Assembly: GCF_013520865.1 (NCBI RefSeq) | Contig: NZ_JACDXJ010000001.1 | Span: 186,001 to 250,000 of the forward strand | DNA length: 64,000 nt | Direction of reading: 5' to 3' | From: Microvirga mediterraneensis | GTDB taxonomy: Bacteria; Pseudomonadota; Alphaproteobacteria; Rhizobiales; Beijerinckiaceae | Shown: positions 1 through 64,000 of the stretch, piece after piece | Numbering within the stretch: position 1 is the first letter of the stretch | Layout of the letters: the number at the start of each line of letters is the position of its first letter | Notes under the pieces: generated by a model | Database searches by the model: none | What the model saw: the letters and a program-made list of their open reading frames with translations, nothing else | What the model was told of the DNA's origin: nothing | Program-made: the position numbers and the translations under genes

Positions 1-345
1 CGCATGGAGAAGATTACTGGCCGCACCGACGACATGATGATCATCCGGGGCGTCAACGTCTTCCCTACCCAGATCGAGGAGAAGCTCCTCACGATTCCGA
101 CCCTGTCGGGCCACTACCAGATCATCCTGACCCGCGAAGGCCGGATGGACCAGATGGAGATCCGGGCCGAGATCCGGCCGTATGCCGATTACCCGGAAAC
201 CCGCAAAGCCGCCGCCGAGCGCCTGGGACAGTCGATCAAGGATACCATCGGCATCACGGCTCATGTAAATGTCCTCGATCCTGAAGGAATCGAGCGCTCT
301 CTCGGCAAGGCGAGACGCGTGATCGACCGCAGACCGAAAGAATAG
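1..345 (+). CDS. paaK: Phenylacetate-CoA ligase, C-terminal fragment (cut by window edge)
   Basis: This is the end of an AMP-forming acyl-CoA synthetase, which activates phenylacetate to phenylacetyl-CoA as the first step of the pathway. The frame is open to the left edge, so only about 115 C-terminal residues are present. The segment KITGRTDDMMIIRGVNVFP is the A8-type hinge that opens the mobile C-terminal domain of this family, and the PTQIEE that follows is typical of PaaK. The assignment to PaaK over other adenylating enzymes rests on that motif and on the paa genes next to it. It lies 9 bp upstream of the TetR regulator gene, so the two are probably co-transcribed. Confidence 0.85.
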   Translation, partial: RMEKITGRTDDMMIIRGVNVFPTQIEEKLLTIPTLSGHYQIILTREGRMDQMEIRAEIRPYADYPETRKAAAERLGQSIKDTIGITAHVNVLDPEGIERSLGKARRVIDRRPKE

Positions 346-354
346 AAGAGTCCC

Positions 355-990
355 ATGGCCCGAACCCGCGCCACCGATTATGACGACAAGCGCCGGGCGA
401 TCCTCGATCGTTCGGCCGAACTCTTTGCGGAGCACGGCTACGACCGCGCCTCAATGAGCAAGATCGCGGAAGCCTGTGGGGTCTCCAAGGCCAACCTTTA
501 CCACTACTACAAGGATAAGGAGGAGCTGCTCTTCGACGTGATCCGCTTTCATCTTGAGGAGTTGCTCGAGGTGGTGGAGGCGATTGATCGCCCGGATCTC
601 TCCCCTGAAGATCGCCTGAGGGAACTGGTCGCGGCCCTGCTCGAGGCCTATCGCGATGCCGACGCCCAGCACAACGTGCAGATCAACGGCATGCGCCTGC
701 TCTCGTCCGACCGCCAGGGCGAGCTCAAGGCCGTGGAGCGCGATCTGGTGAAGATATTTTCCGACGCCGTGGCGGGCGTGGCGCCGCAGCTCAAGGGGAC
801 AAAGCTGCTCAAGCCTGTGACCATGTCCCTCTTCGGCATGATCAACTGGCATTACCTCTGGTTCAAGAGTTCCGGCGAGGTGACCCGCGCGGATTATGCC
901 GCCCTCGTATCCCAGCTCATCGTGGATGGGACCCGCAACCTTCATGCGGAACCCGCCGCCCCGTCACGGCGCGTCAGCGCTGCGGAATAG
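355..990 (+). CDS. paaR: TetR-family regulator of phenylacetate catabolism
   Basis: A 211-residue TetR-type repressor. The N-terminal helix-turn-helix spans about residues 12-58 and includes the typical stretch ending SKANLYHYYKDKEEL. The rest is the all-helical ligand and dimer domain. It sits 9 bp after paaK, which is the usual genetic position of PaaR regulators that respond to phenylacetyl-CoA. A sequence closely matching the described PaaR operator lies in the paaZ promoter at 6841-6862, which supports the name. A PaaX regulator is also encoded in the same locus, so control may be dual. The ligand is inferred, not shown. Confidence 0.82.
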   Translation: MARTRATDYDDKRRAILDRSAELFAEHGYDRASMSKIAEACGVSKANLYHYYKDKEELLFDVIRFHLEELLEVVEAIDRPDLSPEDRLRELVAALLEAYRDADAQHNVQINGMRLLSSDRQGELKAVERDLVKIFSDAVAGVAPQLKGTKLLKPVTMSLFGMINWHYLWFKSSGEVTRADYAALVSQLIVDGTRNLHAEPAAPSRRVSAAE

Positions 991-1058
991 GAAGCCGTCC
1001 GCTAAAGACCTTGCCCTTCGAGTCCAAGCGGTGCTCGTCGGGAGGATCCGCGATCTCT

Positions 1059-1155
1059 CCACGTCATAGCCGGGCTTGTACTGGCCATCCCGATGCTACG
1101 AAGCGCCGTTCTCTCCAGAAGCAAGCTCACCGGTGCGAGGCCGGTGATGGCGTGG
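1059..1155. repeat. 97-bp bipartite palindromic element, copy 1
   Basis: First of four elements of almost identical length (also near 11504, 15725 and 16493). The ends are inverted repeats (CCACGTCAT and a degenerate ATGGCGTGG). Each half forms its own hairpin: a GCCGGGCTTGTACTGGCC-type arm pair on the left and a CACCGGTGCGAGGCCGGTG-type pair on the right, with a non-palindromic centre of about 40 bp. It fills most of the gap between paaR and the convergent PaaA-like gene, where it could also act as a bidirectional terminator. I see no gene in 991-1206. Confidence 0.7.
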
Positions 1156-1206
1156 TGGATACCATCCCCGGCGAGGCGAAGGCTCGATACGGGAATTCCT
1201 CCACAC

Positions 1207-1977
1207 TCAGGACAGGCCCGGAACGGCAAGGCCGAAGCGCGAGAGCGTCGGGTGGACGAGGCTCTGCCACTCGAGGGTCAGCTCCTCCCGTCCCTTCTGG
1301 CGCAATCCGTATTTCCGATGCTGGGCAAAATGGTCCGACGCGCTACTGCCGAAGGTTTCGGCCACGCGAGGATACCAGTAATTGATCGACGCCTGAGCAT
1401 CGGTCCTGTCGTGCCCTCTCTCCAAGGCAACCTGTAATCCCTGTTGCCCGAGTTCCGCGTGGCGCCTCTCGGTAGGAAGGATATTAGCGAGAACGTCGGC
1501 AAAGGGCTGGTAGGAACCTCGTGTCAGCTCGTCGAGCTGCACCACGGTCGCATGTCCCATCAAGCAGTTCATCACCACCGCGTCGACCCAGCCGTTGATC
1601 GGGTAGTGGAACACGTTGAGGCGCATGTCGCCTTCCATGCGCCGCGTGCCGAGATTGACGCTGCGATCGAGTCGGGATGCCCAGGGATGGGCTCCCACAT
1701 ACTGGACCGTGTTGGCTCCGAACTGCTCCATCAGGTCCAAAACCTGTCGGGCATGGTTGAATTTGTCGAAGACGATGCGGGTCGCGATGATCCGCTCCTT
1801 CAACCCCGGGGCAAGGTTGATGCAGTCGGCGAAGCCGGAAGCGCCTGCCATCTCCGAATCGATGAAGATCGCCATCAGGCGCATCAGCTCGCCGCGATAG
1901 CGCGGCGTGACATTCCCCGGTGCGCTCAACCGGCCGCCGCCGGCTATGAAGGTGACGAGATCCTCATCATCGACCAT
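1207..1977 (-). CDS. PaaA/PaaC-like di-iron family protein, sixth gene of the paaA-E operon
   Basis: A 256-residue protein resembling the ferritin-like phenylacetic acid catabolic family (PaaA and PaaC folds). One carboxylate-helix motif is intact (E170-R-R-H173) and E42 lies in a plausible first-ligand position. The expected first EXXH reads K72-F-N-H75, preceded by D71, so one iron ligand is changed. It starts 16 bp after paaE and ends the leftward paaABCDE operon. It could be an accessory subunit, a second oxygenase with an altered metal site, or a non-catalytic scaffold like PaaC. The function is not established by the sequence; family membership is fairly clear. Confidence 0.65.
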   Translation of the reverse strand: MVDDEDLVTFIAGGGRLSAPGNVTPRYRGELMRLMAIFIDSEMAGASGFADCINLAPGLKERIIATRIVFDKFNHARQVLDLMEQFGANTVQYVGAHPWASRLDRSVNLGTRRMEGDMRLNVFHYPINGWVDAVVMNCLMGHATVVQLDELTRGSYQPFADVLANILPTERRHAELGQQGLQVALERGHDRTDAQASINYWYPRVAETFGSSASDHFAQHRKYGLRQKGREELTLEWQSLVHPTLSRFGLAVPGLS

Positions 1978-1993
1978 GGCAGCGGCTCCCTCG

Positions 1994-3070
1994 TCATTTG
2001 TCGAAATCGACCAGGATCTTGTCGCTGACGGGATAGCTCTGGCAAGTCAGGATATACCCGCGGGCGATCTCATAATCCTCAAGGGCGAAGTTCGCATCCA
2101 TGTCGACCTCGCCTTCGACCAGCATCGCCCGGCAGGTGGAGCAGACGCCGCCCTTGCAGGCATAGGGTAGCTCGAGCCCCTCGGCTGTCGCGGCATCGAG
2201 GACAGACGCGGTTCCCTTCTCGAACGAGAGGCTCCGGGCCCGTCCGTCGATGACGATGGTGGCCTCGCACAGGTTCTTGCGATCCTCCGCCCCCGTCTCC
2301 TCGGGCCTACGCTGCCGGCGGCTCGGCGTCGAGGTGGCGAAGAGTTCGAACTTGATCTGGCGCTTGTCGAGGCCATGCTCCTCGAGGCTTTGCGCGACAC
2401 CCAGCATCATGTCCTGCGGCCCGCAGATGAAGGCGGTGTCGATGGACGACGCATCGATCCAGTGGTCGAGGAGCTGGTCGCACTTTTCCTTGGTCAGGCG
2501 CCCGTTGAAAAGATCGATGTCCTGCTGCTCGCGGCTGAGGATGTGGATCAGGCTGAAGCGGTCGAGGTGCTCGTTCTTGAGATCCTCCAGTTCCTCGCGG
2601 AACATGATCGAACTCGAAGCGCGGTTGCCGTAGAACAGCGTGAAAGAGGATTGCGGCTCGGCCACCAGCGTCGTCTTGACGATGCTGAGCAGGGGCGTGA
2701 TCCCGCTGCCCGCAGCGAAGCCCACGAAGTGACGCTTGCGCGTCTGATCGAGCGGCACGAAGAAATTGCCCATCGGCGGCATGGCCTCGATGACCTGCCC
2801 GGGCGCGAGCTGCTCGCTGGCCCAGCTGGAGAATGCGCCGCCGGCGATTTTCTTGATGCCGACCCGGAGCCTACCCTCCATCGGCGTCGCGCAGATGGAA
2901 TAGGATCGCCGCACTTCGTCGCCATCGATGGTGGTGCGTAGGGTCAGGTACTGACCCGGCGAGAAGCGGAACGCGTCCTTGTGCTCATCCGGCACATCAA
3001 GCGTCAGGATGATCGCATCGCGGGTTTCGCGTCGCACATCGGCGACTGTGACGGGGTAGAACTTCGTCAT
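1994..3070 (-). CDS. paaE: Phenylacetyl-CoA epoxidase reductase subunit
   Basis: A 358-residue NAD(P)H-dependent electron-transfer subunit that feeds the PaaA di-iron centre. Its order is an FAD-binding ferredoxin-reductase barrel (about 1-105, with RRSYSIC near residues 54-60), a NAD(P)-binding domain (about 110-235, with GFAAGSGITPLLS and AFICGPQDMM), and a C-terminal plant-type [2Fe-2S] domain with Cys305, Cys310, Cys313 and Cys343. Length and domain order fit PaaE. It follows paaD with a 16-bp gap and precedes the PaaA-like gene. Confidence 0.93.
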   Translation of the reverse strand: MTKFYPVTVADVRRETRDAIILTLDVPDEHKDAFRFSPGQYLTLRTTIDGDEVRRSYSICATPMEGRLRVGIKKIAGGAFSSWASEQLAPGQVIEAMPPMGNFFVPLDQTRKRHFVGFAAGSGITPLLSIVKTTLVAEPQSSFTLFYGNRASSSIMFREELEDLKNEHLDRFSLIHILSREQQDIDLFNGRLTKEKCDQLLDHWIDASSIDTAFICGPQDMMLGVAQSLEEHGLDKRQIKFELFATSTPSRRQRRPEETGAEDRKNLCEATIVIDGRARSLSFEKGTASVLDAATAEGLELPYACKGGVCSTCRAMLVEGEVDMDANFALEDYEIARGYILTCQSYPVSDKILVDFDK

Positions 3071-3086
3071 GGAGCGTCCGCTCGTT

Positions 3087-3599
3087 TCAAATGCATTTGA
3101 AGTAGTCGAAAGGTTCGAGGCAATCCCGGCACCGGTACTGCGCCTTGCACGGCGTCGACCCGAATTCGCTCACCCGTTCGGTATTTTCGGACTTGCAGCG
3201 CGGGCAGGCGATCACCAGAGGCTTGCGCAGGAAGCGGTCGAAGGGCGATGGCCCGCCGGCACTCTCGGCAGGCGGCGCGATCCCGTAGGCCTCCAAACGA
3301 CGCCGCCCTTCCGGGGTGATCCAATCCGTCGTCCAGGGCGGCGAAAGGCGACGCTCGACGCGCAGGCGTTCGATTCCTCGCGCACGCAGGGCGACTTCGA
3401 TCTCGAACGCGATGACGCTTGTCGCGGGACAGCCCGAATAGGTCGGGGTGATCGCGACGACGAGCTCGTCGCCGTCCCATTGCACATCGCGAACGATGCC
3501 GAGATCCATGACCGAGACGGCGGGCACCTCCGGGTCGGGAACCTCGTCCAGCCAGCGTCTGATCTGATCCGGGTCCGGTCGTGTCAGGCTGTCGATCAT
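3087..3599 (-). CDS. paaD: Phenylacetyl-CoA epoxidase maturation protein PaaD
   Basis: A 170-residue protein from the ATG at 3599. An upstream GTG at 3620 is possible, but an AAGGAG about 10 bp before the ATG favours the shorter form. The N-terminal half is a MIP18/DUF59 domain (PDPEVPAVSVMDLGIVR, and TYSGCPAT with Cys57), as in Fe-S assembly factors. The C-terminal half has paired cysteines (C132, C135, C151, C157, C160, C169) that look like a zinc or Fe-S knuckle. PaaD proteins support assembly of the PaaABCE complex. The ribosome-binding site lies inside the end of paaC, which suggests translational coupling. Confidence 0.9.
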   Translation of the reverse strand: MIDSLTRPDPDQIRRWLDEVPDPEVPAVSVMDLGIVRDVQWDGDELVVAITPTYSGCPATSVIAFEIEVALRARGIERLRVERRLSPPWTTDWITPEGRRRLEAYGIAPPAESAGGPSPFDRFLRKPLVIACPRCKSENTERVSEFGSTPCKAQYRCRDCLEPFDYFKCI

Positions 3600-3613
3600 C
3601 GCTCCCGCGCTCC

Positions 3614-4375
3614 TTACCACGTGGCGTTGGGATAGGCCCGCTGCAGGAATTGGAGATCCGCCAGGATGTAGCCGAGATGCTCGGAATGGATGCCGCGCCT
3701 TCCGCCCTTTTGGGCCCAGCCGGGTTGCGGGAGGCTCAGCGTCGCCTCCTTGGCCGTCGCCCGGACGAGCCCGAGCCAGGGTTCGTGCAGCGTCGCGAGG
3801 TCGGGCCCCAAGCCGTCCTGGACCATGGCCCGGTCGATCTCGTCGTTGTCGAACAGCTCACCCGTATACATCCACAGATCGTCGACGGCCGCCTGCATCC
3901 GGCGACGGCTCTCCTCCGTCCCGTCGCCGAGGCGCAGAACCCAGTCCCGGCTCCGCTCGAGGTGATAGGTGATTTCCTTGAGGCTCTTCGCGGCAATCTC
4001 GGCGATGCGGGAATCCTTCGAACCGGTCAGCTCCCGCAGCAGCAGGTAATGCCAGGCATCGAAATAGAACTGGCGCGCCATCGTGGCGGCAAAATCGCCG
4101 TTCGGCTGCTCGACGAGCAGGACATTGCGAAAATCGCGCGCATCGCGGAGATAGGCGAGCCTGTCGGCGTCCCGTCCCTTGCCCTCCACCTCGCCTGCGA
4201 GGTTCAGCCACAGCTGCGTCTGCCCGATGAGGTCGAGGGCGACGTTGGAGAGCGCCAGGTCCTCCTCGAGGGCCGGCGAATGCCCGCACCATTCCGACAG
4301 GCGATGCCCCAGGATCAGGGCATTGTCCCCAAGGCGCAGCAGATACTCGAAGAGAGCGTCCTGGTCGTTCATCAC
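3614..4375 (-). CDS. paaC: Phenylacetyl-CoA epoxidase structural subunit PaaC
   Basis: A 253-residue ferritin-like subunit that pairs with PaaA to hold it in its active form. The stretch ALSNVALDLIGQTQLWLNLA replaces the metal-binding helix of PaaA, consistent with the non-catalytic role known for PaaC. SEHLGYILADLQFLQRAYP near the C terminus is typical of the family. Its ATG overlaps the stop of paaB by 4 bp (ATGA), so the two genes are probably translationally coupled. Confidence 0.92.
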   Translation of the reverse strand: MMNDQDALFEYLLRLGDNALILGHRLSEWCGHSPALEEDLALSNVALDLIGQTQLWLNLAGEVEGKGRDADRLAYLRDARDFRNVLLVEQPNGDFAATMARQFYFDAWHYLLLRELTGSKDSRIAEIAAKSLKEITYHLERSRDWVLRLGDGTEESRRRMQAAVDDLWMYTGELFDNDEIDRAMVQDGLGPDLATLHEPWLGLVRATAKEATLSLPQPGWAQKGGRRGIHSEHLGYILADLQFLQRAYPNATW

Positions 4376-4662
4376 ATATGCCCCAGCTCTTCGGGAATCT
4401 CGTAGAAGGTCGGGTGGCGATAGACCTTGCTGTTGGCGGGATCGAACAGCGGACCCTTTTCGCCGGGCGAACTCGCCGCGATGTCGGACGCCTTCACGAC
4501 CCAGATGCTGACGCCCTCGTTGCGGCGCGTATAGACGTCACGCGCATTCATGATCGCCATCTCGGCATCCGGCGCATGCAGGCTGCCCACGTGGCGGTGG
4601 GCCAGGCCGTGCTGGCTGCGGATGAACACCTCCCAGAGAGGCCATTCCTTCTTGTCGGTCAT
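4372..4662 (-). CDS. paaB: Phenylacetyl-CoA epoxidase subunit PaaB
   Basis: A 96-residue small subunit of the epoxidase complex. I take the start at 4662 (MTDKKEWPLWEVFIR), which has AAGGGAGAG just upstream; a longer in-frame extension would overlap paaA and has no family similarity. WEVFIRSQHGLAHRHVGSLHAPD followed by ARDVYTRRNEGVSIWVV is the recognisable PaaB core. The gene begins 14 bp after paaA and overlaps paaC by 4 bp. Confidence 0.92.
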   Translation of the reverse strand: MTDKKEWPLWEVFIRSQHGLAHRHVGSLHAPDAEMAIMNARDVYTRRNEGVSIWVVKASDIAASSPGEKGPLFDPANSKVYRHPTFYEIPEELGHM

Positions 4663-4676
4663 GCTCGTTCTCTCCC

Positions 4677-5672
4677 TTACGCAGCCTTGGCCTTTGCTCG
4701 CGCCGCCTTCTTGGCCGCATAGGCGTCGGCCGCGTCGCGCACCCACTGCCCTTCCTCGTAGGCCTTGACGCGGGTGCGCAGGCGCTGGCGGTTGCAGGGG
4801 CCGTTGCCGGCGATGACCTGATAGAACTCATCCCAGTCGATCGCGCCGAAATCGTAATGGCCGCGCTCCGCGTTCCATTTGAGGTCGGGATCCGGGACGG
4901 TGAGTCCGAGATATTCGGCCTGCGGCACCGTCTGGTCGACGAATTTCTGGCGCAGCTCGTCGTTGGAGTTGATCTTGATCTTCCAGCGCATGGACTGGGC
5001 GCTGTGCACCGAATCCGCATCGGAGGGGCCGAACATCATGAGCGACGGCCACCACCAGCGGTTCAGCGCATCCTGCGCCATCTGCTTCTGCTCGGGCGTC
5101 CCTCGGGCGAGCTTCGTCATGGCGTCGTAGCCCTGGCGCTGATGGAAGCTCTCCTCCTTGCAGATGCGGATCATGGCGCGGGAATAGGGCCCATAGGAGC
5201 AACGCTGCAGCGGCACCTGATTCATGATCGCGGCCCCGTCGACGAGCCAGCCGATAGCGCCGATATCGGCCCAGGTCAGCGTCGGATAGTTGAAGATGCT
5301 GGAATACTTGGCCTTGCCGCTGTTGAGCTGCTCCATGAGCTCGTCGCGGCTCACGCCCAGGGTTTCGGCTGCGCAGTAGAGGTAAAGTCCGTGGCCGGCC
5401 TCGTCCTGCACCTTGGCGAGTAGGATGGCCTTGCGCTCCAGGGTCGGGGCACGTGTGATCCAGTTGCCCTCCGGCTGCATGCCGATGATCTCGGAATGGG
5501 CGTGCTGCGAGATCTGTCGGATCAGGGTCTTGCGATAGGCCTCCGGCATCCACTCCTTCGGCTCGATCTTGATGTCGGCATCGACACGGTCCTGGAAGGC
5601 CTGCTCCTCAGGGGACATCTCATCCTTGGACCGGACATGCTCGACGCCCGTTTTCACCATCTGTGCATACAC
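4677..5672 (-). CDS. paaA: Phenylacetyl-CoA epoxidase catalytic subunit PaaA
   Basis: A 331-residue di-iron monooxygenase subunit that epoxidises the aromatic ring of phenylacetyl-CoA using O2. Visible metal ligands are E61 ([15 protein letters not shown]), the first EXXH at E91-A-G-H94 and the second at E174-S-F-H177. The Ala/Lys-rich tail (about residues 315-331) is a variable extension. It is the first gene of the leftward operon; its upstream region holds a candidate promoter and overlapping palindromes at 5792-5818. Confidence 0.95.
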
Positions 5673-5778
5673 GGCGCTTCTCCCTGGCTTCCCGGCCCTG
5701 CCGGCCTCTTCCCACCTGGGGCACGGGCAAGATCCCGGCGCGCAGGCGGCATGCCTCTCCGGCTCTCCGTGGGCCTCC

Positions 5779-5818
5779 TCAATATGTCACATGAATTAAT
5801 TTATTCAAGAATTTCTTG
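5779..5818 (-). promoter_or_regulatory. Candidate paaA promoter with overlapping palindromic operators
   Basis: In this AT-rich stretch between paaX and paaA, the minus strand carries TTGAAT, a 16-bp spacer and CATATT, a plausible -35/-10 pair for paaA. Two palindromes overlap it: TGAATTAATTTATTCA at 5792-5807 (7 of 8 pairs match) and CAAGAATTTCTTG at 5806-5818 (six perfect pairs around one base). Neither resembles the PaaR-type site at paaZ, so PaaX is the more likely binder. That is inference from position only. Confidence 0.45.
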
Positions 5819-5829
5819 TAACGTATTCG

Positions 5830-6726
5830 TCAGCCGATTTTCACCGCGGCAACCGGCTTCATCGCGGCGAAACGCTGCTTGAAATCCCGGTCGGCCGCCG
5901 GCAGAGGTCCAGTGTCGTTCTGGGCATGGGTGTCGATCCAGCGTTCCGCCGCCGGGAGCAGGGTCCTGTAGATCGTGCCGCAGAGAGCACGGGCAGCCGT
6001 TCCGGCCCAGGGCTCGGGAAGAAGCTGCGCGGGCAGCAGCGGGTCCTTCAGGACGGCCCGGCGGTAATCGTGGATCAGAAGGATGCGGACCAGCAGGGCA
6101 TCGAGATTCGTGAACCCGGCACCTCTTTCCAGGGCTCCGCGGATTCCCGAGTAGATATCGATGAACCGCTTGTAGCGGCCCTCGATCTCCGCCAGGGGCC
6201 AGGCCTTCTCCACCAGCCTCCGGGCCGTCGCCGGATCGGCTGGGGTCGCGCTCAGCCTCAGGAAGGGGCCTGTTCCATCGGTCAAGGATGTGGCCGCCAG
6301 CAGGAGGTCCGGCCCAAGGGCGCCGTAGCCCGCCACTGTGAGTTCGCTCCTGAGCGCACTGCGGTCCTGGGCGTTTTCGAGGAGGAGGAGGTCGAAGGAA
6401 CCCTGCCAGTCCTGGGGCGGGTCGGCATAGATCCGCTGCGTAGCCTGGGCGAAAGCCTCCTGCCCCTGGAGCGTCAGGCGGTAATAGCTGTTGCGCCCGA
6501 CCTTCCAGCGCTCGAACCACCCTTCGGACACGAGGCGGGACAAGGCCGTCCGGACGAGCGTGTCGCTGATGCGGAAGGCCCGCATGATCTCATGCAGGGA
6601 CGCGAGGGACAGAACCCCGCCCCGGGGCACCACCGCATCCCCGAAGACGGTCACGATCAACGAACCCGCCCGGATCGGCGTCCGCTCGTGGAACTTGTCC
6701 AGCAGGGTCTCTACGAACGCGACCAT
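5830..6726 (-). CDS. paaX: Phenylacetate-responsive repressor PaaX
   Basis: A 298-residue regulator of the PaaX family. The N-terminal winged helix (about residues 18-95) contains SLIVTVFGDAVVPRGG and SDTLVRTALSRLVSEGWF, both characteristic of PaaX. The C-terminal domain (about 200-290) has the conserved LLVRILLIHDYRR and LPEPWAGTAAR segments. In enterobacteria and pseudomonads PaaX represses paa operons until phenylacetyl-CoA binds. It is placed between the two divergent catabolic operons and read in the same direction as paaA. Confidence 0.93.
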   Translation of the reverse strand: MVAFVETLLDKFHERTPIRAGSLIVTVFGDAVVPRGGVLSLASLHEIMRAFRISDTLVRTALSRLVSEGWFERWKVGRNSYYRLTLQGQEAFAQATQRIYADPPQDWQGSFDLLLLENAQDRSALRSELTVAGYGALGPDLLLAATSLTDGTGPFLRLSATPADPATARRLVEKAWPLAEIEGRYKRFIDIYSGIRGALERGAGFTNLDALLVRILLIHDYRRAVLKDPLLPAQLLPEPWAGTAARALCGTIYRTLLPAAERWIDTHAQNDTGPLPAADRDFKQRFAAMKPVAAVKIG

Positions 6727-6837
6727 GCAAGCCTACTCCGGTTCTCTATGGCCAAGGCGATCTTTGCCTCTCACCTACCCATTCTTCAGCATGCCTGTCG
6801 AGCCATGCCGTCCGCCCGGAACCATCCGCAAAATTCC

Positions 6838-6866
6838 TTGACTAACCGGCCGGTCGGTCAATAATG
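6838..6866 (+). promoter_or_regulatory. paaZ promoter with PaaR-type operator
   Basis: A -35 hexamer TTGACT (6838-6843), a 16-bp spacer and AATAAT (6860-6865) form a convincing promoter 60 bp before paaZ. The 22-bp sequence 6841-6862 fits the operator pattern I recall for the TetR-family PaaR of Corynebacterium glutamicum (arms ACTNACCG and CGGTNAGT around NNCGNN) at all but one specified position. Because the site fills the spacer and overlaps both hexamers, bound PaaR would block RNA polymerase. The divergent paaX promoter may share it. Confidence 0.72.
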
Positions 6867-6923
6867 CCGTAAAGATCCGGCGATGCCAATGCCGCCGCCC
6901 GTCATAGCAATCCAAGGTGCCCC

Positions 6924-8951
6924 ATGAGACTCGAGAGCTTCGTTCGCGGAAGTTGGATGTCGCCCGGCCAGGACTTGGCCGACATTCACAGCGCCGTCAC
7001 CGGAAACGTCGTCGCCCAGGTCGCCAGCGGCGGCCTCGATATGGGCGAGGTGCTGGCCTATGCCCGTCAGGTCGGCGGTCCCGCCTTGCGGAAGCTCACC
7101 TTCCATCAGCGGGCGGAATTGCTGAAACGCCTTGCCATTTACTTGTCAGAGCGGAAGGAGCAACTCTATACGCTTTCCTTCCAGACCGGCACCACGCGAA
7201 CCGACAACTTCATCGACGTGGACGGCGGTATCGGCACCCTCTTCGTCTATGCCTCCAAGGGCCGCCGCGAACTGCCCAACACCACCTTCCTTCTGGATGG
7301 AAATGTCGAGGCGCTGTCAAAGGGTGGCAGCTTCGTCGGCCAGCACGTGATGACGCCGCTCCACGGCGTCGCCGTTCACATCAACGCCTTCAACTTCCCC
7401 TGCTGGGGCATGCTGGAAAAGCTCGCCCCCGCCATCCTGGCCGGCGTGCCGGTGGTCACGAAACCCGCGACGATTACGTCCTATGTGGCGCATGCCCTCG
7501 TGCGCATGATCGCGGAATCCCGCATCCTTCCGGACGGCGCCCTGCAATGCATCGTGGGCTCCACGGGCGATCTCTTCGACCACCTGACCTGCCAGGACGT
7601 GGTGTCGTTCACGGGCTCCGCCGACACGGCCCAGAAGCTACAGCGACACCCGGTCATCGCGCGGGAATCCGTCCGCTTCATCGCCGAGCGCGACTCGCTC
7701 AACGCGGCGATCCTCGCGCCCGACGCCGGACCGGGCACGCCTGAATTCGACCTCTTCATCAAGGAGGTCGCCAAGGAGATGACGGTCAAGGCCGGGCAGA
7801 AATGCACCGCCATCCGGCGCGCCATCGCGCCAAACACCCATGTTCCGGCCGTGATCGAGGCCCTGGGCGAGCGGCTGTCCAAGATCAAGGTCGGCAATCC
7901 CGAGCTGGAAGGCGTCCGCATGGGACCGGTCGTCGGCCTCGGGCAGCGCCGCGACGTGCTCGCTCAGGTGGCGAAGCTGCGCGCGGAAGCGGACATCGTC
8001 GTCGGCGATCCCGATAACTTCACGGTCGAGGGCGCGGACCGGGAACGCGGCGCCTTCCTTCCCCCACTCGTGCTGCATTGCCCGGACCCGATCCGGGCCA
8101 CCAACGTGCACAGCGTCGAGGCTTTCGGCCCCGTCTGCACCGTCATGGGCTATGACGGCCTCGATCAGGCCGTGGCCCTGGCCAACAAGGGCGACGGCAG
8201 CCTCGTCGCCTCGCTCTACACCTACGATCCCTCGGCTGCGGCCGATCTCGTCTTCGGCGTCGGCGCCTTCCACGGCCGTCTCGTGCTGATCGACCGCGAC
8301 TGCGCCAAGGAGCAGACGGGCCACGGCTCGCCGATGCCCCACATGGTCCATGGGGGACCAGGACGGGCCGGCGGCGGCGAGGAACTCGGCGGCATGCGCG
8401 GCGTGCACCATTACATGCAGCGCACGGCCCTGCAGGGTTCGCCCGCCATGCTCTCGCGTGTGACGCAAAGCTGGATCAAGGGCGCGCCGACCATCGAGGA
8501 GGGACGCCACCCCTTCCGCTACTATTTCGAGGATCTCGCCATCGGTCAGACCTTCGTCTCGAAGGAACGCACGATCACTCTCGAGGATATCGAGCATTTC
8601 GCAGAATTCACCGGCGACACCTTCTATGCTCACATGAGCGAGGAGGCGACGAAGAACCATCCGTTCTTCCCCGGCCGCGTGGCCCACGGCTATCTGCTCC
8701 TATCCTTCGCGGCAGGGCTCTTCGTCGACCCGGATCTCGGCCCGGTGCTTGCCAATTACGGTCTCGACTCCTTACGTTTCGTCAAGCCCGTGCAGCCGGG
8801 CGAGACCATCAAGGTCCGGCTGACGGCAAAATCCAAATCGCCGCGCAATGAGCAATACGGCGAGGTACGGTGGGACGTGGAGATCATGACGGACAAGGGT
8901 GAAACGGTTGCGACCTACGAGCTCCTTACGATGAACGCGGTGCGCCCATGA
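6924..8951 (+). CDS. paaZ: Bifunctional oxepin-CoA hydrolase / aldehyde dehydrogenase PaaZ
   Basis: A 675-residue ring-cleavage enzyme. The N-terminal aldehyde dehydrogenase domain (about 1-520) oxidises 3-oxo-5,6-dehydrosuberyl-CoA semialdehyde and has the nucleophile Cys294 in VKAGQKCTAIRR. The C-terminal MaoC-like hydratase (about 530-675) opens oxepin-CoA, with Asp565 and His570 in FTGDTFYAHM. Length and fusion order match PaaZ. Its stop overlaps the next start by 4 bp (ATGA), so the downstream beta-oxidation enzyme is translationally coupled. Confidence 0.96.
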   Translation: MRLESFVRGSWMSPGQDLADIHSAVTGNVVAQVASGGLDMGEVLAYARQVGGPALRKLTFHQRAELLKRLAIYLSERKEQLYTLSFQTGTTRTDNFIDVDGGIGTLFVYASKGRRELPNTTFLLDGNVEALSKGGSFVGQHVMTPLHGVAVHINAFNFPCWGMLEKLAPAILAGVPVVTKPATITSYVAHALVRMIAESRILPDGALQCIVGSTGDLFDHLTCQDVVSFTGSADTAQKLQRHPVIARESVRFIAERDSLNAAILAPDAGPGTPEFDLFIKEVAKEMTVKAGQKCTAIRRAIAPNTHVPAVIEALGERLSKIKVGNPELEGVRMGPVVGLGQRRDVLAQVAKLRAEADIVVGDPDNFTVEGADRERGAFLPPLVLHCPDPIRATNVHSVEAFGPVCTVMGYDGLDQAVALANKGDGSLVASLYTYDPSAAADLVFGVGAFHGRLVLIDRDCAKEQTGHGSPMPHMVHGGPGRAGGGEELGGMRGVHHYMQRTALQGSPAMLSRVTQSWIKGAPTIEEGRHPFRYYFEDLAIGQTFVSKERTITLEDIEHFAEFTGDTFYAHMSEEATKNHPFFPGRVAHGYLLLSFAAGLFVDPDLGPVLANYGLDSLRFVKPVQPGETIKVRLTAKSKSPRNEQYGEVRWDVEIMTDKGETVATYELLTMNAVRP

Positions 8952-11035
8952 CGGCGGCTTCGCCCGAGGATACCGGTCCGGTCAGGCTGATTTCCACGTA
9001 CCCGGTCGCCCTGATCGAAATCGACAATCCTCCGGTCAACGCTACGTCGCAGGCAGTCCGGGCGGGGTTGCTCGCGGCGATCCAGGAGGTCGACCACGAT
9101 CCCCGGATCGAAGCCGTGGTGATTGCCTGCGCGGGAAAAACCTTCGTGGCCGGGGCCGACATCCGCGAGTTCGGCCAGATTCCGCGCGAGCCGCACCTGC
9201 CCGACGTGATCAACGCCATCGAGGCCTGCGCCAAGCCCGTCGTCGCGGCCATCCAGGGCACGGCCCTCGGCGGCGGCTGCGAGATTGCCCTGGCCTGCCA
9301 TGCCCGCGTGGCCGAGCCGGGCGCGAGCCTGGGCCTGCCGGAGGTCAAGCTCGGGCTGGTGCCGGGAGCCGGCGGCACGCAGCGCCTGCCCCGGCTCGTC
9401 GGGCTGGAAGCAGCCCTGGACCTCGTCACCAGCGGACGCCCCGTCAAGGCGCAGGAAGCCCTGCGTCTCGGCCTCGTCGACCGGCTGTCGTCCGGCGATC
9501 TCCGCCAGGATGCGATGGCGCTGGCACGAGAGCTGATCGGCCAGCCGCTGCGCCGCACCGGCGAGCGGAGGGTGGCCCCGATGGATGTGGAAGCGGCATC
9601 GGCGAAAATCAAGGAAATCCGGAAGAAAGCCAGGGGCGCGGAAGCTCCGGGCAAGGCCGCGGACCTCGTTCTCCTGGCGGCAACCCTGCCGCTTCAGGAG
9701 GGCATGGCGCGGGAACGCGAGACTTTCCTGGAGCTGCGCTCCTCCGCGCAATCGGCGGCCCTGCGGCATGCCTTCTTTGCCGAGCGGGACGTCATGCGCC
9801 TGCCGGGCCTCGACAAGGTCGAGCCTCGCCCCGTCCGGAAGGTCGGGATCGTCGGGGCCGGGACCATGGGCTCCGGGATCGCCATTGCCTTTGCGGACGC
9901 CGGTTTCGACGTCAGGATCGTCGAGACGAGCGAACAGGCTCTTAGCGCCGGGCAGGCTCGGGTTAAGGACGTCTACGACAAGCAGGTTTCCAGCGGCCGG
10001 ATCACCCCGGACGCGCGGGACGAGCGATTGAAAGCCATTGGGTATGCGGTTGGTATCTCCTCCCTTTCGGACCGGGAGCTCGTCATCGAGGCGGTGTTCG
10101 AGGATCTGGAGGTCAAGCGCGCGCTTTTCCGCGATCTCGACGCCATTTTGCCAATTGGAACAATCCTGGCAACGAATACCAGTTACCTTGACATCTCGCT
10201 GATAGCCGCTGCCACATCGCGGCCGGCCGACGTGGTGGGCCTGCATTTCTTCAGCCCGGCCCACGTGATGAAGCTCCTCGAGATCGTCCGGACCGACGCG
10301 ACGGCCGCCGATGTGGTCGCGACGGGCCTCGCCCTCGCCAAGCGCCTGCGCAAGATCCCGGTGGTCTGCCGGGTCTGCGACGGCTTCGTCGGGAACCGGA
10401 TCCTGTCGCGCTATCGCCAGCAGGCGGAGTACCTGCTCGAGGAAGGCGCCTTGCCGCACGAGGTCGATGCCGCCCTTGAAGCCTTCGGCTTCCCGATGGG
10501 GCCCTTCGCCGTGTCCGACCTCGCCGGGCTCGACATCAATTGGGCGCGCCGCAAGCGCCTGGCGCCGACCCGCGATCCGCGCGAGCGCTACGTGGACATC
10601 GCCGACCGTCTCTGCGAGGCGGGCCGGTTCGGACGCAAGACCGGCGCGGGCTGGTATCGCTACGAGGGCGGCACGCGCGAGATCGACCCGGCCGTAACGG
10701 CGCTCGTGGAGGAATCCTCGCAGCGGCGCGGGCTCACGCGACGCCCCATTTCGGCGGAGGAGATCCAGTCGCGCATCCGCGCCGCCATCGTCAACGAAGC
10801 GTGCAAGATCCTCGACGAGCGCATCGTCGAGCGGCCGCTCGATGTCGACGTGGTGATGATGCACGGCTACGGCTATCCGGCCTGGCGCGGCGGTCCCCTG
10901 TTCGAGGCGGACCGCGTGGGATTGCAGCCGATCCTCGCGCAGGTGAAGGAGCGCGCCGCGCAGGACGGGCCGGGCTGGGAACCGGCCGAGAGTCTCGTCA
11001 GCCGCGCCGCGACGGGAGCGAAGTTCTATCCGTAA
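8948..11035 (+). CDS. Fused enoyl-CoA hydratase / 3-hydroxyacyl-CoA dehydrogenase (FadJ/FadB-like)
   Basis: A 695-residue multifunctional beta-oxidation enzyme. The N-terminal crotonase domain (about 15-190) has the oxyanion-hole stretches AGKTFVAGADIREFG and GTALGGGCEIALA and the catalytic Glu region GLPEVKLGLVPGAGGTQRLP. The C-terminal dehydrogenase has a Rossmann start VGIVGAGTMGSGIA (about 297), GLHFFSPAHVMKLLEIV and CDGFVGNRI. In this locus it probably replaces separate PaaF and PaaH in processing the C8 intermediates. No thiolase PaaJ or isomerase PaaG is visible; they may lie to the left or elsewhere. Confidence 0.85.
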   Translation: MTAASPEDTGPVRLISTYPVALIEIDNPPVNATSQAVRAGLLAAIQEVDHDPRIEAVVIACAGKTFVAGADIREFGQIPREPHLPDVINAIEACAKPVVAAIQGTALGGGCEIALACHARVAEPGASLGLPEVKLGLVPGAGGTQRLPRLVGLEAALDLVTSGRPVKAQEALRLGLVDRLSSGDLRQDAMALARELIGQPLRRTGERRVAPMDVEAASAKIKEIRKKARGAEAPGKAADLVLLAATLPLQEGMARERETFLELRSSAQSAALRHAFFAERDVMRLPGLDKVEPRPVRKVGIVGAGTMGSGIAIAFADAGFDVRIVETSEQALSAGQARVKDVYDKQVSSGRITPDARDERLKAIGYAVGISSLSDRELVIEAVFEDLEVKRALFRDLDAILPIGTILATNTSYLDISLIAAATSRPADVVGLHFFSPAHVMKLLEIVRTDATAADVVATGLALAKRLRKIPVVCRVCDGFVGNRILSRYRQQAEYLLEEGALPHEVDAALEAFGFPMGPFAVSDLAGLDINWARRKRLAPTRDPRERYVDIADRLCEAGRFGRKTGAGWYRYEGGTREIDPAVTALVEESSQRRGLTRRPISAEEIQSRIRAAIVNEACKILDERIVERPLDVDVVMMHGYGYPAWRGGPLFEADRVGLQPILAQVKERAAQDGPGWEPAESLVSRAATGAKFYP

Positions 11036-11069
11036 AGCCAAGCACGACTAAGAAGCGGGGGGATCCTTC

Positions 11070-11489
11070 ATGTTCGATCGGACGGCCGCAGAGGCCATGC
11101 TCGAAAGCGTGTTCGCGCCATGGGTGCAGGCGCTTGATCTCTCCATCGAGAGCCTCGACAAGGAGAGCGCAACCGTGCGCATGCGGTTCTCCGAAAGGCT
11201 CTGCCGCGACAACGGCGTGATCTGCGGCCAGGCTCTCATGAGCCTCGCCGACACCGCGATGGTGTTCGCCGTGTCCTCCGCCGGCGACGCCTACCGGCCG
11301 ATGACCACGGTCGACCAGACCATGCATTTCCTGCGTCCGGCGGCGAATGCCGACGTGCTGGCGGAGGCGAAGATCGTCCGACTCGGGCGCACCATGGCGT
11401 TCGGCAGCGTGACGCTCACCACCGACGGTGACGCGCGGCCCGTGGCGATGGCGCAGCTCGCCTATGCGCTGTTGGGTGAGGGTCGGTAG
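11070..11489 (+). CDS. paaI: PaaI-family hotdog thioesterase
   Basis: A 139-residue single-domain hotdog thioesterase. DNGVICGQALMSLADTAMVFAV is the helix with the family acidic residue, followed by MTTVDQTMHFLRPA. PaaI enzymes hydrolyse ring-hydroxylated phenylacetyl-CoA dead-end products and so relieve CoA trapping. It lies 34 bp after the fused beta-oxidation gene, with GCGGGGGGA before the ATG, and ends the paaZ operon. Confidence 0.85.
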   Translation: MFDRTAAEAMLESVFAPWVQALDLSIESLDKESATVRMRFSERLCRDNGVICGQALMSLADTAMVFAVSSAGDAYRPMTTVDQTMHFLRPAANADVLAEAKIVRLGRTMAFGSVTLTTDGDARPVAMAQLAYALLGEGR

Positions 11490-11503
11490 AGGCGGCGATC
11501 CTT

Positions 11504-11600
11504 TCACGTCATGGCCGGCCCAGTGCCGGCCATCTCAGTTGTGTGAGGCGGTGCGTTCGACAGAAGCGGGATCACCTGCACGAGGCCGGTGATGACACTG
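11504..11600. repeat. 97-bp bipartite palindromic element, copy 2
   Basis: Same architecture and length as copies 1 and 4: TCACGTCATGGCCGGC at the left end, a GCCGGCCCAGTGCCGGC hairpin, an unpaired centre, and CACCTGCACGAGGCCGGTG with ATGACACTGA at the right. It lies between the convergent ends of paaI and the Lrp-type gene and is oriented like copy 1. Confidence 0.7.
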
Positions 11601-11629
11601 AAGCGGCCCTTCCAACCGAGACTGCCTGC

Positions 11630-12085
11630 TCAAAACGGCAGCGCGACGCTCGTCTTGATCTCCTTGAGGATCACGTTGGTGCGCACGTAGCGGATGCCGG
11701 GCAGGCGGAACATGAACTCGTCGAGGAATGCGTTGTAGGCCTTCATGTCGCGCACGACGACGCGCAGGTGGTAATCGGCGTCGCCCGTGGTGGCGAAGCA
11801 TTCCAGGACCTCGGCGCGCTCCGTCACGCGCGACACGAACTCGTCGACGAATTTCGCATCGTGCCGTTCGAGCGATACGTGCAGGATCGCCGAGGTGGTA
11901 AACCCCGCTTTCTCCCGGTCAACCAGGGCCGAATAGCCCACGATCACGCCTGTCTCCTCGAGCGAGCGCACGCGCCGCCAGCAGGCTGAGGTGGACATGC
12001 CCACATCTTCGGCGAGCTGCTGGTTCGTCGTGCGCCCCTCCTTCTGGAGCTGCGCCAGAATATGCTCGTCCTGCCTGTCCAACAT
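11630..12085 (-). CDS. Lrp/AsnC-family transcriptional regulator
   Basis: A 151-residue feast/famine regulator. The N-terminal winged helix (about 1-60) starts LDRQDEHILAQLQKEGR and contains STSACWRRVRSLEETGVI. The C-terminal RAM ligand domain contains ATTGDADYHLRVVVRDMKAYNAFLDEF. It is divergent from the indolepyruvate oxidoreductase with about 157 bp between them, the usual arrangement for an Lrp-type protein controlling an amino-acid catabolic gene. An aromatic amino acid ligand is plausible but inferred. Confidence 0.9.
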   Translation of the reverse strand: MLDRQDEHILAQLQKEGRTTNQQLAEDVGMSTSACWRRVRSLEETGVIVGYSALVDREKAGFTTSAILHVSLERHDAKFVDEFVSRVTERAEVLECFATTGDADYHLRVVVRDMKAYNAFLDEFMFRLPGIRYVRTNVILKEIKTSVALPF

Positions 12086-12242
12086 GGCGCGCCTTCCTTG
12101 GATACTTTTGCCATTTATAGCGCATCCTCGAATGACATCTACCGCAGGATGCCGGTTTCCGGGAATGAATAGGAAACATCTACCAGCCGTTCGGGATTAT
12201 CCTGGAAGCAATAACGAATGCGCCCGCTTCGGGAGGAAGCCG

Positions 12243-15200
12243 ATGAAAAGCGTTCCGTCACTCGATTCCTATCAGCTCGCCGACCGCTATGCCCGCGAGG
12301 CGGGCCGGGTCTTCCTCACAGGCACCCAGGCCATCGTCCGCATCGTGCTCGACCAGGCCAAGCGCGACAGGGCGGCGGGGCTCGACACCGCCGGCTTCGT
12401 GTCCGGCTATCGTGGATCGCCGCTCGGCGGCGTCGATCTCGAACTCTGGCGCGTGAAGGAACAGCTGAAGGCGAACCGGATCGAGTTCCTGCCCGCCGTC
12501 AACGAGGACCTGGCCGCGACGGCGGTTCTCGGTTCGCAGCAGGTCGAGACCAGCCCCGACCGGCAGGTGCAGGGCGTGTTCGGCCTCTGGTACGGCAAGG
12601 GCCCGGGCGTCGACCGCTCCGGCGATGCGCTCAAGCACGGCAACGCCTACGGCTCGTCGCCCCATGGCGGCGTGCTGGTGATCGCAGGCGACGATCATGG
12701 CTGCGTGTCCTCCTCCATGCCGCATCAATCCGACGTCGCCTTCATGAGCTGGTTCATGCCGACGCTCCATCCGGCGAGCGTCGCGGAGTATCTCGAATAC
12801 GGCGAGTACGGTTATGCGCTCAGCCGCTTCTCCGGCATGTGGGTCGGCTTCAAGGCCGTATCGGAGATCGTCGAATCCGGCGCGTCCGTGGAGCTGCATC
12901 CGCCACGCCGGTTCATTGAGCCCGATTTCAACCCGCCGCCCGGCGGCCTGCATTACCGCTGGCCGGACCTGCCGGGGCCGCAGATCGAAGAACGCATGGA
13001 GGCGAAGAAGCACGCGGTCTATGCCTTCGCCAAAGCGAACCCCATCGACCGGCGCATCTACGACATCCCGAATGCGAGCTACGGCATCGTCACCGCCGGC
13101 AAGGCGCATCTCGACCTGATGGAGGCCCTGCGCCTCATCGGCCTCGACGATGCCGCCTGCCGGGCCCGCGGCATCGACATCTACAAGGTCGGCATGGTGT
13201 GGCCGCTCGCCCTGCACGATGCGCTGGAATTCGTGAAGGGCAAGCGCGAGATCCTCGTGATCGAGGAGAAGCGCGGCATCATCGAAAGCCAGTTCAAGGA
13301 ATATTTCTACGACTATCCGGGCTCGAAGCCCGAGCGCATGGTCGGCAAGCACGACGAGACCGGCGAGCGGCTCATCCCCTGGACGGGCGAGCTGTCGCCG
13401 CGCTTCCTCGCGGGCGTTCTCGCCCGGCGTCTCGACCCGATCTTCCCCGATCTCGGTCTCACGCAGCGCGCCGCCGCGCTGACGCCTGAGCCCGAGCGCG
13501 TGATCGCCGTTCCGGGCGCAACGCGCACGCCGTACTTTTGCTCCGGCTGCCCGCACAACACCTCGACCAAGGTGCCGGAGGGCTCGAAGGCGCTCGCGGG
13601 CATCGGCTGCCACTTCATGGCGAGCTGGATGGATCGCGAGACATCGTCCCTCATCCAGATGGGAGGCGAAGGCGTGAACTGGGCTGCCTCGTCGAAGTTC
13701 ACCGGCCAGGGCCACATCTTCCAGAACCTCGGCGAAGGCACCTATTACCATTCCGGCTCCATGGCGATCCGGCAGGCCATCGCGGCGGGCGCCAACATCA
13801 CCTACAAGATCCTGTTCAACGACGCGGTCGCCATGACGGGCGGCCAGCCGGTCGACGGGCCCGTGAGCGTCTACGCCATCGCGCACAGCGTGCGCGCCGA
13901 GGGCGTGTCGCGCATCGCGCTCGTGTCGGACCATCCGGAGAAGTTCAACGCCTCCGACCTGCCGAAGGGCGTGACGATCCATCCGCGCGAGGATCTCGAT
14001 GCGGTCCAGAAGGAACTTCGCACGATCTCCGGCGTCACGGTGCTGATCTACGAGCAGACCTGCGCGACGGAAAAGCGCCGCCGCCGCAAGCGCGGACAGA
14101 TGGAGGACCCGAAGCGCTTCGCCTACATCAACGACCTCGTCTGCGAAGGCTGCGGCGATTGCTCGGTGGCGTCCAACTGCCTGAGCGTCGAGCCGAAGGA
14201 GACGCCGTTCGGACGCAAGCGCAAGATCAACCTCTCCACCTGCAACAAGGACTTCTCCTGCCTGGAGGGATTCTGCCCCAGCTTCGTGACCGTGGAAGGC
14301 GCCACGCGCCGGGCGAAGGCCACGAGCGGCTTCGATGCCGCCGCGCGCGCGGCGTCCCTGCCCTCGCCTGCCCTTCCCGATCTTTCGAAGCCCTTCGATC
14401 TTCTCGTGACCGGCGTCGGCGGAACCGGCGTCGTCACCATCGGGGCGCTTATCAGCATGGCGGCGCATCTGGAAGGGCGCGGCGTCTCGGTGCTCGATTT
14501 CACGGGCTTCGCGCAGAAGTTCGGCCCCGTGCTGAGCTTCGTCCGCCTCGCGGAGAATCCCGATGCGCTGCATCAGGTGCGCATCGACCAGGGCGCGGCC
14601 GACGCGCTGATCGGCTGCGACGTCGTCGTCAGCTCCTCGCCCAAGGCGTCCGGCACCTATCGGCACGGCACGCGCGCCGTGGTCAATACCGCCGAGATGC
14701 CGACCGGCGACGTGGTGCGCTTCCGCGATGCGGATCTCGCCAGCCGCACGCGTCTTCGCGCCATCGAGCGCGTGATCGGCGTCGGCAACATGGCGACGCT
14801 CGACGCCAATGCTCTCGCCGAGACGCTGCTCGGCGATTCGGTCTACGCCAATGTGATGATGCTCGGCTTCGCGTGGCAGCAGGGCCTCGTGCCGGTGTCG
14901 TTCGAGGCTCTCTCCCGCGCCATCGCACTCAACGGCGTCACCGTCGAGCGCAACCGGCAGGCCTTCGCCTGGGGACGGCTGCTCTGCGCCGCTCCCGACG
15001 TCGTTCACCAGGTCGCGGGCGACAAGCCCCAGGAGGTCGAGACGCTCGACCAGGTGATCGCCCGGCGCGTCGCGTTCCTGACCGCTTACCAGAACGCCGC
15101 CTATGCGGGCCGCTTTGAATCCCTGGTGGCGCGGGTGCGCAAGGCCGAGGGCGCGCTCGGCTCCGAGGCGCTGACCGACGCGGTGGCGCGCTCGCTCTTC

Positions 15201-15713
15201 AAGCTCATGTCCTACAAGGACGAGTACGAGGTCGCGCGCCTCCACATGGAGACGGGCTTCCTCGACGAGCTCAAGCGGCAGTTCGAGGGCGACTTCACGG
15301 TGCATTATCATCTGGCGCCGCCGCTCCTGCCGGCGAAGCGCGATGCGCGCGGCCGCCCACGCAAACGCAGCTTCGGCCCCTGGCTCCAGACGCCCCTGTC
15401 GGTCCTGGCCAAACTAAAGGTGCTGCGCGGCACTCCGCTCGATGTCTTCGGCTACACGGCCGAGCGGCGCATGGAGCGGGCGCTCATCGGCTGGTACGAG
15501 GCGCAGATCGACAGGATCCTCGGCGCCCTCGGCCAACGGCCCTTCGCCGACCTTCTCGCCATCGCCAAGGCCCCGATGGACATCCGCGGCTACGGCCCGG
15601 TCAAGGAAGCCGCCATCCATCGGGTGCAGGCGGATGTGGAGCGTCTGTGGGAGCGCGCGGCGGCGCCCCCCGAGGCAATCGACAGCCGCGCGCCCCAGGC
15701 CGTTCGGGCTTGA
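12243..15713 (+). CDS. Indolepyruvate ferredoxin oxidoreductase, fused alpha/gamma form
   Basis: A 1156-residue thiamine-diphosphate enzyme that decarboxylates aryl-pyruvates (indole-, phenyl- or hydroxyphenylpyruvate) to aryl-acetyl-CoA. I start at 12243, preceded by GGGAGGAAG. Domains in order: pyruvate-oxidoreductase core (about 1-330); ThDP-binding part with CSGCPHNTST and GGEGVNWAASS (about 430-600); a ferredoxin-type Cys cluster starting Cys634 (CEGCGDCSVASNC, then CNKDFSCLEGFCPSF); a gamma domain from about 719 (LLVTGVGGTGVV); and a C-terminal extension found in the fused proteobacterial form. Next to the paa genes, it could deliver phenylacetyl-CoA from phenylalanine. Confidence 0.93.
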   Translation: MKSVPSLDSYQLADRYAREAGRVFLTGTQAIVRIVLDQAKRDRAAGLDTAGFVSGYRGSPLGGVDLELWRVKEQLKANRIEFLPAVNEDLAATAVLGSQQVETSPDRQVQGVFGLWYGKGPGVDRSGDALKHGNAYGSSPHGGVLVIAGDDHGCVSSSMPHQSDVAFMSWFMPTLHPASVAEYLEYGEYGYALSRFSGMWVGFKAVSEIVESGASVELHPPRRFIEPDFNPPPGGLHYRWPDLPGPQIEERMEAKKHAVYAFAKANPIDRRIYDIPNASYGIVTAGKAHLDLMEALRLIGLDDAACRARGIDIYKVGMVWPLALHDALEFVKGKREILVIEEKRGIIESQFKEYFYDYPGSKPERMVGKHDETGERLIPWTGELSPRFLAGVLARRLDPIFPDLGLTQRAAALTPEPERVIAVPGATRTPYFCSGCPHNTSTKVPEGSKALAGIGCHFMASWMDRETSSLIQMGGEGVNWAASSKFTGQGHIFQNLGEGTYYHSGSMAIRQAIAAGANITYKILFNDAVAMTGGQPVDGPVSVYAIAHSVRAEGVSRIALVSDHPEKFNASDLPKGVTIHPREDLDAVQKELRTISGVTVLIYEQTCATEKRRRRKRGQMEDPKRFAYINDLVCEGCGDCSVASNCLSVEPKETPFGRKRKINLSTCNKDFSCLEGFCPSFVTVEGATRRAKATSGFDAAARAASLPSPALPDLSKPFDLLVTGVGGTGVVTIGALISMAAHLEGRGVSVLDFTGFAQKFGPVLSFVRLAENPDALHQVRIDQGAADALIGCDVVVSSSPKASGTYRHGTRAVVNTAEMPTGDVVRFRDADLASRTRLRAIERVIGVGNMATLDANALAETLLGDSVYANVMMLGFAWQQGLVPVSFEALSRAIALNGVTVERNRQAFAWGRLLCAAPDVVHQVAGDKPQEVETLDQVIARRVAFLTAYQNAAYAGRFESLVARVRKAEGALGSEALTDAVARSLFKLMSYKDEYEVARLHMETGFLDELKRQFEGDFTVHYHLAPPLLPAKRDARGRPRKRSFGPWLQTPLSVLAKLKVLRGTPLDVFGYTAERRMERALIGWYEAQIDRILGALGQRPFADLLAIAKAPMDIRGYGPVKEAAIHRVQADVERLWERAAAPPEAIDSRAPQAVRA

Positions 15714-15724
15714 TGGCTGCTCCA

Positions 15725-15821
15725 CCACGTCATCACCGGGCTTGCCCCGGTGATCTCGGTTGATTGAGACACAGCGCTTCACGGCATCGAGATGGCCGGC
15801 ACTGGGCCGGCCATGACGTGG
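15725..15821. repeat. 97-bp bipartite palindromic element, copy 3 (inverted orientation)
   Basis: Same 97-bp element as the other three copies but reversed: the CACCGGGCTTGCCCCGGTG hairpin is on the left and GGCCGGCACTGGGCCGGCC on the right. The terminal inverted repeats are perfect here (CCACGTCAT and ATGACGTGG). It lies just downstream of the indolepyruvate oxidoreductase gene. Confidence 0.75.
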
Positions 15822-15826
15822 GGGGA

Positions 15827-15932
15827 TCATTCCCGGCCGGAGCGAAGCGGAGGGGAAGGGAAACCATAGCACCGAGCGTGATCGTGGATCCCCTTCCCGG
15901 CCCTAACGGGCCGCCGGGGATGACACTGATAT
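15827..15932. repeat. Second palindromic intergenic element (about 105 bp)
   Basis: An inverted-repeat element of a different family directly adjoins copy 3. The outer ends pair (ATCATTCCCGGC with GCCGGGGATGA) and inner arms GGGGAAGGG and CCCCTTCCC enclose ATAGCACCGAGCGTGATCG. Only one copy is visible here. It fills the gap before the first receiver gene; I see no gene in 15714-15973. Confidence 0.55.
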
Positions 15933-15973
15933 TCTCACGCACGCCGGAGGAAACGAAACGCCGCGCAGCCGCC

Positions 15974-16384
15974 TCACGATTCCTGGCTCACTCCGCCCTG
16001 CGTCGTCATCATGACCTTCGTCAGGGCGGCCACGAGATCATCCGGGAGAATGGGCTTGTGCAGGAACGCCGCGTTGGGCGGCATGTCACCGGGACCGGGA
16101 CCGGTCTTGCCGGAAATGACGAGGACGCCCACCTCGGGCCAGCCCTGGCGGACGAGGCGCGCGAACTCGAAGCCGTCGATGGAGCCCGGCATGTCCACGT
16201 CCGTGAGAACCGCCGAGATGTCGGGCCGCGTCTTCAGCACCTCGAAGGCCTCGTCGGCGTCCTGGGCCTCGACGACCCAGAACTCGGCCTCGCGCAGAAT
16301 ATCGACCTGCGTCAGACGGACGAGCGGCTCGTCTTCAACCAGGAGCACGACCGGCTGCCTTACAATTCTGCGATGGGGTTTCAT
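15974..16384 (-). CDS. Stand-alone response-regulator receiver (1 of 4)
   Basis: A 136-residue single receiver domain with no output domain. It has the acidic pocket LLVEDEP, the phospho-acceptor Asp in LTDVDMPG, the Ser in VISG and the Lys in HKP. The signature MPGSIDGFEFARLVRQGWPEVGVLVISG is shared in part with the other receivers nearby and resembles receivers fused to hybrid kinases. It probably acts as a phosphate sink, a phosphorelay step or a protein-interaction switch; partners are not visible. Confidence 0.85.
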   Translation of the reverse strand: MKPHRRIVRQPVVLLVEDEPLVRLTQVDILREAEFWVVEAQDADEAFEVLKTRPDISAVLTDVDMPGSIDGFEFARLVRQGWPEVGVLVISGKTGPGPGDMPPNAAFLHKPILPDDLVAALTKVMMTTQGGVSQES

Positions 16385-16492
16385 GCACGTTCAAACGGAC
16401 ATTTCCCGATCCGGTTCCCACGGCTCGCGCAGGCGTGAGGGCGTACTCTCAGAGGCAGGCGAGCATGATGTCGGTCCGATCGGCGGAGCCCT

Positions 16493-16590
16493 CCTGTCGT
16501 GGCCGGGCTTGTCCCGGCCATCCCGATAAGGAAAGGCGCGTCGCTTCAGGTTGTCGAGATCACCGGGACGAGCCCGGTGATGACATGAGG
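16493..16590. repeat. 97-bp bipartite palindromic element, copy 4
   Basis: Same element as copies 1-3, oriented like copies 1 and 2. Hairpin GGCCGGGCTTGTCCCGGCC on the left, CACCGGGACGAGCCCGGTG on the right, and ends CCTGTCGT and GATGACATGAGG. It separates the first and second receiver genes. Confidence 0.75.
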
Positions 16591-16603
16591 GGGGATGCCG
16601 CCT

Positions 16604-17026
16604 TCAGAACCGCCGGGCCTTCGCGGTGAGCTGCTTGATCCGGTCAACGACGTCCTTTGACGGGTACGGCTTCTTCAGCAGCGGGCCGGCCTCGCACAGG
16701 GTCGCGGCGATGTCGGCCGAGCGTTCCGCCCCGGACGTGAGGATCACCTCGGTGCCCGGCTTGTTGGTGCGGATCCAGCGCGCCAGCCCGAAGCCGTCCA
16801 TGGACCCGGGCATTTCGACGTCGCTGAACACCACGTCGACGGAGACCTCCGGCGATTGAAGGATCGACACGGCCTCCTCGGCGTTCACGGCCTCATGGAC
16901 CCGGTAGCCGCATTCGCGCAGGTAATCCGCTATCACGAGGCGAATCAACACCTCGTCCTCGACGACGAGAACGGTCGGGAGGGGGGATTCGGCATCGGCC
17001 GTGATGTTCTTCGACAGGGTGCTCAC
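16604..17026 (-). CDS. Stand-alone response-regulator receiver (2 of 4)
   Basis: A 140-residue receiver domain with intact residues: VVEDEV acidic pocket, Asp in VFSDVEMPG, Thr-Ser in ILTSG and Lys in LKKPYP. DGFGLARWIRTNKPGTEVILTSG follows the same pattern as the other receivers in the cluster. About 20 extra N-terminal residues precede the domain. It reads in the same direction as receivers 1 and 3, suggesting local duplication. Confidence 0.85.
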   Translation of the reverse strand: MSTLSKNITADAESPLPTVLVVEDEVLIRLVIADYLRECGYRVHEAVNAEEAVSILQSPEVSVDVVFSDVEMPGSMDGFGLARWIRTNKPGTEVILTSGAERSADIAATLCEAGPLLKKPYPSKDVVDRIKQLTAKARRF

Positions 17027-17069
17027 GGCTTCCTTAACCGCTGAGCTTCGGTCCTTGTTCCCTTCGGGC

Positions 17070-17465
17070 CTATGCGGGCTCGGGCCAGTTGAGGCTGCGC
17101 ATGACGATGCCGACGACCTGCGACGCGGGATAGGGCTTGCGCACGAGAGGCCCCAGGCCGCCCGGGTCGATATCCCCGTCCGCGGACGCGACGATGATCC
17201 GCATGGGCTTCTGCCGGGCGCCGGCCAGATGGGCGGTCTCCAGCCCGCTCTGCGCCCCCGGCAGATCGAGGGCGATGAACAGGAGATCGACCCGGACGGC
17301 CTCGATCACCGTCAGGGCCTCCTGGGCGGATCCGGCTTCCAGGACCCGGAACCCCGCCTCGCGCAGCTCGTCGCTGACGAGGCAGCGGACCCGGACATCG
17401 ACTTCGGCCACGAGGATAGTGGGAGGTGTCCGGCGTGGAAGAACCGTGACGGATGCAGCGCTCAT
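17070..17465 (-). CDS. Degenerate receiver domain protein (3 of 4), phospho-acceptor Asp missing
   Basis: A 131-residue receiver from the ATG at 17465, which has AGGGGCAAGA just upstream; a longer in-frame start at 17528 is less likely. The fold pattern is clear, but the phospho-acceptor position is Ala (FIALDLPG against FSDVEMPG in receiver 2) and the acidic pocket reads VAEVD instead of VEDE. The Ser (IVASA) and Lys (VRKPYP) are kept. It should not be phosphorylated in the usual way and may be a pseudo-receiver that works by binding partners. Confidence 0.75.
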   Translation of the reverse strand: MSAASVTVLPRRTPPTILVAEVDVRVRCLVSDELREAGFRVLEAGSAQEALTVIEAVRVDLLFIALDLPGAQSGLETAHLAGARQKPMRIIVASADGDIDPGGLGPLVRKPYPASQVVGIVMRSLNWPEPA

Positions 17466-17595
17466 TCTTGCCCCTGACGCCATACAATACGCGGACAACG
17501 TGCATCCGTCCCAAGGGTTCTCCCGCAAATTCGCGCCGGTTTCCCTCGATTGTCTGGCCTGAGGAGGCGGAACAGTCTATCAATGGTCGCGTTCC

Positions 17596-18075
17596 TTGCC
17601 TTTGCCCTCACCCTCACCCCGCGTTGGCATCTTGTCCGATCCGAAACCCTTAGGCGTCATTCTCCTGGTGGAAGACGAGCCGCTCGTGCGGCTGGTGGCG
17701 GCCGAGATTCTCATGGAGGCACAATTCCGCGTGATCGAGGCGGCCGACGCGGAGGAGGCCCTGACGGTCCTGAAGGCCGAGATCGGCATCGACGTGGTGT
17801 TCTCGGATGTGGAGATGCCGCCCGGCATCAGCGGCTATGACCTGGCCTGGCAGGTCCACCGGCATTGGCCCTGGATCGGTCTCCTCGTCACGTCCGGCCG
17901 GGAATGGCCGCGGGAGAACGATCTGCCGCCGGGAGCGGCCTTCCTGGGCAAGCCCTATTCCCAGGCAACCCTGCTGTCCCATGTCCGGGCCGCCGTCGAG
18001 ACCGCCCAGGCCGCCAGGGCCCGGTCGCAAAGCGGCACGGGCGGCGCAACGCCACCCGTGCCCAAGACCGCATGA
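17596..18075 (+). CDS. Stand-alone response-regulator receiver (4 of 4)
   Basis: A 159-residue receiver read rightward, opposite to the other three. Intact LLVEDEP, Asp in VFSDVEMPP, Thr-Ser in LVTSG and Lys in LGKPYS. The Ala/Gln-rich tail after about residue 135 is likely unstructured. The start is uncertain: a TTG at 17632 would remove 12 residues with no domain similarity. It ends 10 bp before the end of the convergent chemoreceptor gene. Confidence 0.82.
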   Translation: MPLPSPSPRVGILSDPKPLGVILLVEDEPLVRLVAAEILMEAQFRVIEAADAEEALTVLKAEIGIDVVFSDVEMPPGISGYDLAWQVHRHWPWIGLLVTSGREWPRENDLPPGAAFLGKPYSQATLLSHVRAAVETAQAARARSQSGTGGATPPVPKTA

Positions 18076-18085
18076 ATGCTGTGAT

Positions 18086-19756
18086 CTAGGCCGCCCGCAC
18101 GCCCTGCAGGAATCCATCGACCTCCCGGCTCAGGGCGTTCGAGTTCGCCGCGAGCTCGCCCGCCGCGGCGAGCACCTGGGAGGCGGCCGAACCCGCATGG
18201 GTCGCGGCGCCCTGGACCTGGGTGATGCTCTCGCTCACGTCCTGCGTGCCCCTGGCCGCCTCGCTGACATTGCGCGCGATCTCCTGCGTGGCCGCCTGCT
18301 GCTCCTCGACGGCCGCCGCCACGCTGGTGGCGATCTGGTGCACCTCCTCGATGGTGAAGCCGATATCGCGGATGGCCTCGACCGCATCCTTGGTCGATTG
18401 CTGGATCTGGTGGATGTGCGCGCCGATATCCTCGGTCGCCCGCGAGGTCTGGTTGGCGAGTTCCTTCACCTCCGCGGCCACGACGGCGAACCCCTTTCCG
18501 GCCTCTCCCGCCCGCGCCGCCTCGATGGTGGCGTTGAGGGCGAGAAGGTTGGTCTGGCTTGCGATCGTATTGATCAGGGCGACGACCTCGCCGATCTTCT
18601 GCGCGCCCTCCGCCAGCGTCTCCACGAGCGCGTTGGTCCTGCGCGCGTTCTGCACGGCGCGAGCCGCCGCGACCGAGGTCTGCGACACCTGCGAGCCGAT
18701 CTCGCTGGACGAGGCGGCGAGCTGCTCCGCCGCCGCCGCGACGGCCTGCACGTTGCTGGAGGTTTCTTCGGCGGCCGCCGCCACCGAGTTCGATTGCTGG
18801 TTCGTCTGCTGCGCGGTCGAGGCCATCGAGCGGGCCGTCGCCTCCATCTGCTGCGCGGCGACGGACAGGTGCTGCACGAGGCCGCCGATACTGCCCTCGA
18901 AGCTCTGGGCGAGCGCCATCATGTCGAGCCGGCGCCGCTCCGCCGCCTGCTTCCCGGCCTCGGCCTGCGCATGACGCAGGGTCTCGGCTTCCCGCATGGC
19001 GCCGGCGAAAACCTGCGTCGCCTGCCAGATATCGCCGATCTCGTCCTTGCCCGCCTTGGCCTGCGGCAGGTCATACTCGCCCGAAGCGAGCCTGCGGATG
19101 GCCTCGGTCACGCGCTTCAGCGGCTGGGCGATCTGCAGATGGCCGACGAGCCAGCCGATCAGCAGCGCCAGGACGGTGCCCGCGAACGCAATGGAGATGA
19201 GAAGCATCAGGCGCTGGTCGTAGAGCTCCGACACGCGCCGGTTGACGGCCTCGATCTCCTCGCTGCCGCGCTTGGTCAGGGCATCGATGCTGACCTGGAA
19301 GGCCTTCCGGTTGGCGCGGTTGGCCTCGTTGTTGCCCTGCGCATTGGCGGCGGCGGGCGAGACCTCGCTGGCCAGGCGCACCGTTTCGGAGCGGAACCTG
19401 CCGAACTCCGCCGCATCCCTTACGACCGCATCGAACAGCGCCTTGTTGTCGGCCGGGACGATCGGCTCCCATTCCTTCAGCAGCGCGTCCACGTCCTTCA
19501 GGGTCGCGAGAAGGCCGTCGCCGAACTTGCGCGCCTCGGCCGTATCCTTCGACGCGTAGATGCCCCTGGCTTCCATGACCACATGGGTCACGAGCCGGTT
19601 GAGGCGCTCGCCATAGAGCGCACGCGTGGCCGCAAGGCGGACATCGTCGACAGCCTGGTGATAGGTCTTCAATGTGCTGATACCCACGACGGCGGTCACG
19701 ACCGCGACAAGGCTCAGGGCCGCCACAAGGGCGAAAATCTTCGTCCTAATTCTCAT
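18086..19756 (-). CDS. Methyl-accepting chemotaxis protein
   Basis: A 556-residue chemoreceptor. TM1 is about residues 7-29; the periplasmic sensor domain (about 30-180) looks helical; TM2 is about 182-206; HAMP is about 207-260 (PLKRVTEAIRRLASGEYDLP). A long signalling coiled coil follows, with the hairpin tip INTIASQTNLLALNATIEAA and GKGFAVVAAEVKELA near 390-440. No CheR-tethering pentapeptide is visible at the C terminus. Its start is 68 bp from the flagellar dyad motif at 19824-19834, so it is probably co-regulated with the flagellar operons. The ligand is unknown. Confidence 0.93.
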   Translation of the reverse strand: MRIRTKIFALVAALSLVAVVTAVVGISTLKTYHQAVDDVRLAATRALYGERLNRLVTHVVMEARGIYASKDTAEARKFGDGLLATLKDVDALLKEWEPIVPADNKALFDAVVRDAAEFGRFRSETVRLASEVSPAAANAQGNNEANRANRKAFQVSIDALTKRGSEEIEAVNRRVSELYDQRLMLLISIAFAGTVLALLIGWLVGHLQIAQPLKRVTEAIRRLASGEYDLPQAKAGKDEIGDIWQATQVFAGAMREAETLRHAQAEAGKQAAERRRLDMMALAQSFEGSIGGLVQHLSVAAQQMEATARSMASTAQQTNQQSNSVAAAAEETSSNVQAVAAAAEQLAASSSEIGSQVSQTSVAAARAVQNARRTNALVETLAEGAQKIGEVVALINTIASQTNLLALNATIEAARAGEAGKGFAVVAAEVKELANQTSRATEDIGAHIHQIQQSTKDAVEAIRDIGFTIEEVHQIATSVAAAVEEQQAATQEIARNVSEAARGTQDVSESITQVQGAATHAGSAASQVLAAAGELAANSNALSREVDGFLQGVRAA

Positions 19757-19823
19757 GATAAACCTCGAGCGGCCGACGTCACCGCAACATCTCTGAACGA
19801 CATGTCATGGTATCGCGCGATGG

Positions 19824-19834
19824 CTTGCGCGAGG
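19824..19834. promoter_or_regulatory. Flagellar-regulon dyad CTTGYRCGARG upstream of the chemoreceptor
   Basis: The sequence CTTGCGCGAGG matches the shared dyad found before each leftward flagellar operon. It lies 68 bp before the chemoreceptor ATG, in the same orientation relative to the gene as the other copies. Confidence 0.6.
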
Positions 19835-19853
19835 CTTGCTCTCGGGTTGCATC

Positions 19854-19929
19854 CACTTGCGAGGAAGCGCCTCTTCTTCGCTTTGCCGCATTCTTGACGG
19901 TGAACCGGATCCGCTTCACCGAAAAATGC
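19854..19929. repeat. 76-bp palindromic repeat, copy A
   Basis: One of three related intergenic elements (others at 22568-22657 and 32485-32560). A CACTTGCGAGGAAGCGCCTCT segment is followed by GCATTCTTGACGGTGAACCGG and its pairing arm CGCTTCACCG with AAAAATGC, so the second half folds into a hairpin closed by GCATT and AATGC. The remaining gap (19757-20024) shows no gene. Confidence 0.65.
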
Positions 19930-20024
19930 CCCTAACCCTTTGGAGGTATACGGCCAAGTTTCGCCACCCGAGTGACGAATTCTTAAGCATACGCCCATAG
20001 TCCTGATGACACGCGGTTCTCAAC

Positions 20025-20621
20025 GTGGCGGTTTCCATGGGCGTTCGGTTCGACAAGGTTTTGGAGCAGGTTGCCAGGGCTGGAAATGCCAGGGAACAGG
20101 TCTCCACGGCCGAGCGGCGGCAACGCAAGGTCCAGCGCATCGAGGAATCCATCCGCGCGCGCGAGGCGGTCGGCGACCGCATCGTGATGTGCCTCGGCCT
20201 GGCCCTCACCCTGTCGGCCATCGGCCTGCCGGTCTATGCCCTGCATTTCAGCGAAAGCTATACCTATCTCACGAGCGCCGTGGCCGACACGACCATCGGC
20301 AAGGCCGTGCCACGCACGATCGACTTGAACCCCGCGACGACAGGCTCACTGGCGAAGAAGGATCTCGAACCGGCCGCAGGCCACAAGAGCGCCACGACCC
20401 CGAGCGTCAAGGGAGGCCCGCAGTTTCAACGCTACGTTCTCCATCGGGCCACGGGCGAGTCCGCCCTGATCGAAGGCCCCGACGGTATCTGGTGGGTCAC
20501 GCCGGGCATGACCCTGCCCGGCATCGGCCAGGTGATCTCCATCGAGCGCTCCGATGCCGGTTGGGTGGTTCTGACGACCGAGACCATGATCACGCAGTCA
20601 CCGGCACGGGCTTCGAGCTGA
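20025..20621 (+). CDS. Uncharacterised single-pass membrane protein
   Basis: A 198-residue protein I do not recognise. The GTG start is at 20025; an ATG at 20037 is possible. Residues 1-50 are charged and probably cytoplasmic, residues about 54-74 (VMCLGLALTLSAIGLPVYAL) form one membrane span, and the rest would be periplasmic. The C-terminal segment WWVTPGMTLPGIGQVISIERSDAGWVV suggests a small beta domain. There is no close neighbour in the same direction, and the region around it is repeat-rich. Confidence 0.6.
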   Translation: MAVSMGVRFDKVLEQVARAGNAREQVSTAERRQRKVQRIEESIRAREAVGDRIVMCLGLALTLSAIGLPVYALHFSESYTYLTSAVADTTIGKAVPRTIDLNPATTGSLAKKDLEPAAGHKSATTPSVKGGPQFQRYVLHRATGESALIEGPDGIWWVTPGMTLPGIGQVISIERSDAGWVVLTTETMITQSPARASS

Positions 20622-20685
20622 AGATTACGGGGCGCTCAAGCGGGCGCCGTCCCACACCCTGCTGACAACGAAAGCGACGTGGCCA

Positions 20686-20731
20686 AAGCATCGGACCCAA
20701 AAGCGGACATGCGCTTTTGGGTCCGATGCTT
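20686..20731. repeat. Perfect 20-bp hairpin
   Basis: Positions 20686-20705 are the exact reverse complement of 20712-20731, separated by the 6-nt loop GACATG. The arm contains CGGACCCAAAAGCG. The structure is longer and more perfect than most terminators and lacks a clean T-run on either strand. It is more likely a small mobile palindromic repeat, though it could still end transcription from the membrane-protein gene 64 bp upstream. Confidence 0.65.
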
Positions 20732-20740
20732 ATTCTTATG

Positions 20741-20831
20741 CTGGCGCATCGTCCGGCGCGGTTCCGGAGGGTCGCGTCGGCGACCGTTAAGGCCCGCCGG
20801 TGAAACCGGACCCTTTTTCCCGCAGGATGCG
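20741..20831. repeat. Repeat-like palindromic intergenic segment
   Basis: This stretch is bounded by GGCGCATC and GATGCGC, which are inverted, and contains small internal hairpins such as GGTCGC/GCGACC. It resembles the other GCGCATCGT-type palindromes in the window (for example 43682-43720). No coding signal is seen in 20622-20848. Confidence 0.35.
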
Positions 20832-20848
20832 CTCGAAAGACCCGTCGC

Positions 20849-21523
20849 CTACTTCGTCGCGGTCGCGACCGGCGCGGCCTGGTTTCCGAGCCAAACCCAA
20901 TTCACATTGTCCGAGCCTTCCCGCTTCACATAACGATAGCCTGTCTGCTGCCAGGGCAGGACGACGTTGCGCTTGTTGTCGAGGATGTAGTCGCCGCGAT
21001 CCGTCCGCGCCATGAGAACCGCGTGCCCTGCACCGAGTTCATCGATCACCACGGTCATGCGCAGGGCTCGCTGCGGCAGGCCGGCCTGCGTGAGACGGCG
21101 GCGTTTGAGCAGCTGGATGTCTTCGCAATCGCCCATGCCGTCATCCGGATAATCCCAGCGATCCGCGACACCCCAGTGATCCTGGTCGGTGACGGGCACG
21201 ATTTCCTTGTTCACCTGCTCGTTCACGTCGACGATCAGCTTCCACGCCGCCTGATCGAGAACGATCGTGTCGGGCTCCGAACGATTGGGCGCGCATTCCT
21301 GCGGCAGCTGCGTGCAGAACTCGATCCAGGCCGGCGTCGGCCCGGCGGCACCGACTGCAAAGAGCGTATCGCCGGACGCCCGTTTGGCGAATTGAGGGAA
21401 GTCGAGTGCCGATCCCGCTCCTGCTGTGGCGGACAGGACAAGGGCCGCGAGACCTGCTGGCGCGAAGAAGCGTTGAAAGCGTTTACTGCGCCGTCGTGAA
21501 GCTTTGAAAGTAATCCCGCACAT
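20849..21523 (-). CDS. Exported bacterial transglutaminase-like cysteine protease
   Basis: A 224-residue protein of the bacterial transglutaminase-like cysteine protease family (BTLCP). The ATG at 21523 is chosen because it gives a clean Sec signal peptide (about 1-39, cleavage near AGSA-LD); an in-frame start at 21586 would add 21 atypical residues. The candidate triad is Cys133 (GMGDCEDIQ), His167 (GAGHAVLM) and Asp182 (ILDNKRN). In other bacteria, family members (LapG type) cleave surface adhesins, but no LapD or adhesin gene is visible, so the substrate is unknown. Confidence 0.8.
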   Translation of the reverse strand: MCGITFKASRRRSKRFQRFFAPAGLAALVLSATAGAGSALDFPQFAKRASGDTLFAVGAAGPTPAWIEFCTQLPQECAPNRSEPDTIVLDQAAWKLIVDVNEQVNKEIVPVTDQDHWGVADRWDYPDDGMGDCEDIQLLKRRRLTQAGLPQRALRMTVVIDELGAGHAVLMARTDRGDYILDNKRNVVLPWQQTGYRYVKREGSDNVNWVWLGNQAAPVATATK

Positions 21524-22185
21524 GCCCCGCACCTGTTCAGTTTTATTATTTTCAATAAAGCTGTCAGCAGCGGATGCGCGGCGCAAGCGCGAACTTGCCG
21601 CAAGATCACGAACGACTCGGCACTGTTGACTTCAAGCAACAGAGCAAGCAATCGCCGCCCGCGACCTATCCAAACGAAGAGGAAAGATCAGGTCCGAGGT
21701 ACCGCCCATACAATCACGTCCATCTCAGCGGACGGCTCAGTCCCGAAATCGTTAAATGGCTCTCTTGGCGAACGTAGAGAAGACTCGCCGGAGGCTTCAC
21801 CGACGAGCATCGCTCCTCCATTCGGCGCGCATTCTCAAAGAGACTTGGTTTTGTTCACGACCGGCCCTGCGCCATGCTGCGACTTCTGGCCCAATGCCTT
21901 GTTTTCGCGGACGACATCATGAGGCGGATGACGGGCATTCCAATCAGCCCGACCAGGGAAGCTGCGACGACCGGCACCAGAACGATAGCCACGGATCTCT
22001 CCTCATCACTCGGAGGTACTCCTTCAATATGAGGCAGGAACCTTTCCCGAACCTGACCATCTCCGGCGCAGGTCCGTTACCCGCGGCCATTGGTTTACTA
22101 CGCTCTCAGGAAACGCTTCGTCCGGGCCGGGTCGTCGGTATAGTGCAGCCTGGAAACGAGTTTCGATTGGCCTTGGGAGATCGTC
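21524..22185. other. Long intergenic stretch, little coding signal
   Basis: About 660 bp of lower-GC DNA between the protease and a lipoprotein gene. Apart from one short leftward frame at 21855-21992, the open frames here are short and lack ribosome-binding sites or recognisable products. The part next to the protease (ATTATTTTCAATAAAGC, 21544-21560) is AT-rich and may hold its promoter. I see no repeats or RNA gene. Confidence 0.5.
21855..21992 (-). CDS. Possible 45-residue membrane protein
   Basis: A short leftward frame starting at GTG with AGGAGAG 4-5 nt before it. The product begins MAIVLVPVVAASLVGLIGMP, a single hydrophobic segment, followed by a basic tail (KTRHWARSRSM). Small proteins of this type are common in alphaproteobacteria, but one short frame with a close ribosome-binding site is weak evidence. 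Confidence 0.3.
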   Translation of the reverse strand: MAIVLVPVVAASLVGLIGMPVIRLMMSSAKTRHWARSRSMAQGRS

Positions 22186-22566
22186 TTGAGAACGCTTTTC
22201 GCGACACTTGCAGCTGCCCTCGGCGTCGGCGGCTGCGTGCCGGCCGTTCAGGAGCCCCTTGCCCTGTCCTGCTCGGATTATATCGGCAAGCCCATCTCGG
22301 CGCGCATCGCCGCCTGGGGACCGCCGCGAACCGTCTACCGGATCAGCCCAACCCAGGTCGGCTATATTTTCGAGAGCAGGCAGACAGCCTTCATCGGCGG
22401 CGAGCCCTATTACACGGTGAATTACATGATCGGCGCCGACAAGCACCACGCGCCGGTGCGCAAGGTGACGACGATCTGCAGCGGCCTCTTCATCGTGAAC
22501 GCGCCCAGCGACGCGCTCCCGGTCACGGAGCGGATCGTCGAGGACGTGATCTCGGTGAAAGGCTGA
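22186..22566 (+). CDS. Small putative lipoprotein
   Basis: A 126-residue protein with a TTG start preceded at 6 nt by GGGAGA. The N terminus is a lipoprotein signal with the lipobox VGGC, giving a mature Cys17. The mature part, SDYIGKPISARIAAWGPP followed by YIFESRQT, vaguely recalls small outer-membrane lipoproteins of the BamE/OmlA type, but I cannot assign it. A palindromic repeat follows immediately downstream. Confidence 0.6.
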   Translation: MRTLFATLAAALGVGGCVPAVQEPLALSCSDYIGKPISARIAAWGPPRTVYRISPTQVGYIFESRQTAFIGGEPYYTVNYMIGADKHHAPVRKVTTICSGLFIVNAPSDALPVTERIVEDVISVKG

Positions 22567-22567
22567 A

Positions 22568-22657
22568 GCATTTTTCGGTGAACGGAATTCGGTTCGCCGT
22601 CGAAGAATGCGGTCGAACAATGAAGAGAGGTGATTCCACATCAGTGGAAACACCTCT
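22568..22657. repeat. Palindromic repeat, copy C (inverted) with a strong hairpin
   Basis: Positions 22568-22610 are the reverse complement of the second half of copies A and B, with the same closing bases GCATT and AATGC. It is followed at 22626-22657 by a hairpin: AGAGGTG, a mismatch, TTCCAC, loop ATCA, GTGGAA, a mismatch, CACCTCT. A further short palindrome (CATCGTGCG/CGCACGATG) lies at 22661-22690. The gap separates the lipoprotein gene from the convergent flagellar gene. Confidence 0.65.
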
Positions 22658-22698
22658 AGCCCATCGTGCGCCCCCCTGGGGCCGCACGATGCACGCGA

Positions 22699-23484
22699 TC
22701 AGAAGCCTCCGAGCCGAAGCTTGGTGATGCTCATCATCAGGTCGACGCTGATGCCGGCTTCCGCCGGCTCGGAGAACAGGGTCAGGACCGGGGATGCCGT
22801 GGCGGCGCTCACGTTGTTCATGTCGTACATGGCGGCAAAGCGCTGGATCAGCTTATCGACTTTCTTGGGATCCTGCAGATCCTTGATGTTGAGATGCTTC
22901 TCCAGGTTGCGGACCTGCAGGTCGAGATCCGCCTTGGAGGCGCCGGTCGGGATGCTGAACGTCGTCTGCACGAACTTCAGGAGCGCCTTGTCGGCCAAAA
23001 GCCCCATGGTGGTGGTGACGCTCGACGCCTTGCGCTTGAAATAGAGGGCGAGCCTCACGCCTTCGTTCTGCTCGCCTTCCTTCTTTTCGAGAGTTTGCTG
23101 ATAGTACTTGCTGACCGCTTCGGTGGTCGCGCTGGTCTCCGATGTCGCCTTGTCGCCCTTGGCGGCGAAGTCGAACGCCTTGGCGAATTCCATGTACCGC
23201 TTGTCCGTCATCTTGTTCGCCATGCTCTTGGTATCGGTGATACCCTCGGTGAGCACCTTCTTGATGAAGGCCTTGGCGTAGGTCATGTCCTCGAGGCCAT
23301 AGGCCTTCATGGCATAGCTGAAGAGACGGTAATCATTCACGAATGCGTCGATGGTCTTCACCTTCGAGATATTCGCCAGGTAGTATTCCGTGTCGCGCTT
23401 GACCATCGCGTCGTTCTGGGTGAGCGTCTTGGTCAGCGCCGTGTTGGTCTGCAACATCTGGTAGCGGGTCATCGTGCTGATCAT
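22699..23484 (-). CDS. DUF1217 flagellar-associated protein
   Basis: A 261-residue protein of the DUF1217 family, found in flagellar regions of Rhizobiales. MISTMTRYQMLQTNTALTKTLTQ at the N terminus and the repeated pattern of KxxF/Y helices (KAFIKKVLTEG, KRYMEFAKAFDF) are typical. It is all-helical with no signal peptide or membrane span. Its role in flagellar assembly is not known in detail. It is the leftmost gene of the flagellar island. Confidence 0.75.
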   Translation of the reverse strand: MISTMTRYQMLQTNTALTKTLTQNDAMVKRDTEYYLANISKVKTIDAFVNDYRLFSYAMKAYGLEDMTYAKAFIKKVLTEGITDTKSMANKMTDKRYMEFAKAFDFAAKGDKATSETSATTEAVSKYYQQTLEKKEGEQNEGVRLALYFKRKASSVTTTMGLLADKALLKFVQTTFSIPTGASKADLDLQVRNLEKHLNIKDLQDPKKVDKLIQRFAAMYDMNNVSAATASPVLTLFSEPAEAGISVDLMMSITKLRLGGF

Positions 23485-23522
23485 GGCTCACTCCTTCGGC
23501 TCGTAAGGCCGCGCACCGTGCA

Positions 23523-24083
23523 TCAATCCCGAGCCGTCGCGATGGACCGGCAATCCTTCGAGAATCGCTCCGCCACCGCATGGGTTTCGTCGGGATCGAG
23601 GGCGAACCTCACGCTTTGCGGCTCGAGGCGGAAATCCGCAAGCTCCACGATAAGCGTCTGCGCTGTCGCGAGGCTTGCGACGAGATTCATCACCTGGTCT
23701 TCTCCGCGCAATTGGCCGTAGCGGTCGCGATAGACCCAGCGCGCCACCTCCGGCGGGCGGTCGTCGAGCCAGAGGACCGTGCTGCGCCCCCGATGATCGC
23801 TGGGCCCGAGATAGGCCTTCTGCATCACCGTGGCCGCGACGGCGACCTGCGGCGGCTCGTCCTCTCCCGTCACCTTCGTGCAGGAGAACCAGAGGGAGCT
23901 CCCCCCCTCGCCCCTGATCTGCGCCAGCGCGCGGTTCGGAGCGCCGCCCTGGTCGATCTGCAGGGCATAGTTCCAGGCCCGGAGAGCGCCGGTCGTCGCC
24001 GACAGGGCCGAAAGGTCAGGGACGACCAGTCCGAGCGTGCCCGCAATCACCAAAGCGGTCGTGCGAAAATATAGATTGAACAT
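23523..24083 (-). CDS. Exported hypothetical protein in the flagellar region
   Basis: A 186-residue protein with an N-terminal signal-like hydrophobic stretch (about 8-27). The later part, STVLWLDDRPPEVARWVYRD then a helix and LIVELADFRLEPQSVRFALDP, follows a pattern seen in VasI/TagO-like and related periplasmic proteins (a beta strand with Asp, a W-containing helix, then beta strands ending FxLD), but similarity is weak. It lies between flagellin and the DUF1217 gene and is separated from flagellin by a terminator, so co-expression is unclear. Confidence 0.55.
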   Translation of the reverse strand: MFNLYFRTTALVIAGTLGLVVPDLSALSATTGALRAWNYALQIDQGGAPNRALAQIRGEGGSSLWFSCTKVTGEDEPPQVAVAATVMQKAYLGPSDHRGRSTVLWLDDRPPEVARWVYRDRYGQLRGEDQVMNLVASLATAQTLIVELADFRLEPQSVRFALDPDETHAVAERFSKDCRSIATARD

Positions 24084-24107
24084 GGCTCAGCGTTCCGCGA
24101 GCGACCC

Positions 24108-24142
24108 AAAAAGAAGGCCCCGCCTTTTGCAAGACGGGGCCT
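24108..24142 (-). terminator. Rho-independent terminator of the flagellin gene
   Basis: On the minus strand, AGGCCCCG (24142-24135) and CGGGGCCT (24122-24115) form an 8-bp GC-rich stem, followed directly by TCTTTTTGGG. It lies 23 bp after the flagellin stop. It is the clearest intrinsic terminator in the window. Confidence 0.88.
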
Positions 24143-24164
24143 CGTATCACCGATCAGGAGGCTC

Positions 24165-24989
24165 TTACTGGAAGAGCTTCAGGATCATCTGGCTGTTCTG
24201 GTTCGCGATCGAGAGCGACTGAACGCCGAGCTGCTGCTGCGTCTGCAGAGCCTGCAGGCGGGTCGAAGCCTCGTTCATGTCGGCGTCGACCATCGAGCTC
24301 ACGCCGTTGGTCAGCGAGTTGGAGAGCGACTCCAGGAACTCCGACTGGGCGTCGATCTGGTTCTGCACGGCGCCGAGATCGGCGGCGTATTCACGAACGG
24401 CGGTCAGGCCCGTGTCCAGAGCCGCGTGCAGCGTCTCGGCATTGGCTTTCGACGCGATGGTGGTCGGAGCCGTCACGGCAGTCGTCAGGGTCGTCTTCAG
24501 GTCCTGCGAGGTGAGGTCGATCGTCGTGAAGGTCGCTCCGCCCCAGCCCGACACGATGTTCACACCGGCGGTTGCGCTGTTCAGGATGTTCACGCCGTTG
24601 AAGCTCGCACCGTCGATCAGGCCCGTCAGGGTCTTGGCGAGGCCTGCCAGCGCCTTGTTGACTTCGTTGTAGCCGCTCGTGCCATCGACGTCGCCAGCCT
24701 GCGTGGCCTGCTCCTTCATCTTGGTGAGCGTGTCGGCGATCTGCGTCAGGGCAGCCGTCGCGGTCTTCACCAGGGCGGAGTTTTCCTTCAGCTTGTCCTT
24801 GATGGTGCCGACAACGCTGTTCTCGGCCTTCATCTTGGTCGAAACCGACCAGTTGGTGGAGTTGTCGGCAGCGGTCGCGACCTTGAGACCCGTGGAGATC
24901 TGGCTCTGGGTCTTGCTCAGCGAACGCTGGGTGTTGCTCAGGTTCTGGAGAGCGGTGAGAGCGCTGGAGTTCGTGAGAATCGAAGACAT
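24165..24989 (-). CDS. fliC: Flagellin
   Basis: A 274-residue flagellin, short because the variable surface domain is almost absent. The N-terminal D0/D1 region has SSILTNSSALTALQNL and SKTQSQISTGLKV; the C-terminal D1/D0 region has STRLQALQTQQQLGVQSLSIANQ and ends SQMILKLFQ. AAGGAAGAAG precedes the ATG. Control by the FlaF/FlbT pair encoded downstream in the island is expected from other alphaproteobacteria. It is the only flagellin seen in the window. Confidence 0.95.
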   Translation of the reverse strand: MSSILTNSSALTALQNLSNTQRSLSKTQSQISTGLKVATAADNSTNWSVSTKMKAENSVVGTIKDKLKENSALVKTATAALTQIADTLTKMKEQATQAGDVDGTSGYNEVNKALAGLAKTLTGLIDGASFNGVNILNSATAGVNIVSGWGGATFTTIDLTSQDLKTTLTTAVTAPTTIASKANAETLHAALDTGLTAVREYAADLGAVQNQIDAQSEFLESLSNSLTNGVSSMVDADMNEASTRLQALQTQQQLGVQSLSIANQNSQMILKLFQ

Positions 24990-25366
24990 GTGCTTCTTCC
25001 TTGAATGATGTGAGATTTTTTCAGGGAATGTCGGAATTTAACCGACCCAGCGGAGTGGCCTCATGCCTCGAGAGAATCTCGATCCGCTGCTCACATGACA
25101 TCCGGGCTTTTACCGGCAAAATGGATCGGCATCATGCCTGGCCTTCGGACGAAGGCGTACCATAGTGCTTTCTTGGCACCCGAAGCGAAAGCGCTTCATC
25201 TGCGGTGCTTGTGCTTCCTTCTTTACGGGCCCCTGTCCCTTGCGTCAAGCACAAAAGTCAGCATCGATCGCAAAAAACGTCGTGTTTACAATTTGTTAAC
25301 CATATTCACCCGCCCAGCCGCGGGGCCGAGCGCTTCCAGGACATGCGCGGATCATCCGCTGGCTGC
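24990..25366. other. Flagellin upstream region
   Basis: About 377 bp between flagellin and cheR with no credible gene. It holds a perfect 14-bp-arm-type palindrome GCCTTCGGACGAAGGC (25141-25156), a CtrA-like box (25285-25299) and AT-rich segments. The long leader may carry the translational control that FlbT exerts on flagellin mRNA in relatives; that is inference. Confidence 0.5.
25285..25299. promoter_or_regulatory. CtrA-like binding box
   Basis: TTTA, seven bases, TTAA followed by CCAT: one mismatch from the CtrA consensus TTAA-N7-TTAA. CtrA controls flagellar genes in many alphaproteobacteria. It lies about 300 bp upstream of flagellin, so its target is not certain. Confidence 0.4.
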
Positions 25367-26218
25367 TCAACGGGCCCCGACGGCGAACATCTTCGGTTTG
25401 CCGGCCGCCGGCGTCTTTGCGTAGAGACCGCGATGAGCCGGATCGAGCGTCAGGGCGTCCGTCACCCCGAGCACGGTCTCAGAGGCACCGAGCAGGAGCG
25501 AGCCGTCCGCCGCCATCAGGCTGGCGATGCGGCGCAGAACGTCCGCCTTCAGGGCGGCATCGAAGTAGATCAGCACGTTGCGGCAATACACGATGTCGAA
25601 GGATCCCAGGCGGCTGAAATCGTCGAGCAGGTTGAGATAGCGGAAATCCACCATCGCGCGGATCTCGGGCGAGATCTGCCACTGATCCCCTGTCTGCGTG
25701 AAATACTTCACGAGGAGACGGATCGGCAGGCCGCGCTGCACCTCGAACTGGTTGTAGAGACCGGCCTTTGCCTTCTCCAGCACATCGGTCGAGATGTCGG
25801 ACGCGACGATGTCGACGTGCCAGCCCGGCATCCGGGCGGACGCCTCCTTCAGGAGCATCGCGAGCGAGTAAGGCTCCTGCCCGCTCGATGCCGCCGCGCA
25901 CCAGATCCGCAGCCTGCGGCTTGCCGCCCGCTCCTTCAGGTATTTGGGCAGCAGGACGTCCTGGAACAGATCGAACGGCGTCTTGTCCCGGAAGAAGAAG
26001 GTCTCGTTCGTCGTCATCGCCTCGATGGTCGCCTTTTCGAGCGCCATGGCGCGGCCGGCCCTGATCTCGCGGATGAGGTGCGAGAGGCTTTCGAGCTTGA
26101 AGCGCGTGCAGACGGAGGAGAGGCGGCTCTCGACGAGGTAGCGCTTGTCCGGCGACAGCGCCAGGCCCGACCGGGCCTTGAGGAACACGCGCAGGGCTTC
26201 GAATTCGGCTTCGGTCAT
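25367..26218 (-). CDS. cheR: Chemotaxis protein methyltransferase CheR
   Basis: A 283-residue SAM-dependent enzyme that methylates chemoreceptor glutamates. N-terminal helical domain (about 1-75), then the catalytic domain with TNETFFFRD, the SAM-binding region IWCAAASSGQEPYSLAM, IVASDIS and IVYCRNVLIYF. Its ATG overlaps the cheB stop by 4 bp. It is the last gene of the operon led by flhA. Confidence 0.95.
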   Translation of the reverse strand: MTEAEFEALRVFLKARSGLALSPDKRYLVESRLSSVCTRFKLESLSHLIREIRAGRAMALEKATIEAMTTNETFFFRDKTPFDLFQDVLLPKYLKERAASRRLRIWCAAASSGQEPYSLAMLLKEASARMPGWHVDIVASDISTDVLEKAKAGLYNQFEVQRGLPIRLLVKYFTQTGDQWQISPEIRAMVDFRYLNLLDDFSRLGSFDIVYCRNVLIYFDAALKADVLRRIASLMAADGSLLLGASETVLGVTDALTLDPAHRGLYAKTPAAGKPKMFAVGAR

Positions 26219-27330
26219 GTCGAAGCTCCGGTGATGAGGCCTTTCAGCGATCGGCCGATGGATTCCAGCGGAAGGACCTCGTGGGCGAGGCCCGCCTTCA
26301 CGATGCTGCCCGGCATGCCCCAGACGATGCTCGTCGCTTCGTCCTGGGCGATCACGGTCGCGCCCGCCTTCGCGAGGTGGCGCGCCCCGTGCGTGCCGTC
26401 GGAGCCCATGCCCGTCAGGACGACGGCGAGCGCCGACGCGCCGTAGACGGCGGCGGCTTCCCGGAACAGCACATCGACCGCGGGGCGGCAGAAATTCTCG
26501 GGCGGCCCGTCATTGAGCCTGATCGCCGCCTTGCCTCCGGACGAGACGACGCCCATGTGCCGCCCGCCGGGCGCGACGAGGATCGTCCCGGGTGCGACCG
26601 CATCGCCGTCCCGCGCCTCCCTCGAAGGAATGGACAAGAGGGTCTGAAGATGGTCCGCGAAGACGGCCGTGAACATCGCCGGCATATGCTGGACGATCAG
26701 CACGGGAATCCTCGACAGCGCCGGTTTCATGTCCAGGAGAACGCGCTCGACGGCCCGAGGGCCGCCTGTCGACGAGCCGATGAGCAGGCATTGCGGCTTC
26801 GTGCCGCCGAGCCTCGGGGGCGCCGGCGGCATCGGCGAGATGACCTTCGCGGCGGGCGACGCGGGGACGCGCGCTGGCCGGGCTTTCGTTTCGCTCAAGG
26901 CCCGCATTTTCTCGACGAGCTCGCGGCGGAACTCGTTCGCTGCGCCGGGAACGCGAGCGCTCTCCGGTTTCGCCAGGTAATCGATGGCGCCGAGCGAGAG
27001 GCATTTCAGGGAGATCTCCGCGTTCCTCTGTGTGAGGGTCGAGATCACGATCACCTTGCTCGCCGGATGCGCCTTCAGGATCAGCGGCAGAGCCGCAAGG
27101 CCGTCGACCTCGGGCATTTCGAGATCGAGCAGGATGATCTCGGGCTTCGCGCGGGCCGCCGCATCGACGGCCATGCGGCCGTTCGAGGCCGTCGCGACGA
27201 TCTCGAAGCCACCCGCTTCGGTGAGCCACCGGCCGATCATGCCGCGAATGACGGCGCTGTCGTCCACGATCATCACGCGGGTGAGACGGCCGGGCACGGG
27301 AATTGTCTGGGTTACAGGGGAGAGTACCAT
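26215..27330 (-). CDS. cheB: Chemotaxis protein-glutamate methylesterase CheB
   Basis: A 371-residue enzyme with an N-terminal receiver (acidic pocket IVDDS, phospho-acceptor Asp69 in ILLDLEMPEVDG) and a C-terminal methylesterase domain with the nucleophile region LIGSSTGGPRAV, the His in VQHMPAMFT and the Asp in LTGMGSDGTHGA. It demethylates and deamidates chemoreceptors after phosphorylation by CheA. No cheA or cheW is in the window, so the kinase must be encoded elsewhere. Confidence 0.95.
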   Translation of the reverse strand: MVLSPVTQTIPVPGRLTRVMIVDDSAVIRGMIGRWLTEAGGFEIVATASNGRMAVDAAARAKPEIILLDLEMPEVDGLAALPLILKAHPASKVIVISTLTQRNAEISLKCLSLGAIDYLAKPESARVPGAANEFRRELVEKMRALSETKARPARVPASPAAKVISPMPPAPPRLGGTKPQCLLIGSSTGGPRAVERVLLDMKPALSRIPVLIVQHMPAMFTAVFADHLQTLLSIPSREARDGDAVAPGTILVAPGGRHMGVVSSGGKAAIRLNDGPPENFCRPAVDVLFREAAAVYGASALAVVLTGMGSDGTHGARHLAKAGATVIAQDEATSIVWGMPGSIVKAGLAHEVLPLESIGRSLKGLITGAST

Positions 27331-27334
27331 GACC

Positions 27335-27718
27335 TCACGCGGAATGCGATGCCGGAAGAACGCCCAGCTCTTGGAATTTCGCCGCGAGAATGTCCCTGTC
27401 GAAGGGCTTCATCACGTACTCGTCAGCGCCCGCTTCCAGAGCGCGCGTGATATGGTCGAGGCCGTTCTCCGTCGTGCAGAAGACGACCTTCGGCGTGCGA
27501 CCTTCCGGCGTGGCGCGCAGGGCCTTGAGGAAACTGTAGCCGTCCATGACGGGCATGTTCCAGTCGAGGAGGATCACGTCCGGCATCTCGGCCTTGCAGG
27601 CCTTGAGACCCGCTTCGCCGTTCTCCGCCTCCGCGACGCGGAAATCCAGGCTCTCGACGATGTCGCGGGACACCTTCCGGATCACCCGGGAGTCATCAAT
27701 GATCAGGCAATAGCTCAT
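27335..27718 (-). CDS. cheY: Chemotaxis response regulator CheY
   Basis: A 127-residue single receiver with IIDDSRVIRK, phospho-acceptor Asp52 in ILLDWNMPVMDG, Thr in VVFCTTEN and Lys in YVMKPFD. It would bind the FliM/FliN switch when phosphorylated. The gene is 4 bp upstream of cheB, forming a tight cheY-cheB-cheR group inside a flagellar operon. Confidence 0.92.
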   Translation of the reverse strand: MSYCLIIDDSRVIRKVSRDIVESLDFRVAEAENGEAGLKACKAEMPDVILLDWNMPVMDGYSFLKALRATPEGRTPKVVFCTTENGLDHITRALEAGADEYVMKPFDRDILAAKFQELGVLPASHSA

Positions 27719-27770
27719 AAAAATTCTTCCCAGGCCTCGCCGCCCGGCCGCTTCGGAACAGGCGTCGGCG

Positions 27771-28220
27771 CTATGAACGGATATCGGACTTGTCGACGAA
27801 GTTGAAATTCTCGACCAGGATTTCCTTGACGATCTCGGCCCCCAGCCGCTTGTTGATCTTCTCCCGGACGCTGGCGATCATGCCGTTGACGTTGTAGCGG
27901 GAGAGTTTTTTGAAATCGAGCGTCTCGTCGGCATAGACATGGCGGAAGACCTCGTCCTGGATGAAGGCCTCGGGAGGAACGGAGATCTCGCGCATGGTCT
28001 TGGCATCGGCCGTGAAGACCAGGTTCGCGACCACGTAGCCCTGCACGGCCCCCTCGGCGATGATCGGGATATTCATCGCGGGCAGCTTCTTGTATTGAAG
28101 CCCCTCGTAATTCCCCTTCTCCTCCGTGGGAGCCTTCCCGACGGCCCAGGTCACGGCCGCATAGCAGGATGCCAGCGTGACCGCGCAGACCCAGAAGCCC
28201 GCCATGACGTTCTTCATCAT
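27771..28220 (-). CDS. FliL-like membrane-anchored flagellar protein
   Basis: A 149-residue protein with an N-terminal membrane segment (about 5-27; it contains LASC, which could also be read as a lipobox). The soluble part has the FliL-like order GYVVANLVFTAD, a variable middle, then MIASVREKINKRLGAEIVKEILVENFNFV, close to the helix-strand end of FliL proteins. A canonical fliL is present at 53770, so this would be a second member. Its stop region overlaps the next gene upstream by 4 bp. Assignment to the FliL fold is inference. Confidence 0.55.
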   Translation of the reverse strand: MMKNVMAGFWVCAVTLASCYAAVTWAVGKAPTEEKGNYEGLQYKKLPAMNIPIIAEGAVQGYVVANLVFTADAKTMREISVPPEAFIQDEVFRHVYADETLDFKKLSRYNVNGMIASVREKINKRLGAEIVKEILVENFNFVDKSDIRS

Positions 28221-28564
28221 GCGCCGAAGCCCGCCTTGTTCATGTGCGCTGAATACGTGCTGTCGGACTCAGCCTTCTGAATGGCATTCGAGATGATGCT
28301 CGCAACCTCCTGCACGGCCTGCATGTGCTGCTGCAGCATGTCCTGGTTGGTTTCGATCTTGGCCTGGAGATTCTGCAGCCGCTTCGTCGCCTTCTGGTCC
28401 AGAGCGTGGATATCCGGCGTCCGGACCATCCGGCTGATCTCGAGGAGGCACTGGCTCTTGCGCCGGTTGAATTCCTCCAGATTGGACAGGTCCCGCGCCA
28501 TGAGGGCAGCCGTTTCCTGATCCAGGGTTTCTTCAAGGCGATCGAGGGATTTCATCAGCATCAT
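28217..28564 (-). CDS. Small coiled-coil protein, candidate flagellar chaperone (FlgN-like)
   Basis: A 115-residue, almost wholly helical acidic protein. Size, charge and the pattern LDRLEETLDQETAALMARDLSNLEEFNRRKSQCLLEI resemble FlgN-type hook-filament junction chaperones, and no other flgN is visible. The sequence match is too weak to name it firmly. It overlaps the FliL-like gene by 4 bp and is 56 bp after the rod-binding protein gene. Confidence 0.5.
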   Translation of the reverse strand: MMLMKSLDRLEETLDQETAALMARDLSNLEEFNRRKSQCLLEISRMVRTPDIHALDQKATKRLQNLQAKIETNQDMLQQHMQAVQEVASIISNAIQKAESDSTYSAHMNKAGFGA

Positions 28565-28620
28565 GTGGCTTCCTGTTTAGGGGCGCTGGTCGGCCGCCAT
28601 CCTCGTCATGTGAACTGGAT

Positions 28621-29118
28621 TCAGACCTTGCCGGAGAACGATGCGGGGGCCGGAGGGACACGGATGTCGGAGGAGCGCCCGGGTTCCTGCGCGTCGAGGA
28701 GCCGCTTTGCGATTCCGATGCCGCCCGCCTTCGAGATCTGCGCACCGATCTGTTCCGCCATCATGGATTTCCAGATGGAGCCTGCATTGCCCTTGCCATA
28801 GGTGTTTTCCGCATCCTTCGGCAGCATGGATTCGACGAAGGTCTGGAGGATGTAGGCTTCGAATTCCTGATGCGCCTTCTGCGTCCTGGCGGCGCTGGCC
28901 GACTCGGCATCGTTGCGAAGCGAGTTCCGCAGCGTGTAGATGTCGGCACCCGATGCCATCAGCGGCTGGCCGGCCATGGACTTCATGGCGTCGTCGAAGC
29001 TGGCGCCGTCCAACGCGGACGCGCCATCGAGAAGCTTTTGCGACGCGGCCTGATAGCGTGCGGGATCCGCCGCCCGGGCAACGTCGTTGATAATATCTGA
29101 GGGCGGGCTGATCGCCAT
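28621..29118 (-). CDS. flgJ: Rod-binding protein, FlgJ N-terminal type
   Basis: A 165-residue protein from the ATG at 29118; the open frame extends further upstream with no similarity. The core KAHQEFEAYILQTFVESMLPKD, then YGKGNAGSIWKSMMAEQIG, is the rod-capping domain of FlgJ. The C-terminal muramidase domain of enterobacterial FlgJ is missing, as usual in alphaproteobacteria. A separate lytic transglycosylase at 46106 may provide that activity. Confidence 0.82.
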   Translation of the reverse strand: MAISPPSDIINDVARAADPARYQAASQKLLDGASALDGASFDDAMKSMAGQPLMASGADIYTLRNSLRNDAESASAARTQKAHQEFEAYILQTFVESMLPKDAENTYGKGNAGSIWKSMMAEQIGAQISKAGGIGIAKRLLDAQEPGRSSDIRVPPAPASFSGKV

Positions 29119-29167
29119 CTCGCATCTCTCACGTTTCAGACTTGAGAGGAGGTTTAACCCGGCTAGC

Positions 29168-29566
29168 TTACGGGAAGCTTGCGCCTTCGCCTTTTGCGAG
29201 CAGCTCGATGATGGAAGCGAGATCCTTCTTCTCACTTTCCCGGCGGTCTTGCTCCTTGAGACCCGACAGCATCTTCTCCGCCCGCTTCGCCTGCATGGCC
29301 TTGTCGACGGTGACGGCCTTCTGCGCCACCTTGGCCTTGTCCACGACGCTCGCCTGGGACGCCAGTGCCTGCAGGCGCTTGGCCGCGACATCCACGAAGA
29401 GGCCGTGCAGCGTTTCGTGGTCGTTCATCGTCTGGATCAGCGTCTCCTGCGCGAGCTTGAGTTCGGATGCCTTCCGCTCGAGCTGAGCGAGTTTCAGCTC
29501 GGCCTCTTTCTGGAGGTGCTGCTGCATCTTCATGATGCGGTCGATCTTCCGAATCCTCTGTTTCAT
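29168..29566 (-). CDS. fliJ: FliJ-like export chaperone
   Basis: A 132-residue strongly coiled-coil, basic protein starting MKQRIRKIDRIMKMQQHLQ. Length, charge and two long heptad helices fit FliJ, the stalk-like escort protein of the FliI ATPase and FlhA. FliJ is poorly conserved, so the call also rests on its place directly after fliR (5-bp gap) and before flgJ. Confidence 0.7.
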   Translation of the reverse strand: MKQRIRKIDRIMKMQQHLQKEAELKLAQLERKASELKLAQETLIQTMNDHETLHGLFVDVAAKRLQALASQASVVDKAKVAQKAVTVDKAMQAKRAEKMLSGLKEQDRRESEKKDLASIIELLAKGEGASFP

Positions 29567-29571
29567 CCGGT

Positions 29572-30327
29572 CTACCCGTCCCGCAGCCAGGTCGAGAACG
29601 CCTCCATGAAAAGGAGCACGTAGTCGCTCACGGCAAAGTAGGTGATCAGCAAGCCGCCGAGCATGATGAAAGGCGTCGCCAGGAAATAGACCGGGATCTG
29701 GGGCGTGAGCTTGTTGGTGAGCCCGACCGCCAGATTGACGATGACGGAATACAGGATGAAGGGGCTGCTGATCCTGAGCGCCAGCACGAAGGAAATGCCG
29801 ATCTGGTCGACCAGCTGCGTCAGGGACAGGTTCATGCCCAGTCCTTCTCCCACGGGCAGCCGCGAGTAGGAGGCGATGAGCCCTCGAAAGAACTCCCAAT
29901 GCAGGTCGGACATGAAGAGAACGGCCGTCGCCACCATCATGATGAAGGACGTGATCGGCGGAAGAGGCTCCGCCTCGTCGATCGGCGTTCCGGGCATGCC
30001 GCCGAGGCTTAAGGCCAACGCCACGGCGTTCAGCATGGTCTGGAGGGCAAGAAAATAGACGCGGCCCAGGAGACCGATCAGAAGTCCCGTCAGGAGTTCC
30101 TTGCCGACATAGAGGAGAACGGCCGCCGGAACCTGCGACGTGATGCCCGCCTGGACCTTCTCGATGAGCACGGGCGCCAGCGCCAGGCTGGTGGCCAGGC
30201 CGATGAAGAGCCGCACATGCATCGGGATCCGGTTGCTCGAGAAGCCCGGGGCGATCATCAGGCATCCGCCGATCCGGCAGAAGATCAGGAAGATCGCCAG
30301 CAGGATCTCGGGCGTGACTTGGTTCAC
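29572..30327 (-). CDS. fliR: Flagellar export-gate protein FliR
   Basis: A 251-residue inner-membrane protein with about six hydrophobic segments, part of the FliPQR gate. The start is the GTG at 30327, overlapping the flhA stop as GTGA; the much longer open frame upstream is a shadow of flh[22 protein letters not shown] at the N terminus and [25 protein letters not shown] near the end are typical of FliR. Confidence 0.93.
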
Positions 30328-32399
30328 GAGATCGTCCCGAGCGAGTTGACCTCGACGCCGCGGGCGATTTCCAGATGCGACAGGACAGGCAGGGACGAGA
30401 ACATGCGCTCGATGATCATGCGCACATAGGGGCGGGCATCCGGCGCGGTGACCACGGCAAAGGTCTGGACCTGTCCCATGCGCGTCTTGATGGCATCCGA
30501 TGCCTCGGCGCCGAACTGTTCCACGAGGCGGGGATCGATGTCGAATTCGACCACGTCGCCTTTCGCGTCCCGCTTCAGGCTCTGATGGAACGCGATATCC
30601 CACTTGTTCCCCAGCCTCAGCACATTGAGGGCCCCACCCTCCGCAAGGTCGCCGCAGATCTGCTGGGCGATGCGGACCCGCACGTGCTCCACCAGCTGCT
30701 CGGCGCGCCGCGCATGGGGGGCGATCTCGGCGATCGCCTCGAGGATCAGGCTCAGGTTGCGAATGGACACTCTCTCGGCCAGCAGGAGCTTCAGAACGGA
30801 TTGAAGGCCGGAATAGGAAATCTGCGAGGGGCAGATGTCGTCGAGCAGGCGCTTGTACTCGGAATCGAGGCCGTCCAGGAGATTGCGGACATCCTTGTAG
30901 GACAGGAGCTGAGGCAGGTTGTTTCGGATCACTTCGCTCAGATGCGTGAGGAGGACCGATGCTCCATCCACCGCCTGGAAGCCCTGCCGCTTGATCTCGC
31001 TCATGTAGACGTCCGACACCCACAGGGCCTTCATGCCGAAGGCCGGCTCGCGCACCTCGTCGCCGGGAACATCGGGGACCGGCCCGTCGCCCAGCACCAC
31101 GAGGAGATCGCCGGGGCGGATTTCCTGCGTCGCCACGACGGTTCCGTGGATCTTGATCTGGTAGCTCTTCGGCGGGATCATCAGGCTGTCGGAGAGCTTC
31201 ACGTCCGGCAGGACGAAGCCGTAATCCTGGGCGAACTTCTTGCGCATCTTGCCGACGCGATGCGCCAGGTCCCCATGCGAGGTCGCCAGGTAGGATGCCA
31301 GATGCTTGCCGAGGCACAGCTCGATCTCGGCAAGCTTCAGGGTTTCCTTGACCGATTCGCGCGACTCCAGAAGATTCTTCTGCTGTTCCTGGGCCAGCTT
31401 GGCCTGGGCCTTCGCGGCCTCGTCGGCTCTTTGCTTCGGGATCGAATAGGCGATGAAGCTCATGCAGCCGCCGAGCACCAGGAACGGGATCATCGGCAGG
31501 CCGGGCACGATGGAAAAGACGAACATCAGGGCGGCGGCCACCATGAGGGCCCGCGGATAGGCGCCGAGCTGCCCGAGCACGGCCTGCTGGGCCTGCCCCC
31601 TCGTTCCGCCCTTCGAGACCAGGAGGCCGGCGGCCAACGAGACGACGAGAGCCGGGATCTGGCTCACCAACCCGTCGCCGACCGAGAGCTGGACGAAGAC
31701 ATCCGCCGCCTTGGACAGGGGCATGCCGTGACGCGTGACGCCGATGACGATGCCGCCGAAGATGTTGACGGCAATCGTGATCAGGCTCGCGACGGCTTCG
31801 CCGCGGACGAATTTCGAGGCACCGTCCATGGATCCGAAGAAGGCGCTTTCCTCTTCGAGCTCGCGACGCCTCTTCTGGGCCTCCTTCTCGTCGATCAGGC
31901 CCGCGGACAGGTCCGCATCGATGGCCATCTGCTTGCCGGGAATGGCATCGAGCGTGAAGCGTGCGCCGACCTCGGCGATACGGGTCGCGCCCTTGGTGAT
32001 GACGAGGAAGTTGACCGTGATCAGGATGATGAAGACGACGATGCCGATGACGAAATCGCCGCTCATCACGAACTGGGAGAAGCCGCTGATCACATGGCCG
32101 GCCGCATCGACTCCCTTATGGCCATCGGACAGAATGAGGCGGGTCGACGCGATGCTCAGGGCGAGTCGCAACAAAGTCGCGATAAGAAGGACCGTGGGAA
32201 AGGCCGAGAACTCGAGAGGCTTCTGGATCCAGAGCGCCACCATCAGGATCAGGACGGACAGCGCAACCGAAAAGGCAAGCCCCATGTCGATCGCCATCGG
32301 CGGAATGGGGAGAAAGAGAATGGCAAGGATGCCGACCACGGCGCCGGCGAATGCCAGATCCCTGCCGCGCCCCTGGGCTGTAACTTCAGTTGCTTCCAT
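30324..32399 (-). CDS. flhA: Flagellar export-gate protein FlhA
   Basis: A 691-residue protein that forms the nonameric ring of the export gate. The N-terminal half (about 1-330) has eight membrane spans and the family signature [28 protein letters not shown]; the C-terminal half is the cytoplasmic substrate-docking domain. It leads the operon flhA-fliR-fliJ-flgJ-flgN-FliL-like-cheY-cheB-cheR. The flagellar dyad lies 53 bp upstream, at 32452-32462. Confidence 0.96.
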
Positions 32400-32451
32400 G
32401 TGCCTGCCAGCTCAACGGATGAACGATGAGACTGACACATGAACCATGAAG

Positions 32452-32462
32452 CTTGCGCGAGG
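32452..32462. promoter_or_regulatory. Flagellar-regulon dyad upstream of flhA
   Basis: CTTGCGCGAGG, 53 bp before the flhA ATG. Reading towards flhA it is followed by AAGCTTCATGGTT, similar to AAGCGTCATGGTG after the flgE copy, so conservation extends beyond the 11-bp core for these two operons. Confidence 0.65.
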
Positions 32463-32484
32463 GTCGCCGGTCGAGATCTATGCC

Positions 32485-32560
32485 CACTTGCGTGGAAGCA
32501 CCTCTCGTCTGTGCCTGGCCGCATTTTCTCGGCGAACCGGATCCTCTTCGCCGAAAAACC
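32485..32560. repeat. 76-bp palindromic repeat, copy B
   Basis: Same orientation and layout as copy A at 19854: a CACTTGCGTGGAAGCACCTCT segment, then GCATTTTCTCGGCGAACCGG with pairing arm CTTCGCCGA. It sits between fliQ and the flhA promoter, next to another short palindrome (CGCGCATCGTGC). It could also limit read-through from the flgE operon into flhA. Confidence 0.65.
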
Positions 32561-32587
32561 GTCTGGCCCCGCGCATCGTGCAGCGGG

Positions 32588-32854
32588 CTAGAACCCCGTT
32601 ACGATCTTGCCGTAGACCAGTTCGGTAAAGGCGAAGATCTGCGAGCCGACGAAGGAGCCGGTCACGAGGGCCACCACCAGGATGGCGATGATCTTCGGGA
32701 TGAACGTGAGAGTGACCTCCTGGATCTGCGTCAGGGCCTGCACCAGGGCGATGACGATGCCGATGATCATCGCGGCGGCGACGGCCGGTCCCGCGGCAAT
32801 GATGACGGTCCAGATGGCTGCCCGCACGAGCTCCAGGGCATCGACTTCATTCAT
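32588..32854 (-). CDS. fliQ: Flagellar export-gate protein FliQ
   Basis: An 88-residue protein with two membrane helices (about 15-38 and 52-75). MNEVDALELVRAAIWTVI and ALVQALTQIQEVTLTFIPKI are typical FliQ segments. It is the last gene of the flgE operon and 2 bp after flgD. Confidence 0.95.
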   Translation of the reverse strand: MNEVDALELVRAAIWTVIIAAGPAVAAAMIIGIVIALVQALTQIQEVTLTFIPKIIAILVVALVTGSFVGSQIFAFTELVYGKIVTGF

Positions 32855-32856
32855 CG

Positions 32857-33252
32857 TCAGCTCACGATGACGCCCGGGCCCAGGAGGATCTGTTCCCCGC
32901 TGGTCAGCTTCGCGACGGCGCCCTCGCTGACGATCGTGACGGACGTGACCTGACCGGTGATCTTGCCGTCGGCCGTCGAGATCGTGCGGCCGATGACGCT
33001 GTCGGCCTGAGAAAGGGCCGACGAGGCCAGGAGAGCGTCCAGCTTGGAATTGCTCTTCACGGTCTGCTCGACCTGGGAGAAGGTCGCGAGCTGAGCCATG
33101 TAGTCGGTGGACTTCATGGGCTCGGTCGGATCCTGGTTCTTCATCTGCGCCATGAGCAGCTTCAGGAAGTTGTCGTAGCTCGCCGTCGAGGTCGTTGCGC
33201 TCGTCGCGGCCCGCTGCGCCCCGGCGGGGCTGGATACGGAGGAGACGTTCAT
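32857..33252 (-). CDS. flgD: Hook capping/scaffolding protein FlgD
   Basis: A 131-residue short FlgD. The N-terminal part has the conserved YDNFLKLLMAQMKNQDPTEPM and TDYMAQLATFSQVEQ. The C-terminal Ig-like domains found in enterobacterial FlgD are mostly absent, as in other Rhizobiales. It acts as the cap during hook growth. Confidence 0.93.
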   Translation of the reverse strand: MNVSSVSSPAGAQRAATSATTSTASYDNFLKLLMAQMKNQDPTEPMKSTDYMAQLATFSQVEQTVKSNSKLDALLASSALSQADSVIGRTISTADGKITGQVTSVTIVSEGAVAKLTSGEQILLGPGVIVS

Positions 33253-33267
33253 GATGGGACTCCCGAA

Positions 33268-33687
33268 TTAGGCCGCTTGGACGGCGGCTTCCGCCGGTGC
33301 GGAGGGGCGAGCCTCGACGGGCTCGAACAGGGTTCGGATGAGCTTGAGCGCCTCGAACGTCCGGTCGGCCTCGACCAGGTCGCCCACCTTGCCCAGGGTA
33401 TCCTTCACCGCCTCGTCGGCGGCGACCTGGATCAGGGCCTCGTGCAGCTTGCGGAAGGCACCCATGACCTTACCTGCCTCCTGAGGATTGATCAGGAGGG
33501 ATTGCACGACGAAATAAAGCTGGCGCATCGGAGTCGTCGCCTCCGTGACCTGAAGAACGTGGCTCTCCAGGAGAAAGCGCGCTTCGTTCAAAAGGCTCAG
33601 CGTCACCTTCTGGCTGACCGTCAGGACGGCGCCGTTGATGAAGATGCGCTCCCCGGCCTTGAGGGAGAATCGCATTTTGGCTTTCAT
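33268..33687 (-). CDS. flbT: Flagellin translation regulator FlbT
   Basis: A 139-residue protein with RFSLKAGERIFINGAVL and LLNEARFLLESHVLQ, the recognisable FlbT core. I start at the ATG 33687, which overlaps the flaF stop by 4 bp and is preceded by AGGAGGGG. In Caulobacter, FlbT binds the flagellin mRNA leader and links flagellin synthesis to hook completion. Confidence 0.92.
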   Translation of the reverse strand: MKAKMRFSLKAGERIFINGAVLTVSQKVTLSLLNEARFLLESHVLQVTEATTPMRQLYFVVQSLLINPQEAGKVMGAFRKLHEALIQVAADEAVKDTLGKVGDLVEADRTFEALKLIRTLFEPVEARPSAPAEAAVQAA

Positions 33688-34031
33688 TTCAGCCCCTCCT
33701 GGATCATGGCGTTGATATCGATCAGCGCGGTCAGATTGTTGTGTTCGCCGCAGGCGACACGGCTCGTCTCCCGCATCACCCAGAAGCCTATCGAGATGAG
33801 CTGCGCCTTGAGCTTGTCGGGCATCTCGTTGTCGGGGTGCGCCAGGTCCTTGACGAGGGACGTCCACAGCCGCTGGAGAAACTCCAGGGCCTGGGTCATC
33901 TCAGGGGATCTGGACGGCAGGCCGTCGGCTGCCTTGAGGAGCCCGATTGCTTGTCCGAAGATTTCATACTCGCGCTGCCGACATTCCCGGGGAGCGTCTT
34001 CGACGACTTCTGCATACGAAAATCGATACAT
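33684..34031 (-). CDS. flaF: Flagellin regulator FlaF
   Basis: A 115-residue helical protein of the FlaF family (CRQREYEIFGQAIGLLKAA, then LQRLWTSLVKDLAHPDNEMP). FlaF works with FlbT to set flagellin levels, probably by binding flagellin. It is coupled to flbT by a 4-bp overlap and lies 15 bp after flgL. Confidence 0.92.
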   Translation of the reverse strand: MYRFSYAEVVEDAPRECRQREYEIFGQAIGLLKAADGLPSRSPEMTQALEFLQRLWTSLVKDLAHPDNEMPDKLKAQLISIGFWVMRETSRVACGEHNNLTALIDINAMIQEGLK

Positions 34032-34046
34032 GGATAGGATCCGGGA

Positions 34047-35105
34047 CTAGAGATAGTTGATCAGGCTCAGTTGCTTGAGCTGGGCCGTGAGCGAATACGA
34101 CGTCTGGATCTGGGTCATGAGCTGATCCACCCGGACTTTCGCCTCGGCAGGATCGACGGCCTCCAGCTTGCCGATGCGCTCCTCGAAAATCGCTTTCTGC
34201 AGATCCATTCTCACGTTGGCGCTGTCGGCCTTGGCCTGCGCCGTTCCGATGCTTGCCTGCACGTCGGTGACGCCGCTGACGGCCGTCGAAAGGACCCGGG
34301 CGGCCTTCATGATCACCATGTCCCGCGTCGCGGGGCTGAGCGTCTCGATGCCGAGATCGAAGATCATCGTGTAGGCCATCGCGATCTGGCGAATGGGCGT
34401 CGTATTCGCGTTCGTCGACGTCTCGACCTTTTCCGTGGGCGAGATCAGGCTCTGGATGTTCTGATCGGACGCGTTCGAGAAGGCGCTCCAATCCGGTCCT
34501 TCGAAGATTTGGCGGAAGGGACCGTCCAGGAAGGCCTCCATGTCCGCAGGGGAGATCCCGGAAGCGAGCGGATCGCTCTGCGGGAATCCGAAGCCGCCGG
34601 ACGCCACAGGCGCGGCGAATGCGCTCGCGACCAAGTCCTTGAGCGAGGACGGAACACCGTTCGCATAGCCGTTGGCGGGCGCCGTGGTCGTGTTGATGCC
34701 GCCGAAGACGTATCGCCCTCCGATCGAGACGTTGAGGTCCCCGACCAGACTGCTCATATAGGCCGCCGCCTGCCCCTTGACGGTTTCGACCGGAGGGTTG
34801 GAGGGCAGTCCCACCAGGGCATCCCTGAACTTGGTCGCGTTCTCGCGGATGCTGTCGAGGGCTGCCGTCGTTGTCTTGAGGCGCTGGATGGCCAAGCCGT
34901 TGCTGTCGGTCAGCGTGTCGATTTCCGCCCGCTGCTGGCGCAGGGAGAGAGACTCCCCGACCTTGTGCCCGAGAGCGAGCCCGACATCCGCGTGCCGCCC
35001 CGTCGTCAGCTCCGTATTGGCTTTCGTGAGGCCGCTCTGCAGCTTATCGAGAGTCGACTTGGATGAGTTCCAAAGCGAGATAGTCGAGACGAAAGTCGTT
35101 CTCAT
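34047..35105 (-). CDS. flgL: Hook-filament junction protein FlgL
   Basis: A 352-residue flagellin-like protein. N-terminal D0/D1 coiled coil STISLWNSSKSTLDKLQSGLTKA and C-terminal ANVRMDLQKAIFEERIGKLEAVD flank a variable centre with GGRYVFGGINT. It forms the junction ring with FlgK. It lies 3 bp after flgK. Confidence 0.9.
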   Translation of the reverse strand: MRTTFVSTISLWNSSKSTLDKLQSGLTKANTELTTGRHADVGLALGHKVGESLSLRQQRAEIDTLTDSNGLAIQRLKTTTAALDSIRENATKFRDALVGLPSNPPVETVKGQAAAYMSSLVGDLNVSIGGRYVFGGINTTTAPANGYANGVPSSLKDLVASAFAAPVASGGFGFPQSDPLASGISPADMEAFLDGPFRQIFEGPDWSAFSNASDQNIQSLISPTEKVETSTNANTTPIRQIAMAYTMIFDLGIETLSPATRDMVIMKAARVLSTAVSGVTDVQASIGTAQAKADSANVRMDLQKAIFEERIGKLEAVDPAEAKVRVDQLMTQIQTSYSLTAQLKQLSLINYL

Positions 35106-35108
35106 GGC

Positions 35109-36572
35109 TTAGCCTACAACGCTGAGAAGGGTCTTGAGCATCTGGTCGATGACCGACAGCAGTTTTGCCGATGCCGCATAGGATTTCTCCAACTGCAGCA
35201 TCAATGCCGTCTCATCGTCCATGTTGACGTCGGTTGCGTTCGACAGCGCTTCCGACGCATGGCTGAGAAGCGTCGTCTGATAGTCGACGTTCTGGCTGGC
35301 GCTCTGGCGCGTGGTTTCGAGCCAGCTCCCGGTCAGGGATGCGAATCCCTGCAGGGACGCGGTAGGCCCGAATCCGAATGCGGGGTCGAAGGGGCGTTCC
35401 GCGACCATGCCGCTCGTCAGGGCGTAGAGCCGCCCGGAGAAGGCCGCGTTGGCGTTGCCGCTCGGATTGTAGACGTAGTCGGTACCGTTGATCCCGCCAT
35501 CGCGGATCGCCTCGAAGGTGCCGCCCTTCGCCGGGTCGACGGCATCGCTGACGCGGATCAGCCCGGCCAGCCCGGTAGAGGCCGGCATAGTGGGGATGCC
35601 CGCGGCGCCTGCGAAGGTGAAGATCCCCGGCATGTCGGGTTGCCCCGCCCCGCTCTGATCGCTCTCGGCGAAGGCCTGAATCAATCCCCGGGCGAGCTCG
35701 TCGAGCTGCTTCTGGTAGGTGACGGCGACATCGTCGCGCACCTGTGCCAGCCCGACGAGATTGCCGGAGTTCAAGGGCATGAGGGCTCCGGGTCCCGTCA
35801 CGCGGATCCCGTCGATGAAGACATCTCCTCCCGTGGTGGCGGGGCCGAAGACCGTGGTGGGGCTGAAGGTCACGGGCCGGGCCGTCCGCTCGAACAACGG
35901 TACGCCGCTGTCCGTGTACAGCGCGATGTCGTTGCCCGCTCGCGGCACGACCGTGATCCCGATCTCCTCGGACAGCTGCGCGATGAGGCTGTCGCGCGTG
36001 TCCATGGCATCGCTGACATCGGCTCCGAGGGCAGTGCCGCTCATGACCTGCTGGTTGGCCTTCTCGAACTTCGCGAGAAGATCATTGATGCGGTTGACCG
36101 AGCCGGCCATGCCTTTGTCCGCTTCCAGGCGGACGGACTGGATCGTGGCCGTGGCCCGGTTCAAGGTATCGGCCAAGTCCGTGGCGGCCTTGACGAAGGC
36201 GCGTGCCAGCGTCGTATTGTCCGGCGCGTTGGCATATTGCTGCAAGGCGCTGTTCAGGGCCCCAACCCGGGCGGCGGCGGATTCGTCGAGTTCCGTGTCG
36301 CCGATCGTCTGGCTGAGCTTCTGCAACCCATCGAGCAGCGCCTTCTGGGTCGCTGAAGCGGAGGTGGTTTCCAGCATCTTCGTCAGGAGCGCCTGATCGC
36401 TGGCCCGCAGGACGGTGACGCGGGCGTACCCGCCCGTGGTGGTGAGGACACCGATCTTGCGTGAATAGCTCGGGTCGGTCGCGCCGGATGTATTGCGCGA
36501 CACGACCGCCATTTGCGATTGCGACGCCTGCAACGAGGAACGCGCCGTATTATAGGCTACTGACAGAGACAT
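35109..36572 (-). CDS. flgK: Hook-filament junction protein FlgK
   Basis: A 487-residue hook-associated protein 1. The N-terminal NTARSSLQASQSQMAVVSRN and the C-terminal LLSHASEALSNATDVNMDDE plus LQLEKSYAASAKLLSVIDQM are conserved. The NxxxLS-type rod/hook motif is degenerate, reading RNTSGATDPSYSRK. It is the second gene of the flgE operon. Confidence 0.92.
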   Translation of the reverse strand: MSLSVAYNTARSSLQASQSQMAVVSRNTSGATDPSYSRKIGVLTTTGGYARVTVLRASDQALLTKMLETTSASATQKALLDGLQKLSQTIGDTELDESAAARVGALNSALQQYANAPDNTTLARAFVKAATDLADTLNRATATIQSVRLEADKGMAGSVNRINDLLAKFEKANQQVMSGTALGADVSDAMDTRDSLIAQLSEEIGITVVPRAGNDIALYTDSGVPLFERTARPVTFSPTTVFGPATTGGDVFIDGIRVTGPGALMPLNSGNLVGLAQVRDDVAVTYQKQLDELARGLIQAFAESDQSGAGQPDMPGIFTFAGAAGIPTMPASTGLAGLIRVSDAVDPAKGGTFEAIRDGGINGTDYVYNPSGNANAAFSGRLYALTSGMVAERPFDPAFGFGPTASLQGFASLTGSWLETTRQSASQNVDYQTTLLSHASEALSNATDVNMDDETALMLQLEKSYAASAKLLSVIDQMLKTLLSVVG

Positions 36573-36604
36573 GGATCACGGGCCCTTGAGCAGACAGGAG
36601 AGCG

Positions 36605-37804
36605 TTACCGCTTCAGGTTCATCAGAACATCGAGCAGCTCGGATCCGGTCTGGAAGACCTTCGAGTTCGCCGTATAGCTGGTCTGGGCCTCGATCATCGC
36701 CGTCAGCTCGGTGCCGATATCGACGTTCGATCCTTCCAATGCCCCTGACGCGATGGACCCGAAGCCGGACATCTCCGGGAAGCCGACCTGGTAGCCGCCG
36801 GATTGAGCCGTCGTCTCGTAGACGTTGCCGGCGCGGGGGCTCAGATTGTCCGGGCTCGAAACATTGGCGAGCGGGATCCGATAGGCTCCGACGCGCGTCC
36901 CGTCCTCGTAGACGGCATAGACCGTTCCGTCGGATGCGAACTCGACGTCCTTTACCGCCGACGGCGCATTGCCGTTGGCCTCGCCGGTGACGTTGTATTC
37001 GCCAGCGAGCTGCGTCATGCCCGCCATGTCAAGAGCGAAAGGCTCGCCGCCGGGAATGCCGAAGTTCAGCACGGACGGGCCGGTCAATTGGCCGTCGGCA
37101 TCGAAGGTCAGGGTCATCGACGTCGTTCCGGTCAGCGGATCGGCACTGGAGCCGTTGGCAACGCTGATGCTCCATTGCGTATCGCTGATCTTCGACAATG
37201 CGATATCGATTTTGATCGGATTGCCGACCTTGTCATAGACCTGAAGCGAAGATTGCTTGCTGACGGCGGGCAGTGCGACGACCGGGGCCCCATCCGGCAG
37301 GTTGCCCTTGAAGGTTCCTTTCGTAGACCCGCTGGCCTGCATGGCGAACGACGACATGTTGACCGGCTCGACGCCGTCGAGGCTGTTCAGGGAGGGGTTC
37401 ACCGCCCCTGACCCCAGCTTGTATCCCATGAGGGTAAAGCCGTAGGCATTGACGAGGTTGCCCGTCCGACCGTCCTTGACGAAATTGCCCGCGCGGGTCA
37501 GGTAGGGAGATCCGCCCGGATCCGTCACCACGAAAAATCCGTTGCCGGAGATCGCAAGGTCCGACGGAGACGTCGTGTAGGCGATCGGCCCCTGATCGGC
37601 GATCGTGTAGCGGACGCGGCTCGTGACGGAGCCGGAATTGTAGTTCCCTTCGCTCGACGGCAGGATCAGAGACGAGAACTCTGTCGAGGCGCGCTTATAT
37701 CCAGTGGTGCTCGAGTTCTGGATGTTCTCAGCGACGGTACCCAACTTGTTCGACTGAGCGTTCATGCCGGAAACGCCACTACGAAGAACGCCATAAAGAC
37801 TCAT
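36605..37804 (-). CDS. flgE: Flagellar hook protein FlgE
   Basis: A 399-residue hook subunit. Start LRSGVSGMNAQSNKLGTVAENIQN is the rod/hook family motif, and the C-terminal GTELTAMIEAQTSYTANSKVFQT is the matching helix. It leads the operon flgE-flgK-flgL-flaF-flbT-flgD-fliQ, with the flagellar dyad 43 bp upstream at 37847-37857. Confidence 0.95.
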   Translation of the reverse strand: MSLYGVLRSGVSGMNAQSNKLGTVAENIQNSSTTGYKRASTEFSSLILPSSEGNYNSGSVTSRVRYTIADQGPIAYTTSPSDLAISGNGFFVVTDPGGSPYLTRAGNFVKDGRTGNLVNAYGFTLMGYKLGSGAVNPSLNSLDGVEPVNMSSFAMQASGSTKGTFKGNLPDGAPVVALPAVSKQSSLQVYDKVGNPIKIDIALSKISDTQWSISVANGSSADPLTGTTSMTLTFDADGQLTGPSVLNFGIPGGEPFALDMAGMTQLAGEYNVTGEANGNAPSAVKDVEFASDGTVYAVYEDGTRVGAYRIPLANVSSPDNLSPRAGNVYETTAQSGGYQVGFPEMSGFGSIASGALEGSNVDIGTELTAMIEAQTSYTANSKVFQTGSELLDVLMNLKR

Positions 37805-37846
37805 CTGAAGCTCCTACGGTTTCAAACTGGACCTAACACCATGACG

Positions 37847-37857
37847 CTTGTGCGAAG
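37847..37857. promoter_or_regulatory. Flagellar-regulon dyad upstream of flgE
   Basis: CTTGTGCGAAG (arms CTT and AAG around a YR centre), 43 bp before the flgE start. It lies in the 96-bp gap between flgE and fliI. Confidence 0.65.
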
Positions 37858-37900
37858 CTGTGTTCCATTCCAGGGATGATGATGCGAGACGTGAACGACT

Positions 37901-39226
37901 CTATTGCTTGAGGGATTGGGCCAGATCCATGAAGGCGTCGCGGCTGGCAGGCATGGACGGATCCTGTCGAAGCGCCTCGTAGATCTTCGGGACGAGAACC
38001 ACGGCCTGATCGAGCTCCTGATCGTTGCCCGGATGATAGCCGCCCATCAGCCTGAGATCGCGCGTATCCTCGAAGCGCGCGATCATTCCCCGAAGGCGGC
38101 GCACCAGCTCCTTCTGGTCCGGCGACCAGACATGATCGGCCAGACGCGAGATCGAACCCAGCACGTTGATGGCCGGATATCGCCCCTGATCCGCGATCGC
38201 GCGATCCAGAACGATGTGGCCGTCGAGCGTTCCGCGAATGTTGTCGGCAACGGGATCGTTATGATCGTCGCCATCGATGAGAACGGAGAAGATGCCCGTG
38301 ATGGAACCCTTCCCCTCTGCTCCGGGCCCCGCCCTTTCCAGAAGGCGAGGCAGGTCGCTGAAGACGCTGGGCGTGTAGCCGCGGGCCACGGCAGGCTCTC
38401 CGGCCGCCAGGGCCACGTCGCGCGCCGCATGAGCATAGCGCGTGACGGAATCCACGATGAGCAGGACCGAATCCCCGCAATCGCGGAAGTACTCCGCGAT
38501 GGACACCGCCGTGCGCGGCGCCTGGCGCCGCATCATCGGGCTCTCGTCACCGGTCGACACCACCATGACGGATTTATGCAGATTCGCCTGGATGGGGCCT
38601 TCCAGGAACTCCCGCACCTCGCGGCCGCGCTCTCCCACCAGGGCAACGACGATCGTGTCGAAGCCCTCGCATTTGGCCAACATGGTCAGGAGAGTGGACT
38701 TTCCGACGCCCGAGCCCGCAAAGATGCCGATGCGCTGCCCTTGGCAGAGAGGCGTGAACAGGTCGATGGCCTTGACGCCCGTTCTCAGGGGCGTGGTGAC
38801 CCTTGCCCGCGTCAGGGCGGACGGCGGCTCGGCATCGTTCCTGACCGGGTCGTGGCCCGGGATGAGAGGTCCGAGATCATCCAGCGGCTCGCCGAGCGCG
38901 TTAATGACCCGGCCTCGCCAGGTCTGATCCGGCCGCAGGCCCGTGTCGCTCACGATGAACACGGGCGTTCCGATCCCGGCTTCGATGCGCCCGCTGAAGG
39001 GCTTTACGGTGACGCCGCAATCGTCGATGCGGACGACCTCTCCGGTCTGCGTCCCTCCATCGGCGGCAAAACCGACGCGATCCCCAAGCTTCACGAATTG
39101 CGACAATCCCGCAACGCGATAATAGCTGGGATTCACCTCGCGGATGGTACCGCTGATCCGTACCTTTCGTCGCCCGACGGCTTCGGCCAGAACAAACTCT
39201 TCAAGTCTTTGGAGCGCGTTCATCAC
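37901..39226 (-). CDS. fliI: Flagellum-specific ATPase FliI
   Basis: A 441-residue F1-like ATPase that powers and unloads export substrates. Walker A is Gly171-Thr178 (GSGVGKST), Walker B is near SVLLIVDSVTRYAHA, and VALVGERGREVREFLEG is typical of the family. It follows flgF by 5 bp. Confidence 0.96.
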   Translation of the reverse strand: MMNALQRLEEFVLAEAVGRRKVRISGTIREVNPSYYRVAGLSQFVKLGDRVGFAADGGTQTGEVVRIDDCGVTVKPFSGRIEAGIGTPVFIVSDTGLRPDQTWRGRVINALGEPLDDLGPLIPGHDPVRNDAEPPSALTRARVTTPLRTGVKAIDLFTPLCQGQRIGIFAGSGVGKSTLLTMLAKCEGFDTIVVALVGERGREVREFLEGPIQANLHKSVMVVSTGDESPMMRRQAPRTAVSIAEYFRDCGDSVLLIVDSVTRYAHAARDVALAAGEPAVARGYTPSVFSDLPRLLERAGPGAEGKGSITGIFSVLIDGDDHNDPVADNIRGTLDGHIVLDRAIADQGRYPAINVLGSISRLADHVWSPDQKELVRRLRGMIARFEDTRDLRLMGGYHPGNDQELDQAVVLVPKIYEALRQDPSMPASRDAFMDLAQSLKQ

Positions 39227-39231
39227 GGCCG

Positions 39232-39957
39232 TCAGGTGCTGGGACCGAGAGTCCGGATGGCATCCATGAAGGTCGATTCGCTCTCCTGGATGGTCGTCGC
39301 GGCGCTATCGAAATTCCGTTGGACCGCAATCATCTTCGTCATCTCCAGGACGGGATTGACATTCGATCCTTCGCTGAAACCCTGCTTGATCCCGGTGGAG
39401 TTGAAGTCCTGGACGACTTCGCCCGGAATGCTGGACCTGACGCCGGAGTTTCCGAAACGACTGAGCCGGCTGTCGTTGCGCAGGTTGAAGAGACCGATCG
39501 CTCCGACCTGGTTAGTGCCCTGCGTGATCGTTCCGTCATGGCCGATGGTCGGGGCGCCTCCCATCGGATCCAGGGCGATGGGGGAGCCGCCGGCGTCCAG
39601 GACCCGGTAGCCCTCGACGGTCAGGAGATCGCCGTTCTCATTCATCTTGAAGCGGCCGTCGCGAGTATAGACGGCCCCGCCGGGACCGTCGAACGCGAAC
39701 CAGGCTTCGCCCTGAATGGCGACATCGAGCGGGTTGTCGGTCTTCACGACAGGGCCGGTCCGCCGGGACACGTAGTTATGTCCGGAAGACGCGAAGGACA
39801 CGTTCTCCTTGGCCGCGAGCGAAAGAATTTCCTCGAACTTCACCTCGTCGGCCCTGAAGCCGCCCGTGTTCATATTGGCAACGTTGTTCGCAATCGTGTT
39901 GAGGCGCTTTTCCATGGCCACCTGGGCGGACAATGCGACATAGAGCGAGGATTGCAT
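39232..39957 (-). CDS. flgF: Flagellar proximal rod protein FlgF
   Basis: A 241-residue rod protein with the N-terminal AMEKRLNTIANNVANMNTGGFRA motif and C-terminal NPVLEMTKMIAVQRNFDSAATTI. It is distinguished from FlgG at 57097 by length and neighbours. It is divergent from motA, and the shared intergenic region holds the flagellar dyad at 40061-40071. Confidence 0.9.
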   Translation of the reverse strand: MQSSLYVALSAQVAMEKRLNTIANNVANMNTGGFRADEVKFEEILSLAAKENVSFASSGHNYVSRRTGPVVKTDNPLDVAIQGEAWFAFDGPGGAVYTRDGRFKMNENGDLLTVEGYRVLDAGGSPIALDPMGGAPTIGHDGTITQGTNQVGAIGLFNLRNDSRLSRFGNSGVRSSIPGEVVQDFNSTGIKQGFSEGSNVNPVLEMTKMIAVQRNFDSAATTIQESESTFMDAIRTLGPST

Positions 39958-40060
39958 TGAGGAACTCCGGCCTTTTCTCTCATGAGGGCGGCGCTGGCCG
40001 ACCCTGATGGCGCGGCTTCCATCCGCCGCATGAACCTAGCCCTGGGGGTAGCCGAACAGC

Positions 40061-40071
40061 CTTGCACGAGG
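40061..40071. promoter_or_regulatory. Flagellar-regulon dyad between flgF and motA
   Basis: CTTGCACGAGG inside AGCCTTGCACGAGGCT, whose outer arms AGCCT and AGGCT pair perfectly. It lies 104 bp before flgF and 87 bp before motA, so one site could serve both operons. Confidence 0.65.
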
Positions 40072-40157
40072 CTTGCCCCTCCGTTTCCAGCTTCGCGCAA
40101 GCCTCCGTGATTAAGACATCCTCAGCAGGTTGGACTTTCGCAAAAGGGACCACAACG

Positions 40158-41039
40158 TTGGGCGTTTTGATCGGATTGGCAGTCGCCATTGGCTCGCTCG
40201 TGAGCGGCTATGTCGCCATGGGCGGTCATCTGGCCGTGATATGGCAGCCTTGGGAATACGTGATCATCTGCGGCATCGCGATCGGCACGTTCATCATCGC
40301 GAACCCGATGCCGCTGGTGAAGGACACCGGTCGGGCCGCCCGCGAGGCGATTTCCGGCACCGTTCCGAAGAGGGACCATTACCTCTCGATCCTGGGCCTT
40401 CTCTACGCGCTCATGCGGGAGCTGAAGAACAAGCCCCGCAACGAGGTGGAAGGTCATATCGACCAGCCGGAGGAATCGGAGATCTTCAAAGCCTTCCCGA
40501 GCGTTCTGAAGGACAAGGACCTCACCCTCTTCATCTGCGACTATGCGCGCCTGATCATCATCGGCAACGCTCGTCCCCATGAGATCGAAGCCCTCATGGA
40601 GGAAGAGATCGCGACCCTCAAGCGCGACCGGACAAAACCCTATTACTCCATCAACACCGTGTCCGAAGCCCTCCCCGCCCTCGGCATCGTGGCGGCCGTC
40701 CTGGGCATCGTGAAGGCTCTCGGTGCCATCGATCAGTCGCCCACCATCCTGGGCGGCCTGATTGCCTCGGCCCTCGTCGGAACCTTCGGCGGCATCTTCA
40801 TCTCCTATGCGTTCCTGTCGCCGCTCGCGAACAAGGTGAAGGCCACCCGGGAGAAGCAGACCCGCGTCTATGTCATCGTCAAGCAGGCACTCATCGCCTA
40901 TATGAACGGCGCGCTGCCCCAGATTGCCGTGGAGCATGGCCGCAAGGGCATCTCCGTGGATTACCGCCCGACCATCGATGAAGTTGAAGCCGCTACGACC
41001 ACGGGCGGCCGCAGCGAAGACCTGAAAGAGGCCGCGTGA
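40158..41039 (+). CDS. motA: Flagellar motor stator protein MotA
   Basis: A 293-residue stator subunit with four membrane spans. I choose the TTG at 40158 (product begins GVLIGLAVAIGSLV), preceded by AAAGGGA, because the longer frame adds 32 residues with no similarity. The cytoplasmic loop contains LYALMRELKNKPRNEVEGHI, and SEALPALGIVAAVLGIV carries a conserved proline. Stop and fliM start overlap (ATGA). Its partner motB is about 9 kb away in another operon. Confidence 0.93.
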   Translation: MGVLIGLAVAIGSLVSGYVAMGGHLAVIWQPWEYVIICGIAIGTFIIANPMPLVKDTGRAAREAISGTVPKRDHYLSILGLLYALMRELKNKPRNEVEGHIDQPEESEIFKAFPSVLKDKDLTLFICDYARLIIIGNARPHEIEALMEEEIATLKRDRTKPYYSINTVSEALPALGIVAAVLGIVKALGAIDQSPTILGGLIASALVGTFGGIFISYAFLSPLANKVKATREKQTRVYVIVKQALIAYMNGALPQIAVEHGRKGISVDYRPTIDEVEAATTTGGRSEDLKEAA

Positions 41040-41971
41040 TGATGAGCGGCTCACAAAGCGCCAACGATATCCGCGACATGCTGCTTGACGCGGCGGGCCT
41101 TTCCCTCGACCGCCTGCCGATGCTCCACGTGATCTTCGACCGCATGTCGACGAGCTGTGCCGAGCATCTGCGCCACATGGCCGCCTCGCCCATGTACTAC
41201 TCGCTCAGCGGGCTCGAAAGCGGACGCATCACCGAAATCCTGGAGATGTACGAGGCCAATGCGGTTGCGGGCATTTTCCACGCTCCGGAATGGGACAGCC
41301 ATATCCTGATCGGGTTCGACCGCGACTTCATCTACACGATGGTGGAGGTTCTCTTCGGATCCGACGGCTCGGAGCCGCCGGTCGAGGAAGCGCGCGGCTT
41401 CTCGAACATCGAGCTCAAGATGGCACAGACCCTCTTCGAGCAGGTCGCTAAAGCCCTGCAGGCCTCCTTCTCGCTTGTGGTCGACACGAAGTTCAAGCTC
41501 GAACGCATCGAGACCCGCATGGATTTCGCCGTCATCGGACGGCGGAACAACCAAGCCGTCGCGGCGAAATTCCTTCTCCAGGCGCTCAATCGCGGCGGCG
41601 AAATGTTCGTCATCATTCCGCAATCGGTCCTCAACCCGATGCGGAAAGCCCTCTCGCAGGTAGTCACCGGCGAATCATCGGGCCGCGACCCACGCTGGAT
41701 GAAGCAGATCGCCACCGAGGTGAAGAAGACCGAGGTGACGCTCAAGGCCGTTCTCGAAGAGCGCTTCCTTTCGCTCGGCGAGATCGCCGACCTGAAGATT
41801 GGCGACGTGATCGAGCTGCAGGCGACGCCGCGCAGCCGCGTCAAGCTCGAAAGCAATCAGCAGGGCCTCTTCTGGTGCCATATCGGCCAGTCGGAAGGTT
41901 CCTATGTTCTCAAAGTCGATGAACTCATCGATCAGGAAAAAGAGTTTCTCGATGACGTCCTCCCTCGCTAA
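41036..41971 (+). CDS. fliM: Flagellar switch protein FliM
   Basis: A 311-residue switch protein. The central CheC-like domain (about 45-220) has FIYTMVEVLFGSDG and SNIELKMAQTLFEQVAKALQ; the C-terminal SpoA domain (about 230-305) resembles FliN. The N-terminal CheY-binding LSQxEIDALL peptide of other FliMs is not obvious, so CheY contact may differ, as is common in Rhizobiales. Confidence 0.88.
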   Translation: MMMSGSQSANDIRDMLLDAAGLSLDRLPMLHVIFDRMSTSCAEHLRHMAASPMYYSLSGLESGRITEILEMYEANAVAGIFHAPEWDSHILIGFDRDFIYTMVEVLFGSDGSEPPVEEARGFSNIELKMAQTLFEQVAKALQASFSLVVDTKFKLERIETRMDFAVIGRRNNQAVAAKFLLQALNRGGEMFVIIPQSVLNPMRKALSQVVTGESSGRDPRWMKQIATEVKKTEVTLKAVLEERFLSLGEIADLKIGDVIELQATPRSRVKLESNQQGLFWCHIGQSEGSYVLKVDELIDQEKEFLDDVLPR

Positions 41972-42266
41972 CGCCATCCTCTTCCTTGCGCTCGTGACGA
42001 CCAGCGTCATGGTCGCGGTGATGTACCGGAAGCTCAAAAAGCTTGACCGGTATCATGCCGAGTATCAGCAGATCTTCGACAAGACCGGAACTGCCCTTCT
42101 GGCCGCCCAGAACGCAGTGACGAACTTCGGCACGGAGGGCAAGGAGACACTCGTCCTTCTCAGCCAGCGTATCGAAGAAGCGCAGGCCGTTTCCGAGCGG
42201 CTCGAGACCCTCATCCGAGAGGCTCGCCAACAATCGCAGCCGCGCCCCGGCACCATCCACTCATAA
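41952..42266 (+). CDS. Small membrane-anchored coiled-coil protein between fliM and fliN
   Basis: A 104-residue protein whose ATG at 41952 lies inside the fliM end (20-bp overlap). One membrane span (about 5-25, ANAILFLALVTTSVMVAVMY) is followed by a basic stretch RKLKKLD and a long helix predicted as coiled coil (about 30-95). I do not recognise the family. Position and coupling suggest a flagellar motor or switch accessory role. Confidence 0.65.
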   Translation: MTSSLANAILFLALVTTSVMVAVMYRKLKKLDRYHAEYQQIFDKTGTALLAAQNAVTNFGTEGKETLVLLSQRIEEAQAVSERLETLIREARQQSQPRPGTIHS

Positions 42267-42277
42267 GGTCCGCTCCC

Positions 42278-42640
42278 ATGACGAATCCATTCGAACCCAA
42301 GCAAGACAAAGCCGTATGGCAGCAGGAAAACGCCTTCGAGGGCACCGGCATGCATGACGACAAGCTGGGGGGCGGGAAGAACCTCGACTCGATCCTGCGC
42401 ATCCCCGTGACGATCCAAGTCGTCCTCGGTTCCGCCACCATGCCCGTCGCCAACCTGATGAAGCTCGGACGCGGCGCGATCGTTCCGCTCGACCACCGGG
42501 TCGGCGAGCCGGTCGACGTGGTGGTGAACGGACGCATCATCGCCCGGGGCGAGGTCGTCGTCGTCGAAGACGACAACTCCCGATTCGGCATCTCACTGAC
42601 CGAAATCGTCGGTCCGCCCACCAACGATCTTAACGGCTAA
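42278..42640 (+). CDS. fliN: Flagellar switch protein FliN
   Basis: A 120-residue protein with a disordered N terminus (about 1-35) and a SpoA domain: ILRIPVTIQVVLGSATMPVANLMKL and RGAIVPLDHRVGEPVDVVVNG. It forms the bottom of the C-ring with FliM and FliG. It lies 11 bp after the small membrane protein gene. Confidence 0.95.
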   Translation: MTNPFEPKQDKAVWQQENAFEGTGMHDDKLGGGKNLDSILRIPVTIQVVLGSATMPVANLMKLGRGAIVPLDHRVGEPVDVVVNGRIIARGEVVVVEDDNSRFGISLTEIVGPPTNDLNG

Positions 42641-42654
42641 CTCGGCTCCTCGGC

Positions 42655-43683
42655 ATGGTCGCTCACGTTCCCATGAAGGCGAATGGCACGAAGGTTCTCA
42701 AGGGACCCGAACGCGTCGCAACGCTCCTTTTCGCCATGGGGAAACCTGCGGCGAGCAAAATCCTCAAGCACTTCAGCGAAGAGGAAATTCGTCTCGTCAC
42801 GAAATCCGCCGCGCAGCTCGGGCCCGTTTCCCCGACGCAGATCGAGCAGCTGGTCGAGGAGTTCGCCTCGAACTTCTCCGATGGTGCGGACCTGATCGGC
42901 GGCGCGGCCCATATCGAGAAGCTGCTGACCGGGATCTTAAGCCCGGAACAGATCTCCAGCATCATGAGCGAGGTCGTCGGCAACGCGAACCGGAGCATCT
43001 GGGAACGCATTTCGACCGTCAGCGAAGGCGCCATCGCCTCCTATCTCATGAAGGAGCACCCGCAGACGGCGGCCCTCATCCTGTCGAAGGTCAAGCCATC
43101 CTGCGCCGCGAAGGTGATGACACAGCTGCCGCAGCCCCTGCGGAACAACCTCATGCGCCGCATGTTGAGCATGAAGCCCATCGTCGACGAGACGATGAAG
43201 AACATCGAGAAGACGCTGCACGACGACTTCATGGCGAACTTCTCGAAGAATGCGGGTTCGGACACGCACGCGAAGATCGCCGACATCATCAACAAGATGG
43301 AACGGGATCACATGGAGGATGTCCTGACGAACCTCTCGTCCGTCCGTCCGAAATCGGCCGAGATTCTCAGGGGCCTGCTCTTCACCTTCGACGATATCGT
43401 GAAGCTGACGCCGAAGGATCGCACGACCCTGTTCGATCAGGTCCCGCCGGATCGCGTCGTGCTGGCCCTGAAGGGCACCAACGACGAGTTCCGCAAGGTG
43501 GTCCTGTCGGCGCTTTCCTCGCGCGTCCGCCGCATGATCGAGCACGAGCTCAACAGCAAGGAGCCGTCGGCCCATCGCGACATCGCGGAGGCCAGACGGA
43601 CCATTACGGATCTCGCGCTGGAGATGGCCGGTCGGGGAGAGATCGTCATCAACTCAGAGAACGAGGATGAAGCTTACTTCTAG
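42655..43683 (+). CDS. fliG: Flagellar motor switch protein FliG
   Basis: A 342-residue C-ring protein that contacts FliF and MotA. GPERVATLLFAMGKPAASKILKHF is the N-terminal FliF-binding part; KEHPQTAALILSKVKPSCAAKVM is the middle ARM domain; VFTFDDIV-type LLFTFDDIVKL followed by the charged torque helix is the C-terminal domain. A second ATG at 42673 (MKANGTK) could be the true start. Confidence 0.94.
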   Translation: MVAHVPMKANGTKVLKGPERVATLLFAMGKPAASKILKHFSEEEIRLVTKSAAQLGPVSPTQIEQLVEEFASNFSDGADLIGGAAHIEKLLTGILSPEQISSIMSEVVGNANRSIWERISTVSEGAIASYLMKEHPQTAALILSKVKPSCAAKVMTQLPQPLRNNLMRRMLSMKPIVDETMKNIEKTLHDDFMANFSKNAGSDTHAKIADIINKMERDHMEDVLTNLSSVRPKSAEILRGLLFTFDDIVKLTPKDRTTLFDQVPPDRVVLALKGTNDEFRKVVLSALSSRVRRMIEHELNSKEPSAHRDIAEARRTITDLALEMAGRGEIVINSENEDEAYF

Positions 43684-43720
43684 CGCATCGTGCGGGTCCG
43701 AAGGATCGCCTGAACGATGC
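43682..43720. repeat. Palindrome after fliG
   Basis: GCGCATCGT and ACGATGCGC are perfect 9-bp inverted arms with about 22 bp between them. The same GCGCATCGT word occurs near 20746 and 32571. The 123-bp gap between fliG and flhB otherwise has no gene. It may act as a partial terminator or mRNA stabiliser. Confidence 0.5.
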
Positions 43721-43806
43721 GCCTCTGTAGGGATTGAGTATCGCATTCTGCCCCGGGAGCGGAGTCCGCTCGTGGCCTCGATGCTCTAGCAGCCGAACCT
43801 CGGATC

Positions 43807-44871
43807 ATGTCTGACACGGACGACCAGGACAGTAAGACAGAAGCACCTTCCGACAAGAAGGTCAGGGACGCCGTCGAGAAGGGGAATATTCCCTTCTCGA
43901 GGGAAGCCCCCATGTTTGCTTCCATCGTGGGAATCCTGATCGTCCTGGCTTTCGCCGCAAGGGGCACCACCAAGACCCTGACGGAGAAGCTGTCGCTCTT
44001 CGTCAACCGGCCGCAGGACTTCCGGCTCGATTCCGGCTCGGACGCCATCGCGCTGTTCCACGCCGTCGCTCTCGAATCCGGCCAGTTCCTGATTCCGACG
44101 GTCATCATTCTGGCGGCTTGCAGCCTTGCGGCGTCGATCCTGCAGAATGTGCCGTCCCTCGTCGCCGAGCGGATCAGGCCGCAATGGAACAGAATTTCAC
44201 CCGTGAGCGGCTGGAAACGGATCTTCGGCCGCCAGGGGTTAGTGGAATTTGCGAAGTCGCTGTTCAAGTTCGCAACGATGACGCTCGTCAGCATCCTGCT
44301 TCTCAAGTCGGAGCAATACAAGGTTCTGAATGCCATGTTCACCGATCCTTCCCTCCTTCCGGAGCTGATGCTGACCATGGCCATGCGGCTTGTCTCCGCC
44401 ATCGCCATCGCGACGATCGTCCTTGTGGCGGCAGATCTGCTCTGGGCGCGCTTCAAGTGGCGCAGCGACCTGAAGATGACGAAGCAGGAGGTCAAAGAAG
44501 AGTACAAGCAGATGGAGGGAGATCCCATGGTCAAGGCGCGGATGCGCTCACTGGCCCAGGATCGAAGCCGCAAGCGCATGCTGGCCGCCGTCCCGAAGGC
44601 GACCTTCGTGATCGCCAACCCGACCCATTTTGCCATCGCCATGCGCTACGAGCGCAGCGAAGCCAGCGCCCCGATCGTCGTCGCCAAGGGCAAGGACCTC
44701 ATCGCTCTCAAAATTCGCGAGATCGCCGAAAAGAACGGCGTCCCCGTGATCGAAGACAAGCCTCTCGCAAGATCCATGTACGATCATGTCGAAGTCGACC
44801 GAATGATTCCTCCCGACTTTTATAAAGCAGTCGCTCAGCTCCTGTTCTACATCCTCACGAGGTCTAAATGA
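43807..44871 (+). CDS. flhB: Flagellar export-gate switch protein FlhB
   Basis: A 354-residue inner-membrane protein with four spans (about 30-210) and a cytoplasmic domain that cleaves itself at Asn271-Pro272 in NPTHFAIAMRY. Cleavage switches export from rod/hook to filament substrates. It lies downstream of fliG after a repeat and overlaps the next gene by 4 bp. Confidence 0.95.
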   Translation: MSDTDDQDSKTEAPSDKKVRDAVEKGNIPFSREAPMFASIVGILIVLAFAARGTTKTLTEKLSLFVNRPQDFRLDSGSDAIALFHAVALESGQFLIPTVIILAACSLAASILQNVPSLVAERIRPQWNRISPVSGWKRIFGRQGLVEFAKSLFKFATMTLVSILLLKSEQYKVLNAMFTDPSLLPELMLTMAMRLVSAIAIATIVLVAADLLWARFKWRSDLKMTKQEVKEEYKQMEGDPMVKARMRSLAQDRSRKRMLAAVPKATFVIANPTHFAIAMRYERSEASAPIVVAKGKDLIALKIREIAEKNGVPVIEDKPLARSMYDHVEVDRMIPPDFYKAVAQLLFYILTRSK

Positions 44872-45371
44872 GAAGCCTTCGCGCCGTCGAAGCCGCTGTT
44901 CCGTTGAGAGAGCATTGGGATATTCAAGCGTTCGAGGAGGTCCTGGCCTGCAACCTCAAGGATGTGATCGCCGATTTCTGCCTCACGGATCCTGAGATCA
45001 TCCGCTTCTATGCCGACAATCAGCTGCATGGAAACATGGACGAGATGGTGAATGCATCGGCGGAGCTCTATTTCAAGGGCAGGACATTGTCGTACGGCCA
45101 TGTCGCCCATGTCAGCTCCGGTCGCGAGGAAGCGTCCTGCATCGTGCTCGACATGGAGTTCAATCACGATTCCGTCACGGTCTTCTTCCAGCTCATTTTC
45201 GGCAACTATTACATCGGCGTCAAAATCAGCGAAGTTCTCCTCGAGACCGCTCTCCGCAAGGCGGATTTCAATCCTTCCTTCTTTGGAAGGATTCTCTCGT
45301 CCGCCCGATTGAGACCGCTTCCGGCCCGGTTCAAGTCGCCCTATTGCCCTGCCGGCACAATGCGCCATTGA
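44868..45371 (+). CDS. Uncharacterised protein coupled to flhB
   Basis: A 167-residue cytoplasmic-looking protein I do not recognise. It has an alpha-beta appearance: EHWDIQAFEEVLACNLKDVIADF, ELYFKGRTLSYGHVAHVSSG, and a hydrophobic core VTVFFQLIFGNYYIGVKISEVLL. Its ATG overlaps the flhB stop by 4 bp, so it is probably translated with flhB. A role in flagellar assembly is inferred from position only. Confidence 0.6.
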   Translation: MRSLRAVEAAVPLREHWDIQAFEEVLACNLKDVIADFCLTDPEIIRFYADNQLHGNMDEMVNASAELYFKGRTLSYGHVAHVSSGREEASCIVLDMEFNHDSVTVFFQLIFGNYYIGVKISEVLLETALRKADFNPSFFGRILSSARLRPLPARFKSPYCPAGTMRH

Positions 45372-45391
45372 GCATCAGAGAACGCACTCCG

Positions 45392-46084
45392 ATGCTGCAC
45401 AAATGCTTCAATGCGGTGAGCCTGCTGACGCTAACGGCCGCGATCTCGGCCTGCAGCTCGACCGATCCCTCCTACAGCCAGGGGCCTTGGGCGCAGGGAT
45501 ATGCCCGCAGGGCCTACCCGGAATACGCGGCACCCTGGGGGCGGCAGCTTCCCGGACCCGCGCCCTTTGTGATCACCCAACCTGCCGTTCTTCCCATCGA
45601 GAGTGTCGAGATCCCCGTCACGCGGCCCACAGGGCGGCGCGACTTCCGCTTCGAAGCGGATATGGGGCCCCTCCCCCCTTCGCAGGACACGGCTCTCGTG
45701 GCGCCCCCCGAGCCGGCGCCTCCAGCTGCACCGAGCCAGCAATCGCTTGCGGCGGCCCCGATCTACCCAGAGCCTCAATCGAGTCCTCCAGGAATTTTCG
45801 CCGCGCCCCAGCGTGCCACCTCGTATGCCGGAACCTGGAACGCCAGCATCGGCGCATCCTCCTGCAAGGTGCAGCTCACCAGCGTGCCTTCCCTGGATCT
45901 CTACAAAGCCTCGACGCAGGGATGCAAGGATGAGGCCGTGCGCGGCGTGAATGGATGGAGCTTCCGCGAGAACCAGGTCATCCTCTTCTCGCGAGGAACC
46001 GTGGTCGGCCGTTTGTCAGGCGCGGAAGCAGCACTTTCCGGGACGCTGAGCGGCTCCGGGTCCGAAATCAGAATGTCGCGATAA
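45392..46084 (+). CDS. Outer-membrane lipoprotein with AprI/Inh protease-inhibitor domain (Omp19-like)
   Basis: A 230-residue lipoprotein. Signal peptide with lipobox ISAC and mature Cys21, a proline-rich linker (about 90-145), then a C-terminal domain of about 85 residues beginning YAGTWNASIGASSCKVQLTS and ending SGTLSGSGSEIRMSR. This has the AprI/Inh beta-barrel pattern with two cysteines, like Brucella Omp19, which inhibits proteases. It begins 20 bp after the flhB-coupled gene. Its link to flagella is unclear. Confidence 0.75.
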   Translation: MLHKCFNAVSLLTLTAAISACSSTDPSYSQGPWAQGYARRAYPEYAAPWGRQLPGPAPFVITQPAVLPIESVEIPVTRPTGRRDFRFEADMGPLPPSQDTALVAPPEPAPPAAPSQQSLAAAPIYPEPQSSPPGIFAAPQRATSYAGTWNASIGASSCKVQLTSVPSLDLYKASTQGCKDEAVRGVNGWSFRENQVILFSRGTVVGRLSGAEAALSGTLSGSGSEIRMSR

Positions 46085-46105
46085 CGGATCGTTTTGGATG
46101 GCGGT

Positions 46106-46729
46106 TCAGCCGTCCGAGGCCGTCTGCCCGCTGCTCAGACCCGGCGCGTCCGCGCAGAAGGTCCTGGCTCCCGGCGTCCACTGACCGAAGCCGGTTGCGA
46201 CCATGTTGGCGATCACGCGGCAGACATATCGCTTCTGGGCCGGATCGTTGTTCGGGCCGGCGTGATAGCGCGCGACGGCCATCGTCCAGGTCTCGTGACG
46301 CGTCTTGAGCTCCCTGAGAAAGCGGGCTGCGTATTCCACGTTCATGCGCGGATCCAGCATGCTCGCCAGAGACGGGAAGTTCTCACGATGGTAGAGGTGG
46401 TTGATCTGCATGCAGCCGAGATCGATGAGTTTCGCGCCACTGCGGCTCGCCTCTTCGAAACGCTGCATCGCCTCGGCTGCGCTGTTGGAGAACACAGCCT
46501 TGCCTTCGACATTCATGGCATAAGGCTGCAGGCTGCCGCGCCGACCCGTCTCGGTGAGGCCGACCGAGTAGAGCATGCCGATCGGCACTCCGTATTTCGA
46601 TGAAGCGCGCATCATCTCCCGTTCGCACAGGCCGGAAGGCGCCTGGGCGAAAGCCGGAGTGGCCACACAGGCGCTAGAGATAGACCCCGCCAGCGCGGCC
46701 GCCGCCAGAAGCCAGACCTTCGCTCCCAT
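46106..46729 (-). CDS. Exported lytic transglycosylase
   Basis: A 207-residue SLT-type murein-cleaving enzyme. Start MGAKVWLLAAAALAGS at 46729 gives a signal peptide (about 1-29) and a 56-bp overlap with fliK; a longer start at 46870 lacks a signal. Catalytic Glu is in YSVGLTETGRRGSLQPYA; LIDLGCMQINHLYHRENF and RFLRELKTRHETWTMAVARYHAG are typical of the fold. It ends the fliF operon and probably opens peptidoglycan for the rod, replacing the muramidase domain missing from FlgJ. Confidence 0.82.
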   Translation of the reverse strand: MGAKVWLLAAAALAGSISSACVATPAFAQAPSGLCEREMMRASSKYGVPIGMLYSVGLTETGRRGSLQPYAMNVEGKAVFSNSAAEAMQRFEEASRSGAKLIDLGCMQINHLYHRENFPSLASMLDPRMNVEYAARFLRELKTRHETWTMAVARYHAGPNNDPAQKRYVCRVIANMVATGFGQWTPGARTFCADAPGLSSGQTASDG

Positions 46730-48062
46730 CCTGATGGATCTCCCGCCTGCTGCCGCCGTAGCGGTCTCCCTGATGGCGGGAGGAGTTGCCCTGACCCGCA
46801 GCCGCGCCCTGATCGAAGGACTGGCCTCCCATGCTTCCCTGTTGCGGACGGTGGAACGATGAGCGGTCATGGGAGGCAGATTCGGCAGATTGGATGTTGA
46901 TCAGGTCGGGACGATAGCCCGACACGCGAAGAAGGCTGGACAGCTTGTCTGCATCGTTTCGCAGAAGCTCCGCCGTGTCCTCGTGCTGAGCCTGGATTTC
47001 CATTTCGATGCTGTCGCCTGAAAGCCGCATTCTGATCGTCACGAGGCCGAGTTCCGCCGGCTTCAACTGGAGATCCAGGACCCTGAGAACACCCGCGGAG
47101 GCTCTTGCCGTGGCGACCCGGTTCAAACCATCATGCTGGAAGGAGGGATGCTGAGGTTCGGATATCCCCCTGGCATCCTCGACGATGGATCTTGCAAGCT
47201 GCTGAAGCGTGGAGGACGGGAGAGAGGCGGGTTCGGTTTTCGCCCCATTGATCGGCGCCTGCTTCTGGACGTCCGTCCGTTCCGTCATGCGATCCGAGAT
47301 CGTGCTTCTGACGGTTGCGCGTTCTTCACTCTTTGCTGCGGCCTCTGCATCGGCAGCCGTCTCCGCTGAGGCCTGGAGAGCCTCATCGGTATTTTCGGGC
47401 TGCAGGCCCTTCAAGCCAACGCTTTTGGCTTTCTCCTGAAGAAGGTTCACGGATGTCTGTCCGGTCTCCTCCGTTGAGAAGGGCAGTCCCGATTCCATCG
47501 GGGCACTGCTCAGGCCTTCGATGATGGGCTTGAAATGAGATTCCTGGTTTTGAACCGATACGGCGAGCTTCGATCCCAGTCCTGAATTCGCCGGACTCAA
47601 ATTCTCCAGTTCCTGTTGCATCATGGCCAGGGAAGGCGACGCGAAGGAGGCTCCGGAACGCCCTGGATCGGCATGATTTCCATTGGCCGTTCGCGCCAGA
47701 ATACGGGGAAGGAGATTTTCGAGGATCGCAAAGGTGGAACTGCCAGCGTCAGGAGCCGAACCATCTTCGGAACCCTCGCGCGGAGGCACCTCGGGCAGGA
47801 GATCCTGCAACGGATCGGCGTCGGCCTCTCCCGCCATCGAGAGCGCCTTGTCCCCCTCGGCGCCCACGAGAACGGCTTCGATCTGGGATGGCCCCACACC
47901 GTCTCGTGGCGGCTTTCCGGAGAACCCGTCCAGGAGCGATCCGAAATCGGAGGTCGCAGCACTTCCAGCGCTCCCCTGATTGTCCGAACCCGGAGACGGG
48001 TTGCGCGACTGCGTGTCCACAAGCCTCGGCGTTGTCTGTGACAGAAGGTCTAATCGGCTCAT
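46674..48062 (-). CDS. fliK: Flagellar hook-length control protein FliK (MotD)
   Basis: A 462-residue protein with a long low-complexity, probably disordered N-terminal ruler region (about 1-340) and a C-terminal hook-length domain: RVLDLQLKPAELGLVTIRMRLSGDSIEMEIQA. In rhizobia the same gene was first called motD. It follows motC by 14 bp, completing the motB-motC-motD group typical of Rhizobiales. Confidence 0.85.
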   Translation of the reverse strand: MSRLDLLSQTTPRLVDTQSRNPSPGSDNQGSAGSAATSDFGSLLDGFSGKPPRDGVGPSQIEAVLVGAEGDKALSMAGEADADPLQDLLPEVPPREGSEDGSAPDAGSSTFAILENLLPRILARTANGNHADPGRSGASFASPSLAMMQQELENLSPANSGLGSKLAVSVQNQESHFKPIIEGLSSAPMESGLPFSTEETGQTSVNLLQEKAKSVGLKGLQPENTDEALQASAETAADAEAAAKSEERATVRSTISDRMTERTDVQKQAPINGAKTEPASLPSSTLQQLARSIVEDARGISEPQHPSFQHDGLNRVATARASAGVLRVLDLQLKPAELGLVTIRMRLSGDSIEMEIQAQHEDTAELLRNDADKLSSLLRVSGYRPDLINIQSAESASHDRSSFHRPQQGSMGGQSFDQGAAAGQGNSSRHQGDRYGGSRREIHQDGSEGLASGGGRAGGVYL

Positions 48063-48076
48063 CAGCTTGCTAACGC

Positions 48077-49342
48077 CTAGTTCTTGATCAACTTGTCGAC
48101 GCGGCTCAGGGCGTCACGTGCCTTGGATAAGGCCTGAAGCTGTTCCAGCCCTTGCACAGGGGTGGAGGCGCTCACCTGTCCCTCCGAGGCGACCTTCGTC
48201 ACTTCCGGCTTCGCCGGAGTGGCAGGCCGGGATTGAAGGTCAGGCACTCGTCGAATCTGATCCGCCATCGCGAGGGCAGAATCCAGCAGGCTCAGGTCGT
48301 TCGCCGCGAGATTCGACCTGTCGATGCTGCGGAGATCATTGACGGCGCCATCGATGAATTGCGGCGACGTGATCAGCGAGGCTGCTCGGTAGAGCTTTGC
48401 CCTTGTCCCGCTTGCCTGGTCCGATCCGGCCAGCTCCCCGGCCTTGTCGGCCAGCAATTGGGCCGATGTGGTAAAGCCCTGTTCGATCGAGGAACGCGAT
48501 GCCAGAAGATACAGATCGCGCCTTGCCTCGGGCTCAAGCTCGGACATCATCGCCACGAGGCCGTCGAAGCGTGACGCTTCCTTGCCGAAATCGATTCGGG
48601 TCAGAGCGGCGGCCAAGCGCTGGCGGAAGTTGCCGGCATAGATCGAGTGGCGGTATCGCCGCAGGTAATCGGTGGCCAGCGACTGGAACTTCTCCATCTT
48701 GCCGGTCTGGCTGGCAACAAAGACCTGCCGTCTCAGGGCAGCCTCTTCGAGGAGGGTCCCGGGCGCCTGCAGCCGGGCGAAATCCAGCAACTCGTCGGAT
48801 TTCGCCGCGTTCTTGCGCACCACGAGTGCCGATTGAGTCAAGGCGAGCTGCGCTCCCAGCATGGGAGGAAGGGAGCGGGGATCCACGGATGCGAGTGCGC
48901 TCTGCGCAGCATCCTCCCGGCCCTCGACATAAGCGAGTGCACCTTCGACCAGGGGCCGTTCGCTCTCTCCGATCACGGACGAGCCCAGTTCCAGGAGCTT
49001 TCTCAGGATGGCCGGATTTCCGCCACTGAGGACGAAGGATACGGCCGCCTGCACGTTCTTGCTCGTTTGCCAGGTCTCGGGCTCCAGGTTCATGAACCTG
49101 TCATCCAGAATCCCCAGCAGCCCCCGCTGCGCGACGTGTGCCTCCATCGAGCCGACCGCAATCTGGTCCTGCATCAGGTGCAACGTTCTCACGAGCTGCA
49201 CCGGGCTGGGGATGCCGACGGCCTCGACCTTCTGCTCTGCATGGGCTTCAGAGGGTCCCGCGCTCTCCGCCATAGCGGCACCTGCGCCGAGGAACACGAA
49301 CATCGCAATGAAAGAGAATGAACGACCTTTCATCGTGATCAC
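48077..49342 (-). CDS. motC: Periplasmic motor protein MotC
   Basis: A 421-residue exported protein with a signal peptide (about 1-25). PSPVQLVRTLHLMQDQIAVGSMEAHVAQRGLL is the recognisable MotC start; the rest is helical, TPR-like repeats. MotC is specific to Rhizobiales and binds MotB in the periplasm. The ATG overlaps the motB stop by 4 bp. Confidence 0.88.
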   Translation of the reverse strand: MITMKGRSFSFIAMFVFLGAGAAMAESAGPSEAHAEQKVEAVGIPSPVQLVRTLHLMQDQIAVGSMEAHVAQRGLLGILDDRFMNLEPETWQTSKNVQAAVSFVLSGGNPAILRKLLELGSSVIGESERPLVEGALAYVEGREDAAQSALASVDPRSLPPMLGAQLALTQSALVVRKNAAKSDELLDFARLQAPGTLLEEAALRRQVFVASQTGKMEKFQSLATDYLRRYRHSIYAGNFRQRLAAALTRIDFGKEASRFDGLVAMMSELEPEARRDLYLLASRSSIEQGFTTSAQLLADKAGELAGSDQASGTRAKLYRAASLITSPQFIDGAVNDLRSIDRSNLAANDLSLLDSALAMADQIRRVPDLQSRPATPAKPEVTKVASEGQVSASTPVQGLEQLQALSKARDALSRVDKLIKN

Positions 49343-50550
49343 TCCTGCAACAGGATCTCGACCCGGCGATTCTGATCCGCGTTCGGATCGCTCGGGATCT
49401 TTGGATCCCGATCCGCATGCCCCTCGACCCGCACGATTCGACTCTCGTTCAGCCCGCCGCGAACGAGCATGTACAGAGCCATCTGAGCCCGCGCCTGAGA
49501 CAGCCGCCAGTTATCGTAGTTGGCCGATTTGAAGGGCCGGGCATCCGTATGCCCCCGTATGACGATCTTCCCCGGACGCGACTGCAGAATCTTCGCGATC
49601 TCGGCCATGGCCCGGACGACTTTGGCATGGGGCTCGGCCGAGCCCACGGCAAACATCGTGAAGTCGAAATTGTCCGTCAGGCTGATCAACGTTCCCGCAC
49701 CGGTCCGGCGGACGTCGATGCGCGGCTGCGGCGACGAGTCCTTGGTCGGCTGAACGGCTTTCATGATGTCCCGCTTGAGCTCCGCCGCCTTCAGATCGGC
49801 CGCACTTGCCACGCTCGCATCGCTGTTTGCAGATTGTCCTGCCGCATCGGGCGAAGTGCCGTTCGGTGTTGGCGCCGGCGCGGTGGTCTTAGGCTCGGGC
49901 CGAGTTCCGGCCGGAGCTTTCTGGCTCAGAGCTGCGACCACATCCATGATGGCCTTCGGAGGAGCTGGCGCGGCCGTTCCAGGCTTCGGCTTAGTGTCCG
50001 TCTTCAGTTCGTCGACCGGTGCGACCTGCCAATACAGAGGGTCGAATGGGTCCCTGAAAGCTTCGCCCGCCTTGAGGCCAGGAACCTCCGTATCGCCTGG
50101 CGTCGCGTCTGCGCCGAGCGTATCGTAAGGGGTCACATCAGCCTCATCGGCAATCCTGGCGAGCACGGCATAAGGATCTTGAAAGAGGGCCCCCTCCTTG
50201 AATCGCGGCTTTCGTAGCTGGTGGGACTTCCCGCCGGTTCCTTCGCCGCTCCCCTTCTCCTTGCCGTCCTTGGTGTTGTCCGTCTCATTGTCCGGCGGCA
50301 CGTTCTGCGGATCGTCGAGCCCCTTCTTGTTCGGGGTCGACTCCGCGAGCTGCACCGGATTGAAATAGTTGGCGACGCCGCTGCGTGTTTCCTCATCGGT
50401 CATGCCGATGAGCCACATCACGAGGAAGAACGCCATCATGGCCGTCATGAAATCCGCATGTGCGATCTTCCATGCGCCACCCTTGACGACATCTTCGCCA
50501 TCGTCGCTTCTACGAACGATGACGATCTCCTGTTTGTTTGAACTCGCCAT
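49339..50550 (-). CDS. motB: Flagellar motor stator protein MotB
   Basis: A 403-residue stator subunit. The plug and membrane helix HADFMTAMMAFFLVMWLIG contain the proton-carrying Asp33. A long periplasmic linker (about 55-280, Pro/Ala/Thr-rich) leads to an OmpA-like peptidoglycan-binding domain with IVIRGHTDARPFKSANYDNWRLSQ. The linker is longer than in enterobacteria, as in other Rhizobiales where MotC binds it. Confidence 0.94.
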   Translation of the reverse strand: MASSNKQEIVIVRRSDDGEDVVKGGAWKIAHADFMTAMMAFFLVMWLIGMTDEETRSGVANYFNPVQLAESTPNKKGLDDPQNVPPDNETDNTKDGKEKGSGEGTGGKSHQLRKPRFKEGALFQDPYAVLARIADEADVTPYDTLGADATPGDTEVPGLKAGEAFRDPFDPLYWQVAPVDELKTDTKPKPGTAAPAPPKAIMDVVAALSQKAPAGTRPEPKTTAPAPTPNGTSPDAAGQSANSDASVASAADLKAAELKRDIMKAVQPTKDSSPQPRIDVRRTGAGTLISLTDNFDFTMFAVGSAEPHAKVVRAMAEIAKILQSRPGKIVIRGHTDARPFKSANYDNWRLSQARAQMALYMLVRGGLNESRIVRVEGHADRDPKIPSDPNADQNRRVEILLQE

Positions 50551-50556
50551 CGATCG

Positions 50557-51204
50557 TCAGCCTTCCAAGGCCTGGAACAGTCGGGCCGACCAGGCGCTCA
50601 ATTGCGTTTGAGCAAGTGTATCCTGCGCCGTCGCGCTCACCTCGACATGCTCGCTTGGCGTAACCTCGATCAGCCTCCCGGAATTCCCGAGACTTGCCTG
50701 CAGCGACACGAGCAGATCTTCCGGCCCGGAGACATTCAGAAGGCGTGCGTCATTGCCGGACAGCAATGTCGTGAGGACCTCTTTGAACTCTGCGAGCGCC
50801 TGCTGGCGATAGGCCTCGGCAAGGAATGGCCTGAGGATGTTGGCGACCTTCTCCGAGAGGTCGCCCTCGATGCGACCGACCGCCGTTGAGATCTGATCCG
50901 AGAGTTGCTGCGCCTGCTGCTCGACCCAGATCGCACGCTGCTCGTTCATGTCCTCCAAGTGGCGGATTTTCTCGGCCGCCAGGACGTCCTCAAGCTCCTT
51001 GCGCGCGATCTCTCTTTCCTCGGCCCTCACGCGCGCCTCGATCGAGGCCGCGATCTCCGCTTGTCGATCGACGATAGGCGGCTGCGGCGGCTCCGGGCTT
51101 GGCTCAGACGCGATCTTGACGGAGCGAAGAAGGCTGATCCCCGAAGGAGCTCCCGCGGCCGGGCTCGAAAAATCGGTCAGGAGGCTGGCGAGGGTCCCGG
51201 CCAT
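50557..51204 (-). CDS. fliH: FliH-like export apparatus protein
   Basis: A 215-residue protein from the ATG at 51204, which overlaps the fliF stop by one base (TAATG). A long helix (about 50-115, IEARVRAEEREIARKELEDVLA) and a C-terminal domain (LAEAYRQQALAEFKEVLTTLL) match FliH in shape. FliH is weakly conserved; the position between fliF and motB and the lack of another fliH support the call. It would regulate FliI. Confidence 0.65.
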   Translation of the reverse strand: MAGTLASLLTDFSSPAAGAPSGISLLRSVKIASEPSPEPPQPPIVDRQAEIAASIEARVRAEEREIARKELEDVLAAEKIRHLEDMNEQRAIWVEQQAQQLSDQISTAVGRIEGDLSEKVANILRPFLAEAYRQQALAEFKEVLTTLLSGNDARLLNVSGPEDLLVSLQASLGNSGRLIEVTPSEHVEVSATAQDTLAQTQLSAWSARLFQALEG

Positions 51205-52841
51205 TACGCGGCCTCCCGGCCGAGCCACTGCTTCAGAACGGCGGCGGCCTGCTCCTCACTCAGCTCGATGATCTGCTCCAGCTTGCGCTGCGGCGTCCTC
51301 GGCATCTCGATCAGGTTCTGCTCGTCCAGCTCGGACGCCACCTGCAGGGCAGTCTCCCTGCTGGATTCGAGAGCCTCTTCAGCCTCGGCCGCAGCCAAGG
51401 CGGCCGCCTGTTCGCGCTGGAGCTCAAGCTCGGCCTGATGGCGGGCCATGAGCATGCGGACGGCGGGACGCAGGCCGAACCAGATCATCATGGCGCACAG
51501 GGCGAGGATCGTCAGGGCGTTCACGACCGTGCCGAACTGGCGCATGAGAATCTCGGTCAGAGACGGGCCCTGAACCGGCTGAAGCATGCCGCCGTCGTCG
51601 ACGAAGCTGACGGCGGCCACCTTGATCTGATCACCGCGATTCTTGCTGAAGCCTGCGGCCGAGGATACGAGCTGCTCGATCTCGGCGACCTTGGCGTCCA
51701 TCTCGGCCGGAGTCGCATTCTCGCCGAGAAGCGACGTGATTCGGGACCTGTTCACCAGGACGGCAACGGACAGGTTCTTGATCTGGTAGCCGTCGCTGAT
51801 CGTCTGGATCGTCTTCGACGAAATCTCGTAGTTCGTCAGCTCTTCGCGCCGCTGGTTGTCCTCGCTCGAGCTGTCGCCCGATTCGCTCCGGACGTTCTCG
51901 TCCGGCAGGTTCTGCTGGACCGTGGTAGGCTTCTGGCCGCTCTTGTTCTGCGAGACCTCGGTTTCCTTGATCGTCCGGGTCGAACGCTCGACCTTCGATT
52001 CAGGATTGAAGATCGTCTCGTTGGTGCTGACCTTGTCCGTGCTCAGGCGAGCGGCCACGCTGACCTCGAAGTTGCCGGTGCCGAGATAGGGCGCGAGCGT
52101 GCGGCGCACATTGTCCTGGATTTCGAGGCCGACCGTCTTCTCGAGGCGAGCCATCTTGCCCGTCGAGGCGTTGGCGGCATCGTCGCCGGACATCAGGAGC
52201 GTCCCGTCCGTGTTCATGACGGTGACCTTGTCGACAGCCATGCCGGGAATGGCGGCCGCGACGAGGTGCCGGATGGCCTGCGCGGACGAGGCATCGTCAG
52301 ACGGCACCGTGCGAATGACGACGGAGGCCGAGGGCGGCTGCTGCTCGCGGCGGAACGAGCCGCGATCCGGAAGGACGATGTGGACACGCGCCGCCTTGAT
52401 GCCCTTCATGCCCTGGATGGTCCGGGCGAGCTCGCCTTCGAGGGCCCGCACCTTGGTGACTTCCTGCATGAAGGACGTGAGGCCCAGGGAGCCGAGATCG
52501 TTGAAGAGCTCGTAGCCGGATTTCGTGCTGTGCGGCAGCCCCTTCTCGGCCAGCAGCATGCGGGCCTGGGCCGTATTGCCGTAGCTGACGAGGAGAGCCG
52601 TTCCATCGGTGCTCACATCGAAGGGGATGCCGGCATCCTTCAGGACCGCTCCCATCCGCCCGACGTCCTCGCGGTCGAGCCCCGTATAGAGCATCTCCTG
52701 CGCCGGCCGGCTGAGATAGTAGGTGCCGATGCCGACGGACAGGAAGACGGCGAGGCCGATCGCCGCCAAGGCAGCCAGGCGACGGGCGCCAAGCTGCATC
52801 AAACTACTCCACAATCTTTCGGCGTGCTGACGACCAGGCAT
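51204..52841 (-). CDS. fliF: Flagellar MS-ring protein FliF
   Basis: A 545-residue protein with two membrane spans (about 22-44 and 433-455) around the periplasmic ring-building motifs (LYTGLDREDVGRMGAVLKDAGIPF and RALEGELARTIQGMKGIKAARVHI). The cytoplasmic tail binds FliG. A start at 52799 has a better ribosome-binding site (GGAG) but would remove LWSSL-type residues often kept in the family. It leads the operon fliF-fliH-motB-motC-fliK-transglycosylase, with the dyad 53 bp upstream. Confidence 0.95.
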   Translation of the reverse strand: MPGRQHAERLWSSLMQLGARRLAALAAIGLAVFLSVGIGTYYLSRPAQEMLYTGLDREDVGRMGAVLKDAGIPFDVSTDGTALLVSYGNTAQARMLLAEKGLPHSTKSGYELFNDLGSLGLTSFMQEVTKVRALEGELARTIQGMKGIKAARVHIVLPDRGSFRREQQPPSASVVIRTVPSDDASSAQAIRHLVAAAIPGMAVDKVTVMNTDGTLLMSGDDAANASTGKMARLEKTVGLEIQDNVRRTLAPYLGTGNFEVSVAARLSTDKVSTNETIFNPESKVERSTRTIKETEVSQNKSGQKPTTVQQNLPDENVRSESGDSSSEDNQRREELTNYEISSKTIQTISDGYQIKNLSVAVLVNRSRITSLLGENATPAEMDAKVAEIEQLVSSAAGFSKNRGDQIKVAAVSFVDDGGMLQPVQGPSLTEILMRQFGTVVNALTILALCAMMIWFGLRPAVRMLMARHQAELELQREQAAALAAAEAEEALESSRETALQVASELDEQNLIEMPRTPQRKLEQIIELSEEQAAAVLKQWLGREAA

Positions 52842-52893
52842 AGAGAATCTCGGTACTGGTAAGAGGTGTCGAGATCACTTTTGCGTCGTCAAC

Positions 52894-52904
52894 CTTGTGC
52901 GAAG
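52894..52904. promoter_or_regulatory. Flagellar-regulon dyad upstream of fliF
   Basis: CTTGTGCGAAG within AACCTTGTGCGAAGGTT, where AACCTT and AAGGTT pair perfectly. It lies 53 bp before the fliF start, in the 117-bp gap behind fliP. Confidence 0.65.
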
Positions 52905-52958
52905 GTTGCTGCCTCTCCGCCGATCATCCATTTTCCTGCTTTGCAGGATTTGGGTCAG

Positions 52959-53696
52959 TCAGAAATATGATCGAACGAGGCCGCTCACCAGGATGTTCCA
53001 CCCGTCGATCAGGACGAAGAACAGGATCTTGAACGGCAAGGCCAGAACGGTCGGAGGCATCATCATCATGCCCATGGACATCACCAGGGTCGCCACGATC
53101 ATGTCGATGACGAGGAAGGGCAACGCGATCAGGAAGCCGATCTCGAAGCCGCGCCGCAGCTCGGAGATCATGAAGGCCGGGATCAGAATCCGAAGATCGA
53201 TCTTCTCGCCCTCGCTGGGCCGGGGATAGTTGACGGCCGCCAGATCGCTGAACATCTGGAGGTCCTTGGGCCGCACATGTGTCATCATGAACTCGCGGAA
53301 GGGCTCCGTCGTCCTGGTAAACGCCTCCGCCTCGGAAATCTGGTTCTCCGTCAGGGGCCTGACCCCGTCGTTCCAAGCCCGGTCGAAGGTCGGCCCCATG
53401 ACGAAGAAGGTCATGAACAGGGACAGGCTGATCAGGAAGAGATTGGCGGGCGTGCTCTGGAGCCCCAATCCAGAACGCAGGAACGAGAAAGCGACCACGA
53501 ACCGGGTGAAGCTGGTCACCATGATCAGCAGGCCGGGCGCCAGAGACAGCACGGTCAGGAGAACGACGAGCTGGATGATCCTGCCGCTGACTGCGCCATC
53601 GCCGGCGGGGATGAGCGATTCGAGGCCGGCGATCTGCGCGTGAGCGCTTGTTGCCGTCAGGAGGAATGCGCCGGTGAAGATGAAACGAAAGGGCAT
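52959..53696 (-). CDS. fliP: Flagellar export-gate protein FliP
   Basis: A 245-residue gate protein with a cleavable signal peptide (about 1-21) and four membrane helices. LAPGLLIMVTSFTRFVVAFSFLRSGLG and the C-terminal FLVIDMIVATLVMSMGMMMMPP are family signatures. It ends the long flgB operon. No fliO is visible nearby. Confidence 0.96.
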   Translation of the reverse strand: MPFRFIFTGAFLLTATSAHAQIAGLESLIPAGDGAVSGRIIQLVVLLTVLSLAPGLLIMVTSFTRFVVAFSFLRSGLGLQSTPANLFLISLSLFMTFFVMGPTFDRAWNDGVRPLTENQISEAEAFTRTTEPFREFMMTHVRPKDLQMFSDLAAVNYPRPSEGEKIDLRILIPAFMISELRRGFEIGFLIALPFLVIDMIVATLVMSMGMMMMPPTVLALPFKILFFVLIDGWNILVSGLVRSYF

Positions 53697-53769
53697 CGGT
53701 CACTATGTCTTTCAGAAATATGGAAAGGCATTCGCGTAACAGGCCGGCGAATGCCGCAATGGTTTCGTT

Positions 53770-54279
53770 CTATTGTACGACCAGGGTTTCAAGCACCAGC
53801 TCCTGGATCACGCCTTTCGAGCGCAATCTCGCGCGCTCGTTGAGATCCTCACGCAAATGGAGGAGGCCGCTCGGTCCCTGAATCTGCGCCAGAGATACGG
53901 TGCGCATATAGGCCAGGATGTCCTGTCGCGTCTCCGATGCCAGCACGTCCGGGTGCTCTTCCTCACCAGAACGGTATACGATGGATGCTTCCAGCCTGAC
54001 CCAGTCGCTTGCCGAGCCTGCCAGGTTGGTCACGACGGCCGCCAGTTTCTTGATCGCGATGTTGCCCTTGTAGGGGCTTGCGACCTCGGTCTTCTGCGGC
54101 AGGGCCTTGTACTTTTCCTCGACCTGACGCTCGATCCCCGAGACCATGACCAGGCCGAATCCGCCTCCGATGGCCGCGGACAGGAGGGTCAGCAGTCCGA
54201 GCGTCAGGAGCCATCGGAGCGATCCTTCTTTGCTCGGCGAGCTGCCGGCGGGCGCAGGAAGTTGTAGGGCCTTGGCCAT
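53770..54279 (-). CDS. fliL: Flagellar basal-body protein FliL
   Basis: A 169-residue single-pass protein: membrane helix about 23-47, then a periplasmic domain with IAIKKLAAVVTNLAGSASDWVRLEASIVY and a C-terminal LREDLNERARLRSKGVIQELVLETLVVQ. FliL surrounds and stabilises the stators. It lies 24 bp after flgH. Confidence 0.9.
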   Translation of the reverse strand: MAKALQLPAPAGSSPSKEGSLRWLLTLGLLTLLSAAIGGGFGLVMVSGIERQVEEKYKALPQKTEVASPYKGNIAIKKLAAVVTNLAGSASDWVRLEASIVYRSGEEEHPDVLASETRQDILAYMRTVSLAQIQGPSGLLHLREDLNERARLRSKGVIQELVLETLVVQ

Positions 54280-54303
54280 TCTTCTCTCGTCCTGGTGGTC
54301 TAC

Positions 54304-55002
54304 TTAGAAAGGCGCCACGACATCGTAGATCTGCTGTCCGTAGGCGGGTTGCTGAACTTCCATGAGGCGTCCGCGGCCACCATAGGAAACCCGAGCCTCG
54401 GCAATCTTGTCGTAGCTGATCGTGTTCTTCGGCGAGATGTCCCTCGGCCGCACGATCCCGGCAATGTTCAGAATGCGGAGTTCGTAGTTTACGCGCACTT
54501 CCTGCGATCCGCTGATGACGACATTTCCGTTCGGCAGAACCTCGTTGACGACGGCGGCCACGGAAAGGCGTAGCTTCTCCGACCGGTCGATGGTTCCCTG
54601 CCCGGCCGAGGACGACGACGAATTGACGCCGAAATCTCCGGTGCCGTCGGCATTCCATCCTTTGAAGGAGAACGCATAATCCAGGCCCGCCCCAATCGAG
54701 GATTTTCTCGACCGGTCGCTCGCGTTGTCGAACTGGGCTTTGTCGTCGATTTGGATGTTGACGGTGACGATATCGCCGACCTGTCGCGCGCGCGGGCTCG
54801 TGAAGAGGTCCGCGCTGGCATTGCTCCAGGTGGAATTCGCCGCCGTCGGCCCATTCGCTTTGAAGAGATGGGGAAGCGGCTCACGGTCGACGAGGACACC
54901 GGACCCGACCGGCGTCATTCCCGGTTCACGCCCAATCTCCTCCGGCCGCGTTGCGCAAGCGCCGAGGAAGCACAGCCCGGCAATCAGTAAAAGGTGTTTC
55001 AA
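54304..55002 (-). CDS. flgH: Flagellar L-ring lipoprotein FlgH
   Basis: A 232-residue outer-membrane lipoprotein with lipobox LGAC (Cys16). ARQVGDIVTVNIQIDDKAQFDN and RLSVAAVVNEVLPNGNVVISGSQEV are typical of the L-ring. Its ATG overlaps the motE stop by 4 bp. Confidence 0.95.
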   Translation of the reverse strand: MKHLLLIAGLCFLGACATRPEEIGREPGMTPVGSGVLVDREPLPHLFKANGPTAANSTWSNASADLFTSPRARQVGDIVTVNIQIDDKAQFDNASDRSRKSSIGAGLDYAFSFKGWNADGTGDFGVNSSSSSAGQGTIDRSEKLRLSVAAVVNEVLPNGNVVISGSQEVRVNYELRILNIAGIVRPRDISPKNTISYDKIAEARVSYGGRGRLMEVQQPAYGQQIYDVVAPF

Positions 55003-55514
55003 TTCTGCCTCACGGTATTCTTGTCCCGCTTGGGAGCATCGGTGATGACATTCGCCAATTGCGCGGCGCGGGCCGGTTCCATTTCGTTCAGAACGGCACT
55101 GGCGACGCGAGGATTGAGCCTTGCGATGACAGCGGCGGCTATCTCTTCATCCATATTGGTGAGCTGCAAGGCCGCCGCATCCGGGCGCATGCGCGAATAG
55201 ATCAGGACGATGGTCTCGTCGGCCTTCGTCAGGACTTCGTTCCGGCGACGCAGCCATTCCTCATATTCGGCGCGCTTGGCTTCGAGCACTTTGATCCGGC
55301 CCTCGATCTCCTTCTCCATGTCGGCGAGAGCCTGCTTCTGGAGTGCGAAGCGTGCGTCGGAGGCAGCATCCGCAATGCTGGCACAATACTGGCTGGACTT
55401 GGCGTCAGCCTTGACTTCCTGCGCCGTTGCAGCGTGATGCGCGCCTGCCCCGAGGAGCAGCCCGGCGGCAATGGCCGTCGACTTGAGAGTCTTGATGATC
55501 GTGGATTCGGTCAT
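54999..55514 (-). CDS. motE: Periplasmic motor protein MotE
   Basis: A 171-residue exported protein (signal about 1-31) with a central coiled coil (about 55-105) and a C-terminal MgtE-N-like helical part: YSRMRPDAAALQLTNMDEEIAAAVIARLNPRVASAVLNEM. This matches MotE, the rhizobial chaperone that stabilises MotC. It overlaps flgI by 4 bp. Confidence 0.85.
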   Translation of the reverse strand: MTESTIIKTLKSTAIAAGLLLGAGAHHAATAQEVKADAKSSQYCASIADAASDARFALQKQALADMEKEIEGRIKVLEAKRAEYEEWLRRRNEVLTKADETIVLIYSRMRPDAAALQLTNMDEEIAAAVIARLNPRVASAVLNEMEPARAAQLANVITDAPKRDKNTVRQN

Positions 55515-56611
55515 TGGATCACCAGTTCCGCTTGAAGTGCCCCGGCCGTCTTGACGGCCTGGAGAATGGCGATGACGTCGGACGGTTTGAGGCCCATCTG
55601 GTTGAGTCCCTTGACGAGGGTCTGGAGGTCGGCTCCGCGAACGATGGCGAGCGGCACCCTCTCCTCCGCGGCTGTGATCTGAGTGCGCGGCACGACCACG
55701 GTCTGGCCCATGGAGAACGGATCGGGTTGAGAGACTTCAGGGGTTTCCGTCACGCGGATCGTCAAGGCTCCATGGGTGATCGCAACCGTGGAGATCTGCA
55801 CGTTCTTTCCGATCACGACCGTCCCGGTCCGCTGGTCCACGACGATCCTGGCCGGCGTATCCGGCCTGATCTCGAGATCTCCCAACTCGGCGATGAAACG
55901 GGTCGCCGCCACATTCTTCGGCTTCTGCAGGAGAACGGTGCGAAAATCGCGCGGAGACGCCACGCGAACGCCGTAACGCTGCTGCGCATAAAGGTTGATT
56001 GCATCCGTGATCAGCGTCGCGGTCTTGTAGTCGGGGTTCTTGAGTTCGAAGGCCAGCGGTCCCATGGCATTGAAGCCGCCTTGGACCTCCCGCTCGATCA
56101 GGGCGCCGTTCGGAATACGCCCAGCGGTCGCGACGCCCGAAGTCAGCGTCTCGGCCTGCCCCTGGGCGGAGAATCCCGAAACGGCGATCGCACCTTGCGC
56201 GACGGCATAAACCTGCCCATCGCCGCCCTGTAGGGCGGTGAGCATCAGGGTGCCGCCCTTCAGGGAGGTGGCATCGCCCATGGACGTAACCGTCACGTCG
56301 ATGCGCGATCCGGATCCGACGAAAGCTGGAAGGTCCGCCGTAACGATGACGGCCGCGACGTTGCGGGTCCGCAGGTTGATGTCGCGGACATTGACGCCCA
56401 TGCGGTCGAGCATCGATTGGAGCGACTGCTCGGTAAACTGGGAGTTGCGAAGCGTATCGCCCGTTCCCTGGAGGCCCATGACGAGGCCATACCCGATGAG
56501 CTGGTTGTCGCGCACACCTTGAACGGAGGCCACATCCTTGATGCGTGTCGCAGCGTGGCTCTGGAGCGAGACCAGAACGGCGAGGAGAAAAAGAATCGCA
56601 CGGAGCATCAT
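55511..56611 (-). CDS. flgI: Flagellar P-ring protein FlgI
   Basis: A 366-residue exported protein (signal about 1-20). RIKDVASVQGVRDNQLIGYGLVMGLQGTGD is the family start, and LVKGLNQMGLKPSDVIAILQAVKTAGAL is the end. It forms the periplasmic bushing. Its ATG overlaps the flgA stop by one base (TGATG). Confidence 0.97.
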   Translation of the reverse strand: MMLRAILFLLAVLVSLQSHAATRIKDVASVQGVRDNQLIGYGLVMGLQGTGDTLRNSQFTEQSLQSMLDRMGVNVRDINLRTRNVAAVIVTADLPAFVGSGSRIDVTVTSMGDATSLKGGTLMLTALQGGDGQVYAVAQGAIAVSGFSAQGQAETLTSGVATAGRIPNGALIEREVQGGFNAMGPLAFELKNPDYKTATLITDAINLYAQQRYGVRVASPRDFRTVLLQKPKNVAATRFIAELGDLEIRPDTPARIVVDQRTGTVVIGKNVQISTVAITHGALTIRVTETPEVSQPDPFSMGQTVVVPRTQITAAEERVPLAIVRGADLQTLVKGLNQMGLKPSDVIAILQAVKTAGALQAELVIQ

Positions 56612-57072
56612 CAGAATCCGATCCGAACCCGACCGTCGGGCTGAACCCGGCCAGTGATGATCCGGCCGCTGTCGACGTTCTTGACCTGGATGGTTTCACC
56701 CAGAGTACCGGACTGAAGCGGGATACCGATCCCCATGATCGACAATCCGCCTTCCTCGAACACGATCTGCGTCTGCGTACCCCGTGTCACGAGCTTCGGG
56801 TCGTCGACGGCATTCATCGGAATCGGCTCCCCGGGCAGAAGGGTCCGACGAGCCATCTTGCCGGTGAGAACCCGCGGCGACTCGATGACGGCCGTCCGAT
56901 AGCGATAGTTCTCCGGAAACGCGCGATCCTTGAGCATAGACTCGTTGATCGTGTCGCCGGGATAAATGGTCACCGAAGGAACCGGGAGGATTCGCTCTTC
57001 AGCCATGGCGGCCCAGGGGGCCGCCAGCGCCATGACGCTCGCCGCGAGAGCAATATGGACGAGATGCTTCAT
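56611..57072 (-). CDS. flgA: P-ring assembly chaperone FlgA
   Basis: A 153-residue exported protein (signal about 1-23). It is short: essentially only the SAF and C-terminal domain (ESPRVLTGKMARRTLLPGEPIPMNAV, then GETIQVKNVDSGRIITGRV). It helps FlgI form the P-ring. It lies 24 bp after flgG and directly before flgI. Confidence 0.9.
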   Translation of the reverse strand: MKHLVHIALAASVMALAAPWAAMAEERILPVPSVTIYPGDTINESMLKDRAFPENYRYRTAVIESPRVLTGKMARRTLLPGEPIPMNAVDDPKLVTRGTQTQIVFEEGGLSIMGIGIPLQSGTLGETIQVKNVDSGRIITGRVQPDGRVRIGF

Positions 57073-57096
57073 GAATCTTTCACCCGGCTTTCGCCC

Positions 57097-57885
57097 TTAG
57101 CGGATGCCCTTGGACACGGTTCCGGCCATATCGTCGGCAGCCTGGATGACCTTCGAATTCATCTCGAAGGCACGCTGCGCCGAGATCAGGTTCGTGATCT
57201 CCTTGATCGGATCGACGTTGGAAGCCTCGAGATAACCCTGATGGATCTTCCCGAATCCCGGATCGGACGGCATGCCCACCACCGGGGCGCCGGATGCGAG
57301 CGTTTCGCGATAGTAGTTGCTGCCGATCGGCTCCAGGCCCGCATCGTTGGCGAAGTTCGCAAGCGAAAGCTGACCGAGATTCTGCGGCTGGGCTTGCCCG
57401 TCGATCTTCGCAAACACCTCGCCGGATTCGTTGATCGTCACGTCGAGAGTGTTCGCCGGTACGATGATCGGCGGGTTGAGCGTGTAGCCGTCGAGGGTGA
57501 CGAGCTGCCCGTTGCCGTCCTTATTGAACGATCCCGCACGGGTGTAGACGATTTCGCCGCTGGGAGCATTGACCTGGAACCAGCCGCGGCCGTTCAGGGC
57601 AAGGTCGAACTGGTTCGACGTATTCGTCAGCGATCCCTGACGATGCAGGTTGCGGATCGCCGCCGTTCGGACGCCGAGCCCCAGCATCGCTCCTTCCGGA
57701 ACCGGGCTCGATCCGGCCTGGTTGGGAATGGCCTGCGACCGCTCGGCTTGATAGAGCAGGTCCGTGAACTCGGCCCGAGCCCCTTTAAAGGCGGTGGTGT
57801 TCACGTTCGAGATGTTGTTGGCGATGACTTCGACGTTAAGCTGCTGGGCATTCATGCCCGTGGCGGCGATCGCGAGCGCTCTCAT
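57097..57885 (-). CDS. flgG: Flagellar distal rod protein FlgG
   Basis: A 262-residue rod protein. [40 protein letters not shown] is the classic FlgG start, and [30 protein letters not shown] is the end. It is the fourth gene of the flgB operon. Confidence 0.96.
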
Positions 57886-57895
57886 TTCAGTCCCC

Positions 57896-58225
57896 TTAAA
57901 TCGTCATCCGGGAGATTTCTTGGTAGGCCGCGACGACCTTGTCGCGGATCGCGATGGCCGTCTGAAGCGTCTGCTCAGCCGACATCACCGCCTCGACGAC
58001 CTGCTGCACCGAGGCCTTGCCTTGGATCCCGGCGATCGACGCCGCTTCACCCGCCTTCATGGTGTCGATGGCGGAATTGGCTACCTGAGCCATCATGTCG
58101 CCGAAGCTTGCCTGGGATGCCCCGGCCACGGCTCCTGCGGCCGGCGTCCCGCCGAAGGTGGGAATGGCTGCGACCGCCGATGGGCGATCGATCATTGAGG
58201 AGATCGAGGAAACTGCGCTGACCAT
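57896..58225 (-). CDS. fliE: MS-ring/rod adaptor FliE
   Basis: A 109-residue protein with [58 protein letters not shown], the FliE core, ending YQEISRMTI. It joins the rod to the MS ring. It starts one base after the flgC stop. Confidence 0.94.
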
Positions 58226-58226
58226 A

Positions 58227-58646
58227 TCAGCCTCTCATGAGATCGATTGTTGCAGTGATCATGGCTCTGGCCTGCTTCATCATCTGCAGGTTCGCCTGGT
58301 AGGATCGATTGGCTTCGCGCATGTCCGCCATTTCGATCAGCGTGTTGACGTTCGGCTTCTTGACCATGCCGTTCTCATCCGCGGCCGGATTGCCGGGATC
58401 GTACTCGAGCGGGAAAGCCGAATCGTCCTGCCCGATATCCTTGACGGTCACCGAAGCTGCGCCGAGTGTCCGGTCGAGCTCGGATTTGAAGGTGATCGTC
58501 TTGCGCGTGTAGGGATCGGAACCCGGCGTGCGCCCCGTCGATTGGGCATTCGCGATGTTCTCCGAGATGACCCGGAGACGAGACGATTGGGCCTCCAGGC
58601 CCGAGCTCGATAATTTGCTGGATGCAACCAAGGGGTCGATCATCAT
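58227..58646 (-). CDS. flgC: Flagellar proximal rod protein FlgC
   Basis: A 139-residue rod protein with [22 protein letters not shown] at the start and [25 protein letters not shown] at the end. It overlaps flgB by 4 bp. Confidence 0.95.
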
Positions 58647-59029
58647 GAAGTCCTTACGCTTGACATCAGCATCCGGTGGAATGACTTGACGATGCTTGTA
58701 TTCAACGAATGCTGCCGGTTGACCTCACCAGCCTTGATGAGCTCCTGCTCGAGGCTGACGGAATTCTTGGAATAGACCGTGTCCCAGCTGTCCGACTTCT
58801 TGACCTTGCTCGCTTCGGCTTTTGACGGGGTGAACCCGATATGGCTGGCGTTTGTCGCAGCCATGGCCAACTTGGTTTTGTCCATAACGTCCGCGAACGG
58901 CTCGACATCCCTGGCCCGATAGCCCGGTGTGTTGGCGTTGGCGACGTTTCCGGAAATCGTCGTTTGGCGGGCGGCGAGCCATTGAGCCTGTCGCGATGCC
59001 AGATCGAACAGATAGACAGGTGCCGTCAC
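58643..59029 (-). CDS. flgB: Flagellar proximal rod protein FlgB
   Basis: A 128-residue rod protein from the GTG at 59029 (product begins [21 protein letters not shown]); GGAGA lies about 10 bp upstream. A longer frame to 59101 has no similarity and would cover the regulatory sites. It contains [23 protein letters not shown]. It leads the operon flgB-flgC-fliE-flgG-flgA-flgI-motE-flgH-fliL-fliP. Confidence 0.9.
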
Positions 59030-59053
59030 AGGGTGGTCTCCAGGCGAATATGG

Positions 59054-59068
59054 TAAAGAGGCATTTAA
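59054..59068. promoter_or_regulatory. CtrA-like binding box upstream of flgB
   Basis: TAAA, seven bases, TTAA followed by CC: one mismatch from TTAA-N7-TTAA. It lies 25 bp before the flgB GTG and about 10 bp from the dyad, suggesting joint control of this early flagellar operon. Confidence 0.45.
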
Positions 59069-59077
59069 CCCGCCAAC

Positions 59078-59088
59078 CTTGCACGAGG
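59078..59088. promoter_or_regulatory. Flagellar-regulon dyad upstream of flgB
   Basis: CTTGCACGAGG in the context AACCTTGCACGAGGCT, 49 bp before the flgB start. It is the same core as the sites before fliF, flgE, flgF, flhA and the chemoreceptor. Confidence 0.65.
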
Positions 59089-59191
59089 CTGACCTGGGCA
59101 CCGTTCCGGGGCCGTAGCTTGAGCCGGCTCGCCTCGCGCGACGAGGCTCAGTTGAGGATCGTGTCGAGAAGGATGGCCGAGCCGCGTTGGC

Positions 59192-59230
59192 GGCGTTTAA
59201 ACATTGTAACGTCTCGAAAATTTAGACGCC
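59192..59230. repeat. Inverted repeat upstream of the sensor kinase
   Basis: GGCGTTTAAA and TTTAGACGCC pair at 9 of 10 positions across a 19-nt gap. It lies about 180 bp before the kinase start and could be an operator or a weak hairpin; there is no T-run. Confidence 0.35.
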
Positions 59231-59412
59231 CTCGTTGGCGCGACACTATAGCAGCAGCGCCAATTGCTTTTTGGGTTGCCGATTTCGGCGCGCTGTTGCA
59301 ATCGCGACGGTGACATTTCTTGTCGGCCGGGCGTATCAATGGTGTTGCCCTCGGCGATTCTTCACCATTAAGTTTAAATTCTGCACGCGACGCAGCACAT
59401 GGGTTGGGGGGA

Positions 59413-62160
59413 ATGACTCATACTTCTGCGTTAAATAAGAGAGTCGATGTGCGATCGGGGCAGGATGCCCGACAGATCGCCGATGCCGGTCGCGTCCTCA
59501 CCGCCATTCGCGACTTCGCGCTGATCACGCTCGACCCTCAAGGACACATTATATCGTGGAACAGAGGCGCTGAGCAAATCTACGGTTGGAGGACGGATGA
59601 AGTCCTGGGCCTCCATTTCTCGCTCCTCTATCCATCGGATGCCGTGAGCCGCAATAAGTCCGTTCAGGATCTGAGAGTGGCCGGGAGTCTCGGCCATTTC
59701 GGAGATCAGGCGCGCTGCAGAACGAAGCAAGGTGTTCATCTTCTATGCAGGGTCACGATTGATGCCGTCGAGGATGAAACCGGGACCATATGCAACTATG
59801 TTCTGACGTCGCGCGACGTCAGCCGTTTCATGGCCGCCGAGGCTGCGCTCAAAACCCAGGAGGAGCGCTACCGGGCCTTGATCGAAGCGAGCGCCGCGAT
59901 GGTCTGGCGCGCATCGCCGGACGGTTCGATCATCGACGGCCTGTTGGGCTGGGAAACCCCTCACAGCCACTCAGCGATGAATCCCGGAGATTTCGCATGG
60001 CTGGACCACGTTCATCCCGATGATCGTGAACGGGCAACGTCGTCCTGGCTCGAGACGCTCGCGTCCGAACAGCCCGGAACAAGCGAGTATCGTGCCCGCC
60101 AACCCAGCGGTGAATACCGGTGGGTTCTCATGCGAGCCGTTCCTCTTCGGGATGCCGGTGGCGTAGTGCAGGAATGGGTTGGCACGGTCACGGATATTCA
60201 CGCGCAGAAATCCGCCGCCGAACGTCTCCGCCAAAGCGAAGAGCAGTACCGCGCCCTGATCGAAGCGAGCGCGGCTATCGTCTGGCGTGCCGCGACGGAG
60301 GGATCTGTCACCAAAGTCTGGGGCTGGGAGACGTTCAGCGGCGAGTCCCGCGAAGCCTATATGGGCTTCGGGTTTCTCGACGCCGTTCATCCGGATGATC
60401 GCGAGAAGCTGCTCGCGCAATGGCAGGCTGTCCGTACGTCCCAGGACCCTGGCATGTTCGAGTATCGTGTTCGGCGCTCGGACGGGACGTACCGCTGGGT
60501 CCTCGCAAGAGCGGTGCCGCTCCTGGGCGAAGACGGCGCCGTGCTGGAATGGGTCGGGACGGTCACGGACATTCACGACCAGCGTCTGGCCGAGATGAAG
60601 CTTCGCAGCAGCGAGGAGCGACTGCGACTGGCCATCGAAACGACGGCTCTCGGCATCTGGGATCAGGACCTAGTCACCGGCCGTCGCCAATGGACACCGG
60701 AAGCCCGCCAGATCCTGGGCCTTGGACCGGGTGTCGATGTCACCCGCGAGATCGTCCTCGGATGCGTGCATCCCGACGACCAGGACGAGTTGGAAGAAAC
60801 ATTCTATGTCGATGAGCCGGGCGCCAGCCTGACCTATAGCGGCACGTTCCGGGTGTTTCGCGCCGACACCGGCGATGAGCGCTGGGTGACGGCGATCGGC
60901 CGCACGATGATCGATGAAATCGGCCGGCCCATTCGCAAGATCGGAACGATTCAGGATATCACGGAACGCAAGCTTGCGGAGAATGCCCTGCGCTCCAGCG
61001 AGGAGCGGTTGCGCACCAGGGAGGCTCACCTCCGATCCATTCTCGCAACCGTTCCCGATGCCATGATCGTCGCGGATGAGAGCGGCATCATCCGCTCCTT
61101 CAGTGCCACTGCCGTGCATATGTTCGGCTACCGCCCGGATGAGGTCATCGGGACCAATGTCAAGTTTTTGATGCCTTTGCCCTACAGGGAACAGCATGAC
61201 GGCTATATCCGTCGTTATCGTGAGACAGGTGAACATCGGATCATAGGAAGCGGTCGCGTGGTCGTTGCCCAGCGCAAGGACGGCTCGACATTCCCCATGG
61301 AAGTTCAGGTCGGCGAGATGGAATCCGATGGCGAACGGTTCTTCACCGCCTTCATCCGTGACCTGACCGAGCGCCAGAGAACCGAAACCCGGATGCAGGA
61401 ATTGCAATCCGAACTCGCTTACATGTCCCGCTTCACGGCTTTGGGCGAAATGGGATCGACTCTGGCTCATGAAATCAACCAGCCCCTGACGGCGATCACC
61501 AGCTATCTGAAAGGCTGCGGAATGATCCTGAGCGGGATTGAAGGTGATAAAATTGCGCTCGTCCGGCATGCGGTGAACGAAGCGGCCGAAGAGGCTCTCC
61601 GGGCCGGCGAGGTCATCCGGCAACTGCGCGAGTTCGTCGCCCGCGGAGGCAGCGAGCATCAGATCGAAGGGCTTCAGAGGCTCGTCGAGGAGGCTGGCGC
61701 TTTGGCATTGGTCGGTGCCAAGGAGCAGGAAGTGAAGGTCGAGTTCGACTTTCCCTCGGACAGCCCACTGGTCTTCGTGAACCGCGTCCAGATTCAGCAG
61801 GTGCTCCTCAACCTCATCCGCAATGCGATCGAGGCGATGCAGGATGTGAGCCAGCGCGAACTGACGATCAGAGCGAGGCCTTTGCCGGCTGAATCGCTTG
61901 TTCAGATCAGTATTCAGGATACAGGGTCAGGGATCCCACCGGAGATCTTGAAGAACCTGTTCAAGCCGTTTACCACCACGAAACAGAGTGGCATGGGGGT
62001 CGGCCTCTCGATCAGCCGGACGATCGTGGAATCTCACGGCGGCAAGATCTGGGCGGAATCCGTTCCCGGCGAGGGTACGAGCTTCCATTTCACTCTTAGA
62101 ACCATCGATATGGAGGACATGGCCAGTGTCGAACACGCCGATCGTGTATGTGGTGGATGA
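59413..62160 (+). CDS. FixL-like multi-PAS sensor histidine kinase
   Basis: A 915-residue soluble kinase with no membrane span. The ATG at 59413 is preceded by GGGGGGA. Five PAS domains lie at about 25-135, 150-275, 276-400, 400-530 and 535-655; PAS2 and PAS3 are a recent duplication ([16 protein letters not shown] in both). PAS5 resembles the FixL sensor ([34 protein letters not shown]), but the position of the haem-ligand His is Arg609. The kinase core has His686 (LAHEINQPL), [20 protein letters not shown] and [10 protein letters not shown]. The signal is unknown. Confidence 0.9.
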
Positions 62161-62746
62161 TGACATTGGAGTGCGAAAAGCTCTTTCGTTTCTGCTGGTA
62201 TCGGCCGGGCTGAACGTTCGTGTCTACGAGTCCGCGAAAGCATTCCTCGATGAGGTTCAAGATCCCGGCAGATGTTGCATCGTTACAGATGTCCGCATGC
62301 CCGGCATCGACGGCCTGGAGTTCATCCGCCGCCTCCATGGTCGTGGCCTGAATGTGCCGGTTGTCGTCATGACCGGGCACGCGGACATTCCTCTCGCGGT
62401 TGAGGCCATGAAGGTGGGAGCCATCGACTTTCTCGAGAAGCCCTTCCGGGAAGACCGCTTCTTGGAAGTGGTGCGCTTCGCATTGGTGTGCGATGAGAAA
62501 AGCGTCCGTAAGAATCAGGAGCTTCTTCGCACTCAAGCCAGACTGCAATCGCTGTCTCAGCGGGAGCGCCAGGTACTCGACGGCCTCGTCGCCGGAAAAG
62601 CCAATAAGATGATCGCCCACGAGCTGAACATCAGCATCCGCACCGTGGAAATCCATCGATCCAACGTGATGTCCAAGATGGAAGCGAAGAGCCTTTCCGA
62701 GCTGATCCGCATGGCTCTGTTTCTCGAAGTGGCTACCGGCAACTAG
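62126..62746 (+). CDS. FixJ-like LuxR-type response regulator
   Basis: A 206-residue regulator with a GTG start overlapping the kinase end by 35 bp. Receiver: VVDDD, phospho-acceptor Asp55 in [16 protein letters not shown] and LEKPF. C-terminal LuxR helix-turn-helix: [22 protein letters not shown] and [16 protein letters not shown]. The [24 protein letters not shown] pattern is typical of FixJ. It is surely the partner of the adjacent kinase; targets are unknown. Confidence 0.92.
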
Positions 62747-62882
62747 GCGGGCAGAGCGGTACAGGCGCCCCGGCCCTGTAACCGGCATGTCATGCTCATC
62801 CATAGCGCCCTTCTCTCACCTCTGACGTGGTGGAACTCCACACGCCTGCCTCACAATTCTTCGATAAGGCTTTAAGATCCGC

Positions 62883-64000
62883 ATGCCTGAAGTCAGACAC
62901 ATTTCCTCGGCTCCACGAGATCAGGCTGCAGAAGGTTCTAATGGCGACACTCACGTCGTCGCGAACCATAATCGCTGGTCGCGGGTTGTTTTCGACGTCA
63001 GGGACGTTTCTAGCGATACCTGGTGCGAGGTCGGATTTGAGATCGCCTGGCATCCGGAAGAGGAAGCGCGGCCCGTTCACGACTTCGCATCGGTCGGCAT
63101 CGATTTCATGGCGGGGGATGGATCGAGTATCGATTTCGCCTATGTCCCGGGTTTATCCAGGACGCAGATCGATCCTCATAGCCATTACATCTCTGGGCCT
63201 GCCTATTATGATCGAAGCAGCGACCATTCCCATTCGGCTCGGGTGCTCTTCAATGTCTTCATCCCGGCTCCAGCACGCCACCTGACCCTTACGATCCGCA
63301 GCTGGCGCAACTCGCATCCGTTTACGATCCGCGATCTAAAAGTTCGTCAAAGTGCTCAGACATCTCTGCCTGCTCCTGCGGAACCCACAGGGCTCCAGGC
63401 AGAGGACAAGCCAGTACCGGCTTCACGCCGCGCCTGGTGGAATTTGAGTACGACGCCGCACTGGCTGAATTATGGTGTCGCCCCTGGTCATCCGCTCATC
63501 GTCCGTGGGCAACTGATCAACAGCGGCAAAGCAAGTGATGGAGCCTTGGCCCGGATCATCTTCCGGGATGCCAAGGGCAAGCAACTCCCCCCTCCCTATG
63601 ACGGCATCACGTCCTTACCGGCCTACGGGCCCGTCCTCGACATCCCGATCCATCGACAGGCAAGGCGCTTCACGCTTGAACTAGAGCCTCCGTCAGGTGC
63701 GGCAACAGTCGAACTCGGCTTCCAGGTCTCAGAGGATGAATCTCAGATCAGCTTGGTCACTCCTCTTGAGGTTTCCATCGGAGACGATCTCCTGCTTGAG
63801 AACATTCTAGGAGACGCGATTTCCAATTCGCTTAGCTTCGTGGAGAAGGTCTACGATCGCCTCCACGTTCAGGTTTATCCTGAAACTCAGCGTATGCCTG
63901 CGAGCCTAATCGATAAATCGATCGATCCGAGCAATCTCGGACCTCTGTTCACCTTCCATGATCGACTGAGAGCCATCCAGCTCGGGGAAGCGCTGGCGAT
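62883..64000 (+). CDS. Unrecognised protein, N-terminal part (cut by window edge)
   Basis: An open frame of 372 codons from the ATG at 62883 to the right edge without a stop; an in-frame TAA at 62865 limits the start. No strong ribosome-binding site is visible. There is no signal peptide. The product looks like two beta-rich domains (about 28-150, WSRVVFDVRDVSSDTWCEVGF; about 178-300, HWLNYGVAPGHPLIVRGQLIN) followed by a helical part. These could be carbohydrate-binding or immunoglobulin-like modules before a larger enzyme, but I cannot name a family. Codons such as AGA, CTA and TTA are commoner than in its neighbours. Confidence 0.6.
   Translation, partial: MPEVRHISSAPRDQAAEGSNGDTHVVANHNRWSRVVFDVRDVSSDTWCEVGFEIAWHPEEEARPVHDFASVGIDFMAGDGSSIDFAYVPGLSRTQIDPHSHYISGPAYYDRSSDHSHSARVLFNVFIPAPARHLTLTIRSWRNSHPFTIRDLKVRQSAQTSLPAPAEPTGLQAEDKPVPASRRAWWNLSTTPHWLNYGVAPGHPLIVRGQLINSGKASDGALARIIFRDAKGKQLPPPYDGITSLPAYGPVLDIPIHRQARRFTLELEPPSGAATVELGFQVSEDESQISLVTPLEVSIGDDLLLENILGDAISNSLSFVEKVYDRLHVQVYPETQRMPASLIDKSIDPSNLGPLFTFHDRLRAIQLGEALA

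Follow-up and report, generated by a model that had tools for sequence, protein, structure and literature searches.

The flagellar gene cluster of Microvirga mediterraneensis carries a shared promoter box that is real and very probably functional. Its conserved unit is a direct repeat with an 11-bp period, RCMAG-N6-RCAAG, which takes the place of a -35 element and is followed 10 nt downstream by a TAnnnT -10 hexamer. We consider it likely, with few reservations, that this box is a sigma70-dependent, pho-box-like class II flagellar promoter element read by a regulator of the FtcR/Rem/LafR family. The regulator family is already known. A box in the form of a direct repeat at -35, common to much of the order, was not found described in the literature searched; such a description may be in print, the primary Rem paper and the LafR paper (Mongiardini 2017) lying outside that search.

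The window analysed here is a stretch of 64,000 nucleotides, and positions are given in its coordinates unless the contig is named. Among named genomes, the FliG proteins closest to its own belong to Microvirga, at up to 99% identity. The original prediction placed an 11-bp dyad, CTTGYRCGARG, ahead of every leftward flagellar operon and one chemoreceptor gene (MCP). Exact copies occur at all six positions listed there (19824-19834, 32452-32462, 37847-37857, 40061-40071, 52894-52904 and 59078-59088), the sites are non-random, and the assigned genes (MCP, flhA, flgE, flgF, fliF and flgB) are confirmed. A seventh exact copy had been overlooked: the window scan places it at 40091-40101 (CTTGYRCGARG on the minus strand), facing motA, in promoter position for a rightward operon. 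In gene orientation the core reads CYTCGYRCAAG, and it leads MCP, flhA, flgE, flgF, fliF, flgB and motA. The full boxes, with a variant and a degenerate copy, are as follows.

19821..19839, minus strand: MCP box, GCAAGCCTCGCGCAAGCCA, leading MCP (18086-19756, minus strand); score at least 14 in 8 of 9 Microvirga loci with the gene.
22039..22057, minus strand: degenerate box (CAAG changed to AAAG), preceding a short leftward ORF; score 10.8.
29164..29182, minus strand: variant box, GCAAGCTTCCCGTAAGCTA, leading an ORF (28577-29125) inside the flagellar cluster; score 16.1; present in 10 of 10 Microvirga loci.
32449..32467, minus strand: flhA box, leading flhA (30324-32399, minus strand); score at least 14 in 10 of 10 Microvirga loci.
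37844..37862, minus strand: flgE box, leading flgE-flgK-flgL-flbT; flgE at 36605-37804 (minus strand).
40058..40076, minus strand: flgF box, leading flgF-fliI; flgF at 39232-39957 (minus strand).
40086..40104, plus strand: motA box, leading motA-fliM-fliN-fliG-flhB; motA start probably TTG at 40158.
52891..52909, minus strand: fliF box, leading fliF-motB-motC-fliK; fliF at 51204-52841 (minus strand).
59075..59093, minus strand: flgB box, leading flgB-flgC-fliE-flgG-flgA-flgI-flgH-fliL; flgB start probably GTG at 59029; score at least 14 in 9 of 9 Microvirga loci with the gene.

The motA and flgF boxes stand back to back. The core lies 42 bases from the start codon at flgE, 48 at flgB (GTG start), 52 at flhA and fliF, 67 at MCP and 103 at flgF. 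A FixJ gene (61988-62746) adjoins flgB. The statement that every leftward flagellar operon carries the core holds for the operons that were listed; it does not extend to the flagellin unit (24165-24989) or the cheR/cheB units, where the matrix scan found no box at a score of 10 or more, and the variant at 29164 leads a further leftward unit. Sites placed like the degenerate box at 22039 are intact in relatives, scoring 15.9-20.8 in 7 of the 9 relatives in which the MCP region is present.

Counting the core together with matches of up to one mismatch, the window holds 23 copies against 10.7 expected, and 0 of 100 shuffles reached that number. Taken with its flanking half-site, the motif is not as common in the rest of the genome. 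The exact 11-mer occurs 40 times genome-wide and its reversed-pattern control 38 times, so the 11-mer alone is not in genome-wide excess; even so, 7 of the 40 copies fall within a 39.3-kb stretch where 0.29 are expected (Poisson p ~3e-8, for a stretch picked post hoc). Extended by three upstream positions to take in the flanking half-site, the motif becomes VASCYYCRYRCAAG, with 12 copies in 5.35 Mb against 7 for the reversed control, and seven of these 12 are the window sites. The other five are no more than the control yields, and none of them combines an A at +12 with a T at +16; a regulon reaching beyond the flagellar genes was therefore rejected. One 15-mer match at 256685 on the contig, downstream of the ftcR-like gene described below, scores below 12 and was left out of these counts.

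The same promoters carry the core or the box in relatives. Across Microvirga loci at least 10 of the 11 core positions are kept at flgE in 34 of 34 (24 exact), at motA in 33 of 34 (25 exact), at fliF in 25 of 25 (21 exact) and at flgF in 26 of 34 (10 exact). The count for fliF covers 25 of the 34 loci because contigs end. Distances from core to gene are narrow, except at flgF (93-126); those for motA are counted to the codon that follows the probable TTG start and are therefore 3 too large. The set of loci used for box scores includes one (L363) with none of the genes and another (L352) that stops short of MCP. The Microvirga genome and locus sets are not independent, because several genomes duplicate the named loci. 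The weighted Microvirga alignment gives the consensus RGCMAGCYTCGCGCAAGSYT.

What is conserved in the element is a direct repeat and not the dyad that had been proposed. Over 72 promoters from outside Microvirga, half-site identity is 0.69 at an offset of 11 bp and 0.00-0.40 at other offsets, a signal that is partly built in because the matrix that selected these sites contains both halves. In the same 72 sites the best dyad of five pairs is 0.56 complementary, compared with 0.66 for the best 5-bp direct repeat, at 11 bp. A palindromic operator could draw on the long arms of some copies (AACCTT/AAGGTT at fliF) and on the partial symmetry of CAAG-NTT; these arms vary from copy to copy and the box occurs in one orientation only, which together with the weaker dyad makes this reading scarcely credible. 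A dyad operator was accordingly rejected, there being no conserved inverted repeat across the sites.

The spacing to the -10 hexamer comes from columns outside the matrix, which the search did not fit. In the 72 promoters the hexamer lies exactly 10 nt past CAAG, with T in 49% at +11, A in 97% at +12 and T in 82% at +16. The eight window boxes are looser, with A at +12 in six and at +13 in two (MCP and flgE), and T at +16 at flgE only. The element thus has the arrangement of an OmpR/PhoB-type box, in which a direct repeat of about 11 bp occupies the -35 region at a fixed distance from a sigma70 -10. A simple scan around fliF found no sigma70 -35/-10 pair. A sigma54 promoter was rejected, since the profile shows TAnnnT and no -24/-12 pair. 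The fixed spacing and single orientation would also suit a promoter used by an alternative or flagellar sigma factor, the motif being its -35 part and no activator site at all. We regard this as very improbable: the informative positions, including the 11-bp repeat, extend over about 19 bp, more than a sigma -35 element occupies, and the -10 is of the sigma70 type.

Position and orientation are also kept across the order. Using a matrix trained on Microvirga sites alone and a cut-off score of at least 10, we examined 55 other genomes that have the same FliF type and found the box ahead of fliF in 41 of them (42 at p<0.01 against their own shuffles), and on the reverse strand in 1 of 55. The corresponding counts are 13 of 16 for flgB (1 on the reverse strand) and 20 of 37 for flgE (0 on the reverse strand), where 12 of the 37 rows are at 40% identity or less and mostly represent other rod proteins. 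Among 20 further flgE regions 14 reach the cut-off, with none on the reverse strand, and the small samples for motA and flhA give 3 of 4 and 3 of 5. Most of the 35 flgF rows in the order-wide scan are other rod proteins and were discounted. At a threshold of 12, the box with the spaced -10 A and T occurs 83 times in 55 whole regions (in 39 of the 55), compared with 1.7 in dinucleotide resamples. It is absent from 13 of the 55 regions even at a threshold of 8. In the named Azorhizobium loci the flgE core is exact, and those of flgB and motA have one mismatch each.

The fliF promoters that score below 10 (14 of 55) include those of the five genomes of genus g58 that we examined. FtcR is present in these genomes with its recognition helix unchanged, and their flgE promoters keep CMAG and CAAG at 11 bp with a different spacer, scoring 6.3-8.2.

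Genomes with the other FliF type serve as a control. In 45 of them, all lacking FtcR, none has the box at fliF (0 of 45; 1 on the reverse strand), a result that slightly strengthens the FtcR reading of the box. At a score of 14 the density is 6.7 per Mb over the whole control loci, as against 107.8 per Mb. In genomes with two flagellar systems, the fliF (12) and flgE (7) promoters of the second system also lack it (0 of 19). The idea of an operator for a flagellar master regulator is therefore well supported, since position and orientation are kept order-wide and the box is absent from the other flagellar type.

The regulator, originally called unnamed, is very probably a known one, a member of the FtcR/Rem/LafR family. 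CtrA and VisNR-like or FlbD-like proteins had been put forward, and none of these is the best candidate. The possibility that an unnamed ORF of the flagellar cluster encodes the regulator was rejected as well, the scanned subset of window ORFs yielding no DNA-binding domain. The genome has 15 OmpR-type genes, and the candidate among them (G000:C1:256743-257426, 228 aa) lies 6.7 kb beyond the end of the window, about 11.7 kb from flgB. It is located upstream of a chemotaxis unit led by cheA, from which 0.56 kb separates it. From the look of its sequence we take its product to be FtcR/Rem/LafR-like. The protein has the FtcR-type build of an N-terminal receiver and a C-terminal OmpR-type DNA-binding domain (Trans_reg_C, 53.6 bits, above the cut-off), with the receiver degenerate enough to score below its cut-off (Response_reg, 20.7 bits; cut-off 30.2). 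All of the 46 sequences compared have Q, E or R where the phosphorylated Asp would stand, and in all 46 the second acidic residue is replaced by R. Across 35 other genomes the recognition-helix region hardly varies.

Of the 199 genomes of the order, 62 have FtcR at E <= 1e-30. Every genome with this FliF type has it (56 of 56; a wide E-value gap separates the type from the others), as do 6 of 143 others (Fisher p 4e-43, uncorrected for kinship); six genomes therefore have FtcR and lack this FliF. Within Microvirga, FtcR is present in 20 of 21 FliF-positive genomes (in G001, G005 and G012 as fragments at contig edges) and in 0 of 4 FliF-negative ones; in the FliF-positive G024 none was found. 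Family likeness, build, place and co-occurrence make 256743-257426 the best candidate for the FtcR/Rem/LafR member.

Co-occurrence by itself cannot separate a reader from a passenger, and FtcR may simply be inherited with the cluster. The box could then be read by another regulator always co-inherited with this flagellar type, such as a VisNR of the LuxR type or some unknown protein, and the effect of FtcR would be indirect. The Sinorhizobium Rem is itself reported to be controlled by VisNR (PMC8429497). The same source credits A. caulinodans and B. diazoefficiens with rem homologues and no visNR (PMC8429497), yet Azorhizobium promoters bear the box. An 11-bp direct repeat 10 nt ahead of a -10 is, moreover, what would be expected of an OmpR/PhoB-type protein, and overall we find a different reader improbable. 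The genome also encodes what we take to be a CtrA-like protein. The CtrA box, TTAA-N7-TTAA, resembles the present box as a direct repeat of 11-bp period but has a different half-site; CtrA was rejected as the reader, as its box was not seen in these sites.

The two half-sites, (R)CMAG and (R)CAAG, lie head to tail 11 bp apart and would cover approximately -38 to -23 relative to the predicted start sites; a sigma70-type TAnnnT starts at a distance of 10 nt from the second. We hypothesize that FtcR (Rem, LafR), an orphan regulator of the OmpR/PhoB family, occupies the two half-sites as a head-to-tail dimer and brings in sigma70 RNA polymerase, replacing the -35 contact. The genes for the basal body, hook, export apparatus and motor, and one chemoreceptor, would thereby be switched on together. 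Since the receiver has no phosphorylation site, it is probably the amount of FtcR, and not its phosphorylation, that exerts control.

The half-site of PhoB is CTGTCAT, and the letters CMAG/CAAG of the present box differ from it. The consensus spacer here, CYTCGC, is G+C-rich, unlike the A/T-rich spacer of the pho box, and the repeat units lack the A/T-rich 4-bp part that characterizes the latter. The candidate regulator also differs from PhoB in having no phosphorylation site. The geometry is the same: the pho box is described as a 22-bp site with two direct repeats that in E. coli usually stands beside a sigma70 -10 and replaces the -35 (PMC4971064). The M. mediterraneensis protein resembles FtcR (Brucella), Rem (Sinorhizobium), LafR (Bradyrhizobium) and ActR (Azorhizobium) in its OmpR-type build and degenerate receiver; it adjoins chemotaxis genes, and its occurrence goes together with that of this flagellar type. 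LafR is reported to work without phosphorylation (PMC8429497). Loss of the FtcR-like ActR is reported to remove flagella and to lower eight flagellar transcripts in Azorhizobium, and the genes under its control are homologues of those led by the box (PMC8639532).

The box is quite unlike the 8-mer reported for Brucella FtcR by a 2022 study in search of its targets, TGTGGGCA, which is reported for 118 of 363 ChIP peaks, with EMSA (PMC9456535). That motif occurs in 0 of 113 upstream regions (fliF 0 of 60, five of them of the other FliF type; flgE 0 of 37; flgB 0 of 16). The Brucella motif may stem from other peaks, or FtcR may act there by another mode. We lean, with some caution, towards a broader reading in which the class II genes of this type of flagellum are controlled order-wide by a single grammar, RCMAG-N6-RCAAG-N10-TAnnnT, whose reader is a phosphorylation-blind FtcR/Rem/LafR, and the published Brucella ChIP motif is not the flagellar site of FtcR.

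Flagella are known to require FtcR, Rem, LafR and ActR, regulators whose recognition site is poorly defined. A defined box would make the conflict with the published Brucella motif testable, and would allow the regulon to be predicted in many genomes of the order. In genomes with two flagellar systems it tells one from the other at the promoter level. It would also show the classical promoter geometry of PhoB retained by an OmpR-type regulator whose receiver is dead.

Upstream of ftcR, the gene for the orphan flagellar regulator, an inverted repeat (GTTAA...TTAACC) is conserved among the aligned Microvirga loci, as is a stretch reading TACGTATTG.

Locus L165, 13428-13730, minus strand: ftcR upstream region, aligned across 10 Microvirga loci

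The TTAA-type half-sites in this region suggest that ftcR may be under CtrA control. Several Microvirga genomes also carry a second FtcR-like gene, with ~55% identity.

Other contigs of Microvirga genomes G003, G009, G011, G017, G020 and G021: second FtcR-like gene

In the five genomes of genus g58 that were examined (G082, G113, G160, G180 and G199), the recognition helix of FtcR is unchanged and the direct repeat is kept at flgE with a different spacer, although at fliF the box is absent despite the presence of FtcR. Another box is decayed in the window's strain but intact at a similar place in 7 of 9 relatives.

Window 22039-22057: decayed box, preceding a short leftward ORF

Next to the flgB operon are FixL- and FixJ-like genes.

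Window 59320-62746: FixL-like and FixJ-like genes, divergent from and adjoining the flgB operon

Through these neighbours, it is possible that motility is linked to oxygen.
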